The notes under the pieces: model-generated | Databases searched by the model: none | Told to the model about the DNA's origin: nothing | What the model saw: the letters and a program-made list of their open reading frames with translations, nothing else | Source of the DNA: Gautieria morchelliformis | Lineage: Eukaryota; Basidiomycota; Agaricomycetes; Gomphales; Gomphaceae | Assembly (NCBI GenBank): GCA_015179125.1 | Contig: WHVA01000250.1 | Coordinates: 62,001-126,000 of the forward strand | Direction of reading: 5' to 3' | DNA: 64,000 nt | Translations under genes and position numbers: made by a program | Part shown: positions 1 through 64,000 of the stretch, piece after piece | Layout: the number at the start of each line of letters is the position of its first letter | Position numbering within the stretch: position 1 is the stretch's first letter

Positions 1-1613
1 ACCTCGGCAGATGTATCAGCTCGTGCAAATGTTGCTGGATATTGTATGGGGCCACGCGTCGATTCTCATTTTGGTGGCACGTCCTGTACGACGTGAGACG
101 AGGTCGTATGAAGAGACCACGAATTTTAATGGAGCACCATGACATGGTATTCGCGTGATATTGTACACTCGCGGGATGATGACATAGATGCTGTGCCTGG
201 TGGACAGGAAGCTACTGAGGTGATCGTGCTTGCAGGTCTAGCTTGGTATGATATACTAGTATGAAGACAACGCGACCTAACAGGAATCTACAGTATTGGA
301 CATCTGGGATGCTTTTGCAGTCATCCGCTGTCGTGAATCATGATGTCAGCTCCCTTGAAACACCGTAACAAGCTAAACTGGTTGGATCCACAGTCAAACA
401 ATGCAAGCAGCATTACCCAGATACACTTCATCCAGTTTCACAGGATTTCCAAGCATGGCGTTATCGACCGGATACTGGCGCTTCTGAGCGAATTGAGGCT
501 TCGTCGTACTTGGTCACATCAGAATGTTGGCAAGGGCGAGCGCTACCAGACCAAGACAACATGCAACATCGACGCCTGACTCTATAGCTATCACGAGCAG
601 CATGAGCATGACACAGACAAAATATGGACGGCGCTAGTTTCCTTGGGGAGGTCGGTGTCAGACAACACGCGTGCACCGCACCCGCACCGCCTGATACACG
701 GCTCACACGCGACGGGCCAGAGGCACGTACGGTCGTTCCTGCTAGATTATGATTATGGGTTAGTGGGCGATAGGGCGATATATGACAGGACAGACCGAGA
801 TGGACGACGGCAAACCAACGAGCACAGCACGAGAGGACGCGACGTGACAACAATACGAGATGATAACACAGCCGAACACGTCGACATTTAAAATGCAGGT
901 AGGGCTTTGATCCAGATTCCCTGGCCAGGATCCTGATGGCAGTGGGTGGGTCGTCTTGTGTGAATGTCCCTCCCGTTCTACCCCGTCCGTGCGCACTCTT
1001 GTTCTATTGCTGGCTGCTGAGCTATGTGGAGCACCCTTGGCCAAAAGGGAGGAACAGAAACGAATACTTCCGTACCCACTCACCCACCTACAAACCCTGC
1101 AATTCGAGGTCCCTGTCGAGGCGCCAATCCTCGCACAGCGCTCAGCGTTCAATCGCCCGTCCGGTCTCAAACCGTGTTCCCTCAGATATGGAGTCGCCCC
1201 CTCTCGTGCGCTGTTTCGCTGTGCGTGATAAGTTATTCGTTCGTAGACGCACAGCCAACGTGCACATGCCTACGTGGTGCCACTGGCCCAGTGGCCCAGC
1301 ACAATCAGCGGTAGGGTCGAACGAGACGCGGAGGCAGAGAAGGATAGCAGGAGATATGATCCCTGGAGTTGAGCTCCAACATGGCGGCGTTTGCGGGAGA
1401 GGTGGTGGGCCATGTCGCACATTACATATTTTTGGAGATACGTCACGCGTTTTTATAAGCAAGGAGTGCACGTAGGGCATATCCTCTTGAAGCGTGGCTT
1501 TTATAGTGTGTCTGGTGTATGCTATGGCCCGTGACAACGCATACGTGTATTTCTGTCGATTTCCTGGAAAGGTGAATGCGTACGCGTGGCTTAGAATGCT
1601 GCTGTAGCTCATA
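1..1613. other. no supported gene
   Basis: This stretch carries only short, overlapping open frames on both strands, rich in Arg, Ser, His and Cys, with no domain or motif I recognise. I found no copy of it elsewhere in the window and no LTR or terminal repeat. It could be old repeat DNA or the flank of a gene to the left. Confidence 0.5.
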
Positions 1614-4467
1614 GCTATAGACGTCGGACGCGGCGCATTGGCACATATAGTTCATTCAGTGGCGGCCTCCCATGCGCGGCTGATGTTAGACGAGCATGTT
1701 GGGAGGTTAATCTTGGAGTGCACCGAGCGTACGCGGCCACTGCGGCAGTTGCTATATTGGACTTACGATGTCAGACATGTCCATTTGAGGCGGGCTGTGC
1801 GAGGCGGGGGTATGCATGCTCGACGAACAACGGGTGCGTGAGGAACTCCCACTCGGCAGGCCTCCTGTACGACATGCACCGTGCGTTCCCCGCAACTGCG
1901 ACGTAGCTAATGAAAATGCAGAGCAAGGATGAACGGTATAACAATAGGAGGGCCGGAAGTGGAGACACCTTCGATGGGATGGGCGTGCTACTAGTGCCAC
2001 CATTGGCCTACACGCCTCGTCACCTCGTGACGCGGTTACGTTGCCTACAGCGGCCACGCATGCCGCAAGCACTCGTGCCTCGTGTATAGGGTCTGACGGC
2101 TGTTGCGATGGTTCAACGATGCGGACGGGAGTGGCAGCGAGCGCAGTTAACGTCAAATGACATGGCATCTCGATACAAAGCTCGTTGAGACGCACACTCC
2201 TGGTGCAACGATTGTTTGAGCACTGAGTCACGGCGTGCCCCAGGATGTCGACGCTGACGAGGCACAGCCCACGTGTATTGCCAGCCTGTCATACGAGACG
2301 CCTAGACGCCGGTGAGCCGCGCAGAAGCTCGCCGAGGCTAAGAATAGATCAGGGACAGGGTCGGCGCATGGTGTGCAGGGCTGGCCGGATCGATCGATAC
2401 TCAGGCTTGGCACTTCGCGCGTGCTTCTTGACAGGTCCCGCACGTGGACTGCAGTATCCGGCGCACGCGCCCTGGAATGGAGACCCCGGTGATACCCATG
2501 CCCGCCGAGCACCCGTTCCGTGGGCAGAATGCGCCACTCATCGACGTGCACCGCCGGCGCGTGCCGCGCGTCCGCACCCCTGTCTCGAGAAGCATGCTGG
2601 CGTTAGCAGGGGGCGTCTGCCCGCGGGCCCACAAGTGCCGACGGTGGTGAGTGCCGCGTGCAGGCAGTGGGACGTCACCGCAGTTACATATACATGTCCG
2701 GTCACGAGCGCGCGTCATGGCCTGACTCCTCCCTCTTCCCATGCCAAGCCTGATTATCGATCGATCGCACCGCCATGCGCCGATAACGGACCTGTCCCTG
2801 GTACCTGTATTCTTAGCGCCAACAGCTTCTGCAGGGTTGCCGCAACGGCGCGAGGATGACACGTTTGGCAATACACGTGGGCTGCGCTTCGTCAGCGCCG
2901 ACATCCTGCGGTACGCCGTGGCTGAGTGCTCAAACAATCGATGCACCAGGAGTGTGCGTCTCAACGACCTTTGTATCGAGATGCCATGTCTTTGGAGCAC
3001 GCTCGCTGCCACTCCCGTCCGCATCGTTGAACGATCGCAACAGCCGTCAAACCATATTCACGAGGCACGAGTGCTTCCGGCATGCGTGGGCCCTGTAGGC
3101 GACGCAACCCCGTCACGAGCCGTGTAGGCCAATGGTGGAGGCACTAGTAGAACGCCCGTCCCATCGAAGGTGTGTCCACTGCCAGCCCTCCAATTGTTAT
3201 ACTGTTCATCCTTGCTCTGTATTTTCATTAGCTACGTCGCAGTTGCGGGGAACGCACGGAGAATGTCGTGCAGGAGCCTTTTAGGAATAATAGATTAGAT
3301 ATATCAGAACAGATATATTTGATGACTCAGGGAGTGGGGACTCTTCGTGCACCCCTTTGCAGGGTATATGCGTGAGCTGACTAAGCTCTGTGGAGCGAGT
3401 CGTCACTGATTGATGTAGGTCATGTGACTGAGTTGAGGAAGAAACAGGTGAGAACAGAGGAACAAGGGGTCCGAAGCTTTCGCTTTTGGAACAGTATAGT
3501 GTAACCAGTTATAGTAGACTCTCAACAAAGAATTAGAGAAATCTATCAAGAAACAAGCTCTGTAGCTATCAAACAAGTCTACAGTTACTTCAGGAGGTGA
3601 AACAGTGAATCATGGATATTTCTGGATGATATTCTGGATGTTTTGTTCGTACATTTATGGTAGCTACTTATACTAAAATAGTAGTGAGTACCAGTGTTCA
3701 AGATAGTGATAGAATGGGTCTGGATAATGTGGAAATACTCCACAGGCTGCATACAGCTGTGGGGCAGGAACAATGATGGGGATACTTGTCCTACTGACAA
3801 GTATCTAAGCTGGGACCTTAGAGAAATATACAAAGCCCCTTTCAACATGTAATATAGCTCGTAATCAGTGGAGCTGGTCAGGGGAATAGAATAGAAAAGA
3901 AATCATGTGTGTCCTGTGCTGTGTGCCTACAGCAGCCTTGGAAAGGCATTTGCCATCTATGTACCTCTCTCCTGAGGTAGCTATTCAGTATGTCCATAGA
4001 TAGGACAGTGTACTGCAATCTCCATTGTGTCTGATATCCCTGTATGGGTCTATTAGTCCCATAGCAATATTTCTTCTGACCAGGGCCCAGGTGCCTGCTT
4101 TCCAGGGCAGGCACTGTTACTGGTGCATGGATTATTTGTCCCAGATGTTAGCTCAGTTAGACGATTGTATAGACCTTAGAATACTGTGTGATATAGCTAT
4201 CCATTTATTCTAACAGAGCCTGTCGAGTGGGAGTTCCTCACGCACCCGTTGTTCGTCGAGCATGCATACCCCCGCCTCGCACAGCCCGGCTCAAATGGAC
4301 ATGTCTGGCATTGTAAGTCCAATATAGCAAGTGCCGCAGTGGCCGCGTATGCTCGATGCACTCCATGATTAACGTCCCATCGTTCTCGTCTAACATCAGC
4401 CGCGCATGGGAGGCCACCACCGAATCAACTATATGCCCCAGTGCGCCGCGTCCGACGTCTATACACT
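1614..4467. repeat. large imperfect palindrome (foldback-like repeat)
   Basis: The left arm, about 1614-2415, reads as a diverged reverse complement of about 2736-3278 plus 4221-4467, with a spacer of about 320 bp between the arms. Both outer ends carry the same motif, TATAGACGTCGGACGCGGCG, reading inward. The match runs through the whole arms with scattered mismatches, roughly 80-90% by eye. The right arm is interrupted by a 937-bp insertion at 3279-4215. Open frames inside the arms (for example 2245-2859) show no domain and are probably by-products of GC-rich sequence. It may be a foldback transposon or an inverted duplication. No target duplication is obvious at the outer ends. Confidence 0.75.
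3279..4215 (-). mobile_element. LTR-like insertion in the palindrome's right arm
   Basis: This 937-bp insert interrupts the right arm of the palindrome and is flanked by a 5-bp direct repeat, GAGCC, at 3274-3278 and 4216-4220. The left arm shows the uninterrupted sequence, so the insertion point is clear. Read on the minus strand it starts TGTTAGAATAAATGG, like an LTR, while its other end is no longer a clean CA. It has no coding content that I recognise, so it is best explained as a solo LTR of an unidentified family or a small non-autonomous element. It is younger than the palindrome. Confidence 0.6.
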
Positions 4468-4911
4468 GCAGGAAGAAAGGGTACTTAACTTAAGTACATT
4501 ACGTACCGATAAATCAGTACCGAAGGTACCAAATCTAAGAGCTCACGTATCTGAATTTAAGTACACCTGTCAATTGGCGCAACCCCGAAATCTAGTAGAG
4601 AGAATGTCCATTTCAGAAACAATTTACACTGATTTTCTGCCTTTTTTGTACTTAAAATTGCAGTTATAAAATACTGGTAAACCAGTGCATTATACTACTG
4701 AAATGTAGTTCTGAAATACATGAAAAAGTAACTGGGTCGGAAAACGGCGCAGACCAGATGAGTACGCGATACGATGCAGGCAAACACGAAAATGATGAGT
4801 GGGAGAGGATCAAGCACTGTGAAAACATGAATAACAGCAGGGGCAATTTCAGCGATGGGACAATAAAAAGAATACTTTACGCAGCAATAACTGTAATAAG
4901 ACGGCTATGTA

Positions 4912-5250
4912 TCAGGGGTGATCACCGCGGGCCCTAGCAGACGGGACCGGCTGTGAAGGGAATATGAGAGAGGGAATATGAGATAGAGAGAGAAGGCAGA
5001 GATACTTAAGACATACCTGGCATTTTGTTTTTCTCACCCCGGAGCTTCCAGTGGCAGTAGAGGAAGATTTTTTATCCGAAGCACCCTGACTGAGTCCACA
5101 TGAGCAAGGGTGTACCAACATATGATGAAAATACCTTGGCAACCTGTGTTTTCTTAGCGGTCTGCAATCGAGTCAGGAGCGGCCATGCGACAAATGGCCG
5201 TGAGCTAACCTTTTCCTTGCCCTTGGCTGGCTGGAAGGACTTGGTTATAT
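4912..5250 (-). CDS. hypothetical small lysine-rich gene fragment
   Basis: I do not recognise this gene. On the minus strand, coding-like segments rich in Lys, Ser and Thr can be read from about 5250 down to a stop at 4912-4914, with two candidate GT..AG introns, one opening with GTATGT and ending TTCACAG. The pieces include AKGKEKVSSRPF and TAKKTQVAK, reminiscent of basic N-termini of fungal DNA-binding or transposase proteins. The start is not resolved because upstream sequence soon reaches the LTR at 5374. The rest of 4468-5373 is AT-richer and shows nothing I can name. Confidence is low. Confidence 0.22.
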
Positions 5251-5373
5251 ATGTAGATTCATTAGGCCAGAATATACATGCACCACTGGGGTTGACTTGA
5301 GCGTCTTGTAGCGTTTATACTAGCCTATGCATCAGTAAAAAGAATAATAAAATAACTCAAGCAAGACTCACCG

Positions 5374-5587
5374 TGTAAATAACCCGTGTATCTACATGTA
5401 CATTAGTTATTACATAATCCCAGTGGGCCCCTTAGGGACCCACTGTATAGTTTATGCGTGGGAACCGGCTAGCGGTCCCCATCACATCTTACCCTTACAC
5501 TGTCACTACGTAGCATCAGAATACCACACATTGGTCAAGTTCTGTCATGCTCTTGTGACTTAAGGCTTAAGATAGACATCCTTTACA
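5374..5587 (+). repeat. 5' LTR of element 1
   Basis: It begins TGTAAATAACCCGTG and ends CATCCTTTACA. With one flanking base on each side the ends are inverted (GTGTAA and TTACAC). It is 214 bp long, short for a gypsy LTR, and matches 13003-13215 and 49800-50012. Confidence 0.92.
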
Positions 5588-5685
5588 CCTTTTTGAACTA
5601 TCCTGCGGTTGATCGCCACGCGACCAACCGATAGTGGATTCGAAGCAATCTTGACAAAGATCGCTGCGTCGACGACTAAACATCG

Positions 5686-7449
5686 TTGAGACCCTCCAGT
5701 AGACCCTCTACTGTCAGCTACGAGCATGATGATTCCACGCAGTCGAAGATGGACACGAGCTCGAGGTCCACGCCCCAGGCGCAGCCCAGCGACATGACGG
5801 CTGACCCTGCCCCAACGGAAGGCCAGGGAATCCCTGACCAGGCCGACGTCGTACCAATGGAGCCGTACGACGGGATCACACGGATGATCCGCGTGGCGTT
5901 AGCAGACGCCGCGGACACAGACCCGGAGAAGTCTGTGCTAGCGAAAGCCGGCGTAAAATTGGCACACCCCGAGCCATATGCCAGGGGATCAGACCTCGAA
6001 GAGTTTGAAATCTTCATGGCAGCCATCCTACGATGGCTAAAAATGAATTGCCTCCTAGGACCAACCAGCATAGACATGCAGGTCAGCTATTTCGGCACTC
6101 GCCTCACCGGCAAAGCCCAGGAGTGGTTCCTTCGAAACGTTGAATGCTTCGATCGCCAGGTCTGCAGCTGGACGCTGGAAACCATGATGCAAGGCCTTCA
6201 AAAAAGGTTCCTGCACACACTGATGTACCATCACACATCGAATAAACTCGACGCGGTCATGCAAGGCATGAAAACCGTTCAGGAGATGCTGAACAAGCTC
6301 ACGAAATACGCGGCACGTATGATACAGCCGCCAGATGAGTACACGTTCCAGAGACAGTTCGTATCGGCGCTGCGCGAAACGCTGCGCAATGAGGTCCTCA
6401 AAAAGGGCTATAATGCCAAGAGCAGCTCAATAGAGCAACTCTTCGAGACGGCCCGGATGATCGAGGAAGCATCCCGATACAACATGGGGATGCACCGTGC
6501 AGAAAGCGCAGCAGCAACGGCAAGCACTGCCCGGCTCACAGGGAGCAAGCCGTTGACACAAACGGGCCTGACCAGGCCCAGCCTGTTCGCAAGAAGCGGA
6601 ACAGGTCAATGGATACCGCCCTCATGCCCGCCTGAAGCTAAACAGCCTCAAGCGTCAGGATCGTCCCCGCGACCTGCCCCACTGATGAAAACGTCGGGCC
6701 GGCCCAATGACAGGCCCAGCGGCAGCCAAAACAACACCGCATGCTTTGAATGTGGCCAACCTGGCCACAAGAAGGCAGAATGCCCCCGGCTTAGGTCCAG
6801 TGTAAGGACAGCGGCCGTAAGGCACGACGGTGAAGCCGAGGATCCGGAGACGGATCTCGGTCAAAATTCTCTTCAACAAATTGACGAAGAGGGGGAGGGT
6901 TATCCCCAACCCAACGACATTCCGGACAACGGAGATGCGCCCACTGAAGAATGGGACCCAGAGCCATCCCAATACTATGAATGGGACGAGGAGGTGGAAG
7001 ACACCACCTATAGGTCCAGCGCGATCATATTCGCACTGGAAGACCAAACCGCCACGAAGGTTATGGCGGCACGCACGTCGGTCACGCCAGACAAGGCGGC
7101 CGAGCCGGTGTATCACCACCGAAGCAAACACAGGACGCGGCCAACGCGTCTGCGCAATGAGAACCGTACCCTATCAGGGTACTGGGAAATAAACGGCGTA
7201 AAAGCCCACTGCCTGCTAGATAGCGGCAGCGAAGGGGTACTGCTGTCCCCTGAATTCACACGAGCTGCAGGGATGAAGACATTCTCCCTGGAGCAACCAA
7301 TCGCGCTGCAGCTAGCCTGCATAGGCAGCCGTTCCACGATCAACTATGGAACGAACACCACCATCAAGTTTGGTCGTGGGACATATGACGAATATTTCGA
7401 CGTAGCAAACGTTGAATATTACGACGCGATCTTAGGACACCCTTCCTAA
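5686..7449 (+). CDS. gag: Gag with zinc knuckle and retropepsin-like protease (element 1)
   Basis: This is the structural polyprotein of the gypsy element, 587 residues in one open frame. The N-terminal 75 residues are low complexity. A Retrotrans_gag-type helical capsid domain follows at about residues 90-250, including the pattern LTGKAQEWF. A CCHC zinc knuckle, CFECGQPGHKKAEC, lies at about 350-365. An aspartic-protease motif, LLDSGSEGVLLS, sits near residue 512. Gag packages element RNA in cytoplasmic particles, and the protease processes the polyprotein. The frame looks whole up to the protease, then stops before reverse transcriptase, which is in a separate decayed region. The first ATG used lies in the segment that is also found at 51960-51991. 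Confidence 0.85.
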   Translation: MRPSSRPSTVSYEHDDSTQSKMDTSSRSTPQAQPSDMTADPAPTEGQGIPDQADVVPMEPYDGITRMIRVALADAADTDPEKSVLAKAGVKLAHPEPYARGSDLEEFEIFMAAILRWLKMNCLLGPTSIDMQVSYFGTRLTGKAQEWFLRNVECFDRQVCSWTLETMMQGLQKRFLHTLMYHHTSNKLDAVMQGMKTVQEMLNKLTKYAARMIQPPDEYTFQRQFVSALRETLRNEVLKKGYNAKSSSIEQLFETARMIEEASRYNMGMHRAESAAATASTARLTGSKPLTQTGLTRPSLFARSGTGQWIPPSCPPEAKQPQASGSSPRPAPLMKTSGRPNDRPSGSQNNTACFECGQPGHKKAECPRLRSSVRTAAVRHDGEAEDPETDLGQNSLQQIDEEGEGYPQPNDIPDNGDAPTEEWDPEPSQYYEWDEEVEDTTYRSSAIIFALEDQTATKVMAARTSVTPDKAAEPVYHHRSKHRTRPTRLRNENRTLSGYWEINGVKAHCLLDSGSEGVLLSPEFTRAAGMKTFSLEQPIALQLACIGSRSTINYGTNTTIKFGRGTYDEYFDVANVEYYDAILGHPS

Positions 7450-7779
7450 GGAGATTCAGCATAACCCTGGAATTCTCGAGCCCAGGGACGATTCGTAAGG
7501 GGAACGAAGTGATCCCCACAGGCAAGGTCTCATTCGACGACGACAAATCGAAGAACGAGGACAAAGGGCCACGGGTGAGCAGGATCACCCAGGCACCGAA
7601 GCCGAACCTGGCTCATTGAAGCCAGGAGGACGAGTCGTGGACGACTCGTCCTCGAACTCACCCTACAACCGTAGGGAGAGACGCTCTCACCTAACAGTGA
7701 AAGCGATGGGAAAGAACAAAGCGGGCCCGCGCCGCGGAACCTAATAGATGCCAACAGCGCCTAATGGCATCTAAGCCAA

Positions 7780-10700
7780 CCACCACCATCATCCTCACAG
7801 ATGAGACCTTCCTCGCCTCCGCGAGGAATGGATGGAACGAATCACTGACCTAGTCAGTGGAATTCCATTAGAACTCCCGCCACTACGGGAGATCAACCAT
7901 GAGATCAACCTCATCGATCCCAACAAGCACATGCGGTATGACTACCAAATGCCCCGAACACTTCCGAGAGGAACTATCGGCTAAGATAGAACGATACACC
8001 ACTGCAAAGTGGTGGATTCCGGCAGTAGCGCAGCAGGCAGTGCCCATGCTGTGTGTGCCGAAGAAGAACGTATGTTGAGAACCGTCTTCGATCTGCCCAT
8101 CAGAACGAGAACACGGTGAAGGACGTCACCCCTTCCCGGATCAAGATATCATACGCAGCGACATGGCTCGCTGCCGATATCGAACAAAACTCGATATGTC
8201 AGAAGCATACGAGCAGATCCGGATCCATCCGGATCATGTAGCAAAGACAGCCTTTGCCACGATCCTTGGCACCTTCAGGAGCCAGGTGATACAGATGGGG
8301 ACTGTAACGCCCCATCAACATTCCAACGGCTGATGACAGCCATTTTCCACGACTGCATAGGTCGCTTCGTCCATGTATACATGGACGACATCTTCATATT
8401 CTCGCTCTCAATAGAGAGCATGAAGAGCATCTCTACATCGTCTTTGACAGACTGAGGAAGAATCACCTCTTTCTGAGCAAGAAAAAGGTGGACCTCTACT
8501 CCATCCGAATGGAGTGTCTCAGCCATATGATCGATGGCCGAGGGGTACATGCTGACGAGGACAAGATGCAACGCATCTGCGAGTGGCGCAGGCCACGGAC
8601 TTCAACGACGTCCAGTGTTTCCTGGGCTGGTACAGTATCTGGCACACTACATGCCGGATGTTAGCCATATACCACCCCACTATCGGCTGTGCGCGTAATA
8701 ACCGTCCATTCGAATGGACACCACTACTTGACAAATGCTGGCAAAGCATTAAGGCGTTGGCCTGTAAGGCCCTGATCCTGCGTCCAGTAGACGCAAGGTG
8801 CCCAGAGCCGATCTGGGTGATCACCGACGGATCAAAAGCCGGCGTCGGTGCGGCTATGGCCAAGGTCCTGACTGGAAAACTGTCGACCTGCCGGCTTCTT
8901 GTCAAAGAAGTTCAGCGTTGCTCACAACACTACGGACTCACGAGCAGAGACGATCGCGGTGCTGAGGCTCTCATGAAATGGGAGGACAAACTGCTGGGGC
9001 GAAGGTTCACCCTCGTCACAGACCACAAAGGGCTCGATACTTCGAGACCCAGAAGAGCCTATCTGACCGACAGGTCAGATGGTGGGAGTTTCTCTCCCGG
9101 TTCAATTTCAACACTGTTCATGTTGATGGTTAGAGAACAAGGTAGCGGACTGCCTGTCGCGCTACTACGAGAGCGACACGAGTGATGACAATCACCCGGA
9201 CCATGTCTTCGTGAACGGGATGCGCGTTTGGACCCAGACGGCGAGTTATTGCCCACCGACCGGTATGTCGAGTTGCGAACAGCAGCGACAAGACCTCTAA
9301 ACGCCTTGCTGAGAAGACAGAGGTGAGAGTAACGGAAGCCGCCGCATTAAAGAGGGCTCTCCAGAGCCTGCGACGTCGCCGTCCGCGACGACGATGATGT
9401 CAGAGCCATCACTGCAGGAAATGACGGCCTGCCCCTGCGCCGGTCATCGAGCAAGGCATAGACCTGTCTAAGGTCCTACGAGACGCGTACCACAGGGACA
9501 CCATGTTCACAAAGATCATGGCGCACCCGGACGCGCACCCGAGATTGGGATCCGGGACGGGCTGATCTGGACTAAGAATCAGCTCAAAAGAGACGTCATT
9601 GCCGTCCCCCGCTCTGTTCTTCAAGGGGGAAGGAAGCTGATCGAAATCATCATCGATCGGGCACATCAGATAGTCGGCCACTATGGCCATCTGAAGACTT
9701 CGAACTACGTTCGAAGAGCATATTGGTGGCCGGCATGAGCTCAGACATAGAAGTGTTCTGCACATCGTGCGCGAGGTGTCAGATGACGAAAACCGGGCCA
9801 CAACGGCCCAAAGGCCTACTACACAGCCTACCCATTCCAGATAGGCCTGGCAGTCGATTGGCATCGACTTCATGGGGCCCTGCCCAAATCCAACGACTGT
9901 GACTACCTGATGGTAGTCATCGACCGACTAACGTCGCTCGTACACCTCGTACCAACCACGACGAGCGTGTCAGCCAAGGGAGTAGCCTGGCTGTTTCTGA
10001 AGGAGGTCATTCGACTCCACGGAGTTCCCGACTCCATCGTCTCGGACAGAGACTCAAAGTTCACGTTGATCTTCTGGCGTGAACTACAGCGACTCATGGG
10101 GACTAAGCTCCTCATGTCAACTGCCTTCCATCCCCAAACGGATGGAGCCACCGAGCGGGCAAACCGCTCGATCGGCCAGATATTGCACGCGGTCGTCAGA
10201 GACGATCAGAAGGATTGGGCATTGAAATGCCCAATGGTTGAGGTCGCCCTCAACAGCAACGTCAGCGCGACCACAGGGTTCGCACCTTTCGAGCTGAACC
10301 ACGGCTATATGCCGCGGATAGACCTCCCCATAGCCGTGGACACCCCGTTCAAGGGGTAGCCCGGTTCACACATCAGGCAAAATGGAACCTGATGGCGGCA
10401 CACGATGCAATCATAGAGCATCGAGTGACGCAAATGTTTCATGCAAACAAGAAACGTACGGCGACGACAGGTACGCGGCCAACGACCGCGTCTACCTTCG
10501 ACACAAAACCTAACTCTCCCGAAAGGAAGAGCCAGAAAGCTAATCCCGCGGTACATCGGACCATACTGCATCGTCGAGGCTCACAACGACGCCTCGACGG
10601 TGACCCTCATCTTCCCGACAAACTGAAAAGCCGTCGTATTTCACCGGTCTTCCATTCCAGCCTCGTACGGCATACGAGGCTAACAACGACGATTGTTCCC

Positions 10701-10940
10701 TCATCGTGAGGCCAAGTCATTTTATGACTTTGGAGCAAATGACGACGAGGAGTGGCTCGTCGACGAGATTATCGCACATCGATGGATAAACTCACGGACC
10801 TGGAGTTCCAGGTCCGTTGGACCCTAGGCGACGTGACATGGGAACCCATGTCGTCCTGCAAGGACCTTGAAGCCCTAGATAGCTATCTAGAGCTTCGGGG
10901 GGTGGGCAAGCCACACGACCTCCCCAGACGCCGCTAGACG
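7780..10940 (+). pseudogene. pol: Pol remnant: RT, RNase H, integrase, chromodomain (element 1)
   Basis: This is the enzyme part of the gypsy element, readable only in pieces with several breaks. Reverse transcriptase is recognisable by VYMDDIFIFS near 8365-8405 and the preceding SEAYEQIRIHPDH. RNase H starts near 8805 with WVITDGSKAGVGAAM. Integrase has a zinc-binding start near 9655 (AHQIVGHYGH) and its catalytic core at 9910-10330, with a DRLTSLVHLVPT segment and the Asp-Glu spacing, including FHPQTDGATERANRS. A chromodomain-like segment near 10790-10910 (FQVRWTLGDVTWEP) marks it as a chromovirus. In this family the chromodomain is thought to steer integration to marked chromatin. Confidence 0.85.
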
Positions 10941-11057
10941 CGTCTGTCACGTGCAGACCACATGACGCGCCGGCCACGGCGCGGTTAAATTTTCGCCTCG
11001 GATCTTTCTGAGGGCACATCGCTTCTTGGAAGCAACCACCATCATCTACCCACGAAG

Positions 11058-12966
11058 ATGATGCCCCCCAAAGATGGGATGGACGTTGATCCGTCAATGT
11101 CCACAACGCGAACAACGGCCCCGAGGCAGGGGGCCGCAGACATTCTCCGTGCTCCAATAGACCAGGAGCACTGGATGCTCGTGGGATGGGAGGAAGCCCT
11201 TGCCATCATCCACCCAGACGATTGCGCAACGTGTGCAGACTACGCCGCGCACCTTAGGGCCATGACCGGCACCCGCAAGGTCAAATTGCGGGATGAAGAC
11301 ATCGGCGACGCCGTCGATGCAGCGTGGGGATGGCTCCCAAGGGGCATCGCGTGTGATGCGTGAGAAGAGCCCCTCCGGGACATCCACGACCTTAAAAAAG
11401 AGGTCAAGGAGCTGGAACGTGCGGTCGAGGACCGCGACGACACGCTCACATCCGAGCGCGCCAGGATCAAGGAACTGGAGCAACAGCTGAGTGCTGCCCA
11501 GCTCCAGGTTACCCTGGTCCACGCTGCCTCAAAAAGGCTGCGACATGACCCGGCCACGGCCCCAGTGGCCGGGCCATCCTCACCTTGCGCGACAGCGCCG
11601 TTGCCGGCGCGTGCAACATCGGGGCTAGCATCCCGATTGTCGGCACCGACCCCGACAACGACAACGACAGAAGGGCAGAGCGTGCCTTCCGACTCTGCAT
11701 ACAGCGTCCCCGATGGATGGGAGTCTGACTCATCCGTCTGGAAGACGTACGACCCCGAACGGGCACAGAGGCTGGCAGAGCAGCCAAAGAAAAAGCACAA
11801 GAAATTGCACGACTCCCCCCACACCGTCAATGGGCTAGCCATTGCAAAGGAAAGCATGATTAGCACTTACCTAGCAGCGTCATCGTCACACACCGTCAAC
11901 GACCCCGCCCTTCAGCAGCGGGTAGCACAGATCGAGGCCCAGTACGTCGGGCCTGGCGTGGCCCTGCCTCCGCCGGCGGGGACAGTTCACCCTCCCTACC
12001 CGGGGGAGGGAGTGATCATACCACTCAGAGACCCACCGATCTCCAAGACGGGCCTCCTACCACAGCCGGTAGGAAAGGCCCAACAGCGTTGTACTCAATG
12101 GTACGATGTCTGCCCACTCGACGACCCACGCTTCGTCGAGCTCATAGCGCAGGCAAAAGAAACACCACAGCTCGCATGTACGCGCGAGATGATCGGCGTA
12201 TTCAGACGCGTCGAGCGCGAACAACGCGCTCGCAATCCCAAAAGGGATTGTCTCGTGATAGCGGGCGGTACCCTGCACGACATCGCGACCATCCTGAAAG
12301 GTTGGATACACAACCCCGAAGGAGGCCCTTGCGCCCCGGGTCAAAGGGGTTGCATCACCACTCAGGGCGAGGCTACTCGACCTCTTTGGCTCGACAGACC
12401 AATGGTCGAGCCTCGTCGACGCCAGGGAAGTGCTGGCACCCCAGAGCACCACCCTGCAGCTCTCAATCACGGGCCCATTCCCTGTGGAGGGCCGAGCCGG
12501 CCCCGACATCCCACTCGTGGAGATCGCGAGATGGTTGGCCCGCTATGCGGGAATCACTCGCGAGCGAGTGGCGCGCATTGAACATTATGTTCAACGCAGC
12601 ATCACCGGCGCAGCATTCAGTGCCGCCACCCGCGAGGGCCAACAAAAGGTCATCGAGACCAGCCATGTGAGGGCCGCGGTGCCGCGGCCCCTCACTCACG
12701 CTCAGCTCGACCGAGAGCTGGCGCGCTTCCGGCCCCCTCCTCAGACTGAGGACCCGGCCGTTGAGGCCATGCTCCGCAAGGACACTGGCCCCATCACCCA
12801 AGCGGATACCGCCGCTAGCGGTGAGGCCGACCAGCCTCACCCAATCACCACCGATGACGCGGAGGTGCCCCCGGAGGAGTCACGTGCTCCACCGGCCCCA
12901 TACAACGACGACATCATCGTATCGGCCACTCTAGAGGACTCCCTCATGGATGACCTCTATGAGTAG
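11058..12966 (+). CDS. extra ORF region downstream of chromodomain (element 1)
   Basis: Between the chromodomain and the 3' LTR lies about 1.9 kb that is mostly open in plus orientation, in three overlapping frames: 11058-11363, 11565-12581 and 12430-12966. I do not recognise a family. The first part has a short folded-looking segment (HWMLVGWEEALAII) followed by a Glu/Lys/Arg-rich stretch that looks like a coiled coil, then a Pro/Ser/Thr-rich linker, then a charged helical part. Its position inside the LTR pair and in the sense direction says it belongs to the element. It could be a second structural protein or an acquired accessory gene. It is broken in at least one place. Confidence 0.5.
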
Positions 12967-13002
12967 GAGTTAACCCCTATAGTTGTCTATAGAGGGGGAG
13001 GG

Positions 13003-13215
13003 TGTAAATAACCCGTGTATCTACATGTACATTAGTTATTACATAATCCCAGTGGGCCCCTTAGGGACCCACTGTATAGTTTATGCGTGGGAACCGGCTA
13101 GCGGTCCCCATCGCATCTTACCCTTACACTGTCACTACGTAGCATCAGAATACCACATATTGGTCAAGTTCTGTCGTGCTCTTGTGACTTAAGGCTTAAG
13201 ATAGACATCTTTACA
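13003..13215 (+). repeat. 3' LTR of element 1
   Basis: It is 213 bp, nearly identical to 5374-5587, and preceded directly by the purine tract GAGGGGGAGGG. The few differences are G/A or C/T transitions plus one single-base indel, so little time has passed since insertion. Confidence 0.92.
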
Positions 13216-13673
13216 CTGGGGCTGGAGAGCGCGGCCGATGTTGATGTGTCGCTGGCAAGCTACTACTGTAGTTGACCTTTCTAGTCCAATGTACCTATCT
13301 ATGTCTATATGCAAAATATATTATATTATCAACTATTAAATTGAGACCAGAATCTGCCATACAGGGCCATAGACTGGAAATAATAATACACATGGCGTGC
13401 CAGAGCTGGCCAGTCCTCGAAGCAAATCTGCAATTTTGGCCGATGGCATAGTCTCAATTATCTGGCGATGTCTGGCAAGTGTGGGTTGTCATTTCACTGC
13501 CATATCTCACCATATCTTTTTCACTGGGGGGCAGGACTCCTTCATTTCCATCAGTATTGTGACTTACACAGCCTCAGAGAGGCTCCTGGGTTTGTTTGTA
13601 ATGATATAAATAGTGCGTCCCACCAAACGTCATCAGCCACATAGAACCCTGCCTTGCCCAATTGGCGATCTTG

Positions 13674-13990
13674 TCAAGTGTTGATAAACATACTCTGTTC
13701 ATGAATCGCGGAGATGCACTTCATCAGCAAATAAGTAAGTGGAAATTGCTGATTGACTCCATTCCTCGGTTTGTCAAGACTTTCTTGAGTACTACTACCA
13801 CTCATTGCAAGACTAGGCACGGGTGGTTCCTTTGGTTGCAACTCCTCATGACTGGTAGGCACATCAAAAGAGGATGGAGATACGCCCCTATCACCAGAAA
13901 AGACATAGGCAGTATACCTTGAGTGGAAGGCGACACCAATAAAGACGGTAAAGTAGAATGCAAGGATCGGAAGGCTGGGTACGGTAAGTT
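13674..13990 (-). pseudogene. 3' part of an unidentified host-like gene
   Basis: The minus strand is open to a stop at 13674 and reads a hydrophobic segment, LPILAFYFTVFIGVAFHSRY, followed by a polar Ser/Pro/Glu-rich tail of about 70 residues. This looks like the last membrane span and cytosolic tail of a membrane protein. A CAG acceptor precedes it near 13965. Upstream (to the right) the sequence is cut by the LTR at 13996. The match of target duplications with 63076-63080 implies that the missing upstream part lies next to 63075, beside the receptor genes there. The rest of 13216-13673 shows nothing I can name. Confidence 0.35.
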
Positions 13991-13995
13991 GGTAT

Positions 13996-14352
13996 TTTAG
14001 AATAAGTGAGACATACGAGTAAGAACGTGAGAGAATATATATGTATCGTTTGTCCTGTGAGCTCACTGGGGCAAACAGATGGTTACATACATGGAATGTA
14101 AAGACTTATATATGTTCTTGGAACAAAAGGAAGTAGAACAATAAGAAAAGCAAGAACAAAGGGCTTGACAATGGTACATGCAAGCCTTTGATTACATAAG
14201 CGGAACGAACGCGTAATCAGCTTGTTAGACTATTCCAACACTCCTCTGCAAGCTGTGAAGTGTTCTATGGCAAGGATAATTTTGGAGCGAGCAAGGCATT
14301 GCTTCTCCAAGAAGGTTCTGACACCTTTGGAGTTGGGTCCAGCGGTTGGCAT
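13996..14352 (-). mobile_element. 3' half of a miniature LTR element (family A)
   Basis: On the minus strand, 14240 down to 13996 is an LTR starting TGTTGGAATAGTCTAAC. It matches 63081-63324 on the plus strand closely. A purine tract (CAGAGGAG) directly precedes it, and 14241-14347 is the end of the internal region. The outer flank GGTAT (13991-13995) is the reverse complement of ATACC at 63076-63080, as expected if both LTRs came from one insertion. The element is broken: it is split by a copia insertion at 14353 and its other half is 49 kb away. It carries no coding region here. Confidence 0.7.
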
Positions 14353-14505
14353 TGTTAGTAATCGGGACGATGACACCACCGAGGCAGAGCCGGCACGCAT
14401 TTAGCCGGAGGTTCGAGATCGCTCTCGACCCGGGTTGCTGGTGCACCGGCATCGCATCGGCACAGCAGCTCGAAGAGATTGGTAATATAGGAACATCATA
14501 ATTAG

Positions 14506-14513
14506 TATATAAG
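14506..14513 (+). promoter_or_regulatory. TATA box in copia B LTR
   Basis: TATATAAG lies about 70 bp before the LTR end, a normal place for the start signal of retrotransposon transcription. The same motif is in the sister LTR at 63491-63711. Confidence 0.5.
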
Positions 14514-14651
14514 GACAGATGATCTTGTACAGATCAGAGAACAACAGATTATTATATCTCCTTCGTTCCACAGGTTATGGGCCCCGCGCATAACTAAACT
14601 ACTACAAATCTAACTACGCTCTATACTCCAATAACTCAATACCGATCGACG

Positions 14652-15641
14652 ATGTCGAGTAGCAACAACACGTACAAGATCGACCCCTTGAACGGGGATA
14701 ATTACGCGGCGTGGCGCCGGCGGCTCGAGTGGATACTCGATGACTTAGATCTGTGGGACGTGGCTATCGGCAGGGAGACAGAACTGAGACCGGCAGATGC
14801 CGACAACGTCACTGCGACCGAGCAGCAGGAGATCGACGATTGGAGAAGGAAGGACAAGAAAGCTAGAAAAGAGATTTGCCTCAGAGTTGCCGATGAACAA
14901 CTAGTTTACATCAATCAGACAATGTCTGCATTTGCTGTATGGACTGGTTTACAAGCGATATTCGAATCTAAGGGAGCAGTGGGAATTGTAAATCTCCGAA
15001 GAGATTTCTTCCGGACGCTTGCCGAGGACGGCGCGAACATGGAGGAGCACGTATGCAAGCTCCGCGGCATTCAACAGGAACTGAATGCGCGGGGGCATTA
15101 CATCAGTGACACCGAGTTCTCGAACACGTTGCTGACGTCATTACCAGATTCTTGGTCAGCGTTTATTACGGCAGTAAACGCCAGTGGAGCCGGGACAACA
15201 GCTGATATATTAATAGCTCGGGTCCTCGATGAGGATCGAGCACGGAAAGCTGGATCGGCACGGCAGACGGCGCTTAAGGCGCAACAACATCACAGGACCA
15301 GGAAAGACGACTCAGGAGCAACAAAGGGAAAATGCCGAAATTGCGGCAAGAAGGGTCATTACGTGAAGGACTGTTGGGCGAAAGGTGGCGGCAAGGAGGG
15401 CCAAGCACCGAAATGGTTCAAATCAGGGAACAAAGAAACAGTCAAACAAGCAGAAGAAAAGGATTTCGCATTTGTATCTAAGGAGGTAGCATACAGTGCT
15501 ATATCTGCATCCGACTGGCTAGCCGATTCAGTGGCAACAACACACATAGCTAGAAGCCGAAATGATTTCGCTAGCTATGCCGAGGAACCATCAGAAATCG
15601 AAGGAATTTCACCCGGTGCGGTACTACATACACAAGGCTGA
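14652..15641 (+). CDS. gag: Gag with UBN2-type capsid and zinc knuckle (copia B)
   Basis: This is copia Gag with the beginning of protease, 329 residues. The start ATG is followed by the typical copia opening, DPLNGDNYAAWRRRLEW. A UBN2/Retrotran_gag helical domain covers about residues 50-200, with EHVCKLRGIQQELNARG in its middle. A CCHC knuckle, CRNCGKKGHYVKDC, lies at about 227-240. Near residue 290, DWLADSVATTHI is the region of the protease active site. Coding similarity to copia protease continues past this frame to about 15725 (ELRDVKYAPDG). Gag forms the particle in which the RNA is copied. The piece is a fossil, lacking the rest of the element. Confidence 0.85.
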   Translation: MSSSNNTYKIDPLNGDNYAAWRRRLEWILDDLDLWDVAIGRETELRPADADNVTATEQQEIDDWRRKDKKARKEICLRVADEQLVYINQTMSAFAVWTGLQAIFESKGAVGIVNLRRDFFRTLAEDGANMEEHVCKLRGIQQELNARGHYISDTEFSNTLLTSLPDSWSAFITAVNASGAGTTADILIARVLDEDRARKAGSARQTALKAQQHHRTRKDDSGATKGKCRNCGKKGHYVKDCWAKGGGKEGQAPKWFKSGNKETVKQAEEKDFAFVSKEVAYSAISASDWLADSVATTHIARSRNDFASYAEEPSEIEGISPGAVLHTQG

Positions 15642-15729
15642 GGCACTATATACATGGAATTCAAGATCGGTGCCAAGACGAACACGATCGAACTACGTGA
15701 CGTCAAGTATGCACCGGATGGTCTACTTT

Positions 15730-18700
15730 GCGGCACCAAAGGCCACATCGTCAAGGACTGCCCGAAGAACAAGTCTACCAGCGGTAGTGGTTCTAAAGGT
15801 CGGGCAGCGAAGACCCCCAAGGAGGGGACTTCGGCCTCCATTACGGAGGTGAAAAAATAGGTAGCAACCTCGGAACCACACGATCCGAGGATTGCGGTAA
15901 CCTCACCCGTGTGCTCAGACTCAGTGCCGCTTCTCATTCATTGTCCAAAGATTCCCTTAATGTAGATCTAACCTCGCCTTCGCTTCCCAACGTCGCTTTT
16001 GTTGCATTAGTTGACTGCGGGTCCTCAGACTGTTTTATTGAATCCAGATTTGTCCAGAAGTACTCTATGCCTGCTTATCCTGTCTCTCCTATACCCTTGA
16101 AACTATTTGATGGTAGTACTAACACTACCATTACCCAAGCTCTAGACCTCTGTATCTGCTTTCCGACTGGCGAACAACAATGGGTTACCTTCTACGTAAC
16201 CTCGCTCTACTCGAGTTGCTCGGTGGTACTTGGCCACAACTGGCTCACCCGCTACAATCCGTCAATTGACTGGGTATTGGGCAGTATTACTTTCAAGACC
16301 ATCGACCTAACTACGACTCCAGCGACCACGGCGACGTCAGCCCGCTCAGCTTCGGCTACGACTTTGACCTTGCCTATGGCATCTTCGCCCCCGCCTTCGA
16401 CCTCGCCTCAGAACTCGCCTCCAAAGTTGCAAGCACCACTCGTTTCCCTAATCAATGCACCCGCTTTCATGCATGCGTCTAGATTGGAAGGGTCCGAAGT
16501 GTTTCAGCTCAATCTGGCCTCACCTGAGCTCCTCGCCCAAGGAGCAACATCGGGAGAAAGCTCTTCCGAGCTTTCTGAGAACGTTAAAAAACATGTTCCC
16601 GAAGTATATCACGAATTTGCAGATGTGTTCAGCAAAGCACGTGCTGACACTCTAGCCCCCCACCGACTGCACGATATCAAGATCAACCTTGAAGAAGGGA
16701 CCTCGCCACCTATCGGTCCCATCTACTCTCTCTCAGCTTCCGAACTCAAAGCACTTCGCGAGTTCATCAACGAGCACTTGAACATTGGTTTCATCCGACC
16801 TTCGCACTCGCCTCATGGTGCACTGGTATTGTTTGTCCACAAAAAGGATGGCTCACTTTGGTTGTGTGTTGACTTCCAAGGTTTAAACAAGATCTCGAAA
16901 AAAGATCGGTACCCATTACCATTGATTGCTGACTTACTTGATGCTCCAAAGAATGCTCGCATCTATACGAAGATTGACCTTCATCACGCTTACCACCTCG
17001 TAAGGGTGGCTGAGGGTGACGAATGGAAAACCGCCTTCAGGACTTGCTATGGGTCTTTTGAATGGTTGGTTATGCCATTTGGTCTCACTAATGGCCCTGC
17101 TGCTTTCCAGAGATTCATGAACGAGATTTTCGCCGACCTTTTGGACGTTTGTGTGGTGGTATACTTGGATGACATTCTAATCTACTCCAGTGACCCCTCC
17201 AAACATGTTGAACATGTCAAGGAAGTCTTGCGACGACTGCAACTCAACAACCTCTTCGCCAAAGAAGACAAATGCGAGTTTCATCGCGACTCGGTTGAAT
17301 TCCTCGGCTACATACTCTCTCCCGAGGGCCTCACTATGGTGGACAACAAGGTAAAGATCATCCAAGACTGGCCTGAACCTCGCAAAGTTCGCAACATCCA
17401 GTCTTTCCTCGGGTTCTCCAACTTCTACCGACGTTTCATTCACAACTACTCTGACATCACCATTCCTCTCACCCGACTCACCCGCAAGGGTACCCCCTGG
17501 AACTTTTCCGAGGATTGTCGATAGGCTTTCAACCTGTTGAAGAGGGCGTTCACTACCGCTCCTATCCTTACCCACTGGATTCCTGACCTTCCACTAATCG
17601 TAGAGACTGATGCTTCAGATTATGCCTTAGCGGCAATCTTATCACTGCGAACCTCAGAAGGCGAACTTCACCCCGTCGCCTTTCACTCCCGCACATTCAC
17701 CTCTACGGAGCTCAACTATGATGTTCATGACAAGGAGCTCCTAGCAATTTTTGAAGCGTTTCAATGCTGGCGACACTACCTCGAGGGCTCTGGCGACACT
17801 GTCGACGTTATCACCGATCACAAGAACCTCGAATACTTTTCAACAACAAAGATTTTGACCCGTCGACAAGCTCGGTGGTCAGAATACCTTTCCCAATTCA
17901 ACCTCACCATTCGTTTCCAACCTGGTCGCCTCGGAACGAAGCCTGACTCTCTCACTAGACGATGGGACGTCTACCTTGAAGAGGGGAATAGCGACTATGC
18001 CACCATAAACCCACAGAACCTACAGCCAGTGTTTACTCAACACCAGCTGGCATTGTCCCTTAGAGCTACTAACCTCGCTCCCGTCGTACTCCGAGCCGCT
18101 TTGATGCTTGATACCGAGCAGATCCGAGCTGACATCCTAGCGAACCTCCCCTCGGACCCCATAGCCAAGTCGCACCTCGGCTTGGTTAATGACCCGAGGT
18201 GGACCAAAGACCACGAGGGTTTTCTCAAGCTTGACAACCAAACCTATGTTCCAGTGGCCCAAGACCTTCGACTTCGCATCCTGCAATACAAGCACGATCA
18301 CATTCTCTCAGGACACTTTGGGGTCAACAAGACCTTGGAGCTGATCTGACGAGACTACACTTGGCCAGGGATTAGATCCTTTGTCAAGGAGTATTGCAAG
18401 ACGTGTACCACTTGTATGCGAAGCAAGCCGCAACGTCACAAGCCCTATGGTCTCCTCAAACAACTTCCCGTTCCCGAGAAGCCTTGGAATTCCATCTCTA
18501 TGGATTTTATTGAGCAGCTTCCCCCTTCATCCGAGTTCACCTCCATGCTAGTGATTGTTGACCGCTTCACTAAGCAGGTTATCTTCATTCCAACCACCAA
18601 CAAGATAACCTCGCAAGAGCTCGCTCACCTCTTCGTCCTTCATGTCTTTTCCAAGCATGGAGTCCCCTCGCACGTCACCTCGGACAGGGTTCCAAGTTCG

Positions 18701-19581
18701 TCCCGCACTTCTGGCGTTCTCTAGGGAAAGCCTTGGACATGCGGTTGCATTATACCTTGGGATATCATCCCGAGGGTGACGGTCAAACCGAGCGTGCTAA
18801 CCAGACCTTGTAACAGTACCTCAGGATATACTGCAACTACCAACAGTCCAATTGGGCTTCGCTCCTTCCCCTAGCCGAGTTCGCTTACAACAATGCGCCT
18901 AGCGCAACCACCGGCATATCCCCATTCTTTGCTAATAAGGGTTACCACCTGAACCTCGCAGTCCACCCCAAGCGCGACCTTGCCTCGGCACGAGCTCGAG
19001 ACTTCGTGGTTGACCTGGACGAGCTACACCAAGAACTTCGCCGCACCATCCTCGAAGCTCAGAAGACCTACCAAGCCTCGGCCGATGTTCGTTGCAAACC
19101 CGCTCCTGATTTCCAAGTAGGATCCCTCGCCTTTGTAAAGGCACAGTACTTCCGAACAACTTGGCCTACCAAGAAGCTCGCCGAGAAGTTTTTGGGTCCT
19201 TTTGAGATCATTTCCCGAGCGGGTACTCACTCCTTCACCCTTCGACTTCCAGAACACATGCATTCAGTCCATCCAGTATTCCACGTATCCATGCTCAAAC
19301 CAGCCTCGCCCAACACCATCCCGAACTGAGTTCAGCCTCCTCCACCCCCAGTCGTCATCGACGGCGAGCCCGAGTTCGAGGTCTCCGAAATCCTCGACTC
19401 GAAGATCAATAATAGACGAAAGAGCTGCAAGCTGCTCTATCTTGTTAGGTGGACTGGATACGAAGGTACCGACGAAGAAACCTCATGGATCCTCGCTTCC
19501 GAGCTTGATAATGCCTCGGAGCTGGTCACTGACTTCCATGAATCTTACCCGGGCAAGCTGGGCCCTTTGACTGCTCTATGA
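15730..19581 (+). pseudogene. pol: Gag end and Pol of gypsy B
   Basis: This is a remnant of the gypsy polyprotein with a few breaks. The order is: zinc knuckle end CGTKGHIVKDCPK (about 15727-15770), retropepsin motif LVDCGSSDCFIE (about 16010), reverse transcriptase from about 16700 with LCVDFQGLNKIS and YLDDILIYSSD (about 17160-17190), RNase H from about 17590 with VETDASDYALAAIL, integrase from about 18300 with a zinc-binding CXXC and core SMDFIEQLP, and a chromodomain at about 19370-19560 with YLVRWTGYEGTDEETSW. It encodes the enzymes for copying and integrating the element. The chromodomain is better preserved than that of element 1. Confidence 0.88.
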
Positions 19582-19699
19582 TCGTTTTCTTGTTTAACCC
19601 CCATGACCCAATAGTTAGATAACAAAATCCCCTCGCAATCGAACAACACAAAAAAAATCAATAAAATCCAAGAAATATTCCATTATTCCATTTACTAGT

Positions 19700-20842
19700 T
19701 TACTCCAACATCCTCATATCCTCTCCCTTGCTCTCCTCGCTACCCTCGCCTGACTCCTCCTCATTACTACTGCTACTTCGCTCCACCAGACCCCCATGTC
19801 CCCCATAATCCGCCAAGTCTCTCGCCCCCTGCATCCGCTTCAAGTAATTCCGCCTCCTCCTTATCCTCATGAACTCCACATCCGCCCTGTTCATCCTATC
19901 ATTCGCCGCCCTAAACTCCCCCAACAACTCACACACCCTTTCCCCAACCTCACCAACCTTCTGTCCCACATCCCTCACCACCACTATCAACTCCCTCATC
20001 TCCGCACTTCGCTCCGACCTTTTCGTCTTCTTGTCCTTCTTTGCCCTCCGACCTTCCACCTCGGTTTCCTCTACCTTGGTTTCCTTCCCCTCACTCTGCC
20101 TCGCTCCCTCTGACCCCTTACCCTTCTCCTCGCTCAACCTCGCTTCCATCCGCTCCACCCTCGTCTCAAGGTTCCGCTCGACCCAGTCACTTGAGTCGTC
20201 GTCCTCTGCAACCTCGTCCCGAACCTTGGCCTCTTTCCTCAGCCTCAGTCCGTCCTCGGTGTCCTCGCTCCTTGCCCGCTTCTTGCCCACGGCACTCGCC
20301 TGACCCTTTCCTGGGGTCGCCTTGCTGCAACAACCATGGGCTATACTACAGCCCAAAGAGCGTGTCCTGCACCACATGCAGGCACCCTGGTCGGCGAGGC
20401 CAAAGTCGAGGCTAACGGCCTGAAGGCACATATAGTCGCGCACCTCGCCTCGGCCTTGGTCGTGAGTTGCCACTCACAAGGTCCTCCGTCGGTGAGCTTG
20501 TACCCGTATAGGGACAAGTCGGTGGGGTGGTACGAGAACAACATGCGTTTATACTATACAAGTCAGCAGCGTCCATGACCAGAAAATGATGGTACTCACC
20601 TTCTTGCCATTGGGCCCTTCCTGCCACGGCTTCCGCATATCTATGGCCCCCGCATCCTCGATGGGCCACGGGACCACGTTGGGTCGAACCTTGGGCATAA
20701 CCTCGCCCGAGGGACCGTCCTCCTCAGACAGCAAGGTCTGGTCGAACACGTTGTTCGTGCTGTTTTCGTCGATAGCAGAGTTAAAGAGAGCTTGGGGGTG
20801 CACCATATTCGTTGGCACTTGGGTTTGCTGCCTCCTACCCAC
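19700..20842 (-). pseudogene. antisense coiled-coil/cysteine accessory gene in gypsy B
   Basis: This gene lies inside gypsy B, between chromodomain and 3' LTR, but on the opposite strand. The start is at 20842. A first exon of 81 codons ends at 20600, followed by a 46-nt candidate intron (GTGAGT..TATAG, 20599-20554). Downstream are a Cys-rich patch (ACMWCRTRSLGC), a basic segment (GKKRARSED), a long acidic/basic stretch and a heptad-like helix (VGQKVGEVGERVCELLGEF), ending ...RMLE near 19700. In many Agaricomycetes similar cysteine-patch plus coiled-coil genes accompany gypsy elements; that is from general knowledge, not a search. The function is unknown. This copy is probably broken. A relative is at 25831-28291. 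Confidence 0.5.
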
Positions 20843-20940
20843 CCTTTTATCTAACCTCGGCTATGATTAAGCTTCGCCTTTCCGGTGATGTAACATCGGG
20901 CTGGGATCTAGATTCGAGGATAGGCGAACCTTGTTCATAT

Positions 20941-20977
20941 TACGGCCTTGAGGGTCTCGGCCATAAGGAGGGGATAC
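20941..20977 (+). promoter_or_regulatory. hairpin and purine tract before the gypsy B 3' LTR
   Basis: TACGGCC and GGCCATA form a near-perfect 7-bp stem with a short loop. A purine tract, AAGGAGGGGA, follows and lies 3 nt before the LTR start TGTAAG. The tract is the expected primer for plus-strand DNA synthesis. The same hairpin plus tract stands before LTR D (25702-25740, minus strand). Confidence 0.5.
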
Positions 20978-21516
20978 TGTAAGAACCCAGCCTTTGGCCG
21001 GTTACTTACTGGTATAACTTTCTTCCGAGCCCGAGCCTTGTGATACTCATGCCCGAGTACATATGATTCTTATCCTGCGCCCGAGCCTGAGCTAGAGCTA
21101 GAGCTCATATCTGACCTTGATCCCATGCCCGTATCCCCTTAGTTACTGATTCCGCTCCATCACGCATCATTCATATATTACCTCGCCCTGATCTCCACTA
21201 ATATGTTCGCCCCTGAATCGTACCCTCGCCCTGTATATAAACCCCCCTGTATGCATTCCTACTCCTCAGTCTGAAAATCAACTATCGTATAACTTCGATC
21301 CTTAGTTAGTTTCTAAGCTTCGCCTCTTAAGCCAAACCTCGCCTCTTATTCGTTTGCCTCCGAAGTTGGGACTCGTGCGTAGGGTCGGTGCAGCACATAA
21401 GCTGAAGCCTAGTCCCTCTCCGACTTCCCCATCCAAACCTCGCCCCATAACCTCGGACCGTACCTCGGGTTTCGCTCCCAACCTCAATCAACCTTACGAC
21501 GGATCGTATCTTAACA
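20978..21516 (+). repeat. 3' LTR of gypsy B
   Basis: It runs 539 bp from TGTAAGAACCCAGCC to CGTATCTTAACA. A TATA-like TGTATATAAAC lies at 21232-21242. It contains GAGCCCGAGCC-type short repeats near its start. A second copy of this LTR starts at 50119, there without internal sequence. Confidence 0.85.
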
Positions 21517-22101
21517 GGTGCAGCATCTTTTTCACTGTTTGATAGCACCCTATCGCTTTGAAGATACGTCCCTCGACCTTCTTGTAACTGGCATTGGCAG
21601 GAAGCTTCACACGCTCAACAAACCCTTCGGCTTCAGTGCCGTCCGGAACACGCAAGATAATTACTTGGCCATGAAATGAGCATCAAATTATAAATGAAAA
21701 ATATGATGGCATACCAGGTTCATCAATATCCTTTACCTGTTTGGGAACTGCCACCTCTACTAACTCTTCAGACTCTGAGTCTCGATTAGGGTCGTTGGGC
21801 TCGGCTTTGGACTCGGATGCACTTTGAGCCGGCTGGGTCTCTTCCTCATATGAAGACCCTGACTCAGATTCGAAGTCTTCAAAAGTTACTTTTTTTGCCA
21901 CCTGACGTTTCAGTCGAAAAGTGCTAGTAGTTTGAACAGATTCTAAATAACTGGTGAGCTTGAAATAGCATCTTTATATATAAACGGACCTTTGCCCTGA
22001 ATTCCCGCTATGTCAGGTGACAGTTCCTCTGGAGGTTCTTTGACCTTTTTCATTGCTCGTGTTGACTTGGTGGGCTGTCTTTTATTTTTGTTATTTCCCA
22101 T
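21517..22101 (-). pseudogene. hypothetical acidic/basic gene cut by the gypsy B LTR
   Basis: The minus strand shows a three-exon model: exon 1 from ATG at 22101 to 21990, exon 2 21942-21715, exon 3 from 21663 until the LTR at 21516. The reading phases agree across both introns (46 and 51 nt, GTCCGT..TTTAG and GTATGC..CCAAG). The protein starts with a Lys/Arg-rich segment, then an acidic Ser/Glu stretch (SESGSSYEEET), then a folded-looking part (VIILRVPDGTEAEGFVERVK). I do not recognise the family. It resembles lineage-specific Agaricomycete proteins often found near repeats. It has lost its 3' end at the LTR junction. The region 22102-22440 has no supported gene. Confidence 0.4.
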
Positions 22102-22440
22102 TGTTGGTAAGGCAAGTTGAACTTGGTCGGGTTATGCCGATTCATAATAGGCGGCTTGCCGCGCTGCACCATCGACAACACCACGCACCACAGACACTTC
22201 AGCCTCTCTTGGTTCGGCACTCGTCTTCCATATGAACTTGCCCCGGGCTTCGAAGCATCCGCTGACCCTGTTCTTCAATCGCGCCTTTTCGCTTAGCTCC
22301 ACAGGCTCGCCGTCAAGTACCAGCAGCGCCCTGTCAACTCCCCCATAACCCCAGTGGCCAACTTCCGTGAGTATCCCAGCACATATTCCTCATACCAGGG
22401 TGTCTGACCACTCGACTCCCGCAGAGCGCCACGGCCCAGG

Positions 22441-22770
22441 CGCATTCGTGTCCCAGGGCACGCGTACCTGCACCCGCACCTGCCGCCGCCCATTCCCCCA
22501 CCACCCCGTCCTCCTGCACCAGCTTGCACACCCCAGCACCTCCGCGCCCCTCACCCCGCCGCGTACGCGTGCACCCCCCGCGTCCTTCGCGTCATTACCC
22601 AACCCGTCCCTACACCTGCGCCCGTACCTGCACCCGCACCCGCCGCCGCCCGCTTCTCCACCACCCCATCCTCCTACACCAGCTCACCCACCTCTGCCCC
22701 CGCGTCCTTCGCGTCGCCGCCCAACCCGTCCCTGCACCCGCACCCGCACCCGCACCTGCACCCGTACCTG
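22441..22770. repeat. GC-rich minisatellite, left part
   Basis: This is an array of CACCCGCACCTGC-type short units alternating with longer blocks of about 100-115 bp that include CACCACCCCGTCCTCCT and CCAACCCGTCCCTGCACC. It continues at 24303 after the solo LTR that interrupts it. Long proline/histidine-rich open frames here are a result of the repeat, not genes. Confidence 0.8.
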
Positions 22771-24302
22771 TGTAGGGGAACAGCTGTTCAACCAGCCAAG
22801 GAAGGCTGCACAACCAGCCCTAGTCTTTTCCTTTTTGTCTTGACAATATGTAAAAACACAATTGAAGAATTAACAGTATCTTTATGCTGTTAATACAACT
22901 GGGGAAAGGCTTTTCAAACATTCCTCTAGTTATCTCATATTTTTCCTTATTTTTCCAAAGTCTCCATGGCTCAAACTACCATTTTTCTGTCATTACAGAG
23001 TTGTGGATCCTCCAGCACCCACAACTCTGTTCCGTGCGCTCTATTTCAAACTCCGCCCGGCACCTCGGCGGTGGCCGCATTTTCAGACTTATGGTCACCC
23101 AAGCACCCACAAGTCCGGCAGGATGGCTCTCTCAGTATTTCCAGCTGAGTCCCAAACAGTTGCTATATGCAGCCATAGCAACTGTGCAGCCTGTTTGGCT
23201 TCACCAAACAATGGGGATCATGGTCAGTAATGACAACTAGGCTGTACCAGGCTATGCTCAGCTGTGCTAAGCAGTGCTCTTAGTAATTATGGCTACAGAG
23301 CCCTAATTGGCTCAGAACTGCTTACTCAGCTTCTGAGTGCCAAATACATGGTTATCTGGAGATACAGCCTCAATGACTCAACCAATCCAGGCACAACTTG
23401 GAGAGTCAGGAGTACATGACTCAGCCAAGCTGTGCCATGACACATGACCCTTTTCAGTGAGTCATTCCTGACAAATCAAGCTCTGATTGGTAGGAAGCAT
23501 GGTAGAGTCCCCTGGAAACAGCCAGGTTCTTCCAACCCTTTCTTCTATCTTCCACAAGCTTCTTCCCCCATTCCATTAATAGATAGAAGGTTCTACCTGC
23601 TTACTAAGCCCTTGTACATTACAATATAAAGGAGGCCCTTTGCCTGCCATTTGAGCAATCAATCTACCCATCTTCTATCCTACACAGCTTGTGTGACTTG
23701 CACATCTTACCTAAGTTCCTAACCCGAACTAGAATACTACTCTTGCTTAGAGTAACTATTCTTAGTTAAGTAGTTGCTTTACTGCTTAGCCACTTAGCCT
23801 AACACGCTGGGTGCAACTCTACAGAGTGAGGTTGGCAATCGATTTTCTTGTCAATTAGCACTCCAATACCTGAGACGAGCTGTTCAGTTGATTTTCCTGT
23901 TCAGTGACTTTCACAAGTCAAGTCAAGTTGTGCGCGAAAGCCACTTCACATTACTCTCTCATTATTGCAGTGCATTGACGTTGGTCGACCCAATCCACTT
24001 ACAAACTCTCCTGCGGAGCCTATTCCCTCTTTATTAAAAGGAATACTCTTGGACCCCGATAGTGTCCTTGAACCTACACACTCTTTTAGTTTATTGTTCA
24101 GTGCAGCTAAGAAACGCATTGCCTTCCAGCTGTAATAACTTGGACTAGTTATTACACAGATTGCAACCAAGGTACAAATATTAAATTATTTCCGGAGTTG
24201 TGCTGCTGCATTGAACTGGTATTCTACTAGTCATGTAAACGACAAGTTCTGATAGACAGAGGTGTTAGCAATAACACCAAAGTCTTGAAGGGTTCCAAAA
24301 CA
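22771..24302 (+). mobile_element. solo LTR of family C (copy C1)
   Basis: This 1532-bp unit starts TGTAGGGGAACAGCTG and ends GGGTTCCAAAACA. It is flanked by the direct repeat ACCTG (22766-22770 and 24303-24307) and sits inside the minisatellite. There is no internal region, so it is a solo LTR. A TATA-like element (CAATATAAAGG) lies near 23620. Related copies are at 26675-28056, 28292-30934 (minus) and about 31005-31838. Confidence 0.85.
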
Positions 24303-24690
24303 ACCTGCACCCGCACCCGCACCCGCCGCCGCCCGCTTCCCCAGCACCCCGTCCTCCTACACCAGCTCGCCCACCTCCGCCCCCCTGTCCTTCACATTGC
24401 CACCCAACCCGTCCCTGCACCCGCACCCGCCGCCACCCGCTTCCCCACCACCCTGTCCTCCTACACCAGCTCGCCCACCTCTGCCCCCACATCCTTCGCG
24501 TTGCCACCCAACCCGTCCCTGCACCCGCACCCGCACCCACACCTGCACCCATACCTGCACCCGCACTCGCACCCGCCGCCGCCCGCTCCCCCACCACCCC
24601 GTCCTCCTACACCAGCTCGCCCACCCCAGCACCTCCGCGCCCCTCACCCCACCGCATACGCGTGCGCCCCCGCAGTTTCCGAGCTCAAGA
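24303..24690. repeat. GC-rich minisatellite, right part
   Basis: This continues the array at 22441-22770. About three long units can be seen here, each holding GTCCTCCTACACCAGCTCGC and CCAACCCGTCCCTGCACC, separated by CACCCG/CACCTG repeats. Confidence 0.8.
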
Positions 24691-24691
24691 A

Positions 24692-24966
24692 CATGTCAGG
24701 ATCGGCGAAGTTGCCTTATGGTGCATTGGCACTCAGTGCCGAAGGGATCAAAGATGCTATTACGAACTTTGATGACGCATATGTTCCATGTTATATGATC
24801 CCTCAGATTTTTGGGGCTTATGCTACACAGGAGGAAATCCGACATCGAGAATGAACGCCTACCGTCAGATCTCACTGATCCAACGTCAGAAGAAGCTAAG
24901 CCCTTCCTCTCCAATCCTACGACACCCTCTTCTGGAGATTCTCCTGTAGTGGGTTCTCACCATTAG
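24692..24966 (+). pseudogene. small hypothetical gene fragment beside the minisatellite
   Basis: An ATG at 24692 opens a frame of 53 residues (MSGSAKLPYGALALSAEG...). After it, coding-like sequence goes on in another frame to a stop at 24966 (PSDLTDPTSEEAKPFLS). The change of frame near 24845 suggests decay, or a missed short intron. I do not recognise the family. 24967-25238 holds AT-rich sequence with nothing I can name. Confidence 0.3.
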
Positions 24967-25238
24967 TACAAAGTAGCAAACAAAATTAAAACCTGCATTG
25001 AACTACATACAGTAAGCTAAGCTTGCCCTCAGCACCCAAAATGCAAAATAAAAAATGCTTGTTTTATTTGGATTTTTTAGTTCTATGCCCTAGCTATGGT
25101 CCACATAGCTTCAGATATGAAATTTCAAGCGAATCGGAGCGATATCAAGCAAGATATCGTTGTTCGAAGTTTGCGTGCTAAAACAGAAGCAAATCCGACG
25201 CGCGCCTTAGGTACTGCAAACGGGTGTAAGGCCATTAA

Positions 25239-25701
25239 TGTTAAGAACATAAGTCATACTTAAGAATCAACCCAAGGGACGAGCTGAGGTTTGGGAATGG
25301 AGGGCTTGGCTTCAACTTCGTAGGTTGCACCCACTACAGTGTTCTGCCCTAATTTTGGGAAACAGATTCAGGAAGTGATCTGGCTTCAAGCTGAGGTTCG
25401 GAATTGAGATCAGACAGAGAAGTGGAAGATACAAGGATCTAAGTCAATATCAGAACTGAGGATTTAGTGTGCATGATGGGGGTTTATATACTAATTGTAA
25501 GGAATGGAAAGAGGGCATCAATGGCTGTATCCAGCAGGAAGGATGGTAGACGGACGATCATCAGAAATGGAACAGGATTATCTAGGAAAGGAAGTTAGGG
25601 TGAATGATGAACCGATGGGAACCCGAGTTAAGCCGAGAAGGGTTCCTGAGCGAGAGCTGAGGCCGAGGCCTCGGTTCCAGACTTGGGAACGGGTCTTAAC
25701 A
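25239..25701 (-). repeat. LTR of a third gypsy-like family (LTR D)
   Basis: On the minus strand it starts TGTTAAGACCCGTTCCC at 25701 and ends TATGTTCTTAACA at 25239, 463 bp. A purine tract and the hairpin TATGGCC..GGCCATA precede it, so it is the 3' LTR of an element that runs to the right. A TATA-like AGTATATAAAC lies within it near 25485. The accessory gene at 25831 has the same position and antisense direction as the one in gypsy B. Pol and the 5' LTR are not found. Confidence 0.75.
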
Positions 25702-25830
25702 GTACCTCCCTCTTATGGCCAAACCCATGGCCATAAGTGAGATTCCAGAGATTGCCAGGATGAATGGATTATATAAGCTTTGTTTCGCATCTCTTTTCTT
25801 GCTTCCTCCCATCACCATCAGTAGTTCCCC

Positions 25831-26671
25831 ATGTCAGACGCTCAGGATCCTCAGGAACCAACAGTCAAAAAGCTTGATGCGGAACTCGAGTGTGAGGAGC
25901 GAGGGGCTGAGGAGAAGAGGAACCGGTTGAGGGAAAAACATTGCCTTGCCCAGGAGTGTAAGGAAGCGGCAGAGAAGAAGAAGTTGGAGGAGGAATGGAG
26001 AGCGAAGGAATCCAAGGAGGAGCGAGAGTGGCAATGCAAAGCGGAAGCCAAGGAAGAGGAGTGCAAGGCTTGGGAAGCCAAAGGAGAGGCTCGGGAGGCC
26101 AAGAAGAAGGCTCGGGAGGCTAAGGTAGCCACTTGTGCACATTTAAGAAGATGCCTTGATGATCTGCTTAAGGAGTTTCGGGAACAGCAAGCCTCGGTAA
26201 ACCAGGACATCCGGATTCCATCGCCTGAGCCAATCATTATGGACTCGGCTACTGCAAGGGCTTGGATTTTAATGTCCAAGCAGGCCATTGAGCGGATCCA
26301 GGTGAAAATGAAGCCAAGGGCAATGGGGGTGAAGAAATCGAAAGTGATGGAGGAGGAGTCAGAAGAGGAAGAAGTGAGTGTTCAGGTTTTATTACCCGGT
26401 TTGGTTTTGACTTGTCACTTTTTAGGATGATCTGTGTGACAACTGCTTCAGGCGGAAGGTTCCCTGCATTCATGGGATGAAGACAGCTTGTCGGGACTGC
26501 AATCTGCAGAAAGTGCACTGCAGTTTCACTGACGGAAAGTGCAAGCAGAGAGTCGGGGCCAGAGCCAAGGGGCCGGCAGCAAAAATGCCTAGGCCAATGC
26601 CAGTGAAGGCGACGGGAGTCAAACCATCGGTTGAAATCAAGGAAGGTCCTTCAGGATCGGGGTCAGGATAG
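25831..26671 (+). CDS. cysteine-cluster coiled-coil accessory gene (antisense to LTR D element)
   Basis: This two-exon gene has exon 1 at 25831-26373, an intron at 26374-26425 (52 nt, GTGAGT..TTTTTAG) and exon 2 from 26426. Exon 1 encodes a long Lys/Glu/Arg/Ala helix of coiled-coil type (residues about 15-110), a linker and an acidic stretch (EEESEEEE). Exon 2 begins with two Cys triplets in C-x2-C-x6-C spacing, CDNCFRRKVPC and CRDCNLQKVHC, like a small zinc-binding patch, followed by a basic Pro/Lys tail. The nearest stop is at 26669-26671, just before an LTR of family C; coding-like sequence is seen again beyond it at 28057. Its role is unknown. It may bind DNA, judging from the patch. Confidence 0.6.
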
Positions 26672-27110
26672 GGATGTATGGGAACTGCTGTGCAACAAGC
26701 ATACTATATGATCTCGGATCAGGCCATTCAACCAGCCCTGAAATGTCTCTTTTCTGTAACTTTGTAGTATCAAAGGCCTTTATCAAAGGCCTTTAAAATA
26801 ACCAATTATCGCCATCATAATAATGTCTACTATCCTCTTAAGGCCTATTCAAACATCCCTCTAATTATCTATGAATTTTGCCTATTTTTCCGAGGCTGTC
26901 TTCACTCAAACTCACTTATTTCTGTGCAGCAGAGTTGTGGATACACATGTCCCCACAACTCTGTTTCGGAATTCCAATTTCAAACTCCGACCGGACGCTC
27001 GCGTCGCTCGCGGCTTGTGCACCCGCGGTCACCCACAAATCCGGTCAGGTGGCTCCTTCAGACTCAGCCTCTGAGTTTGAAAAGCCTAGTCATTTGCTTG
27101 TACAGCCTCA

Positions 27111-27342
27111 ATGACTCAACTGACTCACGCACACCTTGGTGAGTCACATGCCCATGACTCACCCAGGCTATCATAAATCACATGAGTCCAATTAATGACT
27201 CATTCCTGACAAATCAAGCCCTGATTGGTGGAAAACCTAGTGGAGTCACCAGTAGGAGTCATTTCAAGTCACTGTGAGTCATTATGAGTCAGACAGAACC
27301 TTCCCACACATTCCAAGAGCTTCTTCGTGACTCATTCCCCCA
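27111..27342. promoter_or_regulatory. cluster of eight TGA[C/G]TCA sites in LTR C2
   Basis: Eight exact TGACTCA/TGAGTCA heptamers lie in about 230 bp, 55-290 bp upstream of the TATA box at 27397. This is the known binding site of Gcn4/AP-1-type bZIP factors, which in fungi (Gcn4/CpcA) respond to amino-acid starvation and stress. Other copies of family C hold several such sites too. Chance expectation is about one in 8 kb per site. Confidence 0.55.
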
Positions 27343-27396
27343 TTCCATTAATAGATAGAAGGTCCTACCGCTTAGTTAAGCGCCTGTACATTACGA

Positions 27397-27404
27397 TATA
27401 AAAG
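27397..27404 (+). promoter_or_regulatory. TATA box in LTR C2
   Basis: TATAAAAG stands downstream of the TGACTCA cluster. The same block is conserved in C1, C3 and C4, so it is likely the LTR promoter. Confidence 0.5.
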
Positions 27405-28056
27405 GAGGCCCTTTTTGCCTGCCTTTCATCAGCCAATCTACCCATCTTCTATCCTACATGTGACCTCGTGTGACTTGCATCTTACTAAGCTGCTAATCCC
27501 AGCTAGGGTTATTCACTTACTTTAGTGTCTAATTCCTTGTTAAGTAGTTACTTTACTGCTTAGCCACTTGGACTAATCCTCCGGGTGTAATTCTACAGAG
27601 TGAGTCTGTCAATTGAAAGTCTTGCCATTCGCACTCCAATACCCGAGACGATCTAGTCAGTTGATTTTCCTGATTAGAGACTTTCACAAGTCGCTTTGTT
27701 CACAAAACTCGTCCCTTGTTTTATTGCTGTGCACTGGTAGATTATCAGGGCAGTCCATTTATAAACTCGCCTGCTAAGTACATTCCTTTATATTTTGGAA
27801 TACGCTTGGACCCCGATAGTGTCCTTGAACCTACAGTCTTTTAGTTTATTGTTCAGTGCTGCTAGGAAACGCATTGCCTTCAATCTGTATTAACTTGGAC
27901 TAGTTCTTATGTGGATTGCAACCAAGGTACAAATATTAAATTATTTCCGGAGTTGTGCTGCAGCATTGTTTAATATTCTTTGAGTCTCATAAACTAGACG
28001 TTCTGATAGATTGAAGTGTTAGCAATAACACCAAAGTCTTGAAGGGTTCCAAAACA

Positions 28057-28291
28057 CGGGACCACCTATCAACGCCAGGCGACCCAAATTAACAGGTCTT
28101 TTGGGAGATCAGGCCTTGGTGGCCACCAGGGAGCTTTTAGCTCAGCAGAAGGCGCTCTTCGAGCACATGCATGACACATTGCGAGGAATCCTTGAGTTTG
28201 CCGAAAGAACTCATTGGCAAAACTCGCGTCTGAGCAAGCGGGTTCAATGGTGGATGGGTGCGGCTGAGGAAGCCGGTGTGTGGGGTTCGGG
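28057..28291 (+). pseudogene. exon piece of the accessory gene between two LTRs
   Basis: This 235-bp piece is open in plus orientation and encodes a helical, charged segment (LLAQQKALFEHMHDTL, then RLSKRVQWWMGAAEEAG). It lies between LTR C2 on the left and the minus-strand LTR C3 on the right, and its start coincides with the target duplication of C2. It belongs to the same gene as 25831-26671, which has been split by these insertions. Confidence 0.5.
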
Positions 28292-30934
28292 TGTTTTGGA
28301 ACCCTTCAAGGCTTTGGTGTTAGAGCTAACGCCTTGGTCTGTCAGAACATGTCGTATATGAAACTGCATGAATATTAGACACTACTGGTGTAATGAATAA
28401 CAAACTATTAGTTTGTAGGTTCGAGGATGACTATTGGGGTCCAAGTATTCCAAAAAGAGAGGAATGGCTTTCGCAGGAGAGTTTGTAAGTGGGCTGACCC
28501 GATTAATGTCAGCCCACTGCAATAAACGAGTGACTGGTTTTTGGGTAGTGACTTGTGAAAGTCTCTGAACAGGAAAATCGACTGATCAGATCGTCTCGGG
28601 TATTGGAGTGCTAATTGGCAAGAAAATCAATTGACAACCTCACTCTGCAGAATTTCTAGAGGGTTAGTCTGGGTGGCTAAGTAGAAAAGCAACTACTTAA
28701 CTGAGAATTAATACACTAAGCAAGTGTAATAACCCTAGCTGGGGTTAGCAGCCTGGTAAGCTGTGCAAGCTTGGCAAGTCACGCAAGGTGCGTTGGATAG
28801 AAGATGGTAGATTGGCTGATTTTACTAACACTTGCTCACGTTAGTAGCAGTGCTAGCTGCACAGGCTTTGGATTACTAACCCCCTAGCTGGGATCAGCGG
28901 CTGTGACTGGCACACAGGCTTGGCTGGATAGAAGGTACTGTATTGGCTGATGAAAAGGCAGGCAAAAGGGCCTCCTTTTATATTGTAATGTACATGAGCT
29001 TAGTAAGCAGGTAAAACCTTCTATCTATTAATGGAATGGGGGGAGCAGCTTGTGGAAGCTGGAAGAAAGTATAGGAAGGTTCTGGGTGGTTCCAGATGAC
29101 TCACAGTGTTTCCTACCAACCACAGCTTGATTTGTCAGGAATGACTCACTGATCAGAGTCATGTGACTTGGCACAGCTCAGTTGAGTCATGTACTCCTGA
29201 CTCACCAAGTTGTGCCTGGTTTGGTTGAGCCACTGAGGCTGTACATCAGTTATGACTTTGGCACTCAGAGGCTGAGTAAGCAAATCTGAGCCAATTAGTG
29301 CTCTGTAGCCACAATAACCAAGGGCACGGCTTAGCGCTGCCTTGTATAGCCTGATACAGCCTTGTTGCCATGTCTGACCAAGATCCCCACTGTTTGGTTC
29401 AGCCAAACAGGCTGCACAGTTGCTATGGCTGCATATAGCAATAGTTTGAGACTCAGCTGGAATTACTGGGAGAGCCATCCTGCCAGACTTGTGGGTGCTT
29501 GAGTGACCAGAAGTCTGAAATTAAGGTTACCGCCGAGGTGTCCAGCAGAGTTCCCTTGTCGAAGACAAGGGCTTCTAACCCTCCAGATTTTGTGATCGAC
29601 AGCACGGTTCTTTGTATTTGATGTTATGTATAGAGTACTTATTACTGAAAAGGGTAACTGGTTGTAATCCATTTATTTTGGAATTACTGAACAAGGGAAT
29701 TTGTCGGGCTTTGCTCAGCAAATTTGGAGATTCGAGTGTTGCCATGTTTATCCGGTGTCGTCATAGTTGACGCTTCATTAAATGTCTGAGTTAAGGAAAT
29801 AACTTTTTCGTGTGCGGTTAGTAAATCTTAATTCTACTGTGTTCCAGACTGTACATGGTTGGAGCTGGTTTACCGTGTGCGATTCTCCCGGCTCGTTTTG
29901 GTTTTTGTCTCACGTTACATTACAGTTTCTTTTAATTGCCTCCTTCTTTTATGGTTGGCTAACTTTCTGTTTTTAGGAATTTATGAAACCAGTGAGCTTG
30001 GAGAAGCTGGATCATTTGTTCCTTATTTTATCAACTGAAGACTTTTACTTCTTCGTCAATTCAGGTTTTCTAAAGGGCTCGGACGTTTCTGTTGCTTTTT
30101 CCTCATGAATTTATGAAATCGGTGGGCTGGGCTTTACCTGGTAACGGTCGACGAAACGTACTTTTTTTCAACCACTGATTTTTATTTCTTAATCAATTTT
30201 GTTTCTTAAGGGGCACCTGTGTTTGTTTAGGCTATATGAAATTGTACGGTTCTGTAAATACAAAGCACATAAACGAATGCACGAAGCCCCTAGCCGCCAA
30301 CACAAAATCCAACTCACCTCTGTCCCATCCGCCCACTGAACCACAAACTTATGCTGCAACATCACCGATAATGATCAATGCATAATCCAAACCGTCAGTA
30401 TTATTTATCTGAATCACAAAAACTTTCTTATAGTCATCTTAGCTGTGTAAGAAACAGGAATAAACCCTGACCGTCGCTCAATTCAGGTATCTTCTCACTT
30501 ATATCTTAACAATCTTTGTGTTCTAATGATAATTTGTTCAACTTGATAGTTGTACTTGTTTGCTAAAATTTGTATACATTTCATTATACTCGTAGTGACA
30601 GCCTGTTTTACCTATCGTATCATGGAAATAAAACCATTGATATTAATTATCATCAACCCCTTCGACAAGGGCTACGCCGGCATCGCCGGCCTCTAGTTTG
30701 AAATGGAAAGTCTGTGACAGAGTTGTGGGTGCAAATGGACACACAACTCTGCAATAGCAGAAATAAGGCAGTTTGGGCCAAATAAATTGTGGAAAAATAT
30801 GGTCCAGTTCTATTAACAGCATACAGGAACTGTTAATTCTTCAAAGGTAGTTTTACATGTTGTCAAGACAAATAGAAAGGACTAGGGCTGGCTGAGCAGC
30901 CTTCCTTGGCTGGTTGAACAGCCATTCCCCTACA
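28292..30934 (-). mobile_element. LTR of family C, minus strand, with a Helitron-like insertion (copy C3)
   Basis: On the minus strand it runs from TGTAGGGGAATGGCTG (30934) to GGGTTCCAAAACA (28292). It is longer than C1 because it contains the 1146-bp insertion at 29551-30696 and a local duplication at about 28820-28930. Flanking 5-mers do not match. It shares the TATA box and several TGACTCA sites with the other copies. Confidence 0.75.
29551..30696 (+). mobile_element. non-autonomous Helitron2-like element
   Basis: The insertion in LTR C3 has exact borders, because C1 and C2 show the empty site (..GAG/TTTGAAAT..). The left end reads TTCCCTTGTCGAAGACAAGG; the 12-mer CCCTTGTCGAAG (29553-29564) returns as its reverse complement at 30660-30671, about 25 bp inside the right end. 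Between this and the end is a hairpin, GCCGGCATCGCCGGC, and the terminus is CTCTAG. Asymmetric terminal inverted repeats, a 3' hairpin, CTAG-type end and a T-rich TT target are marks of Helitron2/Helentron elements. It has no Rep/helicase and no long open frame, so it would need an enzyme from elsewhere. Orientation is chosen from the hairpin end. Confidence 0.65.
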
Positions 30935-31004
30935 CAAATATACAGACCCCTGAAGAGTATGTAAATAGCCTTGGGCTTCTGGGCATTTTGGTTTTTGACT
31001 GATG

Positions 31005-31838
31005 CAAGCTGTTGTGCTAAGGCACATGACTCCATTCAGTGAGTCATTCCTGACAAATAAAGCTCTGATTGGTAGGAATCATAGTAGAATCACCTGAATG
31101 AGTCATTGTGAGTCACCTGGAATCAGCCAGTGCCTTCCAACACTTTCTTCCATCTTCCACAAGCTTCTTCCCCAATTCCATTAATAGATAGAAGGTTCTA
31201 CCTGCTTACTAAGCCCATGTACATGACAATATAAAAGGAGGCCCTTTGCCTGCCATTTGAGTAATCAATCTACCCATCTTCTGTCCTACACAGCTTGTGT
31301 GACTTGCACATCTTACCTAAGTTCCTAACCCGAACTAGAATACTACTCTTGCTTAGAGTAACTATTCTTAGTTAAGTAGTTGCTTTACTGCTTAGCCACT
31401 TAGCCTAACCCGCTGAGTGAAACTGTACAGAGTGAGGTTGGCAATCGATTCTCTTGTCAATTAGCACTCCAATACCCGAGATGAGCTGTTCAGTTGATTT
31501 TCCTGTTCAGTGACTTTCACAAGTCAAGTCAAGTTGTGTGCGAAAGCCACTTCACATTACTCTCATGTTACTGCAGTGCATTGACGTTGGTCAACCCAAT
31601 CCACTTACAAACTCTCCTGCAGAGCCTATTCCCTTTTTATTAAAAGGAATACTCTTGGACCCTGATAGTGTCCTTGAACCTACACACTCTTTTAGTTTAT
31701 TGTTCAGTGCAGCTAAGAAATGCATTGCCTTCTAGGTGTAATAACTTGGACTAGTTATTACACGGATTGCAACCAAGGTACAAATATTAAATTATTTCTG
31801 GAGTTGTGCTGCATTGAATTGGTATTCTACTAGTCGTG
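31005..31838 (+). repeat. partial LTR of family C (copy C4)
   Basis: It matches the 3' half of C1, from the TGAGTCATTCCTGACAAAT block to CTACTAGTC near 31838, then diverges shortly before the expected LTR end. It lies head to head with C3 on its left. No coding content. Confidence 0.7.
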
Positions 31839-31980
31839 CGTTGAAGGAACAATAAACGACACGCAGCAAAAATGCACAAAACTCCGCACGTGTCTAATTC
31901 ATCTCAGCCTTAGCCATCACCTCAGCTCAGTTCACGCAGGCACACCGCCTCACCATCACCAGTTCATTATCAGTTTCACC

Positions 31981-32184
31981 ATGCCATCTATCAGATCATC
32001 TTCGAATTCTATTCCTCTTCAGTCCCTGGACTCCCCTACGTCTAATACGGCATCACGATGGTCATTCAACTCAGAAGATATTCGACGTCATGCAGAGCTT
32101 CACAGTATTGTTCATCCACAGATGCGCCCAGAAACTCAGCTTTCGACAAAGCATCCCCATATAGACAGGGCGAGCTCCGTTTGA
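31981..32184 (+). CDS. small hypothetical ORF
   Basis: This is an open frame of 67 residues (MPSIRSSSNSIPLQS...) beginning after CACCATG, a good fungal start context, and preceded by CT-rich sequence. It is Ser/Thr/His-rich, with a helical-looking middle (SEDIRRHAELH). I do not recognise it and no intron model extends it. It could equally be chance. Confidence 0.2.
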   Translation: MPSIRSSSNSIPLQSLDSPTSNTASRWSFNSEDIRRHAELHSIVHPQMRPETQLSTKHPHIDRASSV

Positions 32185-32253
32185 GTAGCCCCCTTACCTT
32201 ATAAACCTTTATTGACTTTACATTGTTCGCCGAACTATATACCTCATTGCACA

Positions 32254-34430
32254 AGCCGTTTGAGCATTCACTGTGTTCACTAATACATATACATGATATT
32301 AACGCCTAAAATCCAATCTTGACATCACGCTTTAGACTTCCAGCCCATGCTTGATGCTCTAGGCATGGAGATGTGGTTGGTTCGGCCAGCTTTTCTTCAA
32401 TTTTCATGCTCCACTGAGGTCACGTGATTGATTACATAAGTGGCCAAATGCTTCATTGTCCTTGCCTAAAAATTTTCTGAGCATGCATGTCCTTGCATCA
32501 TACAAGTGATTTCCTGCACTTTTGTAAAATTCAAGTTTTTTGTCTATATACAGCTCAATTTTTATTCAAATAATATTCTGTTTCCTGGGACTCATTTCTA
32601 GAGGTTATTTGCATGGATTGTAGGAGGCAAAGTGGTGAAAAAGTGACCATGTGAACATCTATTGAGCTCAAAATATTGGGGTAAAGTAGATTGTGTAAGA
32701 GTGTCCTCTATCTTAGACCGATCTATCACGCATGGTGACGCCTCGATTTGGGAAGTTAAGCAGGGGGATGTCACCGCCGTAAAAAAAGCTCAGACGCGCC
32801 GAGGCACACTTCACCTGGCCAAAACATTAGGTGTGGAGCCCTGGGATTCGAACGAGCTACGTCAGACGTTGCCATCTTAGGTCCGATGTTGCCCAGATGA
32901 GGTTTTACCACTCATCTAGCAGGGAGCATCCAACAGCTCAACAGATATAGTCTATATATGTGTTCTCGCTCCTACGTGCAAACCTGGCAGCGACCTCACT
33001 CTAGCGTCACTTGAGTCTTCCGCAGTCCTGTTCAAGGCTCTTGTCAGCAGCCACGGTGCTGTCACAATAATTTGTAAATAGAAAAAAATTCTGCGTTTGC
33101 TTCTAGATAAATCTGAGACGCGTTCTCGACGTGTCACGCATGCTACTAGCTAGTAATTTGGTGCTACATCAACAACTGCACCGACCCCAATGCACTGGTG
33201 CTACCTACAGTCCTAGCTTCTCCTTTACTCGATCGGCCTATCACTCCTATCACTCCGAGTCATCCTTGCTTCGTGCAGCGTCCGTAACCATCCCACGTCG
33301 TCTTCCTGGTGCCGCTCCCTCCTCCAGCGCAACCCGAACAACGCCATCGTCGTCCGAACCACCATGCGCCATGCACCATGCACCCGCCGCCGCCCGTCTA
33401 GTTCCAATAAACACCTCCCTTGCCACCCCTTTCTTCAGAAGCATCTGATCACTCGCGTTGACGCCACATTACCCTCCAATGACCAAATATCCATCTCGCG
33501 CCCGGCGGTCTCTCCAGTGTGTGATGGGGAGATCAAGCGTGCATTATTATTGGAGCGTGCTTTACGGACGAGCGCGCCGTCCAGATCCTAGTCGTTGGGA
33601 GCTCGGCATTTACCGTGTACCGTGTTGACAAGTGTCCGCCCGACAACGTTACGATAAACTCATTGGCCTTCAGGGCTGGCAGAAGCTTGTCAAAGTAGCA
33701 AAACTTCTTTGCGGGAAGCGGTACTAAATATACACTCTTCCTCTGTCACGTTCTTTTTCAGTCATCTACCTCCCGTGGAAAAAAAACAAAGACCTCTGCA
33801 AGTATACTCTCTTCTATCGGACAACAGGAGTCTGAATATCAGGCGACAGCTTCATTTATTTTGTTCTCACAAATGCCACCGGAACTCGGCTGTCCTCAGT
33901 GCTATCCAAGCACGTGGGCCTGGCACGGCACTCCTCGAGCCTTCTGCCCTCAGCCCACTTTACTCCTGTGTTGAGACTTTGAAGGCCGAGACGCGTGGGA
34001 TCTGGCTACGAGACACATCTCTGAAGAATTTCAGCAACCGGTACGTGCATCTCTGTGTCTCACAGTGTATGGCCCTGCTCATTGTTCTCCCAGCGCAGGG
34101 GATTTTGGACTGTGGTAGCGGAGCCACCACCACTCCCTCCTGGCCACGTCCCTCTCCCCTGCTTCGAAGAGTTTGTCAAGGCCGAGTCATGGAACCCTGA
34201 AGAGCTTCCTCCCTTTCATCCATCCGAGGACGTACTCCTTGGGACGCGTGGGGCCAGCCAACCATTGCCCCCGTGACACACACATAGCTACCTGCCCTTT
34301 GTGCCTGCGTCTCAACAAGAGCGCAGACTAAAGACATCAGGCGACAGTCTGAAGGCAGCGCAAGGGTCAAGAGCAGAGCCAGCGTTCAGTATCCAATCAT
34401 GACACCGAGCTGTGACACACCCACGGACCT
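32254..34430 (+). repeat. repeat family R, copy 1
   Basis: This unit matches 53393-54815 closely from TTTGAGCATTCACTGTG onward, and matches the reverse complement of about 37418-38754 from a terminal motif AGACCGATCTATC (32714) onward. The part from 32714 carries the left terminal inverted repeat, with an extra 35 bp relative to other copies. Coding-like pieces with shared splice signals are seen near 33800-34270, but no protein family is recognised. The repeat probably includes captured gene sequence. Confidence 0.65.
32844..32918 (-). other. tRNA-like A and B boxes in repeat R
   Basis: On the minus strand, TAGATGAGTGG (32918-32908) fits the polymerase III A box in 10 of 11 positions, and CGTTCGAATCC (32854-32844) fits the B box in 10 of 11. 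A short hairpin, GATGAG/CTCATC, follows the A box. No full cloverleaf with a 7-bp acceptor stem can be drawn, so it is not a tRNA gene. It may be a tRNA-derived promoter inside the repeat. The same boxes are at 38578-38652 (plus) and 53974-54048 (minus). Confidence 0.4.
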
Positions 34431-35368
34431 TGATAAGTAAGTTGCCCCACCTTAATTGGTGTGATCTATGGCCCGCCGAGGACAGGATGCATAGTAGTGG
34501 GACAATCTTCCAGCATACCGGTTTTCTTGCAGGCTCTCCTGAGTAATGTCTGCCATGCTAGGTGTCGTAAAGTCCTGCTGAGATCCTTGTCTACATTTGT
34601 GTCAGTTCAGCGATAAGATCGATGAAGTATCGGAGCTCTTTATCATGGCGAAGGTCCGGAAAGCGGTCCATGCGGTCCAGCTATGAATCATATATACCGG
34701 GAGGATTCACGATGTGGTCATTGAGACAGTTTCGGAAAGATTGGACACCACCCGCTAATTTGCACATGATTCATTGATAGGCTGCGATGTACTGATGGGA
34801 ATGAAAGACCGGTAAACATGGCTCTGGCAACCGTAGGGACATGGCCAATACACAGTCACGTAGCAATGCCGCATCGGGAGAACAATGGACAGGGCCATAC
34901 ACTGCAGTGAGACGGTTAGAGATGAACGTACCGGTGTAGCTAGACCTCATGAATGGTTAGTGTTCGGTATGAACGTGGGGCTGTCTTCTGTTCAGAGATA
35001 CTGGTGCGGCATTGTAGCGAATGTGCTTACAGGAAATATGGATTGGATCCTGACCACATAATAGCACAGAACACGGCTACCCGACTGCGTCCTGCCCCGA
35101 TGGTCCTGCCAGGATATATATTCATTCGCGCTGACCTCATAAGCCTCTTTGTACCCTCGGAGGCTGGGATGAGAGAAGCTCAATCTCATGCTATTGCTGC
35201 TCCAAATTCAGCCTCGCCCACACCTACCACGGCCAAGACGCGGCGGCATGCTAAGGACCCTGCAGCTGTAGGACGCGACGGATGGAGGACGTGTATTCCC
35301 AAGCCTGAAAGCCTGGCTGTACTTAGAGATAACACGACAGGAGCTGCAGTTATATACTGTACTAAGCG
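34431..35368. other. no confident gene
   Basis: A frame at 34953-35543 is open for 196 residues but shows no domain, and overlaps the better-supported gene at 35369 in another frame. Pieces near 34860-34925 resemble sequence in the R copies (GGGAGAACAATGG..CAGGGCCATACACTG). Otherwise I see nothing nameable. Confidence 0.35.
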
Positions 35369-36291
35369 ATGTCCCTTCGGTCGTCGGCACTGCCAACTTG
35401 TCCACGCGGGTGTCTCTTCTTGGGACGGCGCGTACGTACTACATCTGATGGGCCGTGTGAAGGGCCTTCCTCGTTGGGCTGTAATTCATCCAAACTTCTT
35501 GAATATATTGCCACGTCACGCGCCATTCCGTTGGAAAATATAAGGGTCTTCTCTTCCTGCACCTGCACCACCATCACCTGTCCCCACCCTCCTCCACCGA
35601 TGGGACCACCATGGTTACCGCCGATTACAGGGCTGCTAGAGTCGCAACAGGACTTCACATCCCTGTGCACAAGTGCAACCCCCACGCACCGACAATACTA
35701 CCCAGCCAAGGTGCTTGTCCGGGAGTTCGGCCGGTTGGAGAGAAACCGTGAGTTCATCTCCATCTCATTAGCTCAATGACCGCATTTCAACTGATTGACC
35801 TCATTAGCGGGTGCTTTGGTCCAGCGGCGGTCTGTGGGACTGGACACCCTGAAGAGGCCCAGCAGCCTGTCCCCTGGACCCTCCTTGGACCCCATGATAA
35901 GAGCCGCGATCCTGGGATCGCCGTCACGGCGACTCCGGATCGCCTATATCCAAGAGGCGATCAAGAGGTGGAGTGAGGCTCCCCTGACGCACAGGATCAA
36001 AGTAAGTACTATATTGTCTTGATTCTGTTCACCACTTAGCCCAATCTTTTCTCTGTGTATCTTGACCTGTTTTGGCGCTGCTTGTCCGGCTTTCCTGGAA
36101 ATCTATCGATCTTTGATATGCTAATGATATTTATAGCAGGCAAAGGAAACGACTGATAGAGAGCGAATTATTCGCCAGGCAGTCTTCGCGGCCGAACCCA
36201 AACCATTGGCAACGTGTGCGTCCATCTCTAACTCTCGCAGTGTTACGGTCCCGCTCATTGTTCTCCCAGCGCGGCGGATGGTGGATTGTAG
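35369..36291 (+). CDS. hypothetical protein, possibly mitochondrial, four exons
   Basis: The model has exons at 35369-35747, 35808-36001, 36137-36213 and 36270-36291 (223 residues). All phases agree, and introns start GTGAGT, GTAAGT and GTGTGC and end TTAG, ATAG and CCAG. The N-terminus (MSLRSSALPTCPRGCLFLGR) is rich in Arg, Ser and Leu without acids, like a mitochondrial targeting sequence. The middle is Pro-rich (CPHPPPPMGPPWLPP). The C-terminal half is helical and basic (RLRIAYIQEAIKRWSEAP, ETTDRERIIRQAVFAAEPK). I do not recognise the family. The last intron and exon also occur, diverged, at about 34040-34160 in repeat R, so part of this gene has been duplicated or captured. The start is uncertain. 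Confidence 0.42.
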
Positions 36292-37417
36292 TTGCGGAGC
36301 CACCACTACGGGTGGCGCGACGTCTGCCGCTCCCTCGTGGGCACGTCCCGCTACCCGGCTTTGACCAGTTTGTCAAGGCGCTTTCATGGACACCCGAAGA
36401 GGTTCCGGATACGGGGACGTATCTCGGGCTGGGCCATCCAACCCACGCCCATCTCTAACAAACCATTAACCTGGCCTTTGCGCCTGCCGCTCAACACGAG
36501 CACAGACTAGAGGAACCAGGCGACAGTCTGAAGGCAGCGCGAGGGTCAATAGCAGAGCCAGCCACCGGTCAAGGCTCTGAGCGTATCCGTGACACCGAGC
36601 AGTGACACAGTCATTTTATACCTGGCTCAGGGCCTCGGCCCTGTAAAATTCAAATGTCTACCATCTCACGATGTTGGTCCAACATATTTTGCGTCTACTT
36701 TCTTCCTGTATTGTTCCTTGCTCTTCCGTTTGAGCTCTCACGTTGTAAAATGCATTTGATCTGCTTCAATCGTGATCTCGTGAAAAGTACGCCGCCCGAC
36801 CGTCGTGAGGGGTGAAGAAAATTGGTGCGATCTACGGGCTGAGAACAACACGGGTAGTATTGGGACAATCTTTCCAGCATACCGGTTTTCCTCAGTAGCG
36901 ATAACTATCCGTGACTCGCCGAGCTGTGACACTCACCACGACTCTCTATAGTACTGCCAGTGTCTCAACACTTTCGACAGTCCAGCACGTCTCATTGGTG
37001 AGCTCCAGCATATTTTACGTCTGCCATTCTGTATTGTTCCTTGCCTTTCCGTTTCTTCCTAGTTGCTACAGCAGAGCATCTTTGACGTTGTACAAATGCA
37101 CTACTGATCTGTTATTAATCATGATCTCGTGATAAACAAGGTGCCCGAGAGCTGAAGAAAATCGAGGGGGTTTACGGGCTGAGAAAAAGACGCGTAATAG
37201 TTGTTCCCAGGTCACGGCGAAGAGCCGGAAAGCCAATTCACGCGGCTGAATTCTAACCATGAACCATGAATACTTACCAGGAAGATTCGATGTAGACGAG
37301 TTGTAATGGGAACAGTCCAATGTCTCGAATGTTCATGTATTGTGAATGCGCCATTCACCAGATCGACGCGATCCACGGCGTACGATTCGTGACGAAACCT
37401 TTGACAGGTCGTATGGT
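36292..37417. repeat. diverged repeats beside repeat R copy 2
   Basis: 36214-36600 resembles 34040-34400 in the same direction, including CAGGCGACAGTCTGAAGGCAG. Within this stretch, about 36665-36890 and 36995-37200 are a direct repeat of each other (both hold GTATTGTTCCTTGC and GATCTCGTGA). No gene is supported. Confidence 0.5.
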
Positions 37418-38754
37418 CGCTGGGAGAACAATGGGCAGGGCCATACACTGCGAGACACATAGAGATGTTACCGGTTGCTAAAATCCTTCGGAGATGCGCC
37501 ACGTAGATCCCAAGTGTCTCGGAGTTCTGCGAAGTTCCAACACAGGAGTAAAGTCATGGATGGGCTGAGGGCAGAATGCTCGACGAGTGCCGTGCTAGGT
37601 CCACGCGCTTGGATGGCACTGAGGACGGCCGTGTTCCGGTGGCAGTGGTGAGAACGAAATAAATGAAGTTGTCGCCTGATATTCAAACTCCTGTTGTCCG
37701 ATAGAAGAGAGTATCCTTGCAGAGGTCCTTTTTTTCTCCGAGGAGGTAGGTGACTGAAAAAGAACGTCAGAGGGAGACTGTATATTTAGTACCCCTTGAC
37801 AAAGCTTCCGCCAGCCCCGAAGACCAATGAGTTCATCGTAATGTTGTCGGGCGGACGCTTGGCAACACGGTACACGGTAAACGCCAAGCTCCCAACGACT
37901 AGGATCTGGACGGCGCGCTCGTCCGTAAAGCACGCTCCAACAATAATGCACGCTTGATCTCCCCATCACACGCTGGAGAGACCGCCGGGCGCGAGATGGA
38001 TACTTGGTAAGTAGAGGGAAATGCGGCGTCAACGCGAGTGATCTGATGCTTCTGAAGAAAGGGGTAGCAAGTGAGGTGTTTTACCGTAACTAGACGGGCG
38101 GCGGCGGGTGCATGGAGCATGGCGCATGGTGGTTCGGACGACGATGGCGTTGTTCGGGTTGCGCTGGAGGAGGGAGCGGCACCCGGAAGATGTGGCAGCG
38201 TCGCGTCGAGGACGTCGTGGGATGGTTACGGACGCTCCGCGAAGCAAGGATGACCCGGAGTGATAGGAGTGATAGGCCGATCGAGTAAAGGAGAAGCTAG
38301 GACTGTAGGTAGCACCAGTGCATTGGGGTCGGTGCAGTTGTTGATGTAGCACCAAATTACTAGCTAGTAGCCACGACGAGAACGCGTCTGAGATTTATCT
38401 AGAAGCAAACGCAGATTTTTTTCTTTTCTCTTTACAAATTATTGTGACAGCGCCGTGGCTGCTGACAGGAGCCTTGAACAAGACTGCGGAAGACTCAAGT
38501 GGTCGCTGCCAGGTTTGCACGTAGGAGCGAGAACACTTATATAGACTATATCTGTTGAGCTGTTGGATGCTCCCTGCTAGATGAGTGGTCAAACCTCATC
38601 TGGGCAACATCGGACCTAAGATGGCAACGTCTGACGTAGCTCGTTCGAATCCCAGGGCTCCACACCTAACGTTTTGCCTGGGTGACGTGTGCCTTGGCGC
38701 GTCTGAGCCTTTTTTTCGCTGGTGATGATGCGCGATAGATCGGTCTAGTACCAC
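37418..38754 (-). repeat. repeat family R, copy 2
   Basis: This is the reverse complement of copy 1 from the terminal motif GTGGTACTAGACCGATC (38754 inward) through the coding-like pieces near 37430-37800. It lacks the extra 35 bp present in the left end of copies 1 and 3. With copy 1 it forms an inverted pair facing outward around the gene at 35369-36291. Confidence 0.65.
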
Positions 38755-39258
38755 AGGCTAGGTGATGAAGAAGTGAGAACAATTTGGCGCATCACGGTCA
38801 GTGTAGTCGTTTATGTACCCCCGACCGACTTAACGTAGCGTGATTTGCCTGAGATTTATTAGGCTGGATGTGCACGTCAAGAAGCAAACACCGATTATTA
38901 TTATTTTACAAATCTGTAACAACGCAGTGGCTGACAGGATGGGGATCGACAACCCCGTACCGGTACGCAAAATAAAAGGCCTCGAACATGGCAGCAATTA
39001 GCGCTCTATCGATCGAAAGTCATTTCAAGGCTAAGCTGAACTTCAGCGCCCTGTCGCTTGACTCTCTGGCCATATATATTACACAAATGATAGTGTAGCA
39101 TGGATGTTCGAAAGCCATGTATATACAAATGTAGGGATGAACGCGTAAGCCACGAGCAAACCGCGTCACCCCGTGTCACCCCATTGTGACAAAGCACTTC
39201 CGCAGTCTCATTGTTCTACATTTTCCATTGTCCCACGTCCCTATTGTAGTTTATGTAA
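38755..39258. other. no supported gene
   Basis: This is a spacer between repeat R copy 2 and the Ngaro-like element. I see only short frames and no repeat that I can match. Confidence 0.4.
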
Positions 39259-39357
39259 GACGAATTCCGGTGAGCCCCGCAAGGAGGCTCTAGGTAGCGT
39301 AAGGGGCACCGATGCCAAGCGTGGCACTGCAAGAAACAGAGCTGGATTGAGACGTTA
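39259..39357. repeat. split direct repeat Y, outer copy
   Basis: It starts GACGAATTCCGGTGAGCC and ends GGATTGAGACGTTA, about 99 bp, matching 39878-39976 with about five differences. Confidence 0.85.
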
Positions 39358-39493
39358 CTAAGTACATTGAGGCGAGAAGCAAGGGGGTGGGGTACGTAAA
39401 GAAAATAGCTGAATATGACATGCGGCGGTAAAAAACCCGGTGGGAAAAAGCCTACATGCACATTCAGGAAAAAAAAGGAAGAGGGAGGGTGGG

Positions 39494-39870
39494 GAAAGCA
39501 ACGCGAGCGTGGAAACTGAATGCGAGTGCGGCTGGCGAGCAAAAATCAAAAAACACCTGTGCGATGTGGGAGCGCTGCGGGTGAGCGAAGCACAGGGGCG
39601 ACTCACGGAGTCGCTGAGTAGGCAGGGGTGGTCCGTCCGCTGAGACACGTATGACGGTCCAATGACGTGGACGCTGACATGTTCAGCGGGACTCAAGACT
39701 ACTCGCGTGGTGAAGTTCAGCCGAACTTCAAGAGAAAGAGAGAGATGCTTACAGCCAGTTAAAAGTACAGGAGTGAAGGAAGAAAATAAGAGATAAGACT
39801 CAGCATGCTGCGGCAAAAGAGCCTGCAGGCGGGGGCAGAATTCGCCGCGTGTAAGAACGCTCCGCTACTT
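39494..39870. repeat. split direct repeat X, inner copy
   Basis: It starts GAAAGCAACGCGAGCGTGG and ends GCTCCGCTACTTA, about 377 bp. It matches 44064-44449 with a few percent difference and a short AG-rich length change. Confidence 0.85.
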
Positions 39871-39877
39871 AAACGCT

Positions 39878-39976
39878 GACGAATTCTGGTGAGCCCCACA
39901 AGGAGGCTCTAGGTAGCGTAAGGGGCACCGATGCCGAGTGTGGCACCGCAAGAAACAGAGCTGGATTGAGACGTAT
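39878..39976. repeat. split direct repeat Y, inner copy
   Basis: This copy of Y lies between the inner X repeat and the recombinase gene, overlapping the 3' end of its open frame. Confidence 0.85.
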
Positions 39977-39979
39977 TGA

Positions 39980-41001
39980 GGTAGAGAAAAGATGATGATG
40001 AAAATTGTTAGGAAGGATTTGGGGCCGCGAATGAGGGCATGAAGAACAATAGGATGTTTGCAAATATAGGCCTTAAACGCATCAGAGGACCAACGACCCA
40101 TTCCCTGTATGACGTTGTCAGGGACACCGTCTAAGGCGAGGGAGGTGGCGGCACCAGATCGGATAGAGTGCCCACCGAACTCAGGGCCGAGAGTGGCGCG
40201 GAGGCGGTTGGTGAACCATGAGGAGGTGGGGACGAAACCGGCAGAAGTGAGCCAAAGCTCAGGGTGGAAGGGAAACAGGGAGTCACGGGAGGCAAGATAG
40301 CGGTACATAAGGGGAAGAGGGTCGAAGGGAGAGGTGGGTTTAGCGAGTACGACGATTGTGTTGCCTTGGTAGAATATATCGGCTTTGTGGAAGGGAAGCA
40401 GAAAGGAAAACTGGTCGGGTTGGAGGGTGAGGGTGTGGCGCGCCGTGATTTTCTTCGAGGAGCACTTGGCAAGTGAATTGGAGATAGTCATTTCTCCAAG
40501 GCGAAGCAGAGCGGAGAAACCGGTAAGGAGCATGGTTAGAAAGAGGAGATCGTCGTGCGAGCTGGAATGATGAACACGAATGAGAGTGGAAAGGTCGTCG
40601 GAGGAGAGGGCACGTTTTTGGTGTGGAGCGGCGCAACCGCGACGCTTTTTTAAGCCGGCGAGGCAACGGACGACGAATGGTGAGTTGCGAGAGGCACGGA
40701 CTTCAGGGTAATGCAGGAGAAGGCAGTTGCAGATACCAGAGAGGTAGGCAGCGACAGAGGAAGGTTTGATGTGGTGGGACAAGAAGGTTACGTAGTAGCA
40801 AAGGGTGTCGAGTGTGGGATCGATGGGAAAGTGATGGAGTTTGCAAAAATTGAGATAAGATTGAAGATGCGAGCTATAATTGTGAAGGGTAGAAAGCTCT
40901 ATGGCGTGTCCTAGAGCAATGGCACGCTCATGAAAGAGCTTTTCTCGGGACCAGGCAACGCGGATGGGTTGCCGGTCCCGTGTTATTGGCTGAAGCATCA
41001 C
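39980..41001 (-). CDS. tyrosine recombinase (Ngaro-like element)
   Basis: This is a phage-integrase-fold recombinase that would join the circular DNA copy to the genome. The N-terminal SAM-like/core-binding part (residues about 35-110) has the pattern NYSSHLQSYLNFCK and SVAAYLSGICNCLL. The catalytic part has an Arg region (TGFSALLRLGEM), the box GGHSIRSGAATSLALDGV with its H-x2-R, and GRWSSDAFKAYI holding the likely nucleophile Tyr at its end region. The open frame runs on into repeat Y, to 39865. Its start overlaps the end of the reverse transcriptase frame by 4 bp, suggesting coupled or continuous translation. The gene looks whole. Confidence 0.85.
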
Positions 41002-42614
41002 TTAGCAGCCCCCATCACATCCCGAGGGGGTTTGAATGGTCGAACAGTCAAGTTCGGGTGGATAGCGGTGGCAACATGGAAGAGCCCGCGGGAGAGAGCG
41101 TTGGCGACCGTGTTGTTAGCACCGGAGACATGAAAAACTCTGAGAGATGTCGTTTGGGGAAGGAGAAGGCGAACGGCGCACATAAGGAGGTGGTTGTACT
41201 CGTCGTGCGCTTTTAAGGAATGGAAAATATCGACCGTGTTCATAGAATCAGTGTACACGAGGAGTTGGCGTGGCGCTGGGCATTGCGAGACCGCGAAGGC
41301 GAGCGCTGACACTACGCAAAGCTCCTCATAGAAAAAGATGTGAAATGATGGAGGCGGTTCAGGAATGGGAGAAAAGAAAGCTAAGCTGAGCTGAGGAATG
41401 TAGAATCCCATTGCGCAGAGAGACACATCGCAGAAGATGGTCAAATCAGCGTCAGCGGGACTCCAAGCGATGGAATCGAGGAGGCAGAGGCCAGGCGCTT
41501 CTTCAATGGTGTCTGCGAGCCAATTGAGGTCGGAAATGACTGCGCGATTGAGATAGAGGGTGGCCTTAGGAATGGATTTACCGGCAATTTTGGCATAAGA
41601 GGACTGGAGAGCAGGGCGCAATAATGGGAAGACGTTAAGGGACCAGTTGATCCAACCCAAAATGCATTGCCATTGAACAAGGGGGTGACGGCGCGAAACA
41701 GAGACGTCAGTGAACGTGCAAATGGCAGAGACTAGAGCGGCTTTGCCGTCGGTCGGGAACGATATGGACATGTTGCGAGGGTCAACGTCCAGACCTATGA
41801 TGCAAAGACATTGGCCAAAGGTCTGCTTAGACGCTTCGTGTGGGAGTCCTATCTCGTCCCACAAAAGCAGGAGGAGAGCTTGTTTCGCTGGGTAAGCTTT
41901 GCCGTAGGGTCTGTAGAGGTAGAGAGCAGGGTTTGGGTCAAGGGACCAGGCGTTGTCCATATAATGGAGGAGGGCTTCGATGCCTTTCACGTGGATGGCG
42001 ATCCACGTAACAAGGCCCATGAAGAGGCACCAGATGCGGGCTGCGCTGCGGGTGCCGAACTCCATGCAGCGGTCGATGTGGCGCTGACCGTCTATCGTGA
42101 CGATTTGTTTGATTTGCCACAATGGGTGCACCGGCCAGCGCCGATATGCACCAGAGACGTCATCCTTGAAGAGCCAAGGAGGCGGCTTGTGGTGATGAGC
42201 AAAGAAATCAGGCAAGATAGATCCAAAATCCTGCAAATTGTCAAAGCGTACGGAGGAGTCATCTCTGGCGATCCATGAGTTGGGGGCGTGTGGTCCCGCG
42301 CTCAGATCATTAACAAGTCGGAATTTGTCAGAATGGGGCTTTGGGACCACACCAACTGGTGTGCTGTACATGCCCGGTAAGAGGTCGGTCCCAAATGAAG
42401 GGGAGTATCGGCCGGCGAGTACCTCGATGTCTCTTTGTTCATGCAAAAAATCAAGACTGGCTTCGCTGATATCCCGTTGAGAGAAGTCGAAGGTAACCGG
42501 CTCGGATTCTCCGGGATAGGTGAACGGCCACACTCCTTCACATAGGCTTCGGCAAACTGAAAGCACGAGCGGCCGGTTTGGATGGGTGGCTAAAAGGAGT
42601 TCAAATCGGTTCAC
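40998..42614 (-). CDS. reverse transcriptase and RNase H (Ngaro-like element)
   Basis: This 538-residue frame codes for the enzyme that copies the element's RNA. Reverse transcriptase signatures of the DIRS/Ngaro type are GVVPKPHSDKFRLVNDLSAG (about residue 117), FKDDVSGAYRRWPVHP (about 178) and the palm motif near LLHYMDNAW (about 248). A thumb/connection part follows, with HPLVQWQCILGWINW. An RNase H-like domain is at about 420-520, with TIFCDVSLCAMGFY and VYTDSMNTVDIF, ending in NNTVANALSRG. There is no methyltransferase domain after RNase H, which fits Ngaro rather than DIRS1. Its neighbours are Gag upstream and the recombinase downstream. Confidence 0.85.
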   Translation of the reverse strand: MNRFELLLATHPNRPLVLSVCRSLCEGVWPFTYPGESEPVTFDFSQRDISEASLDFLHEQRDIEVLAGRYSPSFGTDLLPGMYSTPVGVVPKPHSDKFRLVNDLSAGPHAPNSWIARDDSSVRFDNLQDFGSILPDFFAHHHKPPPWLFKDDVSGAYRRWPVHPLWQIKQIVTIDGQRHIDRCMEFGTRSAARIWCLFMGLVTWIAIHVKGIEALLHYMDNAWSLDPNPALYLYRPYGKAYPAKQALLLLLWDEIGLPHEASKQTFGQCLCIIGLDVDPRNMSISFPTDGKAALVSAICTFTDVSVSRRHPLVQWQCILGWINWSLNVFPLLRPALQSSYAKIAGKSIPKATLYLNRAVISDLNWLADTIEEAPGLCLLDSIAWSPADADLTIFCDVSLCAMGFYIPQLSLAFFSPIPEPPPSFHIFFYEELCVVSALAFAVSQCPAPRQLLVYTDSMNTVDIFHSLKAHDEYNHLLMCAVRLLLPQTTSLRVFHVSGANNTVANALSRGLFHVATAIHPNLTVRPFKPPRDVMGAAK

Positions 42615-42819
42615 GTCAATGGGGGTGACGACTCGGAAAAGGTGCGGGTTTTGGAGAATGGTTAGTTGGGCTGCAGAGTCGCTCGAGACCGAATCAGGAA
42701 CTGAAGGCAGCGGGTCAGCTGTCTCAGTGAATGTGGCAGAGGGTGTGTCGGATACAGGACATTTGGACCACAGGAAACCTCAGGCCCATTTTGGTCACTC
42801 CTCGTGGCGCGCGATCGGC

Positions 42820-44036
42820 TCATTTGGGAGGTTCACCTTTTTTGAAAATGCTGCAGTCTTTGGCGGCGTGCCTTCCTGAACACGACAAGCAGACGTGCCG
42901 ATATTTACAGGACTCACTGACACAATGCCCTCCGTTGAACCGACGGCACACGGGTTGTTGCCCTCCAAAGGAGGGCCGGACTCGCTTAAAATTGCGAGGG
43001 ACGAAGCTTTGCTGAGAGATGAAGTGTCGTGTGGAGAGATCGGCGAAGTGGTTGAATGAAGCGAGCAAGAGCGTGTTGTCGCGGGCAACTCGCACTCGGA
43101 TGGCTTTGTCGAGATCGAGCACTTTGAGCTGCTCCCCGGGATGATGCATGGCGGCGAATTGCCCGAGGATGTATTCCTCGTATCGATCGATTTCCCTGGC
43201 TCGGTGAGGGTAGACATATAGCATAGCCTTTTTTGCGACAGCGAAGGCGATGGTCCACTCGCCATGAGACTCGACTCTCCTGGTGGCTTTGGAGCTGCCG
43301 CTACCTGATGACATGGTGATGTTGACGCTTCCGACGGATTCTGTGAACTGATGGTCCGATTCAAGGGCATAGAATCCGGAATATATTTTGTCCAGGTCGA
43401 TGAATCGGTCCGCCAAGATGTCGGCCCACAACGCTTCTGGGAGGTTGGGGCAGTCGACTCTGGAGAGAAGGTTGCTTTTTGCGGCTTTAAGGTCAATGAG
43501 ATGATTGGCTTTAAGCGCCAGGGTTTTCGCAACGCATGGGTCGACGAGCAGCATCGATTCAGGGACGCGGTTCCAAGCAAACTCTGATTCATCGGGTTTT
43601 TGTGAGCTCTAGCTCCCTGATCTCCTTCTTCAGAGTCACAATGTCAGTGTCTAGCTCTTTTAGGCGCAATGGAATGGGTCGAGTCCGCATCCGATGAGCT
43701 CTCCCCTGAGGAAGCTTCGGCCGGCTGCTTTCTCCGATGGGGAAGTTTTGATGACCGTCGGATTGACTCAGATACAACTCCTTCCCCTCTGGTAGCGGCA
43801 GTGGTGCACTCCCTGTCAATCTCTGCGCAAAGGTTGATGTATCGTTTGTAAGCCGATTCTCCTGCTTCTCCGTTGGGAAGGAGTTTGAAGAAAAGCAAAG
43901 AGGCGTCGGCAGTCGAAATTTCGCCTGCACGCCTACGCTCGACGATTCGGAGGCAATCCGCGCTGATTCGAGTGGGGTCGGACGCGGTGGAAGGGGATGA
44001 GGTACTCGGCAGAGTAGATTGTCCATCACTGGGCAT
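42820..44036 (-). pseudogene. gag: Gag region (Ngaro-like element)
   Basis: Two overlapping minus-strand frames, about 44036-43644 and 43554-42820, make up the Gag region. The first is Ser/Thr-rich with a nuclear-type basic motif (HRRKQPAEASS). The second has a helical domain (LEALWADILADRFIDLDKIY-like) and a cysteine/histidine cluster near its end (CRRFNGGHC, CKYRHVCLSC), likely an RNA-binding zinc finger. The two parts are in different frames, so the region is broken at about one place, or uses frameshifting or splicing. Confidence 0.6.
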
Positions 44037-44063
44037 TGAGAAGCAAGATGTTCTTCAAAAAGA

Positions 44064-44449
44064 GAAAGCAACGCGAGCGTGGAAACTGAATGCAAGTGCA
44101 GCTGGCGAGCAAAAATCGAAAAACACCTGTGCGATGTGGGAGCGCTGCGGGCGAGCGAAGCACAGGGGCGACTCATGGAGTCGCTGAGTAGGCAGGGGTG
44201 GTCCGTCCGCTGAGACACGTATGACGGTCCAATGACGTGGACGCTGACATGTTCAGCGGGACTCAAGACTACTCGCGTGGTGAAGTTCAGCCGAACTTCA
44301 AGAGAAAAAGAAAGAGAGAGAGATGCTTACAGCCAGTTAAAAGTACAGGAGTGAAGGAAGAAAATAAGAGATAAGACTCAGCATGCTGCGGCAAAAGAGC
44401 CTGCAGGTGGGGGCGGAATTCACCGCGTGTAAGAACGCTCCGCTACTTA
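44064..44449. repeat. split direct repeat X, outer copy
   Basis: This is the left terminal repeat of the Ngaro-like element on the minus strand, matching 39494-39870. It abuts the truncated end of the copia C LTR at 44456. Confidence 0.85.
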
Positions 44450-44559
44450 CATGCTGAATAATTATTGCTATACGAGAATTACTCAGTGTTTGCTTCGGGT
44501 TGCAAACGACTGTTGTTACTACCTAAACAAGAATTACTACAATGCATAGATAAGTAAAG

Positions 44560-44632
44560 AAATAACTCGAGACTTGGAATATCTCTTACCTCAGTGTTCG
44601 CTTCGGGTTGCAAATGACTGAGGGAAGAAGAT
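44560..44632. repeat. internal duplication in the copia C LTR
   Basis: The LTR contains the block CTCAGTGTTCGCTTCGGGTT twice, about 118 bp apart (near 44486 and 44590). The same pair is in the 5' LTR near 49301 and 49411. The duplication was therefore present before insertion. Confidence 0.6.
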
Positions 44633-44830
44633 GTACTAGCTAGCTGCTTTATACTCTAGGGAACAATGGGGGGAATAGGACAATGGCTGCTGCGCAGTGG
44701 ACTATCTATTTATGACGGACAATGGAATTTATAAGGAACAATGAAACCTTGAGTTGTTTGTCACATGGTGTGACACGGGTGACACGGTTTGCTTGCGTCA
44801 CCCCTCGCGTTGCCATTCCCACACTCCCCC

Positions 44831-47461
44831 TCAAACCGTAGTCAGCCCGAGCTCTACTGCAAAGTGCTTGACTTTTGCAGATGGCAAAGCCTTGGTGAGT
44901 GTGTCTGCGGCCATGTCGTCGGTCGGGCAGTAGACTAACCGAACTGCCCCTTTTTCGACAATCCAGCAAATGAAATGATACCGTACATCTATGTGTTTGG
45001 TTCTCGCGTGGTACTGATGGTCCTTCGTGAGCGCAATAGCTGATTGGTTGTCGGAAAACAGGGTCATGGCGGACAACTTGTTGTTGAAAAGCTGTTTGAT
45101 AAGGGAGCGAAGCCATAAAGCTTCTTTTGCCGCGTGAGTTACTGCCACATATTCGCTCTCTGTTGTGGACAGAGAGATGATGTTTTGCCTTTTTGCGCTC
45201 CAGGAAACTGCAGCACTGTGAATTATAAACGCGTATCCGGAAATAGCGTGCCTGTCCTGCGCCATGCTGCCGTCAGTGTCGGCGTAACCGGTCAGCGCGT
45301 TTTTTGCATGTCCATAAGTCAGCCAAAGGTTCGCAGTTCCTTTTAGATACTGAAAAATTCTTTTTACAGCATTCCAGTGAGTAGGGCCGAACTTCATTGA
45401 GTATCGGGATACACTTTGAACAGCGAAAGCAATGTCAGGGCGCGTTCCTAATGCCGTGTACATCAATGATCCTACAGCCTCTCTGTATGGCGTGTCTCGC
45501 ATCAGAGCCCATTCGGCAGTGGTTTTGGGTGTTTGGGACATCAAAAGCAACAGACCGTGTTGCATTGGTGTGGACGCGGGCTTCAGGTCATCGAGATTGT
45601 AACGGTGTATTATGGAGGCGATATAGGATCTTTGAGAAAGATGAATGGTATGTCTTTCTCTGTCACGTTTGAGTTCGATCCCTAACAGCCAGTGTAGTTT
45701 GCCCAGGTCTATTATTTTGACGTGCCTCGCAATTCCTGCCTTGAACTGTTTTACTAACATTTCCGTCGTTGCTGCAATCGTGCAATCATCGACATGTACC
45801 AAAACAATCACGAGCGAGTCATTCGAGCGACGAAAGAATACGGCCTGGTCTACATCGCAGCGAGAGAAGAGCAGTTTGGTAAGCATGATATCCACGAGTT
45901 TTTGATACCATCATCAACCAGACTGCTTAAGTCCATATAGCGTTTTCTGTAGGTGTCAAACCTTACCAGAAGAGCTTGGAGTGTGATACCTTGGGGGTTG
46001 AGACATGTAGATCGTCTCATTATTGGTGATTTCTCCGTTTAGATATGCGCCTTTGATATCTATTTGATGTAACTCCATATCATTTGCAGCGGCCAGGGCA
46101 AGTACCGTGCGAATTGAGGCAAGTTTTGCAACAGGAGCAAAGGTATCGAAGTAGTCCACTCCAGGTACTTGCGAGAATCCTTGAGCAACGAGTCGAGCCT
46201 TATAACGTACCACATTTCCAGCTGAATCTTTCTTGGCGTGGAAAACCCATTTGGAGCCTATGATGTTGGCTCCAGGTGGGGCTTCGGTGAGTTTCCAGGT
46301 ACCGGCATCGCAGAGCACTGCTAATTCTTTGTGAATAGCTGCCTCCCACAAATGCCAATCGGGGTGTCGTTTGGCTTCAGCAAGGGACCGTGGTTCTATG
46401 GCTTCAAGTTCGCTTGTCTCAGCTACAAGTGCATACTCATCAAGTTCGTCGGCTAGCATTAACCAATCAGATGATCCTACTCCTTCTAGGACTTCTGTGT
46501 TCGTCTCAATGGTAGTAGGCATTTGAACTCCTGTTGGAATGACTGGATCAGAGGATCGGTGAGTGGAAGTTCCATGTCCTTCCAGAATGTCGCAGATTTG
46601 CTGACTTGGCTTGCATACACGTTTGGTGGGTACTTCGGCTTCGGAGTCGGATGGAATTTGGTTGGCTGTGCCGCTAGGTGGGTTGATGGTGGGTGCTGAG
46701 GCAACAGAGATTTTGGCCCCTTGAGGGGAAGGTGAGTCAGTTACCATCTCGGTAACTTGCCAATCCTCCCCCTTGAGATGTGGAGCTGACAAACTTGAGT
46801 TGTTGAAGTGAACGTTCCTCTTGACAGTTACCATTTGTTTTTCAGGCCAATAGATCCTATACCCTTTGCTGCCCTCATCAATCCCGAGCCATTGACCCTC
46901 TGATACGCGTCCCCCGAGTTTGTCACCACCTTCTATGCGCACCCATACTCTCTCACCCCATTCCCGTACGTGTTTCAGGTCAGGCTTTTTTCCGAAAGCT
47001 GCTTCGTACAGTGTTTTTCCTGAAATGGCCTTAGTCGATGTGCGATTCATTAGCCATACAACGTGACGCGCAGCCTCGCCCCATAGGAATCTCGGCAATC
47101 CACTGGCGTGTAGCAGGGCTTGTACATGTTCAACGATGCTTCTGTTGCGACGCTCGGCGACTCCATTGTGTTGGGGCATGTTGTGCACGGTGAGTTTCTG
47201 CATGGTTCCTTTTGACTTCAGGTACACTATGAATTCCTTGCCTAGGTATTTGCCGCCTCTGTCTGAGTGGAGTGTCTTGACACAAGTGTTCAGCTGCGTG
47301 TTGCACCACGAGTCGTACTCCTTGTACGCTGCAAGAGCCTCGTTCTTTGTGCGCAACAAATGTAAGTGCGTTAATCTAGACATGTCGTCTGTGAAAGTGA
47401 CATAGTACCATTTGCCAGCTTTGGTGGCAACTGGGGCCAGTCCCCATAGATTGCTATGCAC
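44831..47461 (-). pseudogene. pol: integrase, reverse transcriptase and RNase H remnant (copia C)
   Basis: Two long frames, 47461-45956 and 45895-44831, hold the copia enzymes. Integrase core motifs are TDDMSRLTHLHLL, HSDRGGKYLG and NGVAERRNRSIVEHV, the Asp-Asp-Glu pattern. Reverse transcriptase begins near WEAAIHKELAVL and continues with GSKWVFHAKKD and LAAANDMELHQIDIKGAYLN. The palm region follows with VLVHVDDCTIAA. RNase H ends with TKHIDVRYHFICWIVEKG. The order integrase before reverse transcriptase is diagnostic of Ty1/copia. It is broken between the two frames. Confidence 0.88.
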
Positions 47462-47727
47462 CTCGTCGCCAAAACTTGAGGCACGACTGCCCTCCCTGGC
47501 TTTCAGGATGGGTTTGCGAGTCGCCTTAGCATATACGCAAGACTCGCAAAAGAAGGGGTTTCCCGATGGTAAGACTTCGAGCTTTAATCCTGTTACCAGA
47601 CCATTGGTAACCAGTTTTTAGCTGTCTCTGGGGCAATGTGTCCCATACGCCGGTGAAATTGGTCCAAGCTGAGTGTTTCTACAGCAGTATTCGCTGCATC
47701 AGACTCATGTGTGACTTTGTAAAGGCC

Positions 47728-49216
47728 TCATCCAGATTTTTCGACTTTTCCGACCTTCTGGCCATTTCGCTCTTGTATAATGCATTTGCCGTCTGCAAAT
47801 GTCAGAGTGAAACCGGCCTCGTCGAGTCTTCCAACTGATACGAGGGTATAGCCAACCTCAGGTGAGTACAACACCTCAGTTAGCCTTAGCTGAGATGTCG
47901 TGACTCCGTTCAGTACATCGATCACGATCTCACCTGTTCCAACCGCATTGAAACTCTGCTTATTCGCAGCTTGGAATGACTTAGGACTTATGGCCTTAAA
48001 GTCTGTCACTGCCTTGCAGTATGGGGTGATATTCCTGGTGCAGCTGGAGTCGTATACCTTGATGTGCGTTTGATTTTCTGCTTCTGTGCTGTCTTTGATG
48101 TGGACAGCGTTTGCATTTTCAGCTTCTGCGACCGCTTGAGCATCATAGATGTTGACTGGGTAAGCACACTCGCTTCTGTCAACATTATCCTGTGACTCGA
48201 TACACTCAGGGTTGTCACCCATTTCAGAAAACCAATCCTCGGCATGTTCTTCAGCATCCGAGTCAGACTCGTAGTTCGATAGCAGTACTGGGAGCTCGTC
48301 GTCATCATCGAGATTGGCTATCAAATCAGACGATGAAGATGAGGCTGCTTTCTTCGTGGCCTTTGCAGAGCCACCCCCTTTTGTGAGTTGTGTTTCTTGT
48401 CACCGGTCTCTTTAACAGGCTTGGGACATTTATTCTTGTAGTGTCCCTTGTCACCGCAGTTCCAGCATGTCCCTTTCGGTTTTCGATCGGTTTTCTTTCC
48501 CTTCCCATTAGGTGAGACAAACATTGCCTCATCCTTGTCTTCGCCTTTCCCACTACCATGCCCTGAGCGTCTAGATCGCTGAGCTATGTGACCCTCATAC
48601 TCTTCAGATACTAACATAATGAGTTCATCGGGGTCGATAGTTTTTGTTGAGCTGTATAGCTTGGCACCGGCTAGAAGGTTCGATGCGAAGGCTGAAAGAT
48701 GCGGGGGAGGGATTTTATGATCGTTGATCGGTAATTGTTTTCTTCGATGTCTACGCTGAAGGTAGCTAACTCTTCTTTCTTGACTCATAGTCCATCGAGG
48801 AATTCGCGGATGTTCGACTTGTCAGGGCACTTAGATTGCATGAAATGCGTACGCAAATCTGCTTGTGGAAAAGCTCCTTTTGTTGAGAATTCTTTTACGG
48901 TCAGTGCCCATCGTTCTGTCAGGGCGGATTTGCCGTGTATGCGGATCAGGGTGGAGTCAGGTATTCGGTGAGTCAAAAGTGCTTTCGCGGTACAGTCCTC
49001 CTTGACCCATTTAGCAAGGGCCTCCTCTTCGTCAGTTGTAGGCAGTACACTGACAGGCAGCTGAGGGGTCGTGCCATCGAAATACCCCCACAGGCCTTTG
49101 GCTTCGATGGCGTCTTGGAAACGCATTGAGAACGCGGTCCAGTTGAGACCGTTGGCCATGAGCTTGGGTACCGAGGAAGGGAGGAGGTCGGTGGTGGTAA
49201 GAGTTGTGGTAGGCAT
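47728..49216 (-). pseudogene. gag: Gag and protease remnant (copia C)
   Basis: Gag starts at 49216 (MPTTTLTTTDLLPSS), with the copia capsid pattern LNWTAFSMRFQDAIEAKGLW. Its second part, about 48788-48321, carries the zinc knuckle CWNCGDKGHYKNKC. The protease-like part at 48324-47728 has YDSSCTRNITP and LRLTEVLYSPEVGYTLVSVG. The parts sit in three frames, so the region has a few breaks. Confidence 0.8.
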
Positions 49217-49451
49217 GATTCAGGAGGGAGCTGGAAGGTCTATTGTATTAGGTGCGGGGCCCAATAACCTGTAAGAATAATTATTGCTATACGAGAATTA
49301 CTCAGTGTTCGCTTCGGGTTGCAAACGACTGTTGTTATTACCTATACGAGAATTACTACAACACATGGATAAGTAAAGAAATATCTCGAGACTTGGAATA
49401 TCTCTTACCTCAGTGTTCGCTTTGGGTTGCAAACGACTGAGGGAAGAAGAT

Positions 49452-49799
49452 TACTGTTTTCCCGGCTCCAGCTTAGGCCGCGACAAAGCCGGAGCCAAGC
49501 CCTTACAGGCCGAGCTGAGCTGGGCCGTGGCCATCTCCAGGCCGTCCCAAAAAGCCTAGCTCAGGATTTGACAAGCCTGAGCCGAGCCGTGAAGCTGCGG
49601 CTCTTGAGCGCCTAGATGGTATGGGTGAAGCCACCCTAAGAGGCTCGACGGCACCCAGGCACAGCGCCCCGGCACCATGCATGGGAAAATTAGATAAGGC
49701 GCTTAACATCCAAATGAGGGACGAAAAGGGTGTTTTTCACCCTGCAGCCATGCTCCAGCGAGCCGGGGCTAAAGCTGAGCTGAGCCGGAGCCAGGCCTG
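49452..49799 (+). repeat. hAT-type subterminal region
   Basis: This AGCC-rich segment includes GATTTGACAAGCCTGAGCCG and TTGAGCGCCTAG, a diverged match in inverted direction to the end region of the hAT element at about 53200-53392. It is likely the opposite end of the same hAT element, or of a relative. No clean terminal TAGTG-type end is visible at the join to the copia LTR at 49451. Confidence 0.5.
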
Positions 49800-50118
49800 T
49801 GTAAATAACCTAGATACCATACATGTATTCTAGTTATTACATAATCCCAGTGGGCCCCTTAGGGACCCACTGTATAGTTTATGCGTGGGAACCGGCCAGC
49901 GGTTCACATCGCATCTTACCCTTACACTGTCACTACGTAGCATCAGAATACCACACCTTGGTCAAGTTCTGTGTGCCCTTGTGACAATAGGCATAAGATA
50001 GACATCTTTACACCTTTTTGAACTATCCTGCAGTTGATCGCCACGTGACCAACCAATTGTGGATTTGAAGCAATCTTGAAAAAGATCGCTGTGTCAACGA
50101 CTAAACATCGTTGAGACC
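49800..50118 (+). mobile_element. LTR and leader of an element 1-type retrotransposon
   Basis: 49800-50012 is an LTR of the element 1 family, about 88-90% like the one at 5374, followed by the same leader to GTTGAGACC at 50118. There it is interrupted by an LTR of family B. The gag-like piece of the same element lies at 51234-51996 in reverse direction. Confidence 0.8.
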
Positions 50119-50610
50119 TGTAAGAACCCGGCCTTTGGCCGGTTACTTACCGGTATAACTCTCTTCTGAGCCCGAGCCTTGTGATACTCGTGCCCGAGTA
50201 CATATGATTCTTATCCTGCGCCCGAGCACGAGCACGAGCTAGAGCTCATATCCGACCATGATCCCATGCCCGTATCCCCTTAGTTACTGATTCCGCTCCA
50301 TCCTGCATCATTCATATATTACCTCGCCCTGACCTCACCCTGACCTCCACTAATATGTTCACCCCTGACTTGTACCCTCGCTCGTATATAAACCCCCCTG
50401 TATGCATTCCTACTCCTCAGTCTGAAAATCAACTATCGTATAACTTCGATCCCTAGTTAGTTTCTAAGCCTCGCCTCTTAAGCCAAACCTCACCTCTTAT
50501 TCGTTTACCTCTGAAGTTGGGACTCGTGCGTAGGGTCGGCGCAGCACATAAGCTGAAGCCTAGTCCCTCTCCGACTTCCCCATCCAAACCTCACCCCATA
50601 ACCTCGGACC
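50119..50610 (+). mobile_element. solo LTR of gypsy B family, larger part
   Basis: It starts TGTAAGAACCCGGCC, directly after AGACC (50114-50118), and matches 20978-21470. It stops at 50610, where hAT sequence begins. The end of an LTR of this family is found in reverse direction at 52050-51997, followed by GGTCT (the reverse complement of AGACC). So the LTR was inserted in the leader of the element 1-type copy and later split by an inversion. Confidence 0.8.
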
Positions 50611-51233
50611 TTTCCCGGTCACAAGGTTGCCCGCACAGAGATTTTGGATTTATTCCAGAGTCATCTCCGGGATCTCAAGAAGCTTCTAAATGTAAGTGTA
50701 ATATATTATATATACTGTAATCTCCATAAGTCTCACTGGCACTTGCAGAGTGACTCGGTGAAAGGCCGTGTTTCAACCACGTGCGATGCATGGCAAGCTT
50801 CAAACGTTGATGGGTACTTCGCAGTCACAGGGCACTGGATTGAGGAAGGGAAGGAGGGTTTAAGCCTGCAGAGTGCCCTGTTAGGATTCACGCGCGTGAA
50901 TAACGCTCACTCAGGCAGACGGTTAGGACAAGCACTTTTCAAAATTCTTGATCGCGTTGGTATCATACACAAAGTACGTAGCTCTTGTTCAATGCACAAC
51001 AATCTCATGTCACACCCTTCAGGTTGGTTGGGTGACATGCGACAACGCAAGTAACAATACAACGATGATGGAGGAGCTGGCAACACGCATCCAGGAACGT
51101 ACCAGGAAGCCGTTCGACGCTGAACAACAGCGCATCCGGTTAGTCCAATTTCTCCTGACGGCATTTGCTGCTTGTCCTGCTCCTTTCGTCGCGGGTCTTC
51201 TGCGTCGTGGCCGCGTTCGTTAGCTGCGGACTG
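50611..51233 (+). pseudogene. hAT transposase, middle/C-terminal part
   Basis: This is a fragment of the DDE-type hAT transposase in plus orientation with two GT..AG introns (50692-50748 and 50974-51022). Exons encode ILDLFQSHLRDLKK, then VKGRVSTTCDAWQASNVDGY with AVTGHWIEEG, then VGWVTCDNASNNTTMMEEL. TTCDAW and VTCDNASNN are the conserved hAT blocks holding catalytic Asp residues. The fragment ends at about 51180-51233, where it meets gag-like sequence of an LTR element. Its N-terminal partner is at 52051-53108 on the other strand, and the join between them is a small inversion. The C-terminal dimerisation domain is missing. Confidence 0.8.
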
Positions 51234-52050
51234 TCATGAGCTCGGAGGTGTTGTGTCGTGTTCCCCACGTGGGCGGAGGGCCTTCTGGACGTCCTCCAGT
51301 GTGGCTGCGTCCTGTAGCCTGATCTCCTCCACCTGGTGGAGTTCCTTGCCGATTGCCATTAAGGCGGAGGCAGCGTTGTCAAGCTGCGATGCTAGCTGAT
51401 TGTGCTTGTGGCGCGTGAGCGTGCTCCAGTGCAGCGCAGCCTGCACCTGCTTGTTCAGTGCCTCTGCCGTCTCTTGGTCGATGGCGTGAGCTCTTGAGCT
51501 CTTGCGACTGGAGCTCGAGTATTCCGAGCCCTGACCATCATCTGGGGCTCGTCTTTTTTGCTGTCGTCCCCCTTTGGGGAAGATCGTCATCGCTCTACTT
51601 CGTGAGTGGCGGTTCGAGTCGTGGCTTTGTGCCCGCCTTGACATTGATGCTCTGCCATCTGACGATGGCAAGACCTCTCTGCCCTTTCCTTTGTCTCTGG
51701 GCAGAGGGGATTGGGGGGGCGGCACCGGCTTGTTGCCCAGCGTCGTCTCTTCCTCGATCACGCTCAATGAGACATGGTTGGGATTTTCCTCATCCTCTAT
51801 TGGGGGGACGAGGGTGGTGATATATACGATCTCTCCGTCTTCTAGCATCCTGGACTCTTGGTCCAGGGTAGTGTCAGCCGTCATGTCGATGGGCTGCGCC
51901 TGTGGCGTGGACCGCGAGCTCGTCGCTCGTGTCCGTCTTTGACTGCGTGGAATCATCACGCTCGCAGCCGACAGTAGAAGGTCTACTGGAGGGTCTTGTT
52001 ACGGTACGATCCGTCGTAAGGTTGACCGAGGTCGGGGGTGAAACCCGAGA
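51234..52050 (-). mobile_element. gag-like piece of the element 1-type copy, with an LTR B end
   Basis: The minus strand, 51959-51234, is open for 241 residues. Its beginning (SSRSTPQAQPIDMTADT) matches the start of the element 1 Gag, then it diverges into a Ser/Arg-rich part and a helical part (NKQVQAALHWSTLTRHKHNQ). 52050-51997 is the end of the family B LTR and 51996-51992 (GGTCT) its target duplication. The whole block lies in reverse direction to 49800-50610. It is a broken fragment. Confidence 0.65.
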
Positions 52051-53108
52051 CATGTTCCTTGCCACGTGAGGCCAGAGAGATCATCTCACGGAATCGTGGG
52101 TGTTCGAGGCCTGAAATAGGCTATGGCATGATTGATGAATGGTATCTGTTGAAGATAGACTGAAAATATGCTCACTTGATCTGTTGCAATCAACCATTCT
52201 ATTGCCACTCGCTTAAAAAGGGCATCAGAGTAGGGTGGGAGCTTCTCCTTGGCTTCTTTGGGTGCGGCCTTGTCAAAGTGATCGGTAAGCAGCTTATTGC
52301 TCGCAGCGGCCTTGGCATCCTTGCGAGCTTGGGGCAATTTGCTAATAAATCCCATTTTCTTACACCACTCATTGTATTTGCCCTGAATAAAATAGATTAG
52401 GAAGCTCTTACAATAACAGATGGGCATGCTGTGACCTGATGGAATGCTTGCATGTGCCTTCGGAGCGTGGATACATCGTGGGTGTATACGGCTTTGTGTC
52501 TATCCCCTTTGCTAATATATGGATTAGTAGGTATCTTGATTTGAATGAGATGTTGCTACGTACACACATAGCTTGCACTCAATTAGCCTTTTGCCCTCTT
52601 CAACACGTGCATTAGCGAAGAAGAATTGAATGTCAAGCGTGCGGTCCTTGATTTTATTGCTACTCGTTTCAGGTACACTATCTATATCATCTAGATCCAC
52701 AAGCCATCCATCTGGATGCATGGCGTCATGGTCTAGGCTGAGCTGCGTGTCAGCAGGTACCACTGTTGGAAGAATGCAACCTCGAATTATATAATACGGT
52801 GCAGCGATAAATGAAGCAAACTCACTAGCGGCAGCTGCATCTTTTTCTGTGTTATCCTTCTGTTGACCGGAAACCCTCTTAGCCTTTGAGGGTTCTGATG
52901 CACTCTTCAGTCTCTTGTCCCTATGATTGTCAGTTTTATCTTCTCTAGACTTTGCTGATACTTTTCCCTTCTGCGAGGCAACGTTTAAAGGATCACGTAG
53001 CGCTGCACTCGGCTTGACCACACGCCTGGTGCTTGTGACCGTTGGCACTGTAGGTAGCTCCATCTCCGAGTTGCTATCAGATGTATCCACACGCTGTGCC
53101 CGGGGCAT
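52051..53108 (-). pseudogene. hAT transposase, N-terminal part with BED finger
   Basis: The gene starts on the minus strand at 53108 (MPRAQRVDTSDSNSEMEL) with a low-complexity basic N-terminus. A BED-type zinc finger follows, with C-x2-C in RLIECKLC and H-x4-H in LRRHMQAFH, separated by an intron of GT..TTAG type near 52560-52505. Further exons encode YNEWCKKMGFISKLPQAR, FKRVAIEWLIATDQ and, after another intron, GLEHPRFREMISLASRGK, a typical hAT order. BED fingers bind the element's ends. The sequence ends at 52051, at an inversion breakpoint. The continuing part is at 50611-51233 on the plus strand. Confidence 0.8.
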
Positions 53109-53191
53109 AGTAGTATATGAACGAGAGAGAAAATTTAACTACATTGTTGAGGTAAAATAATATAATTACATGCCTATGTGAGGGTAGAACT

Positions 53192-53392
53192 AACCTTTTT
53201 TGGTCACCGAAGATCCTTGGGCTCAGGCGCCCATAAGCCGTGGCTTCCGGGCTCAGCTCGGGCTTGTCAAAACCCAAGCCAGGCCAGGAAGTCCGCTGCG
53301 CCAACGGCTTGGGCCTGGCCTGGCTCGGGCTTTTGGTGGCTCGGCTCGGGCTAAGCCGCGGCCTGGGCCGGGCCGTGCCCATCACTATTTGA
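53192..53392 (-). repeat. hAT terminal and subterminal repeats
   Basis: Read from 53392 leftward, the end is TAGTGATGGGCACGGCCCGG, which fits the YARNG start of hAT terminal inverted repeats. It is followed by many AGCC/GGCT-rich units that probably bind the transposase. The flank TTTGAGCATTCACTGTG (53393 on) is the start of repeat R, as at 32254, so the hAT end abuts a repeat R copy. Confidence 0.65.
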
Positions 53393-54903
53393 GCATTCAC
53401 TGTGTTCACTAATACATATACATGATATTAACGCCTAAAATCCAATCTTGACATCACGCTTTAGACTTCCAGCCCATGCTTGATGCTCTAGGTATGGAGA
53501 TGTGGTTGGTTCAGCCAGCTTTTCTTCAATTTTCATGCTCCACTGAGGTCACGTGATTGATTACATAAGTGGCCAAATGCTTCCATTGTCCTTGCCTAAA
53601 AATTTTCTGAGCATGCATGTCCTTGCATCATACAAGTGATTTCCTGCACTTTTGTAAAATTCAAGTTTTTTGTCTATATACAGCTCAATTTTTATTCAAA
53701 TAATATTCTGTTTCCTGGGACTCATTTCTAGAGGTTATTTGCATGGATTGTAGGAGGCAAAGTGGTGAAAAAGTGACCATGTGAACATCTATTGAGCTCA
53801 AAATATTGGGGTAAAGTAGATTGTGTAAGAGTGTCCTCTATCTTAGACCGATCTATCACGCATGGTGACGCCTCGATTTGGGAAGTTAAGCAGGGGGACG
53901 TCACCGCCGTAAAAAAAGCTCAGACGCGCCGAGGCACACTTCACCCGGCCAAAACATTAGGTGTGGAGCCCTGGGATTCGAACGAGCTACGTCAGACGTT
54001 GCCATCTTAGGTCCGATGTTGCCCAGATGAGGTTTTACCACTCATCTAGCAGGGAGCATCCAACAGCTCAACAGATATAGTCTATATATGTGTTCTCGCT
54101 CCTACGTGCAAACCTGGCAGCGACCTCACTCTAGCGTCACTTGAGTCTTCCGCAGTCCTGTTCAAGGCTCCTGTCAGCAGCCACGGGGCTGTCACAATAA
54201 TTTGTAAATAGAAAAAAAAATCTGCGTTTGCATCTTAGATAAATCTCAGACGCATTCTCGTCGTGGCTACTAGCTAGTAATTTGGTGCTACATCAACAAC
54301 TGCACCGACCCCAATGCACTGGTGCTACCTACAGTCCTAGCTTCTCCTTTACTCGATCGGCCTATCACTCCTATCACTCCGAGTCATCCTTGCTTCGCGC
54401 AGCGTCCGTAACCATCCCACGACGTCCTCGACGCGACGCTGCCACGTCGGCTTCCTGGTGCCGCTCCCTCCTCCAGCGCAACCCGAACAACGCCATTGTC
54501 GTCCGAACCACCATGCGCCATGCTCCATGCACCCGCCGCCGCCCGTCTAGTTACGGTAAAACACCTCCCTTGCCACCCCTTTCTTCAGAAGCATCTGATC
54601 ACTCGCGTTGACGCAGCATTTCCCTCCACTTACCAAGTATCCATCTCGCGCCCGGCGGTCTCTCCAGCGTGTGATGGGGAGATCAAGCGTACATTATTGT
54701 TGGAGCGTGCTTTACGGACGAGCGCGCCCTCCAGATCCTAGTCGTTGGGAGCTTGGCGTTTACCGTATACCGTGTTGACAAGCGTCCGCCCGACAACATT
54801 ACGATGAACTCATTGGTAACGTTTTGCCTGGGTGAGTGGGCCTTGGCGCGTCTGAGCCTTTTTTTCGCTGGTGATGATGCGCGATAGATCGGTCTAGTAC
54901 CAC
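53393..54903 (+). repeat. repeat family R, copy 3, with both terminal inverted repeats
   Basis: 53393-54815 matches copy 1 closely. The part 53838-54903 is bounded by inverted repeats of about 100 bp: the right one reads inward GTGGTACTAGACCGATC, then GGCTCAGACGCGCCAAGG, and the left one shares AGACCGATCTATC and CTCAGACGCGCCGAGG but has an extra 35 bp. This copy has a shorter interior than copies 1 and 2. It looks like a non-autonomous DNA transposon of about 1.07 kb. Short frames in it (for example at 54282) recur in all copies but show no domain. Confidence 0.65.
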
Positions 54904-56422
54904 CAGAATATTTCAACTTTGCGATGGAGATTTTGTATTAGTCGACCATGTATAATAAAAATGTACCTGTCTAGTATCCCGGGTTCCCGTTACTTCAATA
55001 GTATCACTGAGCACATCCAAGATATCGCTCCCGTTTACAGCCTCACTTGAGCAGAACGCAGCTCAGTCGCAGACCGACGCCTCACTTCTTCGGGGGGTGG
55101 ACCGTCCATCCCCCGAAGAAGTGACGTGGACGCCGAGGGGAAATGGGTGAGCGAGGAGGCTCGGGCTTGGCAAGGTTGGTACTAGAGGCATAGTAGAAAG
55201 CAGACGTCTACCTAGATAACAGAACCATCTGTGGCGTGGCGCTACGTGATCTACTAGTAGCGCCGGTGGCGCTGTGTAAATATGGCCGAACAACTGGCCG
55301 GAATCGGCCGTGCGTTCCTGATGCTGGAAGATAGATCGGATCGTGGGGCCGGTGGTCAATGCAAGTACGACGAAAAGGAAGATGAGTCGCCTTGTCAAGT
55401 GTGGTGCTATTCCACGTAGTAGGATTATATAGAATCATGGTGGTTGTCGCCACAGCACCCCACAACGCCGTCGTGGAGCATAGCGGCAGTAGGACTCACG
55501 CTGCCACTAGCGCTATACAACAAGTAGGGGAGTTGAAGGCGGTGTAGAGAAGGCACGAGATCAGTCGATCTCGGTCGAGTTTCATGCAGAGGATGAGTTA
55601 GGGGCCAAACAGAACATATGCACGCGTACCTTGTCGGTAATAAGAATGCGTGCGATGCCTTGCCGGATACCAGAACAGTTGGTTGACACCATCATAACCG
55701 ATGATCTGATCGCGGTCCCGCTCGCGGCGTACTAATACTTTCCTTCTACAGTCGCAGCCTTGGCACGGATGAAACGAGTGCGCGGGGTTGAAGCCCGTCC
55801 GAACATTGAACAATCACTGAGTACAGTGGCACCCGTTCGAACGTCGAACGGGACCAGTCGGTCGCGGCGCGTCGAGGTAACGGCGCTTAGCGCCGTGTTG
55901 CTTATGGATCACACTGCGTCGCTTCATAGACCTTGGACAATCTTCAATTGTCCATCCTTAAATTACACGGGTACCGACAGGGTGGCGCCGCGACTCGCCA
56001 CGGGGACTCACCCGGGCCCGGTATACATAGGGGATACCGTGGACATGGATCACCACGGCGTCGACCGGGGACTCACCGGGCCCGCATACATGTCCATCAA
56101 TGGGGTCCATGGGCGCCGTCCGGACGAAGTGCGAACGGCCGCCCGGGAAGGCCTGCATGATCGCACTTACATACTATCCAGAGCAAGGACTGCCGGCACC
56201 GCGGCCCTCCGTCTAGTTTTGAAGGTCCCAGCAAGCTATTTGGGTGAGACAAAACTAGTAACCGGGCAACACAGTCGTCAATTCCACCGAGGATAACAAG
56301 TCCACGGTGAAACAACCCCAATCCAGCCCTTTATATAGAGATAATCGATGAAATGAAACCCGGTCGATGGTCTTTGGAGCACCCGTCTCTTCTTGGAAGA
56401 CGATACTGTGGAGACGAACGCC
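54904..56422. other. no confident gene upstream of the GPCR
   Basis: An open frame at 55760-56296 (178 residues) and a minus-strand frame at 55398-55063 show no domain. Local repeated words (GGGACTCACC, CGGGCCCG) suggest simple duplication. The last 100-150 bp should hold the GPCR promoter; I see no clear TATA box. Confidence 0.4.
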
Positions 56423-58219
56423 ATGACGCTACACCATTCGTTTTCCAGCGCGGGGGAGAGAGCCGGCCTTGCTGTGAGTAATTCTTGCGCCCTTGTGTCT
56501 GCCGAACTTCCATTATGCATCTCAGGCTATTGCAACGGCTGGTTTATCATCAGCGTTGTGTACTTTTACTCTCCTTGCCTACATCCTTGTGAGTACAAGA
56601 CCCACACCTAGTAGTACGCGTTATGAATTCTTCACATTATTAGTGGAATGCATTCCTGACACGCGAGCAAAACACACCTCTACATCGGGGCATCCGCTCC
56701 TTTACATGTTCTTCACTAGGGTGCTATTTCATCTCTTTGCTTTTTTGTGACTTTTTACAAGGTATATTTGTTCTCCTTTTGGTGTTTCAGCAGAGCTCAT
56801 GTGTCCCGAGTATAGGCGCATCCTTCGCCCTCAACTATAGATGGGCTGCTTTGGGCGGCATGAAGGAGGGCCGCGTCTGTACAATTCAGGGCGCAGTATC
56901 AGAAGTGGGCGATTTAGGAGCAGCAATATGGTCCATCGCTATCGGGATCCACACATTCTTGTATGAATTTCTGAGCTCATGTTTGTTATTTGTGGCTCGC
57001 TGACGTTACATGCAGTCTTTTATTTATCGTCAAAAAACCTCATCATCTTATGGCACCCATTATCTTAGGGCTGGGTTGGACAATGCTCATTGTCCTTCCC
57101 ATCCTTGGGCCTACGGTAATTCAGACCTCGCATCGAGGTTTATTCTATAGCCTCAGTGGAGCATGGTGTTGGATAGGGACGGGCTACAATGCTGAACGAT
57201 TAATATACCTTTATGTTGGTTTATATTTAGTTGTTTTGGATGCGGGGGTATTCTGTAATGAAGTTTGACTGACCATGCCCCCCTTTTCCTAGATCTGGGT
57301 TTTCACAGCTATTGGGTCTTCTTTCATAATATATAGTGAGTCCTTGTATTTGCGACATTCATGTGGGATTCTGACACATGAAAGCACTCATTTACTTGCG
57401 TTTTTCAAACTTCATCACCGTTGGAGAGAACGGAAACCTTACTTTCAGCTTCCGGCGTCGACACAACAGAGCGATTTCGCAGACTCTATATCTTTCTCAA
57501 GAAGGTACACACACATCACAGCGCGCATCAACAAAGCCACCCGGTCGTTTTGGCTGGGCGAAAGATGTGTATGACGGTACTGCCACAACTGGGACAGCCA
57601 GCGCTAGTGACCAGGCAGTGAATAGCTCTCCTGTCAGCAAGGATTTGCGGCAGGTTGCGCGAAGGTTGATGTGGTATCCTATTTGTGAGTTGGTTGGCCG
57701 TGCCATGGCTATATATGGTTTATCATCATCATATTTGGGGCACAATCAGTGTATACATTGGTCGTTTCACCCGTGTCTGTGTGCCGAATGGGAGTAATAG
57801 CAGGGTGGCAGCCCCCTTTCGGACTGCTAGTCTTGGCCGGAATCTGCTTCGGCGGGAGTGGTACGTTCTTCTTGACACGAGGATACGGATGCCTTCCTGA
57901 TCTGTATTGTGCAGGCGTTAGTAATGTGATATTGTTCATCACAACGCGACATAGTTTCATCAAGCGGGTCGCGAAAGATGGCGGAACTCGAATACTTGTT
58001 ACTACCCATCGCGGGACCGTGCGTGACGACTCAGCGCCCTGCCCCGAATTGGACGAAATCGCGACTAATATTTCCGGCCACTCTCTGGCAACGCCCATAT
58101 CTCCCTGTTTCCCGAGCTTTGAAGGCGTGAACATCCATGTGGAAGGTATAAAAGAGAAGACTAAAGAACAAAATTGCGAGACTGACATTGTGGACGGGAG
58201 CGTGGGGTTAGCGAGGTAG
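56423..58219 (+). CDS. cAMP-receptor-like G-protein-coupled receptor
   Basis: This is a seven-span receptor of the Dicty_CAR/Git3-type family, expected in the plasma membrane to pass nutrient or other outside signals to a G protein. The model has eight exons: 56423-56473, 56526-56588, 56644-56960, 57016-57247, 57293-57335, 57385-57684, 57750-57860 and 57915-58219, with all phases consistent and 473 residues. TM1 is AIATAGLSSALCTFTLLAYI (18-38), TM2 about 66-86, and TM3 follows VCTIQGAVSEVGDLGAAIWS (117-149). TM4 is IILGLGWTMLIVLPILGP (159-176) with the conserved SGAWCWI in loop 2. TM5 is about 207-242, then a long loop 3, TM6 RRLMWYPILYTLVVSPVSV and TM7 ending NVILFITTRHSFI. The tail is about 95 residues. 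The loop between TM2 and TM3 is longer than usual, so a hidden intron there is possible. Confidence 0.85.
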
Positions 58220-59027
58220 TGGGTGGGGACACGGGGGAGATACAACTGGAGATATAAAAATTGTACCGCGTGTGTTCTTCCTCGTGTTATATTTCTTGTG
58301 GAGATGTAACATTGCCACCGTACCAATTTCGCCTGAGTTGGAGGTTAAGTGGAGCTACGTGATCATGGTGCTGGTCGGGAGCAGCATGCATCCGCCTGCG
58401 CTCCGGTATCTGACACCCTTATCAGCATATCGTGGAACGTATCAAGAGCCGCTGAGTGGCACCGGCACCAGTCAGTTATCGAGCAAAGATATATTTATGT
58501 TTCTATTGCCAATCGAAAGGTGATCGCAGCTGGCTGCGATGCTGATCACTTTTTTACATAATATAGTGCTGCCGCGGGCGCTGAAATTGTTATCAACCAT
58601 ACAGCGAACCCTCTGGACCTACTGTACTGTTCAAACGTCCTGTTGTATCGACAGGTGGGTGAGCACCTGCGGCGGCACACCCGCGATGTCAGCCGGTGGG
58701 CGCGTTGCCACAAAAAAGTCCGCGCGTAGCTGAGTTTCATAAGTGACCTGCATTCCAAGCGCGCCTGCGGCCGTGGATCTGTTGGATGATCAAGAAGTCA
58801 GTGACATGTTGATATAGGTGTCAACAGGCCGCCCCCGAATCGTGTCTGTATCTTCGACGAAGTTGATGATGACCCATGGCCACGTCCAGCGCATGCAGTG
58901 CAAGGCCCCTATTACCATACAATGATCTGATCGTCAACCATATACTGTATAGCAGCTTCATGCTAGCCCATAAAGTGGATGCCGAAGACTGGATTCTAAC
59001 CATTAACCTCCCCCCTCCTAGCTCACT
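58220..59027. other. intergenic region with a possible gene remnant
   Basis: The minus strand near 58860-58630 reads coding-like pieces (DTIRGRPVDTYINMSLT; GMQVTYETQLRADFFVAT) in more than one frame. They resemble the end of an enzyme gene, but I cannot name it. The last 100 bp is CT-rich (CCCCCCTCCTAG) and precedes the next gene's start. Confidence 0.3.
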
Positions 59028-60876
59028 ATGGATTCAGTAATAGCAGAGGTCGCTTCGATCGCTGCGGAGCTTCGGGTCAACGCTATAAACAACAGTGAGG
59101 CATACCCTGATCGTTCCGTTCATGCCATCTCACGTCATGTCACTATGATTCCCTGAAAGTGGCCGTTAGCGCGTTGCTGTTGTATGAAATATTCATCACC
59201 TCGGGCCAGGAAATAAGATATCTCTGGATGTATGTAACTCACCACCAGCCTTTATGCCGAATTGGATCAAAATATGTCTGCTAGGACTTCTTGGACGAAG
59301 ATAACTGTTTTACACGTCCTTATACGATACTACGCCTTGGGCTACCTGCTTATCAACACCTATGGTAATATAAAGCTTCCCCATTTACTGCACATCCAAC
59401 CAATATGTGAATGCAGTATCAATTAACGCAAATTTATCTGTGGAGGTGATATTCCCCAGTTAAAGTATTCACTACACGAGATTGCTCACTCGCTGTATTA
59501 GTTGTAGGATCACTCTTGCGTGCTGATAAAGGAATATCCATTGATCTGCTCACATATAGTTGCACACCTTTCAACACCTTCCAAGTCTGGTATCAGGATT
59601 TATTGTGTTTTATGACATATAAGCTTACGCAGTCGAAGGGGGGCCCTGGTCTTTGTCCCTTTCGTTGATCTGCTCATCATCCTTCGGATATATGCCCTGT
59701 ATCATGGCAGCAAAAAAAGTTAGTTATTCAGGTGATGTTTACTTCGAACTCACATGCGCCACAACAGTGGCCGTTTTTTTGGGGGCACTTTATATAGGTG
59801 TGTCAGGCTTCTATGCAATATCATAAGCTAATCTTCTTTTTAGCCGAAGTTGTTGTAAATACCATTTACAGCAGCATCCTCGTGTCATGACCGCTCATGA
59901 CTACATTCATTCCAGGCTACTATTACATTCATAGCAGTTCAGTTTCAACTAACCAATGTAGCCATGGGCCCCGATCCGCTCCCGCCGGGCATCTTGCCAG
60001 ATTGCTTTACGCAAACACCCTCGGCCGATCTGGAATCAAAGGTGGTTGAGAGTGGGTGAGTGAACTTATCTCCAGATAAATGGAGAGACGGATGCCGTAA
60101 CATGCCTGACAGTGCACTCGTCACTGCATTTCAAGGTACGCGTTGCGTTGATGAGCATGCTTTTAGCTGATTTTCCTGATTTGGACACTTAATATCGTTA
60201 GCCATATATTTTGCCCTTACTATGTATAAATTAATCAAACAAGTTAAATCACCTGGTCTCTCGTTGAATCCGTTATTGAAGGTGTTCTTCAGGTGCAGTC
60301 AAGAGATTTCCTTCCCCATCCCCTTCTACTAATACGCATTTGTATAGAGACGGTGCGGGGTATTGCTTGATGTAGGTTTCCTGTTACTTTCAACGAGCAC
60401 AGACTGATATTTCGTACCAATTGTATAAGCATATTTAGTGAGTGGTGACGCAACCTACCCAGCTATGATTTGCTGAGTAGGGGGAAGTCATTTACCTCTT
60501 TGTCACTGTTTTGTTCGCCGTTGGAGCTCCAAACTTGCAAGGAATTGCAGAGCTGTGCGTACCTCTTCAATTGATCGCTGCGTCACGACTGACATCCAGG
60601 ATCCTATCAAGATGGCTTATTTCTATCGTCGCAATCACAGTAAGATACTTCCCTTCACTTGTGTCACACTCTCATACTGACGAGCTTTAGGCCGGGAGGC
60701 TAGTTTTGAACATTCGAGAGGTTGCAGCTGCCGAGTCGGATTGTGATACTGAGAGCAGTGACTTCCAAGTGGATGGGGACCACGGAGGCCCTGCCCATGA
60801 CCCCCAACAACTTTCATCAGTTATTGAGGCTGATTTGCATATCAATCTGAGCCTATCTTCGACCGGCTCCGTTTGA
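59028..60876 (+). CDS. DUF6533-type multi-span membrane protein
   Basis: This is a member of the large Agaricomycete family of predicted seven-span proteins with the N-terminal DUF6533 signature; the role is unknown, possibly receptor-like. The first exons are well supported by phase: 59028-59094, 59160-59229 and 59285-59364, giving AVSALLLYEIFITSGQEIRY, then TKITVLHVLIRYYALGYLL, the diagnostic pair. Later coding pieces are FVPFVDLLIILRIYALYHG, VAVFLGALYI, AIYFALTMYKLIKQV, VIYLFVTVLFAVGAP and ITAGRLVLNIREVA, in the order of the family's spans. The C-terminal tail is acidic (ESDCDTESSDFQVDG) and stops at 60874-60876. Exon borders after 59364 are not resolved. Transcribed in the same direction as the GPCR. 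Confidence 0.75.
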
Positions 60877-61371
60877 CCCAGAGACGATATATGTTTTTCG
60901 CTGTTCAACGATTTCCCTGACGACCCATACCCCGAATTTCAGTTTCGATTGTCATTCAAGACGTACTGTAACCAAAAAATGTTGCACTTCTGTCAATGTA
61001 ACGTAATGGGCAGCCTCCAGTGAGATCTGAGGCATTAGATTCTCCAGCAAATTACCATATAACTAAATCTCAAGTGTTGGAGTAGTAGCATTTTTGTACT
61101 GCATGCAATTACACTGACATGCAACTTGGAGCCTGTCACGTCTTTCTAGGAATTTGACAGTAGGTGGATATAGTCAAGCAGCATGACAGGTAATACATTA
61201 ATTACGACGGTCCTCACCAAAACACAAGCGAAACAGATGGTCTATAGAACACTATTACGGCAAGGTGTTCCAATACCATAATGAAGGAGGAGGTCCTTGC
61301 ACTGTCCGGGACTTTTAGCGTGATCACAGCACATCCTGGATAAGGACATCGAACAAATCACTCACCCAGTA
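60877..61371. other. intergenic, convergent 3' ends
   Basis: This lies between the ends of two convergent genes. It is AT-rich with no open frame of note. Confidence 0.5.
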
Positions 61372-62791
61372 TCAGGGACCCTCCTGCATATCTGGCAGAG
61401 GCGCATCAACGATGACTTTTGTATCGAGCGCCCAATTCGACTCCACGGAGGAATCTTGTCTTGCACCGAATTTGAAGTAAGGAAACCAAACTTGCAATAC
61501 ATCCTGATCCCAGTTTCTAAGTATTTCCATATCCATGAGGTAGCCCAAGTGAACGTACGCGCTGTAATCCAAGTAACAAGAATGCGAGAAGAGGAACTTG
61601 TGGGGCGGGAGGGAATAGGTCATTGATGCGGCATATGTTTGGGAATCTTAGTTTGCGCAGCTTACAAAGAGACTCTCCAACACTGATTGCATCTCCAACG
61701 ATCAGAGTCGCATGTGAGTTGGGGTCACTAGTCATCAAGGCGATATCCACAGCGACGATGCTTCAAAAAATACCACAGTACAGTTAGCCTTGTTTTGAGA
61801 ACTATCCGAGGAACGTACATAGTAAACAAGAGTCGAAAGAGACAGAAAATAGAAAGGCGTGTCAGCACAGAAACCGACATTACTCCACCCATATCCGCTC
61901 GTCGAAAGATGCGGCGATAGCGACAAAACCTGACCAATAAAAGGACTAGAGACATGTTGATGACATTCACGGAATATGATAGATGAAAAGAGGGAGCAAC
62001 TGACCATCCCAAATGGACATGAGGATGACCATAGCAAGCTGTAAGTAAGATACCCCTTGGAGCAGGCCGTTGTACTGTGCCGGGTTGACGTATATGAGCT
62101 CACACTAAAACAGAAGAGAACAGTAAGCTAAAATGTGCAGTATACAGATGGTGGGTGTACCCACAACAGGCACGATTCCTATCAAATAAGGAGTAACTAG
62201 AAGCTATTAATTCTATTTCAAACCAACTTCAGTACAATAGTCAACTGTGAACTCACAGCGAATGTCCGCAGCTTCGCTGTTCGTGTGTTTTCGTTATGGA
62301 ATGCTGTCCTCATTTGAAACCACAGCTGGATCAGGTATTAGCGGGATACCGTCACTACCGATGAAGCGCACATGTAAGACGAGGTTAAAGGTAGCTGTTA
62401 AGCCGCTGGAAGCCCATATTACCATCAGTAGTCTGCGGTATGCGCAGATGACTATGCAACTATATCGATGCTCACATCAACCTCATAGAATCGCCTATAG
62501 TGTTTATTACCAGGGCCACACCCAACCTATATTGGTTTTCAGTTAATGCATAAAACACCACATCACTTTCTCCGAATCGTATTAATATCGGCGGGTTGAG
62601 AAAAAGTACTTGAGTACGCACTTAAACACCATTACAGTGGTATATAAGAGGTATGTACCCATGAAATTTACAAACAAAGGATGGCGATGGACTTGATCAG
62701 CAAGAATGACGGTGATAATCAAGGCAGACAGAGATACGAAGCCGAACAGTCGCAACGCAAAAACGGCTGCACCCAGAGGTTGAAGCAGCAT
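61372..62791 (-). CDS. orphan seven-span receptor-like protein
   Basis: This multi-exon gene on the minus strand starts at 62791 and stops at 61372. Pieces in order: TM1 VFALRLFGFVSLSALIITVI, then HRHPLFVNFMGTYLLYTT; a span CIVICAYRRLLMVIW with SSGLTATFNLVLH; LWFQMRTAFHNENTRTAK after a GTGCGC..TCCAG intron; LLVTPYLIGIVPVV; QLAMVIL; then LLLVRFCRYRRIFRRADMGG and VLTRLSIFCLFRLLFTM; finally PLLAFLLLGLQ and a tail NWDQDVLQVWFPYFKF. This matches the layout of an orphan 7TM family common in mushrooms (from general knowledge). Exon joins are only partly resolved and the last one does not fit cleanly by eye, so a break near 61550 is possible. Confidence 0.65.
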
Positions 62792-63080
62792 GGTAGCTCG
62801 CAAATGACTCGGAGGCCTGCCACATTATATATATGTACAGGGCCATCCCACGGTCCCAGGCTTCGCCTGTGCGAATGATGTACTTGTGACAGATGGTCAT
62901 CAAGACAACAGGCTTCGAAAGAAAGATGTTGACATGCAGGGGGCGTAATTGAGAGAACCAGCGCTTATGCGTGCTCACGTGGGTCGACTCCTATTGCGAT
63001 GCTTCAGCTCGCTTATTCCGTCAGTCGTGTGTTAACGTTGCCTTTAGCTGTGCGTTTTTTGTAGTATACTTCAGTATACC
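62792..63080. other. upstream region of the 7TM gene, host side of element A
   Basis: This is the probable promoter of the minus-strand 7TM gene. ATACC at 63076-63080 is the target duplication of element A and is the reverse complement of 13991-13995. The sequence to its left would once have adjoined the gene scrap at 13674-13990. Confidence 0.5.
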
Positions 63081-63490
63081 TGTTGGAATAGTCTAACACG
63101 CTGATTACGCGTTTGTTCCGCTTATGTAATCACAGGCTTGCGTGTACCATTGTCAAGCCCTTTGTTCTTGCTTTTCTTATTGTTCTACTTCCTTTTGTTC
63201 CGAGAACATATATAAGTTTACATTCCATGTATGTAACCATCCGTTTGCCCCAACGAGCTCACAGGACAAACGATACATATATATTCTCTCGCGTTCTTAC
63301 TCGTATGTCTCACTTATTCTAACACAAACGGATCTCCCATTGCTGGATCACCGCAACTGTCACCAGACACAAATTAGTACCCCCTCACGGCCTGTCTTGG
63401 ACACACCAGAATAGCTTGCAAACTCACAGTCACTGCTGAGGCACACCGGAATCACGCCCCCCCCCCCTTCATTTCTTATCTGATCATGCC
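63081..63490 (+). mobile_element. 5' half of the miniature LTR element (family A)
   Basis: The LTR is 63081-63324 (TGTTGGAATAGTCTAAC to TTATTCTAACA) with a TATA-like ACATATATAAG near 63207. It is followed by 166 bp of non-coding internal sequence, including a C-rich run at 63457-63468, up to ATGCC at 63486-63490. Copia sequence starts next. The complementary half is at 13996-14352. Taken together the element is only about 0.76 kb and has no coding region, like a TRIM. It is broken by the copia insertion. Confidence 0.7.
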
Positions 63491-64000
63491 TGTGGAACGA
63501 AGGAGATATAATAATCTGTTGTTCTCCGATCTGTACAAGATCATCTGTCCTTATATACTAATTATGATGTTCCTATATTACCAATCTCTTCGAGCTGCTG
63601 TGCCGATGCGATGCCGGTGCACCAGCAACCCGGGGTCGAGAGCGATCTCGAACCTCCGGCTAAATGCGTGCCGGCTCTGCCTCGGCGGTGTCATCGTCCC
63701 GATTACTAACACTCCCCCTCAGCGAGAAGTCCCTTCGGCAAAATCCTAATTTCCCTAATAGATACCTGTGTTGATGTAAATCCAATCCCTTTGTAAATAT
63801 GTCCGCTATGTTCTCCTTTGTCGGTACGTACGTAAGTGATGCCTCGTGAGAGGCCACTTTCTCACGGATGAAATGATATGCGACATTGATGTGTTTGGTA
63901 CGCGCATGATACGTTGCGTCATGCGATAGTGTAATGGCGCCTAGATTGTCTGATCGAAGTGACGTGGGGTGGGTTTGATCGATTCCAAGTTCCTCAATGA
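63491..64000 (-). mobile_element. 3' end of a copia B element, running off the window
   Basis: On the minus strand, 63711-63491 is an LTR of the copia B family (TGTTAGTAATCGG to CTTCGTTCCACA), preceded by the purine tract GAGGGGGAG. From 64000 to about 63740 the minus strand codes for the end of copia RNase H. The flank ATGCC (63486-63490) pairs with GGCAT at 14348-14352. The rest lies beyond the right edge. Confidence 0.85.
63740..64000 (-). CDS. pol: RNase H C-terminus (copia B), partial
   Basis: The minus strand reads SDNLGAITLSHDATYHARTK followed by INVAYHFIREKVASHEA and VPTKENIADIFTKGLD, the conserved copia RNase H end. It degrades the RNA strand during copying. The upstream part is outside the window, so its state cannot be judged. 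The frame stays open into the LTR. Confidence 0.85.

Follow-up and report, generated by a model that had tools for sequence, protein, structure and literature searches.

Separated halves of a nested LTR retrotransposon point to an inversion of about 51 kb in Gautieria morchelliformis, near a smaller inversion that cut an LTR

How do the two halves of one nested retrotransposon come to lie about 49 kb apart, facing each other, in a stretch rich in transposable elements? In the window (the whole 64,000-base stretch of DNA that was analysed) the 5' end of an element here called copia B is found at 14 kb and a copia B 3' end at 63 kb, each next to one end of a second, small LTR element, A (Table 1). 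That copia B was once nested in A at a single locus, its halves being later separated and reoriented, is well supported, since the two target duplications, the polarity, the complementary A interiors and the truncation of both copia and gypsy at their join all point to a single ancestral nest. An inversion, by either of the two mechanisms considered below, is the best reading of this arrangement and a very probable one.

Table 1. Coordinates, within the window, of the features bearing on the two inversions
Feature	Position	Strand	Remarks
Element A target duplication GGTAT (3' side)	13991..13995	-	Reverse complement of ATACC at 63076-63080; match requires the loss of 1 bp at the neighbouring LTR end
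Element A 3' LTR	13996..14240	-	245 bp; 95.5% over 244 columns to 63081-63322
Element A interior, 3' part	14241..14347	-	107 bases; purine-rich GCAGAGGAG at LTR side
Copia B 5' target duplication GGCAT	14348..14352	+	Directly before 5' LTR
Copia B 5' LTR	14353..14572	+	220 bp; 220/223 columns identical to the 63491-63711 copy
Copia B gag and first part of Pol beta-barrel domain, then cut	14573..15719	+	gag PF14223, 8.3e-30
Copia/gypsy join, proposed breakpoint	15720..15728		Copia C similarity stops at 15719; zinc knuckle from 15729
Gypsy B interior, 5'-truncated	15729..20977	+	Zinc knuckle, RT PF00078 (8.2e-36), RNase H PF17917, integrase pieces; frame broken in places
Gypsy B 3' LTR	20978..21516	+	539 bp; flank GGTGC at 21517-21521
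Gypsy X2 5' LTR and interior start, ending AGACC (50114-50118)	49800..50118	+	90.7% to 5373-5693
Solo gypsy-B LTR, first part	50119..50610	+	92.5% to 20977-21459; left breakpoint 50610/50611
Small inverted segment	50611..52049		1.44 kb, wholly within the window
X2 interior continuation, starting AGACC (51992-51996)	51866..51996	-	86% to 5689-5812
Solo gypsy-B LTR, last 53 bases	51997..52049	-	87% to 21464-21516
Element A target duplication ATACC (5' side)	63076..63080	+	
Element A 5' LTR	63081..63324	+	244 bp
Element A interior, 5' part	63325..63485	+	161 bases
Copia B 3' target duplication ATGCC	63486..63490	-	Adjoins 3' LTR
Copia B 3' LTR	63491..63711	-	221 bp
Copia B pol 3' end, continuing past the window edge	63712..64000	-	41% over 86 aa to the end of the copia C frame 44834-45910

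The identity of copia B raises little difficulty. A copia-type gag, LTRs with TG..CA ends and the 5-bp duplication GGCAT are all present, and these features place copia B among the Ty1/copia LTR retrotransposons. The LTRs at its two ends are 98.7% identical over their aligned columns, and the purine tract GAGGGGGAG lies on the inner side of the 3' LTR. The sequence-only reading of this DNA had placed the copia B 5' start at 14353 (plus) after GGCAT, and a 3' end at 63491 (minus) flanked by ATGCC; when the coordinates were recomputed, they agreed.

The two interior pieces of element A are opposite ends of one element, each beside its own LTR. Together with the 5-bp copia B duplication ATGCC, they make up an interior of 273 bp, for an element of about 0.76 kb in all. 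The longest homopolymer of the window lies within A, at 63457, and consists of 11 C. The shortness of A and its purine tract recall a TRIM element; it is seen as one copy only, in two halves, and a search of A for a primer-binding site recognised none. In the available part of one report, TRIM and LARD elements are described in three of five Boletales genomes (PMC5689174). Element A resembles those TRIMs in being a short LTR element, but differs in that no family has been established for it.

The target duplications of A are less clear-cut than those of copia B. It had been claimed that the LTRs of A are flanked by GGTAT and ATACC, reverse complements of each other. Both sites are present, but the match is weaker than this, as the LTR copy at 13996 ends TTCTAAA as against TTCTAACA. 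The flanks read ATACC on both sides if a 1-bp deletion is assumed in this LTR end; if the change was a substitution, the flank is TACCA and 4 bp (TACC) match. The LTRs of A differ at 11 of 244 columns and those of copia B at 3 of 223, a difference whose direction fits the nesting of copia B within A and which is not significant (p = 0.057). Reading frames crossing the empty site of A exist, none of them recognised by eye as a rejoined host gene, and a Pfam scan of frame 13677-14000, the sole scanned frame that crosses this site, gave no match.

The weight that the flanks can bear depends on how often such matches arise by chance. At random positions in the window, the frequency of an inverted 5-mer match is 0.00099 when exact and 0.0030 with a slack of 1 bp either way, and the product of these two frequencies gives, if they are independent, a joint chance of about 3e-6 for both flank matches. 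Two unrelated copia B insertions into two copies of A, their flanks alike by accident, are on this count exceedingly improbable: single 5-bp matches do happen by chance, about once in 1000, but two together are far rarer, and the two sites carry opposite ends both of A and of copia B. The earlier argument that the polarity at all four ends fits a single nest, and that two matching flanks are unlikely to be accidental, therefore holds. Among ten listed LTR-end flanks (45 pairs, with the copia C ends left out and the A boundary placed as in the sequence-only reading), three pairs match, and they are exactly the three expected split pairs. The only pair in this control from an apparently unbroken element is that of X1, whose own flanks, CACCG and CTGGG, do not match; thus, flanks in this region are not always a safe guide.

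The markers of the ancestral locus, that is, the halves of copia B and A with their matching flanks, are found at each end of the segment, oppositely oriented, as expected of an inversion. The same flanks and polarity would be expected within the window if an inverted duplication of the A/copia B nest had been followed by the loss of a different half from each copy, with no simple inversion at all. Such a history takes one duplication and at least two losses, which must leave opposite halves, and we regard it as very improbable.

If the segment was inverted, where was it cut? The simplest reading, and a likely one, is that one breakpoint is the copia/gypsy join at 15720-15728, where copia and gypsy are each truncated at their meeting point. 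On the left of the join, a weak similarity between copia B and copia C (24%, E 0.003) reaches 15719, and the Pfam domain Pol_BBD is matched in copia B over positions 1-29 of 81 only, below the cut-off (E 0.0012). On the right, another zinc knuckle starts at 15729 with its first five positions absent, just below the cut-off (E 0.00082). This knuckle also matches that of copia C (E 0.001) and cannot by itself separate gypsy from copia; the gypsy label is given because a reverse transcriptase (PF00078) follows, not because of the knuckle.

The element to the right of the join, gypsy B, has the domain order PF00078, PF17917, start of Integrase_H2C2, SH3_Tf2-1. Its best match among solved structures is Ty3 (7q5b, 7.8e-63), its integrase core frame matches the X1 integrase frame, and it can be assigned on its domains to the Ty3/gypsy LTR retrotransposons. 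A self-comparison of the window (matches of at least 60 bases) found no second full gypsy-B LTR to the left of the one at 20978-21516, and the flank GGTGC has no partner among the ten listed LTR-end flanks. This flank bears on the idea that the join is a copia-gypsy chimera made by template switching, which predicts GGCAT after the gypsy B LTR and is disfavoured by the GGTGC observed there. In comparisons of the gypsy B reverse transcriptase, the copia B gag and the copia LTR start with viral contigs, no relative was confirmed; two of the pattern scans gave 7 and 46 stretches, with zero relatives by tblastn.

A join between two repeats may also be an artefact, arising either from sequences wrongly joined at 15725 or from a misoriented piece of the contig. 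The region is rich in transposable elements, and the available text of PMC4971763 mentions a published fungal assembly that contained erroneous inversions. However, the copia B interior has no match in 15726-64000 at E 0.1, so that there is no shared sequence at the join to drive a false overlap, and the 64,000 bases of the window contain no N. For these reasons misassembly is quite unlikely.

Taken as a whole, the best explanation is probably that breakage and rejoining at 15720-15728 inverted some 51 kb. Copia B would have entered the small LTR element A, itself sitting in host DNA, in the orientation opposite to that of A, while gypsy B would have landed at another site of that chromosome. 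Copia B and gypsy B would later each have suffered a double-strand break, and the ends would have been rejoined crosswise without homology. The expected outcome on the left is the copia B 5' end with the A 3' LTR at 14 kb, running at 15720-15728 into the 3' part of gypsy B; on the right, it is the copia B 3' end with the A 5' LTR, both at 63 kb. The two halves can be read directly from the window, as can their duplications, their polarity and the copia/gypsy join, whereas the double breaks, the end-joining and the far junction are what we infer from them. Of the two new junctions predicted, the left one is present in the window and the right one should lie beyond 64000, near 67 kb, where the rest of copia B would meet the 5' part of gypsy B, both on the minus strand. 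The sequence-only reading had proposed that copia B went into A and that an inversion breaking at about 15725 then parted the ends. Its nesting, separation and reorientation stand up well; its breakpoint is the simplest reading only, as ectopic recombination would give the same duplications. Its size of about 48 kb becomes about 51 kb on that same model, because the unseen remainder of copia B has to be counted in: this would be about 3.1 kb past 64000 if copia B has the length of copia C, which occupies 5.0 kb of the same window (44456-49455). If an inversion took place, copia B predates it.

A second inversion, much smaller and missing from the sequence-only reading, is the main new point of this analysis. 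At 50611-52049, a solo LTR of the gypsy-B type has been cut in two. Its host, X2, is another copy of gypsy element X. Reverting the segment reunites the solo LTR (about 4 bases short), the two copies of AGACC and X2, and so restores the left side. On the right side, four choices of the cut are equivalent by way of one shared C. With two of the four, the upstream frame continues into a 150-aa frame at 50602-51051; with the other two, the sequence is open in a different frame. This continuity is supporting rather than decisive. Within 150 bases either side of the two breakpoints, exact inverted matches reach 7 bases at most, and random pairs (n=197) have a mean of 8.0; the match at the ends is not beyond chance, and thus no inverted repeat drove the small inversion. 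A breakage-type inversion that cut inside an LTR did occur in this region. With both junctions visible, it illustrates well how breakage and rejoining can proceed at little cost in sequence (about 4 LTR bases and one shared C).

The frames beside the small inversion were also examined. That at 50602-51051 presumably reads as hAT transposase-like; Pfam gave no match and no transposase for it or for frame 52527-53138, and a search of solved structures with two frames beside the inversion gave no match. Frame 52089-52499 has a PAP2 match below the Pfam cut-off. A junction of the F family at 54816 was considered as a further inversion and set aside, its shared inverted end sequence resembling terminal inverted repeats more.

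The alternative to breakage and rejoining for the large inversion is ectopic recombination between two complete, inverted copies of copia B, followed by a deletion that created the copia/gypsy join by taking away the left copia copy's 3' part together with the 5' part of gypsy B. Recombination of this kind swaps target duplications between the ends exactly as observed, and the copia B LTRs, inverted and alike over 223 columns, could provide the homology for it. The Drosophila buzzatii inversion 2z3, generated by Galileo through ectopic recombination with exchange of target duplications, carries the same signature in the available account of it (PMC2775673), and homology-driven repair is the conclusion given for Verticillium rearrangements in the accessible text of PMC4971763. 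Exchanged duplications arise under both mechanisms and therefore do not discriminate end-joining from ectopic recombination. What counts against ectopic recombination is that a second event is required, truncating copia and gypsy at one point, and that the other inversion in the window lacks a repeat at its ends. We judge it unlikely, and breakage and rejoining is preferred because it takes one event rather than two and because the small inversion lies nearby.

The likeness to Galileo 2z3 lies in the copies of a transposable element in opposite orientation around an inverted segment, with duplications exchanged as reverse complements. However, as far as PMC2775673 describes them, both breakpoints of 2z3 carry homologous, chimeric Galileo elements, whereas the visible breakpoint here joins two different LTR retrotransposons. 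Inverted copia B LTRs do exist in the window; the left copy breaks off at gypsy B, and the right one extends past the window edge. In Verticillium dahliae, for which the available text of PMC4971763 describes rearrangements by erroneous double-strand-break repair and counts six intra-chromosomal inversions, the likeness is that of rearrangements within repeat-rich fungal DNA. There, the breakpoints are tied to sequence similarity; in contrast, no such similarity is seen at the ends of the small inversion, and the sequences that meet at the visible breakpoint of the large one do not match at the DNA level. In the literature searched, as far as its available text goes, related work exists and an identical fungal case was not found. 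The kind of event is known already; we take the inversion to be real and its mechanism to be partly shown.

Matching target duplications are a record of structural change within a single genome, from which an inversion may be inferred without a second strain. A wider reading, which we hold to be doubtful, is that the region forms a hot spot for inversions of the breakage type, with breaks inside LTR retrotransposons without homology at the ends, and with at least two such events in 64 kb. If so, split target duplications could be used to detect inversions from one genome, no second strain being required. Apart from these points, what is seen is the usual turnover of a region rich in transposable elements. 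The style of the elements, the short introns and a weak cyclic-AMP-receptor match at 56975-57265 (E 0.0044, below the cut-off) would suit a basidiomycete, and a search of the window for tRNA genes found none.

The copy of the gypsy element X termed X1 looks unbroken. The flanking sequences differ, however (CACCG on one side, CTGGG on the other), which suggests recombination among X copies or another rearrangement. A separate inversion of 1.44 kb lies at 50611-52049, with both of its junctions in the window. When it is undone, the left side regains a solo LTR of the Ty3/gypsy element gypsy B, with its AGACC duplications, together with the X element, and the right side probably regains a single reading frame.

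Several minus-strand open frames lie immediately to the right of gypsy B, at 21500-22131; the one frame scanned among these, 21686-21973, has no Pfam match. If the frames represent one gene interrupted by gypsy B, then its remainder would be expected past the far junction of the proposed ~51-kb inversion.

Repeats and mobile elements in the window
Feature	Position	Strand	Particulars
Large imperfect inverted repeat	1616-4463		1616-2412 against 2742-3276 (82%) and 4218-4463 (93%)
Gypsy X1	5374-13215		LTR matches 98% over 216 columns
Repeated block	22460-31838		at least 4 copies (3 direct, 1 inverted), roughly 70-91% alike
Three-copy repeat	32259-34095, 37418-38754, 53388-54903		1 copy inverted
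Element with split direct repeats	39259-44463	minus	repeat pairs 44064-44463/39494-39885 and 39878-39974/39259-39355
Copia C	44456-49455	minus	LTR matches 94% alike

The element with split direct repeats also matches the tyrosine-recombinase family PF00589, though weakly (E 0.0022, under the cut-off), a combination that we take to be a Ngaro/DIRS-type layout. It is adjoined by the Ty1/copia element copia C, and the repeat matches of the two overlap by 8 bases.

The repeated block contains C-rich tandem repeats at 22602-24576. The ends of the three-copy repeat look like terminal inverted repeats. The right arm of the large inverted repeat is split by ~0.94 kb, and the whole is possibly a foldback element carrying an insertion.
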